From: Brunnivagina elsteri CCALA 953
GTDB lineage: Bacteria; Cyanobacteriota; Cyanobacteriia; Cyanobacteriales; Nostocaceae
Assembly (NCBI RefSeq): GCF_002289455.1
Contig: NZ_NTFS01000007.1
Span: forward strand, 1-41,178
Length of the DNA stretch: 41,178 nt
Reading direction: 5' to 3'
Shown here piece by piece: positions 1 to 41,178 of this stretch. The translations under genes were made by a program, and so were the position numbers. Each line of letters starts with the position of its first letter. Within the stretch, counting starts at the first letter, position 1. Below the pieces are notes generated by a model. That model was not told the DNA's origin. It ran no database searches and saw only the letters and a program-made list of their open reading frames with translations.

Positions 1-188
1 TCCAAAATTCACCCCGCGATTTTCCGCCAAAGTGCATGGATTTTGAGCCTTTAAATCCCATAACCTTGCACTTGTTTACCTTCAAAATGGTTAAAACTCA
101 TATTTGGCAAAGGTTATAGCTTTATTCAGCAAGCCCTAAGTAAGTTAGCGTTGTCGGTTTTTGTTTTGTTAAATAATAAATTAAATAA
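1..188. other. Gene-free left edge, possible end of an insertion sequence
   Basis: No open reading frame is supported here. On the minus strand the stretch ending near 137-155 reads like the end of a cyanobacterial insertion sequence: it contains TAGGGCTTGCTGAATAA (about positions 139-155 read on the minus strand) followed by AT-rich sequence. No transposase, second end or target duplication is visible because the window starts here, so this is a weak resemblance from memory. It is otherwise the 3' spacer of the exonuclease gene. Confidence 0.25.
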
Positions 189-974
189 TTAAAATTCGAC
201 AATTACTGGTGTGTGATCGCTGGGTTTTTCTAATTTTCTGGGTTCGATATCAATAACGCAACTGATTGCCTTTTTGTACAATTCAGGTGTTAAATAATGA
301 TGATCGATGCGCCAACCTCGATTTCGAGAAAATGCCATTGTCCGATAATCCCACCAGCTAAAATGCTCCCCTTCCTCTGTAAATTTGCGGAATGCATCGG
401 CAAATCCTAATTCCAGCAATTCCTTGAGTGCCTGACGCTCGGCATCGGAAGACATTATATGATTTTTGATACTGCTGACTTTTTCATGAATATCTCTGTC
501 TTCAAGGGCAATATTAAAGTCACCACACATGCAAATATTCGGTGTTGTTGACAATAAAGTTTGGAGATATTTGTGTAGCAGGTTTAGCCAACCAAGTTTA
601 TATTTATACTTCTCACTATCAATCTCAGAACCATTCGGTACGTAGAGATTCAGGATTCTTACGCCATCGATGATACCCGTAATTATCCGCTTTTGCTCAT
701 CCCATCCCGGTTCAATGTCAGGTAATATACTCGCGAAACCCGTAGTTACTTGTTCGAGTGGTTTTTTACTAAGCAAAGCAACCCCATTATAGGATTTTTG
801 ACCATATATGTAGATGTTATAGCCTAACGCTTCCAAGCCAGTGTGGGGAAAATCTGCATCAACTACCTTAGTTTCCTGCAAGCAAAGCACATCCACAGGA
901 TTCTGTTGCAACCAATTTGTCACATGCTCCAAGCGCGATCGCACTGAGTTTACATTCCAAGAAGCTATTTTCAT
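189..974 (-). CDS. xth: Exodeoxyribonuclease III (AP endonuclease)
   Basis: This is a DNA-repair enzyme of the exonuclease/endonuclease/phosphatase superfamily that cleaves at abasic sites and removes 3'-blocking groups in base-excision repair. At 261 aa it has the usual length. The start MKIASWNVNSVRSR carries the conserved Asn7, the metal ligand Glu34 lies in LQETK, and the family motifs YVPNG, CGDFN (Asp and Asn of the active site) and the C-terminal SDHTP (catalytic Asp-His) are all present and in order. The ATG start fits the family exactly. The gene stands alone and diverges from the glycosyltransferase gene across a 536-bp spacer. It appears intact. Confidence 0.95.
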   Translation of the reverse strand: MKIASWNVNSVRSRLEHVTNWLQQNPVDVLCLQETKVVDADFPHTGLEALGYNIYIYGQKSYNGVALLSKKPLEQVTTGFASILPDIEPGWDEQKRIITGIIDGVRILNLYVPNGSEIDSEKYKYKLGWLNLLHKYLQTLLSTTPNICMCGDFNIALEDRDIHEKVSSIKNHIMSSDAERQALKELLELGFADAFRKFTEEGEHFSWWDYRTMAFSRNRGWRIDHHYLTPELYKKAISCVIDIEPRKLEKPSDHTPVIVEF

Positions 975-1510
975 TTATTTGGTTTGTGGTTGGTGGTTTT
1001 TAGTGCGTTAAGCTTCCCTTATCGCAACTTTGATTGACCCAAAACATGATATCGGGAAAACGTCAATTATTGAAACCACCAAATATCTAAATTCAACACA
1101 CAATTCAATCCAATAGCTCCGGTAAGCCGTTTTTTGTGTGATGCGATATGTCTTAGTCTCATCTTTTGCCCTAGAAACATTAAGAAATTATTATCTAAAG
1201 AATCAAATTTAATATCTTTCACTACAAAATAAAAGTAGTTTCCTATGATCCCAAGGATAGATGAAGCTACATCATAGTTGGGTGTATCTTAATGGATGTT
1301 GTTACCCAATGACAAATACTGGTTAGCTAATTTTAGTTGCTGTCAATTTGTCAAGTACGGTTAACAAGAATATCCTTATTTCGATAACCGACCTGATTGA
1401 TGTAAACTTCGGATAGATGAGTATATTTACTCTATCAACTAAATTCTGTTTAATTCTGATGTAAATCGGAAGATACAGGGCTTTTTACCTGCTGAACCAA
1501 AAAACAAGTT
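975..1510. other. Intergenic region between divergent genes
   Basis: This 536-bp AT-rich spacer lies between the divergent exonuclease III and glycosyltransferase genes and must hold both promoters. I see no convincing small ORF, tRNA or strong hairpin. No -10/-35 pair stands out enough to call. Confidence 0.6.
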
Positions 1511-2578
1511 ATGAAAATCGCTCAAGTCGCCCCCTTATGGGAACGAGTTCCACCCCCAACTTATGGAGGAATCGAACTGGTGGTGAGTCACCTAGCCGAT
1601 GAATTAGTACGTCGTGGTCACGATGTTACTTTGTTCGCGTCAGGAGATTCGCAAACACTGGCAAAGTTGGAAGCTGTTTGTCCCCGTGCATTGCGTTTAG
1701 ACCCTAATTTTCGGGAATATTCGGTGTACGAAACCCTCGAACTTAGCCAAGTGTACCAACGCGCTGCGGAATTCGATATTATTCACTCCCATGTAGGGGT
1801 AACGGCATTAGCTTTGGCTAACTTTGTACCAACACCAACGGTACATACTCTGCACGGTAGCTTCAACAACGAAAACAAGAATGTTTACAGCCACCATCAC
1901 AAGCAGTCTTTTATTAGTATTAGCAATGCCCAACGTCAGGTAGACCTGAACTATGTTGATACAGTTTACAACGGTATTGACCCCGGTAGTTACCAATTTT
2001 TTGCTAAACCTCAAGAGCCAGCTTATTTGGCATTTTTAGGTAGATTCTCGCCAGAAAAAGGACCCCACCATGCGATCGCGATCGCGAAAAAAACAGGTTG
2101 GCGATTGAAAATGGCAGGGAAAGTTGATGTTGTTGATGCAGAGTTCTTTGAACGGGAAATAGCACCCCACATAGACGGCAAGCAAATCGAGTTTCTTGGT
2201 GAAATCGATAATGTGCAGAAAGCGGAACTTTTAGGAAATGCTGCGATCGCACTTTTTCCAATTACTTGGCGAGAACCATTCGGTTTGGTAATGATTGAAG
2301 CAATGGCAGCTGGCACACCAGTAATCGCGATGAGTATGGGTGCTGTTCCAGAGGTTATTGCCCACGGTGAAACAGGTTTTGTCTGTCAAAGTTATGAGGA
2401 AATGGCTGAGATGATTCCTCGTGCATTGGAACTTAACCGTCGTCAATGTCGCCAGCATGTAGAAAATAATTTTAGCGTTGCCCAGATGGTAAATGGGTAC
2501 GAGCAAGTTTACCAGAAAATGATTCAACAGCGAATTAGTCAGAATGGTCATCTTCATGCTGCTAAAATCACGTTTTAG
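1511..2578 (+). CDS. Glycosyltransferase family 4 protein
   Basis: This is a retaining GT-B fold glycosyltransferase (355 aa) that would transfer a sugar from a nucleotide-sugar donor in the cytoplasm, for a polysaccharide or glycolipid. The N-terminal half has the acceptor-domain signature PPPTYGGIELVVSHLADEL followed by LVRRGHDVTLFASGDS. The C-terminal half has the donor-site segment FLGRFSPEKGPHHAI and the GT4 E-x7-E motif in EPFGLVMIEAMAAGTPVIA (Glu255 and Glu263). There is no signal peptide or membrane segment. The ATG start is consistent with the family although no strong ribosome site precedes it. The neighbours give no pathway, so donor and acceptor are unknown. Confidence 0.9.
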   Translation: MKIAQVAPLWERVPPPTYGGIELVVSHLADELVRRGHDVTLFASGDSQTLAKLEAVCPRALRLDPNFREYSVYETLELSQVYQRAAEFDIIHSHVGVTALALANFVPTPTVHTLHGSFNNENKNVYSHHHKQSFISISNAQRQVDLNYVDTVYNGIDPGSYQFFAKPQEPAYLAFLGRFSPEKGPHHAIAIAKKTGWRLKMAGKVDVVDAEFFEREIAPHIDGKQIEFLGEIDNVQKAELLGNAAIALFPITWREPFGLVMIEAMAAGTPVIAMSMGAVPEVIAHGETGFVCQSYEEMAEMIPRALELNRRQCRQHVENNFSVAQMVNGYEQVYQKMIQQRISQNGHLHAAKITF

Positions 2579-2710
2579 TAATTAGGTGAATTAATGGCTT
2601 TCAGCACATTGAATTGACGCATATTTAGAAATTGGTAAATCTTTGATTTCCTTTTACAGGGGGAAATGCATTGATTGGAAACAGAAACACACACACAATA
2701 GTACAATGGT

Positions 2711-2899
2711 ATGAGTATGAGAGCCAGTAGTTGCCCTTGTTGCGGTAGTTCTGAGCTATTGCGTCACGTTCGTCACGATCAGATTTATTGGTTTTGTCAA
2801 TCCTGCCGTCAAGAAGTTTCGTTGTTAAGTGTCAATCGGGTTGCTGGAGTAGGAGCGATAAATACAGGTACGATTCCTCAACCAGCAGTTAAAGCTTAA
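2711..2899 (+). CDS. Small zinc-ribbon protein
   Basis: This 62-aa protein has four cysteines in two CxxC pairs (CPCCGSSE near residue 8 and FCQSCRQE near residue 33), a typical single zinc ribbon. It is followed by a short low-complexity tail. The fold resembles the zinc-binding N-terminus of IS1-type InsA proteins and small cyanobacterial ribbon proteins, so DNA or RNA binding is possible but not shown. The gene lies 132 bp after the glycosyltransferase on the same strand and could be read with it. No catalytic residues are visible. Confidence 0.6.
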   Translation: MSMRASSCPCCGSSELLRHVRHDQIYWFCQSCRQEVSLLSVNRVAGVGAINTGTIPQPAVKA

Positions 2900-3076
2900 A
2901 TCTCATCTAACCCGCTTACTGAAGCTCTGCTATGAGTTCCCGACTTATAAAAACCCTAGACTAATCTAAATTTAAAAAGTTCCGTTGCTCTGCCTGATAA
3001 AATCATGTGGAGCTAATTTATATATGTTTGGGTTGGGGATTGGGGATTGGTATTACACTTATCCCTGATATTGTAA

Positions 3077-3096
3077 GGGCGAACGGCCGTTCGCCC
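3077..3096. repeat. Perfect 20-bp palindrome, interspersed family
   Basis: GGGCGAACGGCCGTTCGCCC is perfectly self-complementary and is flanked by GTAA and CTAC. The same pattern (GGGC...GCCC followed by CTAC) recurs at 15311-15330 and, more loosely, at 21154-21173, all between genes. It could form a hairpin in RNA. It does not look like a rho-independent terminator because no T-run follows. Confidence 0.75.
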
Positions 3097-3216
3097 CTAC
3101 TAGCTTGGCGGATTGAACCGGGTTTCTCCAATTATCGAATGCTTGAGGTTGTCGCGTAGGGTGAGAAAGTGAGGCAGTGCTTTGCGAGGGTTCCCCTCGT
3201 TGTAGCAACTGCCGGG

Positions 3217-3294
3217 GTTTCTGGGTTTATCCCAATGACTAAAGATTTCGCACGGGGGAGAAACCCAATTTCCTGAGTTTTTCTGACTGCAATA
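3217..3294. repeat. 78-bp interspersed repeat, copy A
   Basis: This stretch aligns without gaps to 13991-14068, with 66 of 78 positions identical by my hand count. It contains GTTTCTGGGTTT at one end and GAGAAACCCAATTTC towards the other, complementary arms typical of the GGGTTTCT/AGAAACCC palindromes in this window. The left arm is less complete here than in the other copy. Confidence 0.75.
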
Positions 3295-3340
3295 AGCTTG
3301 ACTCTCAAGACAGTCGCTACAAATAATTGTATATTAATAA

Positions 3341-3375
3341 TTCCTAATTCCTAATTCCTAATTCCTAACTCCTAA
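3341..3375. repeat. Heptamer tandem repeat (STRR type)
   Basis: Four perfect TTCCTAA units are followed by one CTCCTAA unit. Short tandemly repeated heptamers are characteristic of heterocyst-forming cyanobacteria. The array ends 29 bp before the TTG start of the alcohol dehydrogenase gene, so it lies in its 5' region. Confidence 0.85.
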
Positions 3376-3404
3376 CTTCCATTAATATACTAGAGGTTTC
3401 TGAT

Positions 3405-4433
3405 TTGCTGGCAGCTGTACTTTACGATCGCGAAAATTTATCTCTCGAACAAGTTGCCGATCCGACTCCAGCAGTAGGTGAAGTCGTAATTAAAGTTGGT
3501 GCAGCTACGACTTGTGGAACTGATTTAAAGGTATGGCGACGGGGAGGACATGCGAAAATGCTTAAACCCCCAACTTTATTTGGACATGAGGCTGCTGGAG
3601 AAATTGTTGCTGTTGGAGAAGGTGTAACTAATTGGAAAATAGGCGATCGCGTTGTGGCAAATAATTCTGCACCATGCATGAAATGTTATTTTTGTCAACG
3701 GGAAGAATATTCGCTTTGCCCAAATTTAACTTGGAATAATGGTACTTTTGCAGAGTATTTGAGGATTCCCGCACCGATTGTTGAGCATAATTTATTGTTG
3801 CTTGCCGATGATTTAGCTTACGAATTAGCGGCAATGACCGAACCTTTGGCTTGTGTGTTGCATGGGGTAGCGCGTTCTGGTGTCAAACCTGGGGATAGGG
3901 TGGTTTTGTTGGGTGATGGTGCGATTGGGTTGATGTTTGTGGCTAAGTTAGCACGCGATCGCAATGTGGAAGTATTGGTTTTTGGTGGTAGCGATCGAAG
4001 GTTGGAAATAGCGAAGAAACTTGGTGCTAGTCAGACTTTTAACTATCGGCAAATTCCAGATATCCCCAGTGTAGTCAAGGAATTAACCGATGGATTAGGT
4101 GCGGATATTGCGATTGAAGCAACTGGTATACCTAGCGTTTGGGAAACTGCGATTAATTGCGTTCGTCCAGGTGCTACAGTAAATTTATTTGGTGGCTGTC
4201 CCAAAAATACGACAATTAATCTAAATACTGAGCTATTGCATTACAGCGAACTGACTTTAAAAGGTGTTTTTCACAACACACCATATTTTGTCCGTCAAGC
4301 ACTACAACTTATTGCCAGTCGCCAGATTGCTTTTGAATTATTGATTAGCGAACATCGTCCCTTAACCGATTTAGAAAAAGTATTCGTAGATATGCGGGAA
4401 CGTCAAGTTATTAAAGTTGCAATTAATCCGTGA
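3405..4433 (+). CDS. Zinc-dependent alcohol dehydrogenase (MDR family)
   Basis: This is an NAD(P)-dependent medium-chain dehydrogenase/reductase (342 aa) that would oxidise an alcohol or polyol. Catalytic zinc ligands are visible as Cys37 (TTCGTDLK) and His61-Glu62 (FGHEAAGE). The structural zinc is bound by Cys91, Cys94, Cys97 and Cys105 (CMKCYFC...C). The Rossmann motif GDGAIGLMF begins near residue 169. The start is TTG: it gives the family's typical MLAAV beginning, GAGG lies 8-9 bp upstream, and no suitable ATG is near. The sequence resembles sorbitol/threonine dehydrogenase-like members, but the substrate cannot be read from it. The gene stands alone after a repeat-rich spacer. Confidence 0.9.
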   Translation: MLAAVLYDRENLSLEQVADPTPAVGEVVIKVGAATTCGTDLKVWRRGGHAKMLKPPTLFGHEAAGEIVAVGEGVTNWKIGDRVVANNSAPCMKCYFCQREEYSLCPNLTWNNGTFAEYLRIPAPIVEHNLLLLADDLAYELAAMTEPLACVLHGVARSGVKPGDRVVLLGDGAIGLMFVAKLARDRNVEVLVFGGSDRRLEIAKKLGASQTFNYRQIPDIPSVVKELTDGLGADIAIEATGIPSVWETAINCVRPGATVNLFGGCPKNTTINLNTELLHYSELTLKGVFHNTPYFVRQALQLIASRQIAFELLISEHRPLTDLEKVFVDMRERQVIKVAINP

Positions 4434-4818
4434 GAAGAGATAAACAGAAGATAGGAAAATATATTAAGTTTTGATGTGAAACTGTAACTTTTGTACGGTT
4501 TTCTGGCATTCTAGTCTTTACTCATTAAATTAAAAAATTAACCTCATAAATCAAGACGATTCAGTTAAAGCTTGACTATTCAACTTTTTTAACCGCCATA
4601 GACGCGGAGTACCCTAAGGAAAAGAAAGAAAAATGCTTAACTGAAACTTTGTTGTCTTATAAATTAATTGGGTTTTTAGGTATTTAATTTAGGTATTTAA
4701 TTATGCCGAAATGATTACTTAATAAATTCTTAATTTTCTATCCTCTTTTTGTAAAAAAAATACTAAGTAATTTCCACTTAACCCTGTAAAGATAGGTACT
4801 CGCAAAAATATTAAATTT
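4434..4818. other. Intergenic region
   Basis: This 385-bp AT-rich spacer lies between the alcohol dehydrogenase and J-domain genes, both on the plus strand. It includes the common cyanobacterial scrap AACCGCCATAGACGCGGAG near 4590. I see no supported ORF or RNA gene. The J-domain promoter should lie here. Confidence 0.55.
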
Positions 4819-5886
4819 ATGCCTCGTACAAAAACCCCACCATCCAAACGCACTACCGCAACAACTCTAGCACCTTCCGAGCTACATTTGCGTATAGAAG
4901 GACTTGCAGTCGAACACGAAAAGCTCCTCAAACAAATTAAGAAAAAGCGCAATGAATTAAATAATTTTATCGAACAAATGCGTGTAACTGCTACAGAAAT
5001 ATTTGGACGTGCGACACCAAATTACCAAAAGATAGCCCTTCTCGATCAAGAAATTCATACTTTGTTTAAGGAAATTTTGGAGAAGAAGAAGCTAGGAAAG
5101 CAGAGTAAAAAGAAAATAGAGGAGATTTATCGCAGTCTACAATATGCTGGAATTATTAGTCGGAAACCCTTTGATATATTTGAAGATGAAGATTTAGAAG
5201 ATGATTTTGAAGACTTAGAAAGGGATTTAGAAGACGAGTTTGATTCAACGCGATCGCAGCAGAGTAATTACTATCATCGTCCAGATTCTGAAGCCGAATC
5301 TCCTTCAGCAACAAGGAGTGAATCTTCTAAAAAAATCCGCCATATATTTCTTCGATTAGCGGAGATATTTCATCCCGATAAAGCCAAGGATAGTGAGACT
5401 CAGAAGCGTCACACTGAGATAATGCAGGAGATTAATAAGGCTTATCAAGAGGGTGATTTGGCGAGACTTTTGGAAATTGAACAACAGTATGAAGTCGGGG
5501 AAGAGATTGATAGTAATAGTGAAGATGATTTGAGTCGCAAGTGTTCTAGATTAGAGCAGAATAACAAAATATTGAAGACTCAATATGAAAGCTTGAAAAA
5601 GGAACTTCGAGAAGTTAAAAAGACTCCTGAAGGTGAGATGCTTTCTGATTGTAAGAAAGCTAAAAAGCAGGGAGTTAATCCAGTTGATGAAATCTTGGGT
5701 CAATTAGAATCGCAAATCGAAGTTATTTCTGAGATAAGAGATTATGTCAAGGATTTTCAAGAGCAAAAGTTGACAATTAAAGAGTTTTTGGAAGGACCAG
5801 AAGTATTGCGTAGTTCGCAACGGGATATGATGGAGGAGTTATTGGAAGAGATGTTGGAAGATTTGGGTGGTGTAATTAGGTTTTAA
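4819..5886 (+). CDS. J-domain (DnaJ-like) coiled-coil protein
   Basis: This 355-aa protein should act as an Hsp70 co-chaperone. A J-domain with the diagnostic HPD motif (His185-Asp187, in FHPDKAKD) lies in the middle, within KKIRHIFLRLAEIFHPDK and followed by QEINKAYQEGD. It is preceded by a charged coiled coil (about residues 30-110) and an acidic stretch near residues 125-150, and followed by a second coiled coil (about 235-330). The zinc-finger and C-terminal substrate domains of true DnaJ are absent, so it is a specialised J-protein. It is convergent with the dynamin/GTPase operon, from which a repeat-bearing spacer separates it. Its Hsp70 partner is not in the window. Confidence 0.8.
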   Translation: MPRTKTPPSKRTTATTLAPSELHLRIEGLAVEHEKLLKQIKKKRNELNNFIEQMRVTATEIFGRATPNYQKIALLDQEIHTLFKEILEKKKLGKQSKKKIEEIYRSLQYAGIISRKPFDIFEDEDLEDDFEDLERDLEDEFDSTRSQQSNYYHRPDSEAESPSATRSESSKKIRHIFLRLAEIFHPDKAKDSETQKRHTEIMQEINKAYQEGDLARLLEIEQQYEVGEEIDSNSEDDLSRKCSRLEQNNKILKTQYESLKKELREVKKTPEGEMLSDCKKAKKQGVNPVDEILGQLESQIEVISEIRDYVKDFQEQKLTIKEFLEGPEVLRSSQRDMMEELLEEMLEDLGGVIRF

Positions 5887-5921
5887 TCGCAGCACAAAAT
5901 TCTCATACCCACTATTGAGTA

Positions 5922-5940
5922 GCTCCGCGATAAGCGGAGC
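5922..5940 (+). terminator. Hairpin after the J-domain gene
   Basis: GCTCCGC and GCGGAGC form a perfect 7-bp stem around a 5-base GATAA loop, 35 bp after the stop codon. No T-run follows, so it may be a repeat or an RNA-stabilising structure rather than a classic rho-independent terminator. Confidence 0.45.
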
Positions 5941-5970
5941 CTGATATTGTTGATTTGAGTCAGGGATATG

Positions 5971-6037
5971 AAGATGCGATACTCCGCAGGAGTGGTCTAC
6001 TCTTCGAGAAGGGTTTGCCCTATGATCATCGCATCTT
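5971..6037. repeat. 67-bp palindromic repeat unit
   Basis: AAGATGCGAT (5971-5980) and ATCGCATCTT (6028-6037) are exact inverted repeats enclosing a GC-richer core with CTCCGCAGGAG. No gene lies within. It resembles other interspersed palindromic units of cyanobacteria and sits in the spacer between two convergent genes. Confidence 0.6.
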
Positions 6038-6123
6038 GTTGAGTAGGAGTAATTGCAGTGCTATACTCCGCATCGTACATTTATAGGTTAAAAACAGGAT
6101 TATATTTAGTCCTGGTTAAGATT

Positions 6124-6225
6124 GGGAGCATCCACTTTTGTAAGAAACATAATTATTTGACATCATAAACCTTACTATATGGTGTGTCTATAAAAGCCTA
6201 TCCGCAAAAAAAAGTGGATGCTCCC
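6124..6225. mobile_element. 102-bp miniature element with 16-bp inverted ends
   Basis: GGGAGCATCCACTTTT (6124-6139) is matched by its exact complement at 6210-6225. The element is flanked on both sides by the 9-bp direct repeat GTTAAGATT (6115-6123 and 6226-6234), the signature of transposition. It has no coding capacity, so it is a MITE that would need a transposase in trans. A 9-bp duplication is compatible with several DDE transposase families, and I cannot name the parent. The right-hand duplication contains the stop codon of the neighbouring membrane-anchored protein gene, so that gene keeps its end. Confidence 0.88.
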
Positions 6226-6226
6226 G

Positions 6227-7009
6227 TTAAGATTTAGGTTTTAGCCATAACAATATGTTTGGTTTTAACCAAAATAATGTAAATGAAATAATAACTAACA
6301 GACTTATAAATCCAATTAATAATATTAGATTATTATCCGTGGGACTATCCTCACCTGGGTCAACGGGAAAGTTGTAATCTTCCCAATCCTCCCCTTTCAC
6401 TAAATTGGACAAACCTCTCCATACACCAAATTCTTTCAGAGTTGCTTCTGGCTTAATACCAGTAACTACTATTAATAGTTGGTTTTCAAACTTTGGTAAG
6501 CAGCGTTCTTCAAGCTCAAATGCTAAATCTTCCCTCAAAGCTTGATTATTATTGCCAATTTTCCTTTCAGATTTAACAGGAAACTTTTCAACTTTGCCTA
6601 CTTCTACTCCTAATTTTCTAATAGCATCGAAATCTGTTTTAAATTCATTTTCATTTTCACTGAATGTTATAGCTTTATCAATATCATTCTGTAGTATATC
6701 ACGTAAGATATTAACTGTTAAAGCTCGTAAAGATTGCTCATTCTCCTCAGATTCTTCACATATCCATAGTACCGAATTACGAATTACTCTACCTCTAAAA
6801 TCTCTTCTTTCTTTTGATTTAAGACCGGTTACAAGTAAAAATAATTTTTCACTATGACGACCTAAAACGATAGAAGGAGATTCACCTTGAATTAAATTAT
6901 AAACATTACTTTCTCTCAATATATTAGGTGCTGCTAGATTTGGTGTTTCTCCTTGCCAGCGATAGTCAAAATCCTGAGAAGAGCCTCTACTTTGTACGTA
7001 AATTTCCAT
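6227..7009 (-). CDS. Hypothetical protein with C-terminal membrane anchor
   Basis: I do not recognise a domain in this 260-aa protein. The N-terminus (MEIYVQSRGSSQDFDYRW) and the following 190 residues look like a soluble globular domain. A single hydrophobic helix near residues 226-246 (LILLIGFISLLVIISF) followed by a short basic tail marks a C-tail-anchored membrane protein. There is no signal peptide. AAGGAA precedes the ATG at a good distance. It is the last gene of an operon with the P-loop GTPase (10-bp gap) and the dynamin-like gene, which suggests a role with these GTPases at a membrane. A miniature element is inserted exactly at its stop codon without changing the protein. Confidence 0.75.
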   Translation of the reverse strand: MEIYVQSRGSSQDFDYRWQGETPNLAAPNILRESNVYNLIQGESPSIVLGRHSEKLFLLVTGLKSKERRDFRGRVIRNSVLWICEESEENEQSLRALTVNILRDILQNDIDKAITFSENENEFKTDFDAIRKLGVEVGKVEKFPVKSERKIGNNNQALREDLAFELEERCLPKFENQLLIVVTGIKPEATLKEFGVWRGLSNLVKGEDWEDYNFPVDPGEDSPTDNNLILLIGFISLLVIISFTLFWLKPNILLWLKPKS

Positions 7010-7019
7010 AAATTCCTTT

Positions 7020-8003
7020 TTAGTTAATTTTTAACAAATTCTCACCTTGAAGAACCGCAAAACCATTAGTGTTTTTACAACCACTTACAAATTCAGTTGC
7101 AGCTTCCTTTAAATGTGAATCTAGACCAAATACAGAGCGTAAAAAACTAAATATTCCAAAACTATTAGACTCCTTTTCAAAATGAAGTTTTAGAATAAAT
7201 CGTAATAAATATCTTAGTGGTTGTTCGCTATCTTTAGGGCTATACTCCGCATCATGACTTGTTTTATGAAAACGAAAATGCGGGGTATTATTCCCATTCA
7301 TGTCAATTCTAGAAAACACAACACTACCAACGGTTTGTATAGGAGTTACAACTGTTGCTATTTTACTTTGCAAACTTTCTGAATTAAGTAAGTCGATTAG
7401 ATTTGCATATCCATCTTTAAGACGCAGTAAAAGTTCTTTGGCTGATGCTTCATTCTGTAAATATTTTTCACATTTAACAGGTGCGAATATAACTAGTTTT
7501 GGTGAATCTAGCTCTTGGTATGCATTTCTAAATAAGTTTGTTATTTGTGTTGGTCTATTAATCATGTCATGCCATTTGCCTTTTTGTTCCATCAAAGCAG
7601 GTGCGTCAACTGCTATCAAAACTGCAACACACTCTTTGAGAAGTTTACTTACAAACTTTTTTCTTTCTGGGGAGGTTTTTGCCGCATGATAACCACCAGG
7701 ATAGTCTTGAAAGTTTAATTGTAGTGAAGGTTTATGACCTTTTTTTCCAAGTCCAAAAATAAATGAGCGTAATGCATCCGGTTCCCCTTCTGTTCCTTGA
7801 ATTCCTCCTGTTGCTTCAAAAGTATCCATTAAAGTTTTTAATTCTATTAATTTCTCTTGCAAAATTGCTGAACTTTCTTCATCTGGTGTAAGTTGAAGGT
7901 TCGTTTTACCAATATTACTTTCAAACTGCTCATACATTGCAGTCAATAAAGTTGTTTTACCAACGCCACTTGGACCAAGCATTGTTATTTTTAGTTCGTG
8001 CAT
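7020..8003 (-). CDS. P-loop GTPase-like protein
   Basis: This 327-aa nucleoside triphosphatase has a Walker A motif GPSGVGKT (residues 10-17) directly after its first strand (LKITMLGPSG) and a Walker B/G3-like FQDYPGGYH. A candidate base-recognition segment is FAPVKCEKY, which departs from the classical NKxD. The overall pattern (LLTAMYE after the P-loop, and DxPGG) is that of the bacterial double-GTPase-like families found in predicted conflict systems rather than translation GTPases, but this is inference. The gene starts 15 bp after the dynamin-like gene and ends 10 bp before the membrane-anchored protein gene, so the three are probably one transcript. Confidence 0.8.
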   Translation of the reverse strand: MHELKITMLGPSGVGKTTLLTAMYEQFESNIGKTNLQLTPDEESSAILQEKLIELKTLMDTFEATGGIQGTEGEPDALRSFIFGLGKKGHKPSLQLNFQDYPGGYHAAKTSPERKKFVSKLLKECVAVLIAVDAPALMEQKGKWHDMINRPTQITNLFRNAYQELDSPKLVIFAPVKCEKYLQNEASAKELLLRLKDGYANLIDLLNSESLQSKIATVVTPIQTVGSVVFSRIDMNGNNTPHFRFHKTSHDAEYSPKDSEQPLRYLLRFILKLHFEKESNSFGIFSFLRSVFGLDSHLKEAATEFVSGCKNTNGFAVLQGENLLKIN

Positions 8004-8018
8004 TTTAGTGTCCCTAAT

Positions 8019-10338
8019 TTATGAATTTAAAAATTGTATTGACTCGCAATTATTAACACTAATTACTTTTTCAAGTGCTTCTAACCAGTTTCGTCGAAGT
8101 TTGGAACTTCCTTCTAACTGTACAAATTCATTTTTCCAAATTTCCGAACGAAATTCTTCAAAGAAAATGTACCATTCACTTTTTGCCTTTTCTGCACGTA
8201 GTATCCTGTCAACAAATTCTTCAACTATTGCAAATGCAGCTTGACTTGGTTCACACATCAAATCTTCAAGTGCTGTTTCGCACCTATATAAAGCTTCTCC
8301 GTGGAGGGTTTTGAGATTGGTTAAAATTTCTTGAGCAGAAGGACTATTAGAAAGCTTTAGTAAAGTTTCATCTGGAGTTAATCCATCTAAATGTTTACGA
8401 ATGCGGTGTTGAACAAGTCCACGATAAGAAATATCAAATTCTGCGATAATTTGAAAACCATACTTAATTTCTTCAAGAGTATCGGGAATTAGGTTACTAA
8501 TCTGATTCCAAAATCTATCGCTGGATGTTTCTATTAACTCTCCCAAACGTCCTTGTTCAATTAATATGCTTACAATTTGTGATTTAACACGCAAGAGAGA
8601 TTTTTTTAATCCCTCATCCAATGATAAAAACTGTTTTGACAAATAAGTACGAACTTCGTTCAAATACTGGTAGTATGCGTTGGGGTATCCACCAACCTCA
8701 TTTCGCCGTTTCTCTATTTGCTCAATATCAGGAATACCTGTATTCTTTAGGCAAGCTTGAACAGCAGTATTCACTTCCTGTTTAAAATCTATATCTTGTT
8801 CGTTACGTTGCGATCGCAATTCGCTTAACTGGTTTTCTAAACCATTACTGAGATTTTCCCAAAGCTCATCAAATAGCTTTAAAAAAAGTGGAAACCACTT
8901 TTCTGAGTGCATTACTTTACCTAATGCATTTTGTGCTTTTGTTAAATCCGTACTTATTTGCTTTTGTAAATCTAACAAAACTTCTTGACATTCAAATGCA
9001 TGTTTTCTATCTAAATTCTCAATATTTTTTGCTAAATAATCGAGAATCAAATCAAACATCTGATTTGATTCTGAAGAATTAGAACAATCTACTACTTCAC
9101 ATTTAATAACTTTAATAGTACCTAAACTCGCTTGCATTTCCTGGCAAGCTTTTAAATTATCAATTCTCTGGCTATTATTTAAAATAATAAATGCCCGATT
9201 TGATAAATTATTTAATGCTTTTGCCGCAGTATCATATAGATTTGTATCTTCTGGCTTCCATTGATAGCGTTGGGGGTCTGGTCTACGAATAAATAATACA
9301 ATATCAACTTCTTTCCCTAAAGTATTCAGCATTAAATCTTCATCACCGAGTTTAGAATCTCCCAACCCAGGAATATCTACAAGTGCAATGTTACCAACAT
9401 CAGGATTTTTAAATTTACAAAACACTTTTACTTCTCTAACAGCAAGATGTTTAAAAGTTTTTAATTTACCTTGTGTATCACGACGTTGCATGACATATTC
9501 CGAAATTTGGTCGCAATGAATTGATATATTTCTAGGGTTTCCAGGTTTTAATAAATCTCGATATTGGCTTAAATTTACATAATAATCATCATGCAAATGA
9601 TTATACATTTGTTCATTACTTGCACCTCCCGTTTGGATTTGTGGAAATGATGAGGTAGCAAAATCATTTAAACTTAATGGCTTGTGAAGAAAACCTAATT
9701 TTTCATAATAAGGATAAATCACTTCTTCTAAAAATGAATCTTCTGAATGTAGAATAACCTCAGCAAAAGTTTCACCTGGATGGTTAAACCTCGTCTACTT
9801 TGAGAACTGTAGTTTTCCACAAAGACCTTGAGATTGCTACCCTGCGGGTAGCCACTTTGTGTCTACCTTACGTCGCAATGACGGATTTGAATCTTAAAAA
9901 AAACTCCGGGTTTCATCATGGACGAGGTTTAACTATTGTGCTACGAACTGCGGTACAAGCACTACCTTCTAACGCTGGTATCTCATTATCTGTCAGCCCA
10001 CTCAGACTCTTAAGTAAAGTGCTTTTACCTTGTCCCATCAAACCAACTACACCAATATTGAGAGTCTGACGAGAAAAACGCTCTCTCAAAACTGTTAATT
10101 TTTTCGACTCCTCAGTAATTTTGTACTGAAGTGTTGCTAAATCAATTTCTCGCAACCTTCCGACGGTTTCTGCATCATCTACTTGATTAATAATGCGATC
10201 GCGGTTTTCTTCAAGTGTTTTAAGTGCCGATTTCAGTGCTTGCAAGTTGCTTTCAACACCTGTGATTTTTTCTGCAAGTGGACGACGTTTTTCAATAATG
10301 CTGGTAATTTTTTCTGCACGACTTATGGCTGTATACAT
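8019..10338 (-). pseudogene. Dynamin-like GTPase gene, split by a miniature element
   Basis: Two reading pieces make one dynamin-family large GTPase. The 5' piece (10338 to about 9931) has an N-terminal helical region and the P-loop GLMGQGKS (residues 99-106), followed by the switch-I threonine region (SACTAVRSTIV). The 3' piece (9785 to 8019) continues with NHPGETFAEV, the G3 motif DIPGLGDS, a NNS G4-like segment and a long helical stalk. A 145-bp insertion (9786-9930) separates them and causes stops in both directions. Deleting it joins GTT to AAC in frame as STIVNHPGETF and predicts an intact 724-aa protein. Such proteins remodel or tether membranes. The 3' piece alone can start at GTG 9722 but would lack the P-loop. 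It is the first gene of the operon. Confidence 0.9.
9786..9930. mobile_element. 145-bp MITE inserted in the dynamin-like gene
   Basis: GTTAAACCTCGTC (9783-9795) and GACGAGGTTTAAC (9921-9933) are 13-bp inverted repeats that include the target. TTAA, or the TA within it, is present at both ends and only once in the reconstructed empty site GTTAAC, so the target duplication is TA (IS630/Tc1-like) or TTAA. The interior has no ORF, but it contains a perfect stem GCTACCC/GGGTAGC with a 3-base loop. The element must move with a transposase supplied in trans. Its 145-bp length changes the reading frame of the host gene. Confidence 0.88.
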
Positions 10339-10717
10339 AGGAAAATTAGTCTAGCTAGCGAAATTTATATTTGTTTGTTTTCAACAATTTGAAAACAAAA
10401 ACAACTCAGTAAAATTACTGTTAAATAATTCATCAAAATATGAATATTTACATTTCTCTTTATATATTTCCCAAAAATTGCGAGTAAATAACAGCAGAAG
10501 AAGAGATTAACCTAAAAATATAGAGGTGCATGATGTTACACGATTGAAGAACATACAGGTTTATGCTCTCCACTAGAATTTTGTCTTTTGCATTACATTC
10601 TTAGCGATATATAAAATTTTGCATTTTTACCCGTTAGATGCAGTGAATTTCCCTAAAAAAGGGAAAACTAAGATTACCCCCATTTGGGGTATCACTGTAT
10701 AAGTCATAACCAGGAAA
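10339..10717. other. Divergent intergenic region with two leader hairpins
   Basis: This 379-bp spacer lies between the divergent dynamin-like and secreted-protein genes. Close to the plus-strand gene it has two consecutive short hairpins: TTTCCCT/AGGGAAA with an A5 loop (10648-10666) and TACCCC/GGGGTA with a CATTT loop (10675-10691). Both would lie in the 5' leader of the downstream mRNA if transcription starts upstream of 10648. The rest is AT-rich without visible genes. Confidence 0.55.
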
Positions 10718-11302
10718 ATGCTAAAAAAATCTTTACTGTTGCTTTTACCTTTTGCTTTTCTCTTTTTCCCAAGCCAAGCTGACGCACTTCCAGGACAATC
10801 GACAGAGGAAGTGGGTTCTTGGATTAAAACCCATCCTACACTGAAACCGAACAGTGGGGAACGCTTCTACATTCAGAAAAGCGACACAGCAGCACAACGC
10901 TTCACTTTCCAAGCGTCGGTATTACCTCCCGGTGCTGTTGGGTTTACCAAAGACCGTAGTAATATACGTACTGAACGGTTGGCGATGTATGATTCGATTA
11001 ATGGGATGAGTTTTGACCGTTTGCAGGAATCACTACGAAGAATCTATAGTCTCGATGTATACCAAGACTTTCAGAATGCTCAGTTAATTTACGAGTATCC
11101 CAACCAAAGTGCAATTAATTCTGCGAGATTAGCGAAAACTCCTATCCGTGAAGCATTACGGGGACAGTTAAGATTAGGCGATCGCTATGGCTATTGGATG
11201 GAAGTTGCTAAGGGGAAAGGTGGTAAAGCTTATACAGGTCAAATGACCGTATTCCTGAAAAGCGATTTGAATAAATTAGAAGCGGAATTACGAAATAGGT
11301 AA
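10718..11302 (+). CDS. Secreted hypothetical protein
   Basis: This 194-aa protein begins with a clear Sec signal peptide: MLKKS, a leucine/phenylalanine-rich core and an Ala-x-Ala cleavage site after residue 23 (QADA). The mature part starts LPGQSTEEV and has no cysteines or recognisable enzyme motif. It seems to be a periplasmic or exported protein of a family known mainly from cyanobacteria, with unknown function. AGGA sits just upstream of the ATG, which fixes the start. It is convergent with a small conserved gene. Two hairpins in its leader may affect its expression. Confidence 0.8.
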   Translation: MLKKSLLLLLPFAFLFFPSQADALPGQSTEEVGSWIKTHPTLKPNSGERFYIQKSDTAAQRFTFQASVLPPGAVGFTKDRSNIRTERLAMYDSINGMSFDRLQESLRRIYSLDVYQDFQNAQLIYEYPNQSAINSARLAKTPIREALRGQLRLGDRYGYWMEVAKGKGGKAYTGQMTVFLKSDLNKLEAELRNR

Positions 11303-11372
11303 ATTTGAGGATTGGGGATTAGGTAATTTAAATTATAAATGTTTTTTTATACTATTCTCTATTCCCCATTCT

Positions 11373-11720
11373 CTAATTGACATTTTGCCAAACACCAGAA
11401 AAAATACTTTCACAGGCTGTCCCAATTCTTAATAAATCTTCCTTGAAAAGAGGGGGCCAGTCAATCCCATTTTTACGTCCGATTGTGAATAATTGCTGTG
11501 TCTTAATTGTTAGTAAGTATAAAGCATGAGCAAGTTGACGATCTATTGTGTTTGCTTCTTTTAGCCCTTCAAACACTACCTTTAGAGCAAGTAAAATCGA
11601 AGTTATTTGACCGGGTACGGCTGGTTTTCCCTGCTGCATTCGTAACAACAGAGTATCTGGGTGTTCTTCCGTTGCGATCGCTTGGTCTAAAAGTATTTTG
11701 CGTGCAGTATCGTAATTCAT
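11373..11720 (-). CDS. Small conserved cyanobacterial protein
   Basis: This 115-aa all-helical soluble protein contains the segments MQQGKPAVPGQITSILLALK and FTIGRKNGIDWPPLFKEDL. From memory, proteins of this kind occur widely in cyanobacteria and are sometimes labelled dethiobiotin synthetase in databases, but no nucleotide-binding motif is visible here and the length is half that of BioD, so I do not accept that label. It lies 5' to 3' after recQ on the same strand with a 64-bp gap. The function is unknown. Confidence 0.7.
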   Translation of the reverse strand: MNYDTARKILLDQAIATEEHPDTLLLRMQQGKPAVPGQITSILLALKVVFEGLKEANTIDRQLAHALYLLTIKTQQLFTIGRKNGIDWPPLFKEDLLRIGTACESIFSGVWQNVN

Positions 11721-11784
11721 CTTTCTAGATTACCAGGGAATGGGTAATTACTGTATATCTGGAGAGAGGCAATACATCGTGTCT

Positions 11785-13248
11785 CTAGGTTCGACAATTA
11801 TCACAATGTCCACAGTGCCAATTATCAGCATTTTGACTAAAGCCAAACCCGTTTAACAGAAACTGCCAGCGACATTGTTTGGTATACAAATATTGGTGCA
11901 TTTGCTTGGTTGCGTTTAATTGGGGGTTAGATTGCGATCGCGCTTTAGAGGAGTATGGTGTATTTGGATGAATTATATAATTAAATGGGTCTAACCATTT
12001 TAATTGATTGTTGCTATGGAGCAGTGACAGAGCTATTGTGCTGTGGGGAAATTTTTGTGCGATCGCATCTATTTGCCCTCGTTTGGGTAGTTTTTTCACA
12101 AGTTGCTGTGCAGTTTGTTGCTGTTCACGAATTTTATTCTCAAAAAACTGCTGTCTTTGCTTGTCTTCGTTATCTAACCATCCTGTGGGTTCACTAACTA
12201 AAGTAAGTGCATCGCTGGGTTCTCCATCCCTTCCCGCACGTCCAATTTCTTGCACATATTCGGATAATAATAATGGTGCATGAAAATGAACTACCCAACG
12301 GACATTTGATTTGTTTATTCCCATCCCAAATGCACTTGTACAAACCACAAATTGAATTTTGTCATTTATCCAACTTGTTTCAATTTCACGCCGTTCTTCT
12401 CCACCTAATCCGGCATGGTATGCTGCGGTTTTATAGCCTAATTCTTCTAACCATACAGCTAAATCTTCGCTATCACGACGGGTACGAACATAAACTAAAC
12501 CTGCTTGCTGAGGTCGATTTTTTATAAACTTTAATAATTGATTTTTTCGACTATTTGGTGTCCAAGCAATGCGAACACTGGGATTGAGATTTGAACGGTA
12601 GGGATTGAGGCAAAAAGTTTCTGGTTGTTGTAATTCTAAGACTTTTTGAATTGTTTTTTGAGCGTCAGGGTTAGCAGTGGCAGTAAATGCGGCGATACTG
12701 ATTTTTGTACCTATTGGTTTTGTCTTTAATAATGTCCTTCTCACTGCTCCCAATCTTCGATATGCAGGACGAAATGTATCACCCCATTGGACGAGACAAT
12801 GGGCTTCATCTAGTATAATTGCTGTGATATTTAGTTCTGGTTTGCAAAGTCTTTCCCATACGGGAGGACTTAATAAAGTTTCTGGGGAAAGATACAATAA
12901 GCGTAATTGCTGATTTTCTAGTAATTGTAATGTTTGTCTTCTTTGAAGTGATGACAATTCGCTGTGTAATAATGCCGCAGGTAATTTTTTTTCGCGCAAT
13001 TCTTGGACTTGATTTTCCATTAAAGCGACTAATGGAGAAATTACCAGCGTTAACCCTGTTTGAAGTAACGCTGGTAGTTGAAAACAAATCGATTTTCCCC
13101 CACCAGTTGGCATTACAATCAATGCATCTTTTCGTGCTAGTAAAGTATGAATTATTTCACTTTGTGGGAAGCGAAAATCTTCATAACCCCAGATATTTTG
13201 AAATGTGGCACGGACTTCATGCCAAGATGGAGAGGATAATCGATTCAT
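11785..13248 (-). CDS. recQ: RecQ-type ATP-dependent DNA helicase
   Basis: This 3'-5' superfamily-2 DNA helicase (487 aa) acts in recombination and fork repair. Walker A is TGGGKS (residues 48-53), the DEAH box is at 147-150 (DEAHCLVQWGDTFRPAYRRL), and motif VI reads QEIGRAGRDG. The C-terminal zinc module is present: CRWQFLLNGFG is followed by CGHCDNC at the very end. The protein stops right after the zinc site, so the winged-helix and HRDC domains of E. coli RecQ (610 aa) are absent. Short forms like this are common in cyanobacteria, so I do not read it as a truncation. A second RecQ-like helicase (dpdF) lies elsewhere in the window. Confidence 0.9.
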   Translation of the reverse strand: MNRLSSPSWHEVRATFQNIWGYEDFRFPQSEIIHTLLARKDALIVMPTGGGKSICFQLPALLQTGLTLVISPLVALMENQVQELREKKLPAALLHSELSSLQRRQTLQLLENQQLRLLYLSPETLLSPPVWERLCKPELNITAIILDEAHCLVQWGDTFRPAYRRLGAVRRTLLKTKPIGTKISIAAFTATANPDAQKTIQKVLELQQPETFCLNPYRSNLNPSVRIAWTPNSRKNQLLKFIKNRPQQAGLVYVRTRRDSEDLAVWLEELGYKTAAYHAGLGGEERREIETSWINDKIQFVVCTSAFGMGINKSNVRWVVHFHAPLLLSEYVQEIGRAGRDGEPSDALTLVSEPTGWLDNEDKQRQQFFENKIREQQQTAQQLVKKLPKRGQIDAIAQKFPHSTIALSLLHSNNQLKWLDPFNYIIHPNTPYSSKARSQSNPQLNATKQMHQYLYTKQCRWQFLLNGFGFSQNADNWHCGHCDNCRT

Positions 13249-14070
13249 TTTGGTAGATGCTCCCTTCTCCTTGCACGGATTAGTTTGACTTGAGTATTAA
13301 TATAACTGTTTACATTTGTTAAATGCTTCAGTAAATTTATTGGTTCTGTTCCTGTTTCAAGTGAATTTCGGCAATTACCAATGTGCCTGGATACCCGTAG
13401 AAATATCGTTTGATTCGTAAAGTATGTTCTTTGTTACTTCACATACAGCTTTATAATTAGCTTTTTTTTAATTTTTTAAATCTATTCCTAAGTGTAATCT
13501 CAAATTATTTATGTGTAAGCAGAGAAAATACAAAAAATTCCAGATAAAAAAAGTGATTGTGATATGCCGAAGAAACCGGGTTTCTCTTGAACTCAGTACA
13601 ACTATCTTTGCTACAACACCAATCAAAAATCAGGTTTCTACCTTTACCTAATACTTGATGAAGCGATCGCATTCACCGTAATCTTTACCCAGCCTAAATT
13701 TCGGGCGTTTTTGTCAGGTAAGATTTTGAAATAGTGCGAAACGCACAAATCTAGGTTTTATAAGGCTTTGAGAAACGTGGTGAGAAATCCGGCATTTGCG
13801 GTTTTTGAGTTGGGGGAGAAATCGGGTTTCTGAGAAAATCATACTAAATGGAGATTTTTCGTGGGGGAAAAACCCGACTTCTTGAGATATGGTTTATTCA
13901 ATCATTATCTCTGGAAACCAGGTTTCTGCCATCATAATCATGCTTGATGAAGTCAGGTTATCCAGGTTTTCGCGTCGGAGGAGAAATTGGGTTTCTGGGT
14001 TTATTCCAACGATTAGAGATTTCCCGTGAGGGAGAAACCCAATTTCTTGAGTTTTTTTGATTGCGATATT
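13249..14070. repeat. 822-bp spacer filled with GGGTTTCT palindromes
   Basis: This gene-free region between recQ and dprA contains at least four occurrences of one palindromic family: AGAAACCGGGTTTCT at 13571-13585, AGAAATCGGGTTTCT near 13817-13831 paired with AAACCCGACTTCT near 13871, GGAAACCAGGTTTCT near 13911, and the large unit at 13982-14068. HIP1 octamers also occur. I see no promoter or RNA gene with confidence. Confidence 0.7.
13982..14068. repeat. Interspersed repeat, copy B, with 15-bp inverted arms
   Basis: AGAAATTGGGTTTCT (13982-13996) and AGAAACCCAATTTCT (14033-14047) are perfect inverted repeats 36 bp apart. Positions 13991-14068 match copy A at 3217-3294 in 66 of 78 positions without gaps. 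It ends 3 bp before the stop codon of dprA, so the dprA transcript would carry this hairpin at its 3' end. Confidence 0.8.
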
Positions 14071-15207
14071 TTAAATACGCTGATATCGCATTCCTGGTTG
14101 TTGCGAGACTAATCCCATCAGTTCTAGTTGTAATAATGCACTGGAAACTAATCCTGGTTGCATTTCTGTTTGGAGAACGATCGCATCCAAAGACAATAGT
14201 TCCGATGAAAGTATTTTGATAACTTTTTCCAGTTCTGGAGCTAAATCTGTGGGGATTTGTTGATGTGTTGGTTCTATTTCAGGTGCTACAAAATCCAACT
14301 GAGGAATTGCACCTAGCATCTTTAATAATTCATCAAGTTCTTTGAGAATTGGTATTGCACCTTGGGTAATTAGCTTTAAACAACCTTGCGATCGCACATC
14401 ATCTATTCTCGCAGGTAATGTATAAACATCACGTCCAAATTCGTTGGCAAAGTCTGCTGTAATTAATGCACCGGATTTTGCAGGTGCTTCCATGACTAAT
14501 ACCGCTCGACACAAACCTGCAATAATCCGATTGCGACGGGGAAAATGGGTGCGATCTGGTGGTGTTTTGCTGGAATATTCGCTAACTACTAACCCTTGCG
14601 TGAGAATTTCTTGGTACAGCTTTTGATTTTTGGCTGGGTAAATCACATCAACTCCCGTTCCCAAAGCTGCAATGGTACGTCCACCAGCTTTTAGGGTTGC
14701 TGCGTGACTTTCAGTGTCGATTCCTTCTGCTAAACCGGAAACAACCGTAAACCCATTTTTCGCCAACACCGTACTAATTTGTCTCGTCCATTTAATTCCG
14801 TATTCGCTGGGTTGACGGGTTCCCACAATCCCCACAAGGGGTGTTTGTCCAAAGTTTTCTTGCAGATCCACTTCACCACGATAATACAAAACCGTGGGAG
14901 GACTGGCTGTTTCTAATAGTAAACGCGGGTATTCCTTATCTGCGGGAGTCCAAAAATTTGGGTTTTGAATGAGGTGCTGTGACAGGAATTGTTCTGGATG
15001 AATATGATTTTTCTGGAAATTAATTCGTTGGGTTGCTACTTTTTGAATAGTTTGGAAACCAAAACCCTCAACCGCTCCAAACTGCTGATAATTGGCTTCC
15101 CACGCAGTTTGCAACGAACCAAAATGTTGATGTAACCGTTGCAGCAATACTGGACCAATCCCCGATATCTGTGACCATGCTAACCAGTATGCACGTTCCT
15201 CTGACAA
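14071..15207 (-). CDS. dprA: DNA-processing protein DprA
   Basis: DprA binds incoming single-stranded DNA and loads RecA during natural transformation. The 378-aa protein has the expected layout: an N-terminal helix-hairpin-helix region (ISGIGPVLLQRLHQHFG), a Rossmann-like core with GTRQPSEYG, SGLAEGIDTESHAATL, ALGTGVDVIYPAKN and FPRRNRIIAGL, and a C-terminal winged-helix part (about residues 310-378) ending in QLELMGLVSQQPGMRY. The start is TTG: GGATGGGG lies just upstream, and a stop codon closes the frame further up. It stands alone between the repeat-rich spacer and parB. Its presence suggests competence is possible, as in many cyanobacteria. Confidence 0.93.
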   Translation of the reverse strand: MSEERAYWLAWSQISGIGPVLLQRLHQHFGSLQTAWEANYQQFGAVEGFGFQTIQKVATQRINFQKNHIHPEQFLSQHLIQNPNFWTPADKEYPRLLLETASPPTVLYYRGEVDLQENFGQTPLVGIVGTRQPSEYGIKWTRQISTVLAKNGFTVVSGLAEGIDTESHAATLKAGGRTIAALGTGVDVIYPAKNQKLYQEILTQGLVVSEYSSKTPPDRTHFPRRNRIIAGLCRAVLVMEAPAKSGALITADFANEFGRDVYTLPARIDDVRSQGCLKLITQGAIPILKELDELLKMLGAIPQLDFVAPEIEPTHQQIPTDLAPELEKVIKILSSELLSLDAIVLQTEMQPGLVSSALLQLELMGLVSQQPGMRYQRI

Positions 15208-15310
15208 TTCCCCATCCTCATTTCATTATCTTTATTGTTCCCAAATTGGGATGGGAAATTGGGAATTTAAGCAAACAACCAATCAATTCGGGCAAATAAC
15301 CCATAAATTT

Positions 15311-15330
15311 GGGCAAACAACCGTTTGCCC
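15311..15330. repeat. Interspersed hairpin GGGCAAAC/GTTTGCCC
   Basis: A perfect 8-bp stem with an AACC loop is followed by CTAC, as in the palindrome at 3077. It lies in the 163-bp spacer between the 3' end of parB and the 5' end of dprA. Confidence 0.6.
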
Positions 15331-15370
15331 CTACGGTATTCTCCAACAGAAACTTGAAAAGCAGATAATT

Positions 15371-16537
15371 TTAATGTATAAATTTCTCAATATCTGCCAA
15401 CTTTGTAGTTAATAATTCCTTTAATTGCGCCAATTGTTCATTACTAGCTTCAGCTAAAGATGCATCACTTAAAGTACTAATTTTTGCGATCGCGAATTTA
15501 ATTTCCTTAGATTCTGTTTTTGTCTCAGTTAAATACTTTGCCTTAATTTGATTGATCAGAGCGCGGGTTTCGGGTACGGTTAAATTATTCTTCAATACTT
15601 CATCGGTTGCTTTAATCCGCTCTTGTGCCGCAACTTTATCTTCTATACCCAAAACTTTGGCGGATAAAACAGATAGTGCCAGTGCGTGCGCTCCTTTTAA
15701 AGTGTGATATTCCCGTAAGGAGTGATTACTATTTAACTCCTCTGGGCAGGCTAACCCAATGCGAATTGCATCCTTTAAATCCTGGGGTAAAAACAACATT
15801 GGCATCAAGTTAGCCTTTACTGAAGCCGGATTTAAACCCAATTCCAACAAAGTCAAAAGTATATCTTGTTCATTATTTGTAACAGAGAATGCTTCTAATC
15901 CGTTTTTTTGTTCTTCAGCACTCACAGTTACTAGTTTAGTTAATTCCTTTATTTTACCATCGCGTTCAATACGTTTTAATACCGTCGCTAAGATTGTAGA
16001 AATTTCCTCTACCTCAAATCCGGTGATTTTAGTAATCTCCTTAATAATAGCTTCAGCTTTATCGAGGGGGTTTAAATCTTCAAACCCCAAGAAAGTTAAT
16101 AGGGATGACTGGTCTAAATCTTGGGGGGCAGGGACAACAACTGCACGGAGCTTCTCCCAACCTAAAACCTTGGCACCTTCCCAACGTAATTGACCATCAA
16201 GTAGGGTGTAGCGACCATTCTCTTGCTGTACTAAAATAACTGGTGCAATCTGCCCATATTTTTTGAGACTTCTGGCTTTGGCTTGAATCGAGGCATTTGT
16301 GATGGTCTGACGTGGTTGGTTAGGGTTAGGATCAATTAATACAACATCAATTTCCACTTCCCCCGATGTAGCTTCAAGTTGCGATCGCAGTTTCTCGATT
16401 TCTGCTTCGAGTTCGGGTGCAGATGCGGAGCGTAATTGCTCGATTTCTATCTGAAGTTCGGAAATTTTCTTTTCTTGGTCGCTTTTTTGTACTGCACCTT
16501 TAAACTTTGTCGAAATTGTCGGTAATGCTTTTGCCAT
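15371..16537 (-). CDS. parB: ParB-like partition protein
   Basis: This 388-aa protein starts immediately after the parA stop codon (TAGATG), so the two are translated together. After an N-terminal coiled coil (residues about 20-58) comes a ParB N-terminal domain: VVLIDPNPNQPRQTI, YGQIAPVILVQQENGRYTL and LLDGQLRWEGAKVLGWEKL. The rest is mostly helical and should include a DNA-binding region, but I see no clear consensus helix-turn-helix. The usual GERR box of CTP-binding ParB is replaced by GQLRWEGAK, which places it in a divergent, plasmid-like group. It probably binds a centromere-like site for ParA-driven segregation. It is not DpdB, because the partner is a ParA ATPase. Confidence 0.8.
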   Translation of the reverse strand: MAKALPTISTKFKGAVQKSDQEKKISELQIEIEQLRSASAPELEAEIEKLRSQLEATSGEVEIDVVLIDPNPNQPRQTITNASIQAKARSLKKYGQIAPVILVQQENGRYTLLDGQLRWEGAKVLGWEKLRAVVVPAPQDLDQSSLLTFLGFEDLNPLDKAEAIIKEITKITGFEVEEISTILATVLKRIERDGKIKELTKLVTVSAEEQKNGLEAFSVTNNEQDILLTLLELGLNPASVKANLMPMLFLPQDLKDAIRIGLACPEELNSNHSLREYHTLKGAHALALSVLSAKVLGIEDKVAAQERIKATDEVLKNNLTVPETRALINQIKAKYLTETKTESKEIKFAIAKISTLSDASLAEASNEQLAQLKELLTTKLADIEKFIH

Positions 16538-17335
16538 CTACTTATCCCTATTCGCCTTAATTAACTTCACTAAATCATCAACTATTTTCTTAAATTGCTT
16601 ACATCCCGGATGTCGGGGACGATATTTATGTAATGGTAAACCGTGGGCACTGGCATTTTTAAATTCGTTTGAGGCACGTATCTCTGGATACAGTTTAATC
16701 CCTAATTGTTCAGCTATTTCCGGCAACTGCTTCAGATACTGCCTGTGCATGGCAATTCTATCATCGTACATACTCGGCACAAATCCGAGTATTAGCGGAC
16801 GTGGTTCTAACTGCAACTCATCACTGGTTGTAATCGACCATTCCACCAATTCCGCCGAACCTGCGATCGCTTTCATTTCCAATTGTATCGGTACTAATAA
16901 GTGGCTTGCAGCCGCCAGTGCATTCACATTAAGCATCCCCAATGTTGCCGGACAATCTAATATGACTGCATCATGCGATAGGGGATATTTTTTCAACCTA
17001 TCGGCAAGTACGTATTCGCCCCGCTTCCTAATCACTAAATCATTGGCTACTTCTGCAAGTTGCGGATGTCCCTGACACACTTCTACCTTAAATTCACTCC
17101 AAGCTGGGGCAAATATCCAATCACCTTTAAAATCCTTCGATAATACGTTTGCCATTGTCGAAGCTACATCACCCGCTTCTAACCCGCAGAATACGTCCAA
17201 AGAACGCTGCGGGTCAAGGTCGAGCATTGCTACTTTATATTTACGTTCACCTAACTCATAAGCGATGTGTGTGGCTAAGGTGCTTTTACCCACCCCTCCG
17301 GCATTTGCCAAGATTGCGATAACTACCTGTGCCAT
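16538..17335 (-). CDS. parA: ParA-family partition ATPase
   Basis: This 265-aa P-loop ATPase belongs to the ParA/MinD group and would position DNA or another cargo together with the ParB-like protein downstream. The nucleotide loop reads ANAGGVGKST (residues 10-19). The Walker A lysine (Lys17) is present, but the signature lysine of the deviant Walker A motif (KGGxGK) is Ala12. The A' motif is intact (MLDLDPQRSL), as is DAVILDCPA (Walker B). AAGG precedes the ATG. There is no N-terminal helix-turn-helix extension, so it is of the small ParA type. It may act on the chromosome, on an integrated plasmid, or on another cargo. Confidence 0.85.
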   Translation of the reverse strand: MAQVVIAILANAGGVGKSTLATHIAYELGERKYKVAMLDLDPQRSLDVFCGLEAGDVASTMANVLSKDFKGDWIFAPAWSEFKVEVCQGHPQLAEVANDLVIRKRGEYVLADRLKKYPLSHDAVILDCPATLGMLNVNALAAASHLLVPIQLEMKAIAGSAELVEWSITTSDELQLEPRPLILGFVPSMYDDRIAMHRQYLKQLPEIAEQLGIKLYPEIRASNEFKNASAHGLPLHKYRPRHPGCKQFKKIVDDLVKLIKANRDK

Positions 17336-17653
17336 AGGACCTTCAAATTGCTGCTACAGGTAATAATATATAGGATTTTTATGTCGGATTTCAAAATATG
17401 ACATTTTTATTATCTGTTACATTAGACATCTCCGGAAAAGACGTAGAGACGTAGCATTGCTACGCGAATGTGCCGGGACAGAATATTCTCGAAATCTTGC
17501 CACGGGGAGTATCCCCGTGGCAAAGTTTCGCGGCAACTTCGCAGTCTCTACAAAGGTTCTGGGTAACGCATAATTAAATTCGGTCATGTCTATTAATAAT
17601 AAGAAGACATCAAGAAGAAAAGAGAGAAAAACCAAATTATTTTAATTCCATCT
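17336..17653. other. Spacer between hemW and parA
   Basis: This 318-bp region lies between the 3' end of hemW and the 5' end of parA, both on the minus strand. It is largely the palindromic element at 17443-17551 plus about 100 bp of AT-rich sequence adjacent to parA, where the parA promoter would be expected. No gene is supported. Confidence 0.55.
17443..17551. repeat. 109-bp palindromic element upstream of parA
   Basis: The ends GTAGAGAC (17443-17450) and GTCTCTAC (17544-17551) are inverted repeats. The centre has a strong hairpin, with TTGCCACGGGGA (17497-17508) and TCCCCGTGGCAA (17512-17523) forming a perfect 12-bp stem around GTA, extended outward by GAAA/TTTC. A smaller stem CGTAGC/GCTACG lies near 17449. 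A weak 72-aa reading frame across this region is not credible as a gene. It could be a miniature element, a terminator for hemW, or a ParB site. Confidence 0.65.
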
Positions 17654-18853
17654 CTACAAATCTGTAAATAACTTTGCTAAAACAACATTAGAAAATAAGA
17701 ACCCTTCTGGGTCGGTAAGTCGCAATCTTCGATCTAAAATTTGATTATCTAAAGTTTGATCTACAACTTTTACCCAACCTTGCAGAAAATATGGTTGCAA
17801 AATCCTTAATATCTCTCTTTGCTTCTCTTCTCCAAATACCCGTTTTATCATCTCCAAGCTAATCCCCTCCGCTAACCGCAATCCCAACATCAAAGTATCT
17901 AATAATACCTCGTTTTCTGGTGTTATATCACAATCCACCACCGCACCAGCTTCAACCCATGCATAATAATCTTTGGTTTTACGGGGACGATTAAAACGCT
18001 TACCATCAACATAACTTGCAGCACCCATCCCAAAAGCGTAATAAGGTCGATTTTCCCAATAAACTCGATTATGTCGGCATTGATGATGCGATCGCGCATA
18101 ATTAGAAATTTCGTAATGTTCGTACCCAGCCCTAGTTAAGATTTGTTGAGCCATCCGATACATATCTACCGTAGTTTCATCGGTAGGTAAAGGTTTATCT
18201 CCCGGTTTATAGTAGCGTCCAAAAGCAGTTCCTGGTTCGATTGTCAAGTCATATATAGATATATGGGTAGGTGCTAATGCGATCGCTTTTTCGAGAGATT
18301 CCTGCCACATTTGTAAACTTTGCTTCGGCAAACCCGAAATTAAATCGAGGCTAAATTCGGGTATATTGACTTCACGAATCAAATTTGCTGCTGTGTAAAT
18401 ATCTGCAACATTATGAGAACGACCACATATTTGCAATAATTCTTCCTGAAATGCCTGGACTCCGAAACTAACCCTGGTGACACCAGCATGATGATAGCCT
18501 TGGATATGTTCTAAATTAAATGTACCAGGGTCCATTTCCATCGAAATTTCTGCATTAGGCAAGATACCGAACCCCCTTTCTAGGGCTGAAATTATACTTT
18601 GTAACTGTTCCGTGGATAGAAGCGAAGGAGTTCCACCACCAAAGAAAATAGTCGTGAATGGTTCACGAATGGTAGATGTAATAGTAGATGTCATGAGAAT
18701 TTCTTGGCATACCACCTCAACATAATGGGAGATAGCGCTATTATTTTCACCACGTTTGCGATCGCCTACAACCGAAATGGGAAAATCACAATAAAAGCAC
18801 CGTCTTCGGCAAAATGGAATATGCACGTAAGCACTAGTCGGAGTATTAGTCAT
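17654..18853 (-). CDS. hemW: HemW-type radical SAM protein
   Basis: This 399-aa radical S-adenosylmethionine protein is related to oxygen-independent coproporphyrinogen III oxidase (HemN). The 4Fe-4S cluster motif is CRRRCFYC (Cys15, Cys19, Cys22), followed by FGGGTPSLL (SAM-binding glycine motif), EMDPGTF and GVQAFQEELLQICGR. The N-terminal extension that HemN uses for substrate binding is absent, and the C-terminal HemW domain is present (MLGLRLAEGISLEMI). HemW is known as a heme-binding chaperone that delivers heme rather than as a coproporphyrinogen oxidase, despite the name often given. The gene stands alone and diverges from the PIN/TRAM gene. Confidence 0.92.
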   Translation of the reverse strand: MTNTPTSAYVHIPFCRRRCFYCDFPISVVGDRKRGENNSAISHYVEVVCQEILMTSTITSTIREPFTTIFFGGGTPSLLSTEQLQSIISALERGFGILPNAEISMEMDPGTFNLEHIQGYHHAGVTRVSFGVQAFQEELLQICGRSHNVADIYTAANLIREVNIPEFSLDLISGLPKQSLQMWQESLEKAIALAPTHISIYDLTIEPGTAFGRYYKPGDKPLPTDETTVDMYRMAQQILTRAGYEHYEISNYARSHHQCRHNRVYWENRPYYAFGMGAASYVDGKRFNRPRKTKDYYAWVEAGAVVDCDITPENEVLLDTLMLGLRLAEGISLEMIKRVFGEEKQREILRILQPYFLQGWVKVVDQTLDNQILDRRLRLTDPEGFLFSNVVLAKLFTDL

Positions 18854-19195
18854 GAGGATGATAAATAAAGATTAAGTTCACAATTATTTATGTTCAAAAT
18901 AATGAAAAGCTAAAGAAGATAAAGAACATAGCTCTTTAGTTATAATGTTTGCAGATACAACCATATTAAACGGCTAGTAAGTAAATACAGTCCCCATAGA
19001 GGTGCTTATATATATGACCATTCCCAGATTCATTGTCTCAATCACTTTTGCTCCCAGCTATTGTCCCCCAATAAAACTAAACTAAACTAAACTAAACTAA
19101 TTTTTATGAATCATTTACGAATCTAATGTGCTGAATGATATAAAAGATACTCAATATTATTGATAAGTTACGGTTGCAGGAAACCAATAGATACC
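18854..19195. other. Divergent promoter region
   Basis: This 342-bp AT-rich spacer lies between hemW (minus strand) and the PIN/TRAM protein gene (plus strand). A TATAAT hexamer occurs at 18941-18946, but there is no clear -35 at the right distance, so I do not call a promoter. A pentamer array lies at 19076-19100. No RNA gene is visible. Confidence 0.5.
19076..19100. repeat. Pentamer tandem repeat ACTAA x5
   Basis: Five perfect ACTAA units lie about 95 bp upstream of the PIN/TRAM gene. Such short arrays can change length by slippage. Confidence 0.85.
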
Positions 19196-20272
19196 ATGCT
19201 AGATGCCATTATTATTTTCTCATTCATCCTGGCAGCTGCGGGAGTAGGGTTCTTCAGTACCGATTTACTCCCCGAAGGGACACTGAGTCGAGTTTCAAAT
19301 CTGGAAGCTTTACGCTTTGTTTTTGCCGTATTTGCTGCCATTATTGGTGGTGCGGTAGGATTGCGGATTCAAACGGGATATCGACGACTGGAAGCTCAAG
19401 TTAGGGAAATGCCACTTGAAGTAATTGTAACTCGTGCGATCGGGCTAATCATTGGGTTGCTACTTGCAAACTTAATGCTTGCACCTCTATTTTTGCTGCC
19501 CATCCCCTCCGACTTTACCTTTATTAAGCCCTTGGTGGCAGTTGTTGGTTGTATTGTGCTGGCATACACTGGCATGAACTTAGCTGATACTCATGGACGC
19601 GGGTTGATGCGTTTTATTAATCCTAGCACTGTCGAATCGCTGGTTGTTGAGGGAACTCTCAAACCTGCTAGTACGAAAGTTTTGGATACTAGTTGCATTA
19701 TTGATGGACGGATTGAAACACTGCTAGAAACTGGGTTTTTGGAAGGACAAATTATTGTTCCCCAATTTGTTTTGCAGGAGTTACAGCAAGTTGCAGATGC
19801 AAGTAAGGATCAAAAACGAGTGCGGGGAAGACGTGGATTGGAAATCCTCAACCGCATCCGAGAAAATTACCCTGAACGGATTCTCATTAATCAATCCGAT
19901 TATGACGATATTGCAACTGTTGATGCAAAATTGGTGAGATTTACTCAGGAAATTAATGCCACATTGTTAACAAATGATTACAATTTATGCAAAGTTGCCA
20001 GTGTTCAAAAAGTGCCAGTATTGAATATTAATGACTTGGTTAATGCTGTTCGTCCAAGTTACTTACCTGGTGATAACATCGATATTAAGGTGCTAAAAGA
20101 GGGTAAAGAACCAAGTCAAGGGATAGGTTATCTTGATGATGGTACTATGGTTGTTGTAGAAGAAGGTAGTAGTTACGTTGGTGGTGAGGTTCGAGTTGTT
20201 GTCACCAGTGCTTTACAGACTTCCGCAGGTAGGATGATTTTTGCTAAACCTCAAGCATCTGCTTTTGCTTAA
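19196..20272 (+). CDS. PIN/TRAM-domain integral membrane protein
   Basis: This 358-aa protein is of the YacL-like family. Its N-terminal third has about four hydrophobic helices (LDAIIIFSFILAAAGVGF onward to residue 140). A PIN nuclease-like domain follows, with the conserved aspartate in VLDTSCIIDGRI and later LLTNDYNLCKVA. A C-terminal TRAM domain (GYLDDGTMVVVEEGSSYVGG) probably binds RNA. The family is taken to be a membrane-bound ribonuclease, but its substrate is unknown. I chose ATG 19196, which gives MLDAI at the first helix. A TTG 12 codons upstream would add a polar segment that the family usually lacks. Confidence 0.88.
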   Translation: MLDAIIIFSFILAAAGVGFFSTDLLPEGTLSRVSNLEALRFVFAVFAAIIGGAVGLRIQTGYRRLEAQVREMPLEVIVTRAIGLIIGLLLANLMLAPLFLLPIPSDFTFIKPLVAVVGCIVLAYTGMNLADTHGRGLMRFINPSTVESLVVEGTLKPASTKVLDTSCIIDGRIETLLETGFLEGQIIVPQFVLQELQQVADASKDQKRVRGRRGLEILNRIRENYPERILINQSDYDDIATVDAKLVRFTQEINATLLTNDYNLCKVASVQKVPVLNINDLVNAVRPSYLPGDNIDIKVLKEGKEPSQGIGYLDDGTMVVVEEGSSYVGGEVRVVVTSALQTSAGRMIFAKPQASAFA

Positions 20273-20591
20273 GTTTTCTATCAAGAGATTTTTTTGTTTG
20301 GAAGTCCCTAACCGTTCTCAGTCTAGTTCTAAATTAATCAAATTTTTCTAACCGATGCAGTTCATAATGTGTCGGTTTATTTATTGATTTGTCTAAACCC
20401 GTTCAAATTGAAAACCGTCTTGAAAGTCGAAAAAGAAGAATTGCGATCGCACTACCATATTTAATTATTCGTTACCTGAAACCCTTGTCGTGCCTCCCCA
20501 TTGCTACGTCTATACATCCATTTTCGGAGATGTCTAAAAAGTTGAGAGTTATATGGTACTATAATATATGGTGCTCCAACTATGGTTTTGG
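20273..20591. other. Intergenic region
   Basis: This 319-bp AT-rich spacer contains one HIP1 octamer near 20443 and TGCTACGTCTATACATCC near 20502, a scrap typical of cyanobacterial repeats. A 68-codon frame across it has no protein-like composition and is not called. An alternative start of the next gene at ATG 20568 would fall inside. Confidence 0.45.
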
Positions 20592-21056
20592 ATGAGTAAA
20601 CAATTAGACAAAGCACTATCTCTCGAAGTCGCACAAACAATCAAAAGTAAATCGAAAAAGCCGTTTGAGAATGCCTACAAAGCCGCATTAGCAACGGAAA
20701 GTGCAAATTATGTTCAGGGTTTTTTGGTTGCCATTGGTAAACCATTTCGACCTCTAGAACATGCATGGATTGAAGTAGATGATAAGGTAATCGACCCAAA
20801 TCTACCACATATTAAAAAAAATGCTGAAGAATTGATGTATTTTTCTGCACAAAGTTTCACTAGGAAAAAATTAAAAGCAATTATCGAAGAATCACAGGAA
20901 GATTACCCTGAAGATGATCCTTTGCCTATATATGGCAATGCTCCATATGAGTATTATGGTGATGTCATGTTGGGAGATAAACCATATCTTGACGCTTACC
21001 AAGCTGCTGAAGCTAAGTGCAAAGAACTGAATAGAAGTATTGTGGACAGTAATTGA
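20592..21056 (+). CDS. Hypothetical protein
   Basis: This is a soluble 154-aa protein from ATG 20592 (MSKQLDK). ATG 20568 would add MVLQLWFW, which looks like translated spacer, but neither start has a clear ribosome site. The middle reads YVQGFLVAIGKPFRPLEHAW and then IEVDDKVIDPN, an arrangement (His in a HAWIE strand, then DPN) seen in small papain/transglutaminase-like families where an N-terminal Cys precedes an Asn-Ala motif. Here the expected Cys position is Pro (KKPFENAYKAAL), so it may be an inactive relative, and this assignment is tentative. The gene is convergent with the SprT-like gene, with a hairpin between them. Confidence 0.65.
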   Translation: MSKQLDKALSLEVAQTIKSKSKKPFENAYKAALATESANYVQGFLVAIGKPFRPLEHAWIEVDDKVIDPNLPHIKKNAEELMYFSAQSFTRKKLKAIIEESQEDYPEDDPLPIYGNAPYEYYGDVMLGDKPYLDAYQAAEAKCKELNRSIVDSN

Positions 21057-21153
21057 AGTTTATTTTGGAGTGGGAAAAGGAAGTTTTTGCATTTCATGAA
21101 ATAAAAGCAAATATCCCAACCATAGATTTATCGCTCGTATCATTAGTCAGTAA

Positions 21154-21173
21154 GGGTGGGAAATACCCCACCC
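21154..21173. terminator. Hairpin between convergent genes
   Basis: GGGTGGG (21154-21160) and CCCACCC (21167-21173) form a 7-bp GC-rich stem around a 6-base loop, flanked by AGTAA and CTAC as in the interspersed palindromes at 3077 and 15311. Its place between two convergent genes suits transcription termination, but it has no T-run. Confidence 0.45.
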
Positions 21174-21197
21174 CTACGATTTGCGATTAATATTTTC

Positions 21198-22394
21198 CTA
21201 TCGTGAAGCTAATTTGCTTAACCATGCTTCGGCTTCATCATAAAACTTAAATTTACTCTCATCGTGGCGAAAATCTGGTGTGTGAACCATTCTTCTACCA
21301 TTTACCCACTTTTCACCATGATACTTATGTAGCAATTCATGATATAAAACAAACTCGACAACGAACTCAGGAATTGCGATTTCATCCAAAGTTAAACTAA
21401 TAACGATTCTATTCCTAGCAGGTTCATAATGCCCAAACTTACGATAAGTCTGAAATTGACTCCACATTAAACGGGGTTTGGTTAATTTAGCCGCAAAATA
21501 TTCACAGTTGATTTTGTCAAATAATTGATCCAAATTGTAATACTTTCCCTTGCCATCTTCAGTCGCTGTTTCCGTAATCAAATCTAATTCCAATAAAATG
21601 TCGCTGTATTCATCCGAACTCGCATATTCACGGATAATTCTTGTATCTTCTTGACTTTTTCCTTGTAGAGAAATTTTAACTAATGCTGTTAATACGTCCT
21701 CATTAGCATTAATAAAACCCTCGCTAACGATGAGATTAATATTATTTCCCAGCCAACGACTGCGGTATAAGCCAGAAAGATTAGTTAATTCAACCACATG
21801 ATTCACAGTTTCATGACCGTAATAACCGCATAAATTCTGAGCAATTAACTTCAGACGCTGTGTAGTCTCTAAATGTAGCTTTAAATTAGCTTCCACAGCC
21901 AAAAACTTCATCCAAGCGTAGACTTGTCGAGAAGAACTTGTCAGATTTACTGGGGTTAAATTTTGCTCATGGCATATCTCTTCAATCGCTGCCACAACTC
22001 CACTCAGTGTTTTATTCAATTCGTAAGTATCAATATCTTCCAACCTGAAAGACGATGCTAGCCGCAAAATTTCCCATAATATTGACTTTTGGCGAGTCTT
22101 AATGTTTTTAATACCTAGTGTTTGCACCTGAGTACGTATGACATGACTCACAGACGAAGGTAGGTTATGTAAATCAATATTCTTCAAAAAATAATATGCC
22201 TGACGCGATCGCACTGGCAATTGGTGAGGTGTCATCTTAGCATCAGCACACAAGCTTTCCACAGTCTCGACTGAAGTGAGAACAAATTTCTGGAAAGCGG
22301 GCACTTCCGCAGATGCAACTCCTATCTTTAATTGTTCCTGCGCTTTCTGAGCAGCCTTGACTAACCCGCGAATTTGTAGCATGGTTTTTATCAT
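21198..22394 (-). CDS. SprT-like zinc metallopeptidase domain protein
   Basis: The C-terminal third is a SprT-like zinc peptidase domain: LDQLFDKINCEYF, RNRIVISLTLDE, and then the zinc site YHELLHKYHG (HExxH), with further histidines in RMVHTPDFRHDE before the end. The N-terminal two thirds are helical and unrecognised. SprT/Spartan-type proteases act on DNA-linked or other proteins, but the target here is unknown. The frame can be extended to TTG 22445. ATG 22394 (398 aa) or ATG 22382 look more likely, and the extension MLPPSPSRL seems to be spacer. The gene is last before the Dpd operon and on the same strand, though 288 bp and a kinase fragment separate them. Confidence 0.78.
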   Translation of the reverse strand: MIKTMLQIRGLVKAAQKAQEQLKIGVASAEVPAFQKFVLTSVETVESLCADAKMTPHQLPVRSRQAYYFLKNIDLHNLPSSVSHVIRTQVQTLGIKNIKTRQKSILWEILRLASSFRLEDIDTYELNKTLSGVVAAIEEICHEQNLTPVNLTSSSRQVYAWMKFLAVEANLKLHLETTQRLKLIAQNLCGYYGHETVNHVVELTNLSGLYRSRWLGNNINLIVSEGFINANEDVLTALVKISLQGKSQEDTRIIREYASSDEYSDILLELDLITETATEDGKGKYYNLDQLFDKINCEYFAAKLTKPRLMWSQFQTYRKFGHYEPARNRIVISLTLDEIAIPEFVVEFVLYHELLHKYHGEKWVNGRRMVHTPDFRHDESKFKFYDEAEAWLSKLASR

Positions 22395-22449
22395 TTGCTG
22401 GATGAATTGTACCAAAGTCAAGCGGGAAGGGGAAGGAGGCAACAATTAT

Positions 22450-22674
22450 AAATTTAGTTTTGTCAGTATTTCATTAGACCTGCAAAATCTGATTGTTAAT
22501 GCCATTAAGTATAATTTACCCAACGGTTGGATCAAAATTCAAGCCTACCAACAGAGTCAAACAGCTTTTATTTGTGTGAGTAACGCTTCTCAGGATATTC
22601 TCGACTGCGATCGCGAGAATTTATTCGACCGTTTTTATCGAGGTGATAAAGCGCGATCGCGTATAGTTTGCTGA
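22450..22674 (+). pseudogene. Fragment of a sensor histidine kinase (ATPase domain)
   Basis: The plus-strand frame encodes a recognisable piece of a HATPase_c domain: the N-box LQNLIVNAIKYNLPNG, then WIKIQAYQQSQTAFICVSN and FDRFYRGDKARSR, which in intact kinases leads into the glycine-rich G-boxes. Both the dimerisation part and the G-boxes are missing, and the frame closes within a few codons. It is therefore a remnant of about 65 codons. It lies between the SprT-like gene and the end of dpdD (8 bp away) and marks old rearrangement at the edge of the Dpd operon. Confidence 0.8.
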
Positions 22675-22682
22675 AGGAATTA

Positions 22683-24953
22683 TTAACCAGCTAAATATTC
22701 CCTTATTACCCGCAGCATTCCTGCACTACCTTTACTATTAACCAACAAAATAGGTGCAAGTTGAGATGAACGATGTGCTTCAATAAAACCTGTGGCTGCA
22801 TGTTTGGCACTAGCCGTCACCATCACAACAATATCAGAATTTCTCACCCACTGACGCAACCTGTCATTACCTCCCTTGTCATGGCTGAGGTGAACTGTAA
22901 CTTCTTGACAAGCTGTTTCCAGAATACCTTTGACTCTAATTGCTGCGGTTTCTGTGAGGGTATAAATTAGGATCGATTTGCCTTTGAGTTTGTGGAAAAT
23001 ATTTGCTTCAACCTGAATACTCGACTCGATTAAAGTTGCTTTTTCGCCAAGTAAATCTGGAAGCGACGCTGTTAATTGTAAATCTTTAACTAAATTGCGA
23101 AAGAGTTCCCATTGTGCTTCATCAATACGTTCTTGAAAACGACGCATAGTTTCAGCTACAGCAAATAGGAATTGTTGACGCTTTTCGGGGATGGGACTTG
23201 GATACCATACAAGTATATCAATTAAATCGATCGCCCAATCAACCTTTTTAGGTGAGAAAAATCGGCTCCAAAGTTCTAAGGCATGGTTGAGAATTTCAGT
23301 ATATGTGGCTGTATCTATATCAGTAGTCAAAAGCGCTTGAGCTAAATCATTGAATAAAACTAAATCGACATCGCTACCTTGTGTACTAATAACTAGCAGT
23401 TCTAGCAGCGAATAATAAAGGGTGAAAAATTCACTTCGGGGAAATTGCTCATCTTTTTGGAAAAATTGCAACAAGTATGGTAGAGATTCATGAAGAATCA
23501 ATTCAGATGTTGAAGCAACTTTATTTAATAAATCATTGAATTCGGTGATACTTCTGGCGTTTGCTTGTATCAGCAGACTATTAATATCCCACTCGGTAGC
23601 TCCCTGACGGGCTATCTGTATCGCTCTTTCCCAAGTTGGTTGTTTTTCTAACTCAGATAGCCATTCAAACCAATTTACTGGAATTGAGAAGGCTTGAATT
23701 CCTTGCAGTTGGGTAAGAAAATTTTGGTTCCACCGAACCTTTAAAAATACTCTTTGTTCTTCAACAGTCAACTCATCAAAGGCTTGTAATGCTGCTTTTT
23801 CAGCCGCCAAAATTTGCAATTCATACGCGCATTCGAGGAGCAAGCGAACTTTTTCTAAGGATGATGGAGCATTTCCCAGCAATAAAAACCCACGGTCGAA
23901 ATCTCCGCTTTTACATAATAGTTCGGCTTGTTGCAGTTCCCTAACATTCCCCAACTCCGGAGTCATGTCAGCCAAAAATGCGGCTAATTTTTCTAAGTAA
24001 ATGCGATCGCTTGACTCAATTTGTGGGATTGTCAGAAGTTCGTCACGTAAAGCTGGATTTGTTGGTTCTTCTGCTACCGCTAGCAACATAAATAATTTCA
24101 GCACTTCCGGGATTGTACTCCCAGCACGAGCAGTAAAAAGATTGCTGTATTGGGGAAAAACTACCTCTTGAAAATAAGCGATCGCACTTTCAGGGGCGTT
24201 ATTGTCTTCAAAATGCTGTAATTGGGTGCGATATACAGCCAATTGTAAAGCCTGGGTGACAGCAAAAGGACGGCGAACCTGCAATAGATTCGCAAATTCT
24301 TTTAGAGCAAGCAACTCGTTCCACTGCCCCAATTCCGCTAAAAGTTGTACCCGTAGAAACAGAAGATTCAATGTATCTAAACGATGCTGGTCTACGAGGT
24401 ATTGGAGAGAACTTTCGGCAGCAATGCGATCGCTTGCTTGTAATGCCATATAAAAGTCGCGCAATACCCTACCTGTAGGCTGGGGGATATCTGCAATCCG
24501 CTTAACTCGTCTTTCACCGACTCGCCGCATTTGTTCTAAAGCTTCCCAAATATCTGTAGCTTTTCCAGATATTTTAATGGTAGCACCCTCGGTAAATTCG
24601 TAAACTGCCAACTCCACGGGGTCTACCAGATTTAATTGCGCCCTTTCTCCGCGAAATGTCGAATATGTGCAACCAACAAACCCCATTAATTCCTCACTCA
24701 AGCGGCATAATTGGCGTTCTGAAGATGCATTCTGGTCTTGAGTCGGGATGGCGTACCAATCGACAATGCCACCGTGCCAGTAGGGTAAAACAGTTGATTG
24801 GGGTTCGACTTGGGTCAATAATTCTAGCCAAGGAAGGATTTTTGCATGTTTTGCTTCATCGCCTTCAATTTCCCTCAAGTTAAATTTATTACTTGCACCA
24901 AAAAATCGTTCTAGGAATTGGCGAACATGTGCGTTGTTGGGATTTTTCATCAT
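22683..24953 (-). CDS. dpdD: DpdD, protein of the Dpd restriction module
   Basis: This large, mostly helical protein (756 aa from ATG 24953) is the last gene of the eight-gene operon. The size and the place after dpdK fit DpdD of the 7-deazaguanine-linked restriction system. The first 180 residues form a distinct domain, the centre looks like helical repeats, and the last 100 residues form an alpha/beta domain (SILIYTLTETAAIRVKGIL, then VRNSDIVVMVTASAKHAATG, ending NSKGSAGMLRVIREYLAG) that resembles DUF2325. I chose ATG 24953 because GGAGGGGCGAG lies just before it and it overlaps the dpdK stop as ATGATGA. ATG 24968 has no ribosome site. The biochemical role of DpdD is unknown to me. Confidence 0.8.
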   Translation of the reverse strand: MMKNPNNAHVRQFLERFFGASNKFNLREIEGDEAKHAKILPWLELLTQVEPQSTVLPYWHGGIVDWYAIPTQDQNASSERQLCRLSEELMGFVGCTYSTFRGERAQLNLVDPVELAVYEFTEGATIKISGKATDIWEALEQMRRVGERRVKRIADIPQPTGRVLRDFYMALQASDRIAAESSLQYLVDQHRLDTLNLLFLRVQLLAELGQWNELLALKEFANLLQVRRPFAVTQALQLAVYRTQLQHFEDNNAPESAIAYFQEVVFPQYSNLFTARAGSTIPEVLKLFMLLAVAEEPTNPALRDELLTIPQIESSDRIYLEKLAAFLADMTPELGNVRELQQAELLCKSGDFDRGFLLLGNAPSSLEKVRLLLECAYELQILAAEKAALQAFDELTVEEQRVFLKVRWNQNFLTQLQGIQAFSIPVNWFEWLSELEKQPTWERAIQIARQGATEWDINSLLIQANARSITEFNDLLNKVASTSELILHESLPYLLQFFQKDEQFPRSEFFTLYYSLLELLVISTQGSDVDLVLFNDLAQALLTTDIDTATYTEILNHALELWSRFFSPKKVDWAIDLIDILVWYPSPIPEKRQQFLFAVAETMRRFQERIDEAQWELFRNLVKDLQLTASLPDLLGEKATLIESSIQVEANIFHKLKGKSILIYTLTETAAIRVKGILETACQEVTVHLSHDKGGNDRLRQWVRNSDIVVMVTASAKHAATGFIEAHRSSQLAPILLVNSKGSAGMLRVIREYLAG

Positions 24954-25462
24954 CTCGCCCCTCCCCATCGGTTAGTAAAAATCAACTTTTGTTCTGCGAT
25001 CGCTTCTGTAGATGTTTCATATGTTACTCCTTCTTCGTTGATTGTAATACCGTTATAAGTGAAGTTCATCGAACCCGCAAAATAATAACCGTCTCCGAGA
25101 ATGCCTTTGATATGAAGTTCTTCGGTAATGTGAATGTGGTAATTCATAGCATCATTTTTTACCTGAAGTGCTTCAATAAAACTGCGGTTGTGGGTATCGG
25201 GACGGGTGGCAATATGGATAGTGGTTCCCCTGGATGCTAGGGTGGTGAGGACTTGGGAAAGGCGAATACGGGAACGGCACCACAAGGGTTCTAAACATAA
25301 GAAAGTATTTGCGGTGTTATCGATAATAGATATATCGGATATCCAGGGGGAAATCAGCCACAAGCATTGACTGGGGTTGATGAGTTCGGAGATAAAAATT
25401 GTTTGCAACAAGTCGGGAACTTGGCGAGAACTTAGGCGAGAGTGGATATAGCGAGAGGGCAT
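24950..25462 (-). CDS. dpdK: DpdK, phospholipase-D-type nuclease
   Basis: This short 170-aa PLD-superfamily protein has a single HKD motif: His117-x-Lys119-x4-Asp124 in LHIKGILGD, followed by GSMNF (Gly130-Ser131-x-Asn133). One motif per chain means that two chains would have to pair to form the active site, as in the nuclease Nuc and in type II enzymes such as BfiI. The N-terminus has a typical PLD strand (LWLISPWISD). In this operon it is the most likely DNA-cutting subunit. Its stop overlaps the dpdD start by 4 bp. It starts 110 bp after dpdJ with no obvious ribosome site. Confidence 0.88.
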   Translation of the reverse strand: MPSRYIHSRLSSRQVPDLLQTIFISELINPSQCLWLISPWISDISIIDNTANTFLCLEPLWCRSRIRLSQVLTTLASRGTTIHIATRPDTHNRSFIEALQVKNDAMNYHIHITEELHIKGILGDGYYFAGSMNFTYNGITINEEGVTYETSTEAIAEQKLIFTNRWGGAR

Positions 25463-25482
25463 TTAGTTTGATTTACAGCAAT

Positions 25483-25514
25483 TTTTCAATTCCATTTATT
25501 TTCAATTCCATTTA
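25483..25514. repeat. 16-bp tandem duplication upstream of dpdK
   Basis: TTTTCAATTCCATTTA occurs twice in perfect tandem in the 110-bp gap between dpdJ and dpdK, starting about 20 bp upstream of the dpdK start (minus strand). It may be a simple duplication. A paired regulator site is possible but unsupported. Confidence 0.8.
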
Positions 25515-25572
25515 TAAATTTATTCTCACAGGCAAGCGCTTGGTCACTGAGCTTAGGGAAAATAAACTAAAG

Positions 25573-28500
25573 CTATTGCACTGCTTCCCTGACTCGCAAT
25601 CTCACCCCAAACCCATGCGAATGCCGTTGCACTCCTTCAACCAATGGATAAACCTGCAAAAATCCTAATTCCATCGGTTTGACAACTAAATCCAAAATTG
25701 CTGATTTCAAATCTTCCTTACGATCGCAATTAGCTATCAGCAAAACTGATGTACCTTGTGTAAATGCTTCCTCTACCTGTTTGCGCCAATCAGGTTGGTC
25801 TAAATATACTATGGTGTTGCTTGCCTGCAATAAACCAAGTAATGTTTCTCGATCGGCATCGACAAAGCTGGCAAAGGGGTTATAAATCGATAAAGCACGG
25901 GAACGAATTATATTTCCCCTTGCCCACAACAACCCATAAATTACTTGAAACCGCCAGTAGGGATTAGGTTGGACTAAACCCAGATGTAATAATGCTTTAT
26001 CTAGCTTATCCGAGTTGCTGGCTACATAGGCAAAAACCCGCGCATCAATTTCAATACCCAATCTTTCTTCTTGTTGGTGCCATAGACGAATCAAATCTAA
26101 TAATAGTTTATCGGTGTCTGGGGTACTTCCAGGACGCAAAATTCTTGTATTTATCGCCGTCATCACGGGATGGGTTACTAAAATTCCCTGGGAAGATAGG
26201 ACTTTTCGCAGTTGGGTAGAAGCCTGTTTTAATTCCCCATATCCTTGAGCTAATCGCACATCTGCCATCGCGTCAATGATATCTGCACTGGTTTCCGTTA
26301 ATTCCAGTAACCGCGTTAATTCCGAGTCCACAATCTCAAAATCTGAAGGTTCCAAAGCACTTTCAGCCAAGCGGAAAAAATTCGCCGGATCGGTTGCGTA
26401 GCGTCGCAAGATTTCCTCAATTACCCCACCTCCACCGATACTAGATTCGGTTATCCAAATTTCTTCGTACCCTTCTGGTATGCTAGGTACATCGGCTGGA
26501 CGGGGACCAGGTTCGATATCTAAAATTAGTTCTCCCAGGTCAAAATGGGGACACAACTGGCTGCAAGCTTCTAATAGTGCCCCTCCCACGGTAGCTTTGA
26601 AGCGTAAGGCTGTCCAACTGTGCCATTGTTCATCGGGTTCTGACCAAAGCACCTTTGCTAATTCGTTTAATCTAGTTTGAATGATATCTGCGTTGCAAAG
26701 TAGCCGTAATTTGTCATGTACCTTTTGCCTAACTACATTTTGTGATGATGCTTCTTCCCCTTCTTCCAATAGGGTTTCTTCAACATTCAAGGTTTGGAAG
26801 ATATTATCGAGAACTCTTGCCATTTCCTCGCCGATATTTTCACCCAAAAGCAGATTCAAGGCTTCTGACAATGATATATTATTTGCTAGGGCGCGGGCTG
26901 TAAGCATTGATAGATATATTTGATACAGCCACTCCCGTTGTAGAGAATTTGTTAATTCACATAATATTTCATCTGTCAATACCCGATGTTGAAAATAGGT
27001 AGTATCCCGTGACTTGACTTCAATGCTTGGGGGAAGTTGAAAGCGAAACACCAAACCATCAACAGATTGAGCAAATCCAACTGCGAAAGGGGTTCCATCC
27101 TGCTGGGTAAAGTGAATAGTAGTATCGAGTTCGTAACCTTTTTTGAAGCGGATATTGGCATGGGATGCGATCGCAAACCGTCGTGCTTCCACTGGTGACT
27201 GTTGGGTGTGGGTAAAGCAGCAAATTTCTGTAATAATTTTACACCAGGGGGAACCTTGGGGTAATTCGAGTTTAATACCAAAGTCGGGTGGAATTATTTG
27301 ACTGCACCATTCTAATTGGGCATTGGAACGAATGGAAACGCTGGCAGGTACTTGGGTAGGATTGATTGCCCAAGGACGAATGCAACGAATATCTGCAATT
27401 TTCCCATTTTGCCAATGTTGAAAAATTCCGGCTGATTCAAATTCAGTACAGTAGTCTTCTATTGGTAAATTTTGTTCTCTTTCTTGCCAATTGGGGGGAG
27501 CAATCCAGTGAGTTGCATGGATGTGTTGTATTCCAAATCTACGACTAGCTCTGCCCGGAGTAAAGGTTTCCAGGGCTTGAACAATGGGCATGAGGTTAAT
27601 ATCGGACTGGCTACTACGTAATTGGGGAGGAGTCGTAATTATTACTTCTGGTAATAGTAAGTCGCTAAATAAACTGGGGGGAACGAAATCGGGTAAGGGG
27701 TAGTTGGTTTGATAATCTTGGTTTGATTCGTTGGGATGTAAGGGGATGCGAGACCAATTTGACTTTAAACGTCGCAGCAAAGTGGGAAGTACCACCATCA
27801 TCAATGACCTTGGGGGTTCCCAGAAAATCGCTTCGACTTCATCTTTACTTAAATTCAAGGCTGATTGGAGATATACAGCTAATTCGAGTTGTCCTGGTTC
27901 GGTTTCGAGAATCTTTTCAATTAATTCTATTTCTAATTGCTGACGTGTTCTGTCGTATTCAGAAGCTCTGGCAAAATCATACCACACACTTCCCTTGATT
28001 GCTAACTGCTGTCCCACCCAATCCATAAAAGCGAAAACAGCCTGAATGCGGATAACATAGCGGTTTTGGATGGGGAGCGATCGCGATTGTAATACTGGGT
28101 TAAAAAGCAAATCATAACCTTGATAGGCAATGCGATCGCGTCCGTAGTCGGATAGTACCACCACTGTCCAAGGTCGCATAATTCGTCTTCGTCCCGCACG
28201 TCCTTTTCTTTGCAGAAATGAAGCCATATCCCGTGGTGACTTGTGCTGAATTACACCGCCAACCTCTGGGTCATTGAATCCGACTTCCAAGGATGCAGTA
28301 GCAACAGTTACATCCGTATTCGGGGTAACTCCGGTATCTTGGGAACTAGTACGACCGATACTCAAAGGTAATTCCAACCCATGACCAATTTCTTCACATA
28401 AAAGCCACGATTGCCCAGCTACCAAGCGATCGCTACTCTCGGATGCATTGTGCGATCGTAATGTTGCAAATGGCAGTCTTCCCCGCAAAGGACGACCCCA

Positions 28501-30060
28501 ACTGTCACATCCTTCGGCATCTAAAAGGTTATGAAATAAGCGATTGGTAACATCTAAATCGTCAGTAAAAGCAAAAACACGGGAACCATAAAACCCTTGA
28601 CTGGGAGGGTCTTGTGAGGGGTCAAGGACTCGTCTCAGCAGCATTGCAACTTGTATTGTTGTAGACAGTAAACTCGTTCCCGATACGGGGTCGCCCCTGA
28701 GAACTAATTGATATTCCGTACCTTCCGCAACTTGGTTCTCGCTGGGGGAAACTTCCTCAATAGAACCGGGATTTAAGCCTGTAAGTTGGCTAAAAAACTC
28801 TGCTGCATTTTCGAGAGTTGCCGAAAGTCCTGTAAATTGAACTTTTTTGGCAATTATTTTCTGCCAACGTCGCAACAAGTAAGCCACCTGTGCCCCGTGG
28901 ATACCTGTATAAGTATGTACCTCATCCAGTAAAACTAACTGAGGTTTTTTCGTAGCTCCAATCCCGAATATATGACCGTAATAAGAATCACCCATCGATC
29001 GATTTAGCATTTCCGTACTGGTAAAAACCAAATCAGGGGGAGATTTCATCATGCGATCGCGCGTGAGAATTATCTCCGAATCTAGGATAATAGTACCGCA
29101 TGATGGTTTTATACAAGTAAGTTTTTCTCTACCAGCTTCGATATCTGCGCGTTTCCAGGATAATATTCCCTCACATTCAGGACAACGTAAGTAAGGACAA
29201 GTAAACCCACCATCTTCAGGTTCCCATTTCTGTTGGATACTTTCGATGGTTGCACTTTTGGGAGTCAAGCCAAAAAATGCCCCGATCATAATTTGACGCT
29301 TTCCTTCAGCTTTCAAAACAGCATCAAGACGACGTGCTTCTTGATAGGTTTCAGAAAATTGGTCTTTGAGAAGTTCATTACGGGGATAAATTGCTAATCC
29401 CTTACTCCAATATTCATTGTTTTTTACCAAACCTGCAATATGTGCTAATGCTGGTAAATAAAATGCTAAAGTTTTTCCTGTACCAGTACCAGCACAAACA
29501 ATCATTCCGCGACTTTTGGTATTATTTAAATCCCGCAGCATTCGACTTGTCGCACGTAGCTGAAAATCGGCAAGTAGAACTTCACCACGGTTATGAGAGT
29601 TTAATATCGAGATAATTGCTTTTTTTTTCAGGGGAGTTAGTAGTTTATCCGCTTCTAGCGTTTCAATTACTATATTTAAAGTGATATCTCTTTTTGGATA
29701 AATTCTTGGACGAATTTGCAAGCGATAATCAGCCACCAAAGTGGGGGAAATTTGCCAGGTATTGTTATGAAAAAGTTGACGAAGACGGGCAAATAATCTG
29801 ACCGATTCTGCCATTCTGGTACGGAAAATACGAGTACATTTAATGTTAAATTCAAAGAGTAATTTTCGCTCAATTACTTCGTTGATAAAATCCCAAATAT
29901 CTATATCAGCATCGGAAATATTTAAAAAAACTTCGACAAATTCAATAATTTCATCTTCAGAAAATCCACCATCAACGATACCCCAAGTAAGAAGTTGAAC
30001 TTCTTGACGTTCTAAGATATCTAAAAAATCTCTAATTAATTCATTTAAGTTGAGAGTCAT
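25573..30060 (-). CDS. dpdJ: DpdJ, large DEAD/DEAH-box helicase
   Basis: This 1495-aa superfamily-2 helicase has Walker A AGTGTGKT (residues 190-197), a DEVH box (379-382) in LVLLDEVHTYTG, and the motif VI segment QRKGRAGRRR. Between motifs I and II sits a cysteine cluster (Cys288, 293, 296, 316, 321) that looks like a zinc finger. The C-terminal 700 residues are unrecognised, with a Lys/Arg-poor helical region and FEIVDSELTRLLELTETSADI. The size, type and place between dpdI and dpdK match DpdJ. I chose ATG 30060, since TTG 30081 would add only seven residues. It follows dpdI after about 150 bp, the longest gap in the operon together with the dpdJ-dpdK gap, so a secondary promoter is possible. 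Confidence 0.88.
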   Translation of the reverse strand: MTLNLNELIRDFLDILERQEVQLLTWGIVDGGFSEDEIIEFVEVFLNISDADIDIWDFINEVIERKLLFEFNIKCTRIFRTRMAESVRLFARLRQLFHNNTWQISPTLVADYRLQIRPRIYPKRDITLNIVIETLEADKLLTPLKKKAIISILNSHNRGEVLLADFQLRATSRMLRDLNNTKSRGMIVCAGTGTGKTLAFYLPALAHIAGLVKNNEYWSKGLAIYPRNELLKDQFSETYQEARRLDAVLKAEGKRQIMIGAFFGLTPKSATIESIQQKWEPEDGGFTCPYLRCPECEGILSWKRADIEAGREKLTCIKPSCGTIILDSEIILTRDRMMKSPPDLVFTSTEMLNRSMGDSYYGHIFGIGATKKPQLVLLDEVHTYTGIHGAQVAYLLRRWQKIIAKKVQFTGLSATLENAAEFFSQLTGLNPGSIEEVSPSENQVAEGTEYQLVLRGDPVSGTSLLSTTIQVAMLLRRVLDPSQDPPSQGFYGSRVFAFTDDLDVTNRLFHNLLDAEGCDSWGRPLRGRLPFATLRSHNASESSDRLVAGQSWLLCEEIGHGLELPLSIGRTSSQDTGVTPNTDVTVATASLEVGFNDPEVGGVIQHKSPRDMASFLQRKGRAGRRRIMRPWTVVVLSDYGRDRIAYQGYDLLFNPVLQSRSLPIQNRYVIRIQAVFAFMDWVGQQLAIKGSVWYDFARASEYDRTRQQLEIELIEKILETEPGQLELAVYLQSALNLSKDEVEAIFWEPPRSLMMVVLPTLLRRLKSNWSRIPLHPNESNQDYQTNYPLPDFVPPSLFSDLLLPEVIITTPPQLRSSQSDINLMPIVQALETFTPGRASRRFGIQHIHATHWIAPPNWQEREQNLPIEDYCTEFESAGIFQHWQNGKIADIRCIRPWAINPTQVPASVSIRSNAQLEWCSQIIPPDFGIKLELPQGSPWCKIITEICCFTHTQQSPVEARRFAIASHANIRFKKGYELDTTIHFTQQDGTPFAVGFAQSVDGLVFRFQLPPSIEVKSRDTTYFQHRVLTDEILCELTNSLQREWLYQIYLSMLTARALANNISLSEALNLLLGENIGEEMARVLDNIFQTLNVEETLLEEGEEASSQNVVRQKVHDKLRLLCNADIIQTRLNELAKVLWSEPDEQWHSWTALRFKATVGGALLEACSQLCPHFDLGELILDIEPGPRPADVPSIPEGYEEIWITESSIGGGGVIEEILRRYATDPANFFRLAESALEPSDFEIVDSELTRLLELTETSADIIDAMADVRLAQGYGELKQASTQLRKVLSSQGILVTHPVMTAINTRILRPGSTPDTDKLLLDLIRLWHQQEERLGIEIDARVFAYVASNSDKLDKALLHLGLVQPNPYWRFQVIYGLLWARGNIIRSRALSIYNPFASFVDADRETLLGLLQASNTIVYLDQPDWRKQVEEAFTQGTSVLLIANCDRKEDLKSAILDLVVKPMELGFLQVYPLVEGVQRHSHGFGVRLRVREAVQ

Positions 30061-30211
30061 ATTAATATTTTTAAAGAACAAATTATTTAAGAGAATAAAC
30101 CACAGAAGTTAAATAGAATTGCGACTAGGGAACACCAAGAAATAAATTATCCCTTATTTATGAGTGATAGGTAAATCTATAAATTGGGATATTTTATTTT
30201 CTGGAAATCCC

Positions 30212-30928
30212 CTAAATCAGACTAATTTTAAAATTATCAGCAATCTCATGTTGATTAATCCAACTTTGTACCTCTGGAGTTAAAAGCTTTAAAGAAGTTC
30301 CTTGATTTGCTGTAACTCGGATAAAATCTAATACAGCATCTGGAAAATCATCAGACTTAAGAGTATCCCAAGACTGTCTTAATTGTGCGATTTTTTGCTC
30401 ATATATTGCGAACTGAGAATTATTTATAGGGTAAGCAATCTTTTTTATTTCTGCATCGAGATTGCGAATTTGTTGCACTGGATATTTAAAGTTTTCAACT
30501 TTAGATAATACACTTAGTATTTCACTATTCGTACTAGGCATTTGTTGTCCCAAGTAGCTTCTCCAAGCTTCAGTTAGTAGCTTATCTATTGATGCTTTTA
30601 AGCCATCTACATTTTGTTTGAAAACATTACCATCAAACTTTGTATTATCGAGAATCCAATCAGGGTCATTTTTGAAATTTTCTTCAGCAGTAATAATAAA
30701 ATTCAGCAGTGCATCTGCTTTTTTGGTTAAATTTTGGGTTAAAACTATATCTATGATATTCCTTTGACGAAACGTTACTAATGCTTCCACAGGGAGTTGA
30801 ATAACTGCAACTGCATCATTAATTTGCTTTTGTCTAGTTTGGAAAGTTTTTAGATTATTCGCAAACTTTTGTAGGTCTTTTTTTTGTTTTGATAGCTCAA
30901 TTAGTTCCTGTGATTTTTCTACTAGCAT
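30212..30928 (-). CDS. dpdI: DpdI, small coiled-coil subunit
   Basis: This 238-aa protein has no enzyme motif. The N-terminus (residues 1-45) is a charged coiled coil (ELIELSKQKKDLQKFANNL), and the rest is predicted to be all-helical. It would suit a structural partner of DpdH, whose stop codon it overlaps by 7 bp (ATGCTAG), indicating coupled translation. The identification as DpdI rests on position and length only, since the sequence itself offers little to recognise. Confidence 0.72.
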   Translation of the reverse strand: MLVEKSQELIELSKQKKDLQKFANNLKTFQTRQKQINDAVAVIQLPVEALVTFRQRNIIDIVLTQNLTKKADALLNFIITAEENFKNDPDWILDNTKFDGNVFKQNVDGLKASIDKLLTEAWRSYLGQQMPSTNSEILSVLSKVENFKYPVQQIRNLDAEIKKIAYPINNSQFAIYEQKIAQLRQSWDTLKSDDFPDAVLDFIRVTANQGTSLKLLTPEVQSWINQHEIADNFKISLI

Positions 30929-33900
30929 GTTGTTGTATCTCCTTTAATTTCATTCATCATATTTCGTAAATTAGCCAATCCATCGTTAATTTCTTTACGG
31001 CTAGATTCTAGTGATATTTCACCTGATTGTTCTAACACTGCAATGCCATTCTTCACTTCCAAAAGCGAGAGACTTAGAAAACTATCAGCATCATTGAGAA
31101 AATCCTTAGAATCAGTAATTACTTTTTGATAATCTTCGCTTAAATATGCTAGTAACTTACCAGTATTATTTTCTGAATTTTCCTTCTCATCTTGGATGCG
31201 TTTCATTAAATCTTGATACTTGGTAATTGCAGTGCGTCGAAATTTATTTAACATATCTTTCATGCCATCAAAATCTTTTCTACCACGAAATATACCCTCA
31301 TCTCTGGCTGAACTCATTGCCATTTCTAGAGCATCAATAACTTTGTTTTTATTAATATCCTCTCCCAACTCAGATACTAAAGATTGATAAATATTAAATT
31401 GCCGTTCATACTCTTCTTGAATCGCTTTTTCTAACAATTCATCTACCTGTTGGCGTACTTTTTGTAATTCTGGAAACCCATCTCGAACATCTTCGGGAAT
31501 TTCACATTGAGGTTGCCAAGATTTACGCACTTTTTCTAAAGGTTCAATAATTTGAACTGCATCAATAATTTGAAACGGTGAAGTGCTACCTTTGGTACAA
31601 GCAATTCGACTTTTGACAATATCTAATAATGCTTCTCGATTTTTAGTTTTCTTAAAAGTATCAAATAACGTTTTCCAACTTGACGCACGAGTTGTATCAT
31701 CATTGCTATCTATATCTACAAACAACGAATTAATCAAATCTGTCAGCGTATTCGTTGGATGTCCTGCCATTGTGGCACTAATTGCCAGTAATTCCACCGC
31801 AGCAGGTACAGGATTCCAAGGTTCCCCAGATTCACGGGGATAAAGACGAATTTTTTCGACGACATGCTGACTCCAACATGACAAATACTTTGCATACATG
31901 CGAAAATAGCGATCGCCATTCGGAAATTTCCAGTGTTTATAGTGATTGTATTTTAAAATACCTTGAAAAACGTATGCTGTTTCCGTAAATTCATTCTTGT
32001 TATCTGGGTTAAGGGGAAGTGAGAAAACAACCCCTGAATAAGTCCCTCTTTTGACTTTAGGGTTATGGAAAATTAAATTTCGCTGTTGAAGTAATTTACC
32101 ACCACTACCGACAAAGCTACCCTTAAGAAGCATTTCAGTATCCCATTCGATTTTTTCCATAATTGCAGGAAAAAGTAACTCCCGAATATCTTTTGCGATC
32201 GCATCTGGTAAAATTGCCTCATTATTCCAACTGTCGAGGATTTCTAGCTTGCTTTTCAACGTTTCTGGAATCTCTTCGACTAAAGTATCAATTTTATCTT
32301 CTTGCGGAGATTCTACAAAAATTGTTGTCTTGGAATTAAGTTTAGATTGCGGTATAAGCTGCTTTATTTCCGTTGGTTTAGTTTTGACATCAAGAAGAGG
32401 TAAATTAAAGGCTGTATGAACCTCTGGAGATAAATTACAAAGCTCATTACTATTATCCCACAAGTCTAAAAATATCTCACGACGCTTGGAATTTTGCGAA
32501 TCTTTCTTCTGAATATCTAATTTAATTTCAGCACTCAATCGCATTTTCCCAAAGTGTTTTCCTAAGCTAACTGAGGGAAAATTCGCATTCTTAATATCAT
32601 CAACAGAATTTTCTAAAGTGTATTTCAGGACATCTCTAATCAAAATTCTGGGGTTAAATTCATCTGGATTAACTCTACTAAACATCTGCTGTAAAGCTTT
32701 GGAGTTGAAAGGATAAAGTCCCATTCCTTCAATATCTCCAAACCCTGCATGGCAAGCTTGAGAGTATTCGCAATCTTCACAAGCACTTGCTATCTTATCC
32801 CGATTTTGAGAACTTGCCCAATCAATAATTTCTGTTTCTTTTAAGCGAACAGCATTGAGATATCTGGCAACAAATATCTGAACATCATTTTGGGTAATTA
32901 AAGATTTGTCACCAATTTTGTCAATATTCAGATTGACACTAAAAGTAATACGCTGTTGAACTGTATCAACTAAATTTTTAAAATAGCCTGTGGTACAAGC
33001 TAATGCTGTCCGAATCGCACACAATGGCTTATTTTCACCTTGTTGAGGTCGTGCTAAAACAGCTTCTAATACTTCCCGATCAATACCTTGTAACTTAGCA
33101 AAATCTTCAATTAACAGTACCAATTCAATATTCTTTTCTGCCAAAGTTTCGCGGACTTCACGCATCAATTTTTGTAAATCTTCCCGACCCAAATTCAAAA
33201 CTTGGCTAATTGCATCATCTAAGTGAGAGTTTAACCAAGTTACAGTTTGTTGTTGGATATTCTCATCATTGATTAAGAAAGAATAAAAGTCCCTTGCTTT
33301 TTGTCCAGCTTTTTGAATATCTAAAATATTCAGTGGTAAATCTTCAGCAGAAAACTCACGACGCTCGTTGATATCTTCAATTTTATCTTTGTATCCAAGT
33401 GTATGAACTACTAAGCGATGAATAATTTTTTCATCTTGTAATAAATTTTCTCTAAAAAAATCATCATATAGCAAAGCTGGTAAATTTTTAATCAGATGTT
33501 CTTGAGTTTCTTCATCAGCAAGTTTAGCCTTTAAATGTTGTCCGTTTATCCCAATTTGAAAAGCTAAATTGTTTAATAGCTGTTCTCTTGCACCTTTATC
33601 TGTTAAAGTCCGAGTTGTTTGATTTAACCGTTTGCGATACTGATTTAATTTATCTTCTTCAAATCCTGCAATATTGAGAATTTTTTCCAGAATATCTTTT
33701 AAATTTGTGCCAATTCTGGGAATCAGTAGAACCTTACGTTTATCAGTTGATTCTATATTAGCCGACAACCAACGAATCAAATGGGATTTCCCTGTACCTG
33801 TCTCACCCAAAACAGGTACAAAGGCAAAATCTTTTTCAGCTAGAAAATCCTGAAGAAACTGCGCTTCGTTATATTCATTCTGTGATGATGCTTTAATTGA

Positions 33901-34029
33901 ATCCTGACGATACATGGAAATAGGATGATGTGTAGCCAAAAATAAATGATTGGAGGTTTGGGTTGCTTCCACATTCATCACTTGACGAATCATATCTAGG
34001 TTCCAGCAAACATAATTTTTAAAGGTCAT
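30922..34029 (-). CDS. dpdH: DpdH, P-loop ATPase
   Basis: This 1035-aa AAA-like ATPase has Walker A GETGTGKS (residues 75-82) in VPVLGETGTGKSHLIRWLS and Walker B LVLLIED (303-309). A small cysteine cluster CEDCEYSQAC (Cys417, 420, 426) may bind metal. The C-terminal part (from about residue 800) is long helices, probably coiled coil. The position after dpdG and the size fit DpdH of the Dpd restriction module. I chose ATG 34029: AAGGGG lies upstream and it overlaps the dpdG stop as ATGA. A TTG at 34047 is possible but less likely. It may act as the motor or switch that couples DNA recognition to cutting, but this is inference. Confidence 0.85.
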   Translation of the reverse strand: MTFKNYVCWNLDMIRQVMNVEATQTSNHLFLATHHPISMYRQDSIKASSQNEYNEAQFLQDFLAEKDFAFVPVLGETGTGKSHLIRWLSANIESTDKRKVLLIPRIGTNLKDILEKILNIAGFEEDKLNQYRKRLNQTTRTLTDKGAREQLLNNLAFQIGINGQHLKAKLADEETQEHLIKNLPALLYDDFFRENLLQDEKIIHRLVVHTLGYKDKIEDINERREFSAEDLPLNILDIQKAGQKARDFYSFLINDENIQQQTVTWLNSHLDDAISQVLNLGREDLQKLMREVRETLAEKNIELVLLIEDFAKLQGIDREVLEAVLARPQQGENKPLCAIRTALACTTGYFKNLVDTVQQRITFSVNLNIDKIGDKSLITQNDVQIFVARYLNAVRLKETEIIDWASSQNRDKIASACEDCEYSQACHAGFGDIEGMGLYPFNSKALQQMFSRVNPDEFNPRILIRDVLKYTLENSVDDIKNANFPSVSLGKHFGKMRLSAEIKLDIQKKDSQNSKRREIFLDLWDNSNELCNLSPEVHTAFNLPLLDVKTKPTEIKQLIPQSKLNSKTTIFVESPQEDKIDTLVEEIPETLKSKLEILDSWNNEAILPDAIAKDIRELLFPAIMEKIEWDTEMLLKGSFVGSGGKLLQQRNLIFHNPKVKRGTYSGVVFSLPLNPDNKNEFTETAYVFQGILKYNHYKHWKFPNGDRYFRMYAKYLSCWSQHVVEKIRLYPRESGEPWNPVPAAVELLAISATMAGHPTNTLTDLINSLFVDIDSNDDTTRASSWKTLFDTFKKTKNREALLDIVKSRIACTKGSTSPFQIIDAVQIIEPLEKVRKSWQPQCEIPEDVRDGFPELQKVRQQVDELLEKAIQEEYERQFNIYQSLVSELGEDINKNKVIDALEMAMSSARDEGIFRGRKDFDGMKDMLNKFRRTAITKYQDLMKRIQDEKENSENNTGKLLAYLSEDYQKVITDSKDFLNDADSFLSLSLLEVKNGIAVLEQSGEISLESSRKEINDGLANLRNMMNEIKGDTTTC

Positions 34030-34928
34030 GATTTGTCCCCTTTGCAAATAATGTGAGAAATTCGTCCATCGTCATCAACTTGATTATTTGCTTTTGGTAA
34101 AATCATTAAATCTGTATCAGATTGTCTTTTTAATTCAATATCACCCTCATCTTGAAGTCGAAATAAAGCAAAAGCTGTAGTTGTGGAAAGATAATTAGTT
34201 TGACGTTGACCAATTTGCGCTTCGATTTCTTCCCGAAATTTACCGGTTTCAAACAAAGGACATTGTGTTGTCAATCTATTAATAAAATCCTTTATCTTAA
34301 TTTCTTCTTCCCCATTAAATAAACACTGAAGATTACGTTTAATATAAGCTGTTGGGTCGGGAACTGTGACTGTTTTTCCTGCTAAAGTATGACCCCATGC
34401 AAAACCCATGTAACGCATCCAATCATCCATTTGACTAAAGAAGCGGTTACTCGTCATTTTTAAATCACCAACTTTTTGTTCGCTAATCAGCTTTTCCACT
34501 TCTTCCCAAGTTCCAGGAGCATCGTAGATATCTTGCGCTAAATACCAAGCACAAACCCGACCAAAATCTTCTTCATCTTCATTCTCAGATGTAAAAAACA
34601 AGTGATTGAAAGTATCGGGTAATAGCTTGTCACCAGTTTGAGGATTTATTGCGTCTTTTGGTAAATTTTGGTTAATTCTAACTTCTTCGTCTTCTTCGAT
34701 TAAAAGATTGCATTTTATGCTTTCTCTAATTGCGTCATTGAACATGGGATGGGAGCTTTTTTTATCTTTTGATTTTTCTTCGCTCGCTAAATGTTCCACT
34801 AATTTATCAGGAGACAATATTCTTTCTAATACGTCTCTCTTCTCACTTTGTCCTTGAACATGAAGTAAGTATCTAAATATTCCCCGCATTCTACTAGGAT
34901 TTGCTAAACCTGTTTTTAAAACACTCAT
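34026..34928 (-). CDS. dpdG: DpdG
   Basis: This 300-aa soluble protein has no motif I recognise. It reads as alternating helices (RMRGIFRYLLHVQGQSEKRD at the start), with a winged-helix-like look in the first 80 residues and again near the end (YLSTTTAFALFRLQDEGDIE), which would suit a DNA- or protein-binding adaptor. It overlaps dpdF by 4 bp (ATGA) and dpdH by 4 bp, so it is co-translated with both. GAGG precedes the start. The name rests on its place between a RecQ-like helicase and a large ATPase gene and on its length. Confidence 0.75.
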   Translation of the reverse strand: MSVLKTGLANPSRMRGIFRYLLHVQGQSEKRDVLERILSPDKLVEHLASEEKSKDKKSSHPMFNDAIRESIKCNLLIEEDEEVRINQNLPKDAINPQTGDKLLPDTFNHLFFTSENEDEEDFGRVCAWYLAQDIYDAPGTWEEVEKLISEQKVGDLKMTSNRFFSQMDDWMRYMGFAWGHTLAGKTVTVPDPTAYIKRNLQCLFNGEEEIKIKDFINRLTTQCPLFETGKFREEIEAQIGQRQTNYLSTTTAFALFRLQDEGDIELKRQSDTDLMILPKANNQVDDDGRISHIICKGDKS

Positions 34929-37447
34929 ATACTAACCTCAGTACAAAATATATCGAATTTAAAATATTTGCCGGGAAAAATATTAATTAATAGCCTGTCT
35001 TCTCTATCTGGATCGGGTGTATTTTTAGAAAGTAGGATAACTCGCATTATATCTGATGTATTCGATAAATAGTTTGGAGATAACGGGTTCCCCGGAGGAT
35101 GGAAAATTAAAGTAGGAATGCGTGGTATTAAGTAAGGTTCGTAGTTATCAAATAGAAAAGTAAATGAATTATTTATTTTAGAATTTTCTTTGATAAATTC
35201 TCTATATTCTGGAGAAATTATGATATTTCTCATACCCTGCTCAATTAACCACTTAAATATTTTTCTTCCTCTTTGAAATTTTTTTAATTCTTCCACAGAA
35301 TCATAGAAAATAAGCAATATTTTTTCACCTGCAATTAGCCTTTGTAATTCTCCACCGAGATAAAAATTTGGATTTTGCCATACTGCTCTTGATGCTGGCA
35401 TTATTCCGGCAAAAGCTGTAACTCCATTTTTTCGACAAACTGGACAACCTCCACAAGCTTTAGAAACTATTACCGAACTCCTATTTCCCATTGAACGTGC
35501 AGAAATGTTATAAGCTTCTGCAAATATTTCTGAAATACAACGTTTAGTTTTTAAAGCTTCTTTCATAAGTCGAAGATTTTTATCACTCCAATTTTGCCTT
35601 TGCTTGCGAACTGGTTCAATGTCATCTTCCCAAGTTAGTTTTTTATCGTGAGATTCATTGCGAATGCGAATAATGCGACAATTTCGGTACAAATCCCAGG
35701 CTTTTTGATAAACTTCATCAGATTCTGACTCAAAGTTTTTCTTCAACGGAGGTTCCTCCGAGTCTATTTCAATTAGATTTGCTCGGTTCATCAGCGTTAA
35801 AGTGCGGATATTCCAAGCTCTATTTTGTTCATTTTGCATATCAATATCTTTTTCAGATAAAGAGGGAGGATTATTAATAGGTATCCGATATCGTCCATCT
35901 TGTAAATTCTCTTTTTTTATAAACATACTTTGCCAGCGCTCCAATCCCCTCTCGACAGTAATTGCCGCATCTTTCTGTAAACCAAGAGCAATATTAAAGT
36001 CTTCGTCTGTATATAATGTCAGCGACATACATGCTTTACCATCTCTTCCTCCTCGTCCAACTTCTTGATAGAAACGATCGATGGTTTCGGGTATACAAAC
36101 GTGAATTACTGCCCTCACGTCAGCTTGATCTATACCCAATCCAAAAGCAGAAGTTGCAATCACTATATCAATCTTTTTCTCTTGCCATTTTTTAATTAGT
36201 TTTTCCCTCTGCCTAGTAGTTGATTTTCCTGTCATAGTGTCATGTCTTTTAAATCCAGCCCGGTTTAATTCTTTTTTCCAGTATTCTACATCTTCAACTT
36301 TTGTAGTATAGATAATTAATGGACGAGGCAGGTGAGATATGGCTTCTATTAACCTCTGTTTCCTAATTTCAGAACTTTGACACCATTTAAACCAATAAGC
36401 AGGTTCTGGACGCAACTGGACGGCGGATATGACTTTTAAATCCTGACCAAATAATGATTCTAAAGTATCTAAACAAGATTCTGTTAAGGTTGCTGTTAGT
36501 AATAATGTCGTGAAAGAATTAAGACGTAATAAATCTTTTCGCAAACCCGGAATTTCTTGAAACGCAGGACGAAAATCATCGCCCCATTGCTCAACCATAT
36601 GGGCTTCATCAATGATAAAATACTTCAACATGCCCGATTTTGAGGCTTCATAGAGCGAAGAAGCGAGAGAATTCATTAAACTTTCCGGAGAGGTAAAAAC
36701 AATTCTTTGGGTTCCGTTGCGAATGCGATCGCGTATTCCCTTGTTCTTCTCTTTTCCTTCAACCGAATCATCACTATAATAAGCTGTAGGATGCTCTATT
36801 AAAGGTTTTAATGCCCGTTCTTGGTCAATCGCTAATGCTGTAGTGGGGACAACTACCACACTCACCCCGTTATTGTTTCGAGAATTTAATAAAGCTGGTA
36901 ATTGAGCGCAAAGACTTTTTCCCGCACCTGTAGGTAAATTAATTACTAAAGTGCTATTTTCTGGTGCTGTTAATATGCCACGAATTGCATCTCGTTGTCC
37001 GATACTGAGGTAGGTTTCACGATTCACTAGTTGTAAAAAAAGGTCGCCAGTAACGGGTTCATAATTACGGCACTTTTTCTCATCAAATAGTGGTTTATCT
37101 GGGGGATATTCCTGAGAATCATCAAGCCATTGGGGTTGCCAAGCAGAAGCACTAATTAGATAATAATCTTTACGCTCGTTAAATGTTTGTATACTGGCTT
37201 GTTCCCAATTAATTTTCAGAAAAGGTGCTTTTCGAGGTATTTGCAGGTAACTTGGAGAACTTCGACCCTGCTTTTCATCTTCCCGTCGCAAAATATGCCG
37301 CACCAGACTAACAACATCTCCAGAACCCGGTGAGTTACGTAATGCATCTAATAAACGCTGGTGGCAAGGTTCCGAAATATAGCTAATATCTTCGGCGATG
37401 TTACCAGTTTTAAGAATTTCTCGCAGTGCTGAAAATGAGTCACTCAT
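34925..37447 (-). CDS. dpdF: DpdF, RecQ-like helicase
   Basis: This 840-aa superfamily-2 helicase has a RecQ-type core: TGAGKS (residues 173-178), DEAH (280-283) in IIDEAHMVEQWGDDFRPAF, and motif VI QEVGRGGRDG. An N-terminal extension of about 140 residues and a C-terminal region with a zinc-like CGGCPVCRKNG set it apart from the RecQ at 11785-13248. The last 150 residues contain an unidentified alpha/beta domain. It starts 3 bp after the dpdE stop with AGGAG well placed, and ends overlapping dpdG by 4 bp. It would unwind or translocate on DNA in the restriction complex. Confidence 0.88.
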   Translation of the reverse strand: MSDSFSALREILKTGNIAEDISYISEPCHQRLLDALRNSPGSGDVVSLVRHILRREDEKQGRSSPSYLQIPRKAPFLKINWEQASIQTFNERKDYYLISASAWQPQWLDDSQEYPPDKPLFDEKKCRNYEPVTGDLFLQLVNRETYLSIGQRDAIRGILTAPENSTLVINLPTGAGKSLCAQLPALLNSRNNNGVSVVVVPTTALAIDQERALKPLIEHPTAYYSDDSVEGKEKNKGIRDRIRNGTQRIVFTSPESLMNSLASSLYEASKSGMLKYFIIDEAHMVEQWGDDFRPAFQEIPGLRKDLLRLNSFTTLLLTATLTESCLDTLESLFGQDLKVISAVQLRPEPAYWFKWCQSSEIRKQRLIEAISHLPRPLIIYTTKVEDVEYWKKELNRAGFKRHDTMTGKSTTRQREKLIKKWQEKKIDIVIATSAFGLGIDQADVRAVIHVCIPETIDRFYQEVGRGGRDGKACMSLTLYTDEDFNIALGLQKDAAITVERGLERWQSMFIKKENLQDGRYRIPINNPPSLSEKDIDMQNEQNRAWNIRTLTLMNRANLIEIDSEEPPLKKNFESESDEVYQKAWDLYRNCRIIRIRNESHDKKLTWEDDIEPVRKQRQNWSDKNLRLMKEALKTKRCISEIFAEAYNISARSMGNRSSVIVSKACGGCPVCRKNGVTAFAGIMPASRAVWQNPNFYLGGELQRLIAGEKILLIFYDSVEELKKFQRGRKIFKWLIEQGMRNIIISPEYREFIKENSKINNSFTFLFDNYEPYLIPRIPTLIFHPPGNPLSPNYLSNTSDIMRVILLSKNTPDPDREDRLLINIFPGKYFKFDIFCTEVSI

Positions 37448-37450
37448 CGA

Positions 37451-40400
37451 TTATTCTCCTTCAACTGGAGGTAGATGTCGTCCAGAAATGATAATAAAAC
37501 CAACAGAATCGAGACGAATTAAAGGTTTGCGAATTCCTTCGATAATGACTTGGCTTAATTCTCTTTCATTATCAAGTTCTTGTTGGAGTTTCACATTAGA
37601 AACTTGTCCCTGTTCATTAAGCCGATTAAGACGCAAACGTAATTGTTCCAATCTCCTACCTAAATTTTGTTCGGCATAGGTGCTACTTTTATCACACAAC
37701 TTACTAAAATCTGGCTGTTGAACCAGCAAATCTAAAGATGTTTGCCGAGCGCGATCGCATATTTTCTGCCACTTACTAGACTCAATAAAATTATCAAGAA
37801 TATACAAACGATTTTTTGCTAAGTTGTAATCCCGTAATTTACTTCCTTTATATTGATAAGGACATTCTAGAATCTTTAAAATATTTTCATCTTCAACAAT
37901 AGTCATTGGTTCATATCTGGCATCAATGAATATACTTTTTACAAATGGAGCAAATAAGCCATCTACACGTCTTTGTAAAACTTTAGGATTGGCGATATTT
38001 TTTTGATAATTAACTATGTCTGTTTCCACAACATAATTAAATCTAAAACCATACCATTCCTCACCCTCACTCGAATCCCAATTTTCCTCAAATCGCCACA
38101 TTGCATATGTTTTACCCCTATCATCCCAATTTAGATAAGATGACAGTGATTCTACAAACTTTTCACCAATGCGGTAAAGTTTTAATCCTAGTTGCTGATT
38201 TGCTACGCTACGATTAAATGTACCAAACCCATCTAAGGTATTTGCAAAATTGTTTCTTAAATCATCGGCTGGAATTAATGTACGTTCGGTAGCTCGATAT
38301 CGCTTTGCCTTTGATATATTGGGGTCATTAATATCCTTAAATTGTAATGCATCGCAAACCCAATCTTCGGTGAATCGCTCCATATCTTGATGGCAAGCGT
38401 CATAATCATCTAATTTTTGGAAATATTCGCTAGAACTATCATCAAGAGCATCAATTTCATCAAGGGCATTTTGTTCGCTAATTTTGACCTGCTCTTGGCT
38501 AATTTCTTCCTTAACTACTTGAATATTTTCTAATAGTCCTTCTGCTCCTCTTCTAAATAAAACTTCTGCCAATATGGGCAATTTTTCATCAACATAAAAC
38601 TGAAGACTAGCAATTGATTGCTGAAAAATATTAAACCCTTCTTTAAAAACACTAAACCATGCATCGTGGAGGCTATCAGGTAAATCGACACCAGCAAATA
38701 CCGTAAATTCTACTTTCAATGAACGACCAATTCTATCTACTCTGCCAATTCTTTGTTCGAGACGATTTGGTGTCCAAGGTAGATCAAAATGAATTGTATA
38801 ATTAACAAATTGTAAATTAAGACCTTCTTCGCCGGAAAAATCACAAACTAAAATAAAGCAATTCGGGTCTTTTTTAAACCGATTTAAGTTTTCTTCACTT
38901 TGAGAACGAGTTTGCCCGCATTGATTAGCAGCAACAGCATCTTTACCAAAGCAATCTGTCAATACGCGGACAATTTCGGTACAAGATTGCACAAAACTAG
39001 TAAATACAACAATTTTTGGCAAACTGTCACCCGGTACAGGTCTTTTTAACCGTCTTTGTACCTCTGTCAATAATTTAGGTATGTTGGCTTTCAACGATTG
39101 CAGCTTCAACGGTTCGCAGAGATGGTGAAGTATAACTATTTTGAGTAATTCGAGCCTGTCCCCATCTTCCGAAGGTTGTTGGATGATTTGTAGTAAACTT
39201 TCTAAAATTTCTTCTTCGTTATTAAATTTTGGGGTTTGAGTCAGAATTTTGTCGGATTCTGCACCAAATTCCTGGATTAATGCCGCAGAGGATATACCCA
39301 AACGTACTTTAATTAACTGCTCTAAAATACCTAACCAAGTCCCAGCAGCACGAAATAACAATAGAAAAATCTGATGATATTCTTGTTTATCCGGTGCTGC
39401 ATTACGCCATCCCTCAAGTATTTCATGGATGTCATAACTTCGTTCATCCAAGTCATACTCAGCTTTTGGGGTAATTTTGCGGTCAAAAATAACATCTTCT
39501 ACAGATGCACGACGGTTGCGAAGCATTCGACGGTGAAGTCTGTAGGTATCGCTAATATGGGTACGAATCGCTCGCACAATCGTCACCGTATCGCCAACCT
39601 TAGCTGCGAGAATACTCTCTAAGCTATCTATCAACTCTAATAAATAACCATCTTCGGGAAACAGGTTACGAAGTCTTTTGAGACTATTTTTCAGAACAAA
39701 GGAATCTGCATTTTCCTTAAACGACAGCAGTATCCTACCAATATCCTGCCGTCTTGCTACCTTATCCCGAAAGCTTGCTAAATCATTAAGTTGGTAGGTA
39801 CTCGGATCGAGAAAATGCAGCATTGTCAGAAAATCTTCCTCATGGTTGAGAACTGGAGTTGCCGAAAGTAGTAGTAAGCGATCGCATTTATGTGTCAGAT
39901 TTCTGTAAGCCTCGAAAAGCTGGAGTTTTGCGGCATCTTTGGAGCTTCCCATTGCGGCAATATGGTGTGCTTCATCCAAAATTAGTAAGCCAATTTTTGC
40001 TTTTGGGTTAATTTTTTTGATATCCTCAACTGCAAGTATTCCAACCCGTTTGGGAAAATGGGAAATATAAAATTTATTTTCTAATTCAGTTTTCCACTGT
40101 GATAATAAATACTGCGGTACTATAACCACCGCATATCCAGAAGGTTCATCCAAAAGATATTGACGCAGGATTGCACCAGCTTCTATAGTTTTTCCTAAGC
40201 CAACTTCATCTGCTAATAAATAACGTTGAATTGGGTCTTCAAGTACCCGTCGGACAACTTCGACTTGATGAGGGAAAAGTTTAATGTTGGCAGATATTAA
40301 GCCCGTCATCCCGCGACTGACAGCACGTTGCGATACCAAGGACTTAATAAGAGCAAATCTGCGATCGTAAAAATAGGGCGTTTCTTGTCCCTTCATTGCC

Positions 40401-40750
40401 AAAGTTTCAATCGGTTCTGCTTGGAGTAAATTGCAACGAACGTAAATTTCTTTCTCGCTGACTAGAATGGTTTTCTTACTGGGTAAATCTATCCGATACT
40501 TACTAAATTCCGCATCCCACTCATAGATTCTACCTATAATCCAAGTTTCGCAACTTTCTTGGTAAATATAGCATCGAGTTTGACGCTCTAGTCTAAACTG
40601 AGACAAGCAGTCTAACGGTAAGCTTTTTTCTATACGTTGACCTACTGAGCAAAAATATTCAATAGTTACCTGAGTATCTGATATATCAATTACCTTTCCT
40701 ATACCCAAACTATTATCTTTAGAACGTACCAATGAACCGAGTAATATCAT
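37451..40750 (-). CDS. dpdE: DpdE, SNF2-family helicase/translocase
   Basis: This 1099-aa Swi2/Snf2-type ATPase is the first recognised gene of the Dpd operon. Walker A is DEVGLGKT (181-188), DEAH is at 259-262, and the C-terminal helicase half has EEGLNLQFVNYTIHFD followed by QRIGRVDRIGR (666-676). An N-terminal region with beta-rich repeats (residues 1-110) may be a small SH3-like or KOW-like module. Such enzymes move along double-stranded DNA, and in several restriction systems they scan for unmodified DNA. GTAGG lies 9-13 bp upstream of the ATG, and a short upstream frame ends at the start in an ATGA overlap. The C-terminus is an uncharacterised helical domain. Confidence 0.88.
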   Translation of the reverse strand: MILLGSLVRSKDNSLGIGKVIDISDTQVTIEYFCSVGQRIEKSLPLDCLSQFRLERQTRCYIYQESCETWIIGRIYEWDAEFSKYRIDLPSKKTILVSEKEIYVRCNLLQAEPIETLAMKGQETPYFYDRRFALIKSLVSQRAVSRGMTGLISANIKLFPHQVEVVRRVLEDPIQRYLLADEVGLGKTIEAGAILRQYLLDEPSGYAVVIVPQYLLSQWKTELENKFYISHFPKRVGILAVEDIKKINPKAKIGLLILDEAHHIAAMGSSKDAAKLQLFEAYRNLTHKCDRLLLLSATPVLNHEEDFLTMLHFLDPSTYQLNDLASFRDKVARRQDIGRILLSFKENADSFVLKNSLKRLRNLFPEDGYLLELIDSLESILAAKVGDTVTIVRAIRTHISDTYRLHRRMLRNRRASVEDVIFDRKITPKAEYDLDERSYDIHEILEGWRNAAPDKQEYHQIFLLLFRAAGTWLGILEQLIKVRLGISSAALIQEFGAESDKILTQTPKFNNEEEILESLLQIIQQPSEDGDRLELLKIVILHHLCEPLKLQSLKANIPKLLTEVQRRLKRPVPGDSLPKIVVFTSFVQSCTEIVRVLTDCFGKDAVAANQCGQTRSQSEENLNRFKKDPNCFILVCDFSGEEGLNLQFVNYTIHFDLPWTPNRLEQRIGRVDRIGRSLKVEFTVFAGVDLPDSLHDAWFSVFKEGFNIFQQSIASLQFYVDEKLPILAEVLFRRGAEGLLENIQVVKEEISQEQVKISEQNALDEIDALDDSSSEYFQKLDDYDACHQDMERFTEDWVCDALQFKDINDPNISKAKRYRATERTLIPADDLRNNFANTLDGFGTFNRSVANQQLGLKLYRIGEKFVESLSSYLNWDDRGKTYAMWRFEENWDSSEGEEWYGFRFNYVVETDIVNYQKNIANPKVLQRRVDGLFAPFVKSIFIDARYEPMTIVEDENILKILECPYQYKGSKLRDYNLAKNRLYILDNFIESSKWQKICDRARQTSLDLLVQQPDFSKLCDKSSTYAEQNLGRRLEQLRLRLNRLNEQGQVSNVKLQQELDNERELSQVIIEGIRKPLIRLDSVGFIIISGRHLPPVEGE

Positions 40751-40989
40751 GATTTAAGCCTACTCAGTACGTTAGCATTTACTTTGCCATAACATAAGTC
40801 TAATTGTCCTACCACTTTGGTCAAAAATGGCTCATAGACTAACTTATCAGCATATATTTGCCAATTTACTAATTTTTTTAGCTTGGTGTGTAAGAACGTA
40901 ATTTGTATCACAATTAATTTACCGATAGTACACCCGGAGGTAGATAGGTATACATATATTATGGTTCCTTCTAAAAGAAAAGCCAACAT
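40747..40989 (-). CDS. Possible small leader ORF coupled to dpdE
   Basis: This 80-codon frame has a stop TGA that overlaps the dpdE ATG by 4 bp (ATGA), the same coupling used within the operon. The predicted product is basic, with a hydrophobic N-terminal stretch (MLAFLLEGTIIYVYL), and resembles no protein I know. No good ribosome site precedes its ATG. It may be a real small protein, a leader that couples translation, or chance, and I cannot tell which. Confidence 0.3.
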   Translation of the reverse strand: MLAFLLEGTIIYVYLSTSGCTIGKLIVIQITFLHTKLKKLVNWQIYADKLVYEPFLTKVVGQLDLCYGKVNANVLSRLKS

Positions 40990-41178
40990 CTGTGATTTTT
41001 TTTACATACTATATTTAATGTTAATTATCAGTAAATAGATTTTTTTGTAAGTAAATGAAATAACAAGTATTTCAAAGCACACGTAAGGATATTCGACTGA
41101 ATTACTAAATTTACTTGAAAATTTGCGCCCTTTTTGGCAAAGTTATACCATTTTAATATGAAGAGGCATAAAATAACC
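40990..41178. other. AT-rich region upstream of the Dpd operon
   Basis: This sequence before the first frame of the operon holds no gene in either direction. It is very AT-rich, with long T/A runs near 41000 and 41040 (minus-strand A-tracts), as expected for a promoter or H-NS-like silencing target. No -35/-10 pair is clear enough to call. Anything beyond 41178, including dpdA-C, is outside the window. Confidence 0.5.

Follow-up and report, generated by a model that had tools for sequence, protein, structure and literature searches.

In published descriptions Dpd is a restriction-modification system whose base mark protects the host. What, then, is to be made of a complete set of dpd restriction genes whose modification genes are not in sight? 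The question is raised by a 41,178-nucleotide stretch of DNA (the window), which is one whole contig of Brunnivagina elsteri CCALA 953 (genome G000) and ends where the contig ends.

Results

An eight-gene dpd restriction cluster at the end of a contig

The ORF list places dpdE-F-G-H-I-J-K-D in this order on the minus strand between positions 22683 and 40750, with all eight frames open (Table 1). This order had been proposed in the initial annotation from the letters and ORFs, and NCBIfam and PADLOC bore it out, with DpdI weak; the sizes and identities given there also stood, except that DpdD has 761 aa and not 756. In the HMM searches against the Dpd families that it had called for, seven of the eight proteins (all but DpdI) passed the NCBIfam equivalog cut-offs, and PADLOC agreed with these calls, DpdI being again weak (E 0.0034). 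The assignment of dpdI is a weak one, made from position and a family match below the cut-off; its product is predicted to be all-helical (model pLDDT 80) and, when identities are compared between loci, is as a rule the protein of the cluster that diverges most. DpdG possibly has a winged helix at both ends, according to a low-confidence model (mean pLDDT 49), and DpdJ has been placed in the YprA helicase family (PMC12458937).

Table 1. Coordinates of the dpd cluster and of its upstream region in the window
Feature	Position	Strand	Description	Evidence
dpdE	37451..40750	-	SNF2-type helicase, 1099 aa	NF041062, 1088 bits (cut-off 500); invariant columns; motif scan
dpdE motifs			Walker A DEVGLGKT (residues 181-188) and DEAH (at 259), both intact
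dpdF	34925..37447	-	RecQ-like helicase, 840 aa, DEAH intact	NF041063, 979 bits (cut-off 550)
dpdG	34026..34928	-	300 aa	NF041064, 129 bits (cut-off 80)
dpdH	30922..34047	-	P-loop ATPase, 1041 aa, Walker A GETGTGKS	NF041065, 993 bits (cut-off 450)
dpdI	30212..30928	-	238 aa	NF041066, 38.8 bits (below cut-off 150); position
dpdJ	25573..30081	-	helicase, 1502 aa, Walker A AGTGTGKT and DEVH intact	NF041067, 1983 bits (cut-off 800)
dpdK	24950..25462	-	single-HKD phospholipase-D-like nuclease, 170 aa, HIKGILGD intact	NF041068, 214 bits (cut-off 100)
dpdD	22683..24968	-	761 aa	NF041061, 515 bits (cut-off 300)
dpdE leader	40753..41007	-		blastn/tblastn against L069, a complete dpdA+ locus
dispersed repeat end	41143..41178	.	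contig stops inside

The window holds 28 further ORFs of at least 100 aa. Eighteen were scanned with Pfam, 10 of these 18 also with PADLOC, and most of the 10 outside the Pfam scan overlap larger ORFs. The 18 gave no match to the TGT, DpdB, DpdC or Que families, in agreement with the earlier claim that these 41 kb hold no DpdA, DpdB, DpdC or que homologue. A radical-SAM ORF (17654-18853) was read as HemW-like and not as QueE because HemN_C also matched, and a ParB-like ORF (15371-16537), which adjoins ParA, had no Dpd or Dnd match.

The contig stops 428 bp upstream of dpdE, within a dispersed repeat and just where dpdA would be, and the absence of dpdABC could therefore not be established from the window by itself. 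This repeat is roughly 120-160 bp long; 109 candidate places were found in the genome, the window included, and all 40 of those scored matched. Joining the window to contig C488 was rejected, since the match found at the C488 end (61 bp, 89%) was too divergent for an overlap.

Modification genes were not found in the assembly

We searched the whole assembly (7.0 Mb, 801 contigs, 99.98% complete) for modification genes, namely the TGT paralogues of the DpdA type and the DpdB that the initial annotation had suggested looking for. Neither the DpdA model (NF041059) nor the DpdB model (NF041060) had a match across G000, and nor did a cyanobacterial DpdB alignment (A3) that scores 645-795 bits in the dpdA+ genomes G011, G189, G390 and G398. 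The single TGT-family match was the canonical TGT, and u274, a 274-aa neighbour gene of DpdA in complete relatives, was not found in the 7.0 Mb. Among other genomes, G396 (the same as G437) has a TGT-like protein below the cut-off (67 bits against 200), and G392, G393, G395 and G399, which carry the five-gene form, have DndB-like proteins scoring 39-58 bits with A3; these might be substitutes in those genomes.

In complete relatives dpdA and u274 lie directly upstream of dpdE, in divergent orientation in locus L081, and in the complete cyanobacterial G482 and G390 DpdA, DpdB and u274 surround the same eight genes. In G189 dpdB adjoins dpdE, unlike in G482, G390 and G011. The DpdA of G011, the cyanobacterial DpdA tested, carries a fused DpdC-like domain. 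The initial annotation had left two alternatives, modification genes just beyond position 41178 or elsewhere, or an orphan cutting half. The second holds and the first is not supported: DpdA, DpdB and u274 were not found in the assembly, although relatives carry dpdA and u274 just upstream. The dpdABC set immediately upstream that it had named as the mark of an ordinary locus does match the layout of the relatives, but was not found in G000, where the contig ends at 41178.

Lone clusters recur among relatives

DpdH was present in 20 of 217 genomes searched from the family, each with a listed completeness of 99% or more, and DpdA was missing from 13 of the 20. Five of these 13 (G000, G430, G437, G380 and G534) have the eight frames open, and these intact lone clusters span four genera. 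In another five (G201, G353, G438, G488 and G516) the cluster is damaged or cut by contig ends, so loss of dpdA often accompanies decay; in G278, G342 and G411 dpdA and dpdE are both truncated. The plasmid p057_I likewise has the eight genes and no DpdA. It shares 91% DNA identity with the complete G482 over the 5' part of dpdE and 98% over dpdK-dpdD, and because of this closeness its loss looks recent. As a mobile unit might, the p057_I cluster has a direct repeat, a partial one of 94 bp and 84%, on either side, but the two stretches examined for inverted ends showed none.

No neighbour gene was common to all 12 DpdA-less loci compared. A DUF4365 gene and a 179-180-aa gene adjoin loci L067 and L068, also the dpdA+ G278, and were not seen in the window; besides this case and pairs of close relatives, large ORFs near DpdA-less loci gave weak matches of 32-34%.

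Two other markers were tried. DpdE was discarded as a system marker, given that in 66 of 80 loci (kept from the 148 relatives found) it stood without any further dpd gene in the sequence examined, where several flanks were short. For DpdJ a threshold of E 0.001 proved too permissive, with matches in 370 of 388 genomes, and the analysis kept the 9 genomes that exceeded the cut-off. DpdA exceeded its cut-off in 4 of these 9 and in 11 of the 18 genomes first searched, which were the same 9 plus 9 with weaker DpdJ matches.

Our literature search, incomplete in its coverage, found no earlier description of dpdA-less dpdE-D restriction clusters. One dpd-wide genome survey required dpdA and dpdB in its query (PMC11888242) and so could not see them.

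The modification side was probably lost secondarily

The leader of dpdE is homologous to the u274-dpdE stretch of the complete locus L069 of Amazonocrinis CENA67 (79% over 218 bp and 81% over 42 bp), and tblastn against L069 found no u274 codons in it. Scars of u274 precede dpdE in p057_I, L068, L073, L074 and L078. Together, the scars and the shared leader indicate a secondary loss of the dpdA side. In a DpdE tree, built without L068 (fragmented), p057_I and G534, the window and L067 are sisters within a three-member clade lacking dpdA, which makes one loss before their split the simplest account. The regions upstream of dpdE in the window and in Cyanomargarita do not align, so separate, recent losses in the two lines are possible and part of the low dN/dS reported below may date from a dpdA+ ancestor.

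Intact lone clusters look constrained

Between the window and Cyanomargarita, dN/dS was well below 1 in all eight genes (0.16-0.23, at dS 0.30-0.72); the complete pair G390-G482 gave 0.10-0.27, with dpdI at 0.48. Loci of the five-gene form, which have E-F-G-H-I but lack A, J, K and D, gave 0.20-0.35 for E to H and 0.23-0.47 for I. Of the positions invariant in dpdA+ systems, orphans keep 87-96%, left-out dpdA+ rows 71-96% and decayed orphans 68-71%, in a test that counts G278 as dpdA+ although its dpdA is broken. The low dpdA+ end comes from G189 alone, which is divergent; the remaining five dpdA+ rows keep 90-96%, and G380 and G396 (87%) score under those five. By these measures the intact lone clusters look constrained. 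The initial annotation had expected an unguarded cutting half to be toxic unless silent; the recurrence of lone clusters and the apparent constraint on the intact ones do not bear this out.

Discussion

We propose, with a probability of about 50%, that the window carries a Dpd-derived, modification-free effector cluster, retained and working without a 7-deazaguanine self-mark, an activity that we infer from sequence comparison. Upstream of dpdE its ancestor would have carried u274 and a dpdA with a fused DpdC-like domain, and dpdB would probably have lain beyond dpdD; dpdA, u274 and dpdB would have been lost and dpdE-F-G-H-I-J-K-D retained. The retained genes most likely still encode an anti-invader machine, whose parts would be the helicases DpdE, DpdF and DpdJ, the ATPase DpdH, the variable G-H-I module and the nuclease DpdK. 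The proteins would be made, act as one machine and cut invading DNA with no need of a self-mark. Foreign DNA would be told by a cue other than missing 7-deazaguanine, for example by infection- or replication-specific DNA structures, and the unmarked host chromosome would be spared because the proposed cue is not a missing mark. Such recognition parallels a proposal for DruE, the YprA helicase of Druantia III (PMC13192584). Complete Dpd systems are described as preventing the replication of unmodified DNA (PMC6884629), which counts against our reading.

The evidence has to be weighed against four other accounts. That the cluster is a relict is unlikely: dpdA-u274 and dpdB would have gone first, the cutting half would be inactive or silent, and the intact clusters would have been caught before decay. 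The 5 broken or incomplete clusters among the 13 DpdA-less ones of the family fit such a course, as do the three genomes with dpdA and dpdE both truncated and the recent-looking loss in p057_I, but the dN/dS of the orphan pair is like that of the complete pair, five intact clusters are spread across four genera, and most constrained positions are retained. It is very improbable indeed that this strain has dpdA, u274 and dpdB past the repeat at 41178, fallen between contigs or on a plasmid missing from the assembly, even with 801 contigs and a contig end at the expected place of dpdA. The genome is 99.98% complete, and two gaps would be required, as in G482, G390 and G011 one end of the cluster carries dpdA with u274 and the other end dpdB. 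Moreover, dpdA is absent from contiguous sequence in Cyanomargarita (~15 kb read upstream of dpdE), G534 (~9 kb read) and p057_I; a gap is unlikely in G534 because that assembly has two contigs and the cluster sits on one of 9.5 Mb. As a general explanation, an assembly gap is rejected on the strength of the relatives on long contigs and the plasmid record.

A different self-mark made elsewhere, by another DNA methylase, phosphorothioation or an unrecognised base exchanger, is distinctly unlikely. A distant methylase was predicted for 57 of 272 solitary endonuclease genes (PMC3488263) and G396 has its 67-bit TGT-like protein, but searches of G000 for the TGT family, DpdA and DpdB returned the canonical TGT only, and the 12 DpdA-less loci have no neighbour common to all. 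We also regard as quite improbable an inverted polarity, in which a host without DpdA would carry no mark and the cluster would turn on phage DNA that bears 7-deazaguanine, in the manner of type IV enzymes, which attack modified DNA. It would account for dpdA having to go and for host survival, and candidate targets are on record: 180 phages or archaeal viruses are reported to encode one or more 7-deazaguanine pathway enzymes (PMC6884629), and GrwAB acts on 7-deazaguanine phages, with escapers mapping to the phage dpdA (PMC12137116). Complete loci, however, combine DpdA with the same eight genes, and recognition would thus have to be altered in the lone form; no orphan-specific change came to light in comparisons made for other purposes.

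Beyond the modification-free cluster that we favour for the window, we advance only tentatively the broader idea that dpdE-F-G-H-I(-J-K-D) works as an immune machine in its own right, with the 7-deazaguanine mark an optional addition that was never needed to spare the host; its target would be switched by swapping an F(3')-G-H-I cassette, and some lineages may attack 7-deazaguanine-marked phages. Repeated intact clusters without the marking genes, with low dN/dS, misfit the simple restriction-modification model. Natural strains with a lone cluster, among them Dulcicalothrix desertica PCC 7102 with an intact one (L076/L170), offer a means to ask what the eight proteins recognise, and relatives that keep the lone half intact make the mutual need of both halves testable.

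Among known systems, the cluster is closest in content to Dpd restriction-modification itself, with the same eight genes in the same order and 7 of 8 proteins over equivalog cut-offs; it differs from complete cyanobacterial relatives, which have DpdA, DpdB and u274 around the eight. Druantia, DISARM and ARMADA are linked to it through the YprA family, to which DpdJ belongs as do DruE and DrmAB (PMC12458937). Druantia III has two components, and its DruE is described as engaging ssDNA-containing replication intermediates (PMC13192584). The seven window proteins of clear family match Dpd models better than any Druantia or DISARM model, and none of the eight is a DruH, a DrmB or a PglX-like methylase. 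BRIGADE, a group of Dpd/ARMADA-like hybrids, has in common with the cluster a Dpd-like YprA helicase and a PLD nuclease, but it keeps a predicted 7-deazaguanine gene cluster and is reported only in halophilic archaea (PMC12458937); the corresponding part was not found with the window cluster (no DpdA match in G000). Solitary restriction endonucleases likewise provide restriction without a cognate modification gene (PMC3488263). Those are single genes, whereas here a cluster of eight genes recurs in several genera with low dN/dS.

Identity of the cluster and absence of the modification genes

The eight consecutive genes are dpdE-F-G-H-I-J-K-D, in the order proposed by the initial annotation: seven of the eight proteins passed their NCBIfam equivalog cut-offs with clear margins, DpdI was recognisable yet fell under its cut-off, and the PADLOC calls concurred. 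DpdE, F, H and J have intact helicase or ATPase motifs, and DpdK an intact HKD motif. In a Pfam scan of 18 other ORFs of the window, the matches looked ordinary (EEP-family phosphatase, glycosyltransferase, alcohol dehydrogenase, RecQ, DprA, ParA/ParB, HemW-like and PIN-TRAM proteins), with weaker DnaJ-, GTPase-, dynamin- and SprT-like ones. Three adjacent minus-strand ORFs (6227-9722) may form a unit linked to membrane remodelling or defence; two of them have weak GTPase or dynamin-like matches below cut-off.

The window spans a whole contig, which ends 428 bp upstream of dpdE, within a dispersed repeat. Cyanobacterial relatives with a complete locus carry a DpdC-like/DpdA fusion and u274 (a 274-aa protein) immediately before dpdE, so the expected dpdA site coincides with the contig end; dpdB lies beyond dpdD in genomes G482, G390 and G011 and adjoins dpdE in G189. 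The initial annotation allowed for modification genes elsewhere and proposed a genome-wide search for TGT paralogues and DpdB. In the 7.0-Mb assembly (99.98% complete) this search returned one TGT, the canonical one, and neither DpdA, DpdB nor u274, which does not bear out that alternative. The absence of the modification half from this genome is well supported.

Recurrence of clusters without DpdA

DpdH over the curated NCBIfam cut-off was found in 20 of 217 genomes of the family, with DpdA over cut-off in seven of the 20 and absent in 13. Three of the seven (G403, G482, G537) pair a full-length DpdA with an open DpdH; in G507 DpdA is full-length and DpdH carries four stops, and in G278, G342 and G411 the DpdA match stops at about position 300 of 406 and dpdE is also truncated. 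The 13 comprise five with all eight genes open (the window's genome G000, G430, G437, G380 and G534, whose cluster sits on a 9.5-Mb contig, one of two in its assembly), three with only dpdE-F-G-H-I and no DpdJ over cut-off (G154, G181 and G128, the last split across two contigs), and five damaged or cut by a contig end (G201, G353, G438, G488, G516). G201 is mixed: its DpdB (647 bits) adjoins a second, divergent Dpd-like helicase, and it has neither DpdA nor u274. Judging from coordinates and lengths of the contigs, some genome and locus handles denote the same loci (G430 = L067, G437 = L076, G438 = L139, G403 = L069, G537 = L081, G181 = L092, G488 = L068), and G396 and G437 are one record.

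In a second collection, DpdA over cut-off was found in none of the 12 genomes behind DpdA-less loci (which partly overlap the family set and include one with a lone dpdE) and in both dpdA+ controls; sub-cut-off matches reached 67 bits in G396 (TGT-like) and 22 bits in G393. TGT-like proteins scoring 57-81 bits against the DpdA model (cut-off 200) occur in G396, G398, G538, G295, G444 and G372, mostly in frames of ~320-350 aa. Across 15 genomes, a u274 model gave 538-551 bits in all three dpdA+ genomes, short relics in G388 and G395 (24 and 28 residues), and no match in G000, G380, G353, G201, G396 and G401. Five of six plasmid records with DpdJ also have DpdA; p057_I of Nostoc sp. C057 is the exception, its plasmid record carrying the eight genes without DpdA. 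The window cluster is a genuine variant, without dpdA and found repeatedly, of an already described defence system.

Coordinates of dpd and associated features (G, genome; L, locus; C, contig)
Feature	Location	Strand	Remarks
dpdE-F-G-H-I-J-K-D	window 22683-40750	-	eight consecutive genes; NCBIfam and PADLOC
DpdC-like N-terminal domain fused to DpdA	L057:5461-7575		G011
u274	L057:7731-8555		G011; 274 aa, after DpdA fusion
DUF4365 gene + 179-180-aa gene	L067:7195-8234; L068:11991-13024; G278 C7:162500-163533		
DUF4365 gene	L193:25048-25437		p057_I; after dpdJ
Second, divergent DpdJ-like helicase system	G390 C17:173985-179999 (L190/L191); L064, L065, L066		
dpdE-F-G-H-I cassettes	L072:9923-20607; L074:10001-20620; L078:923-11493; L092:9989-20526; L125:9989-20427; G154 (L194/L195)		all open
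Lone dpdE loci	L070, L075, L077, L079, L080, L082-L091, L093-L124, L126-L132, L134-L138, L140-L146		

Probable origin by loss, and apparent constraint

The dpdE leader of the window (41007-40793, 40794-40753) shares 79-81% identity with the u274-dpdE interval of the complete locus L069. The last 16 u274 codons are kept ahead of this leader in p057_I and L068, where DNA similarity to the complete G482 begins at the u274 remnant and ends ~24 bp before the dpdD stop; beyond these two points p057_I and L068 have some further flank in common, so a single loss was probably inherited by both. In L073, L074 and L078, roughly the last 24 u274 codons remain. A quick DpdE tree, supported by SH-aLRT only, placed the window and the Cyanomargarita locus (L067) as sisters, joined by lone-dpdE locus L070 and neighbouring complete or formerly complete loci, and the Calothrix orphans in another clade alongside lone dpdE genes. 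From these sequence comparisons, the dpdA-less state is probably a secondary loss, and we infer that it was lost four or more times separately.

The window-Cyanomargarita comparison gave dN/dS of 0.21 (E), 0.19 (F), 0.17 (G), 0.17 (H), 0.23 (I), 0.16 (J), 0.18 (K) and 0.19 (D); for the complete pair G390-G482 it was 0.22, 0.27, 0.26, 0.19, 0.48, 0.11, 0.10 and 0.20. Of the positions invariant in dpdA+ loci, 87-96% are kept in the five intact orphans examined (the window, Cyanomargarita, p057_I, G380 and G396), 71-96% in left-out dpdA+ rows (the divergent G189 lowest, the other five at 90-96%) and 68-71% in two decayed orphans, a shortfall largely due to truncation. These results support constraint on the intact lone clusters, with the caveat that dN/dS values are simple pairwise estimates and part of the signal may predate the loss; separate losses in the window and Cyanomargarita are possible since their dpdE upstream regions do not align.

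An apparently exchanged module, five-gene cassettes and neighbouring genes

The Calothrix orphans G380, G396, G353 and G401 have dpdE genes 98% identical in each pair. In the five between-allele pairs, identity was 80-81% (F), 60-70% (G), 62-65% (H) and 50-59% (I), against 84-95% (J), 94-98% (K) and 82-95% (D); G353 and G401 have one allele in common (G-H-I 96-97%). DNA identity between G380 and G396 is ~95% until the 3' part of dpdF, where it drops to 59-76%, and it recovers at dpdJ. The complete pair G390-G482 behaves alike (G 64%, H 65%, I 67% vs E 87%, J 94%, K 95%, D 87%). The dpdF 3' part and dpdG-H-I appear to be exchanged among L047/L048, L076/L170, L059/L060, L139/L171, L190 and L206/L207, in lone and complete clusters alike, with dpdE, J, K and D far more similar. 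This segment looks like an exchanged recognition or specificity cassette, with or without DpdA.

DpdA was sought in the genomes of the six dpdE-F-G-H-I cassettes and not found, nor was DpdJ in those of L072, L074, L078, L092 and L125; the stretch read in G154 contains no J, K or D. Four cassette pairs gave dN/dS of 0.20-0.35 for E-H and 0.23-0.47 for dpdI, which suggests that E-I is a unit in its own right. Of the 80 DpdE loci kept, 66 have no further dpd gene in the fetched DNA (≤10 kb per side, shorter where contigs are short); in these cyanobacteria DpdE seems to be widespread as a stand-alone gene, and it marks Dpd poorly.

u274, kept in nine loci and matched by neither PADLOC nor Pfam, is, judged by eye, a candidate second TGT-like subunit. 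The DUF4365 gene and its 179-180-aa neighbour, for which Pfam gave no match, lie beside two lone clusters (L067, L068) and one dpdA+ locus (G278), after dpdJ in L068 and G278 and upstream of dpdE in L067; DUF4365 genes are possibly accessory cargo of the J-K gap. A Cas6 gene (L067:8441-9556), divergently oriented, lies immediately upstream of the Cyanomargarita cluster. On p057_I, a partial direct repeat of 94 bp, 84% identical (L193:8823-8916 and L193:32309-32402), flanks the 23-kb cluster, and inverted ends were not found in the tested stretches around it; a mobile unit is possible.

Proposed mode of action and comparison with known systems

We think that the eight Dpd proteins act on invading DNA, which they would recognise by some signal different from the lack of 7-deazaguanine, a reading based on the intact enzymes, the low dN/dS, the exchanging module and the repeated survival without a self-mark. 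Against its simple form counts the published view (PMC6884629) that complete Dpd blocks replication of unmodified DNA. A review (PMC12707154) states that the eight associated genes lowered transformation in a naive Bacteroides context, the modification genes possibly being co-transferred. Conversely, the lone machine might attack phages bearing 7-deazaguanine, for which GrwAB is a precedent (PMC12137116); we consider this improbable.

The divergent DpdJ-like helicase (~26% identical to DpdJ) has its own K- and D-like genes, with DpdB adjoining in G390, and its loci are a Dpd-like system separate from the one studied. BRIGADE is reported in halophilic archaea only (PMC12458937). A precedent from a related helicase for a cue other than the missing modification is Druantia III, whose DruE is, like DpdJ, a YprA-family helicase, and is described as engaging replication intermediates containing ssDNA (PMC13192584).
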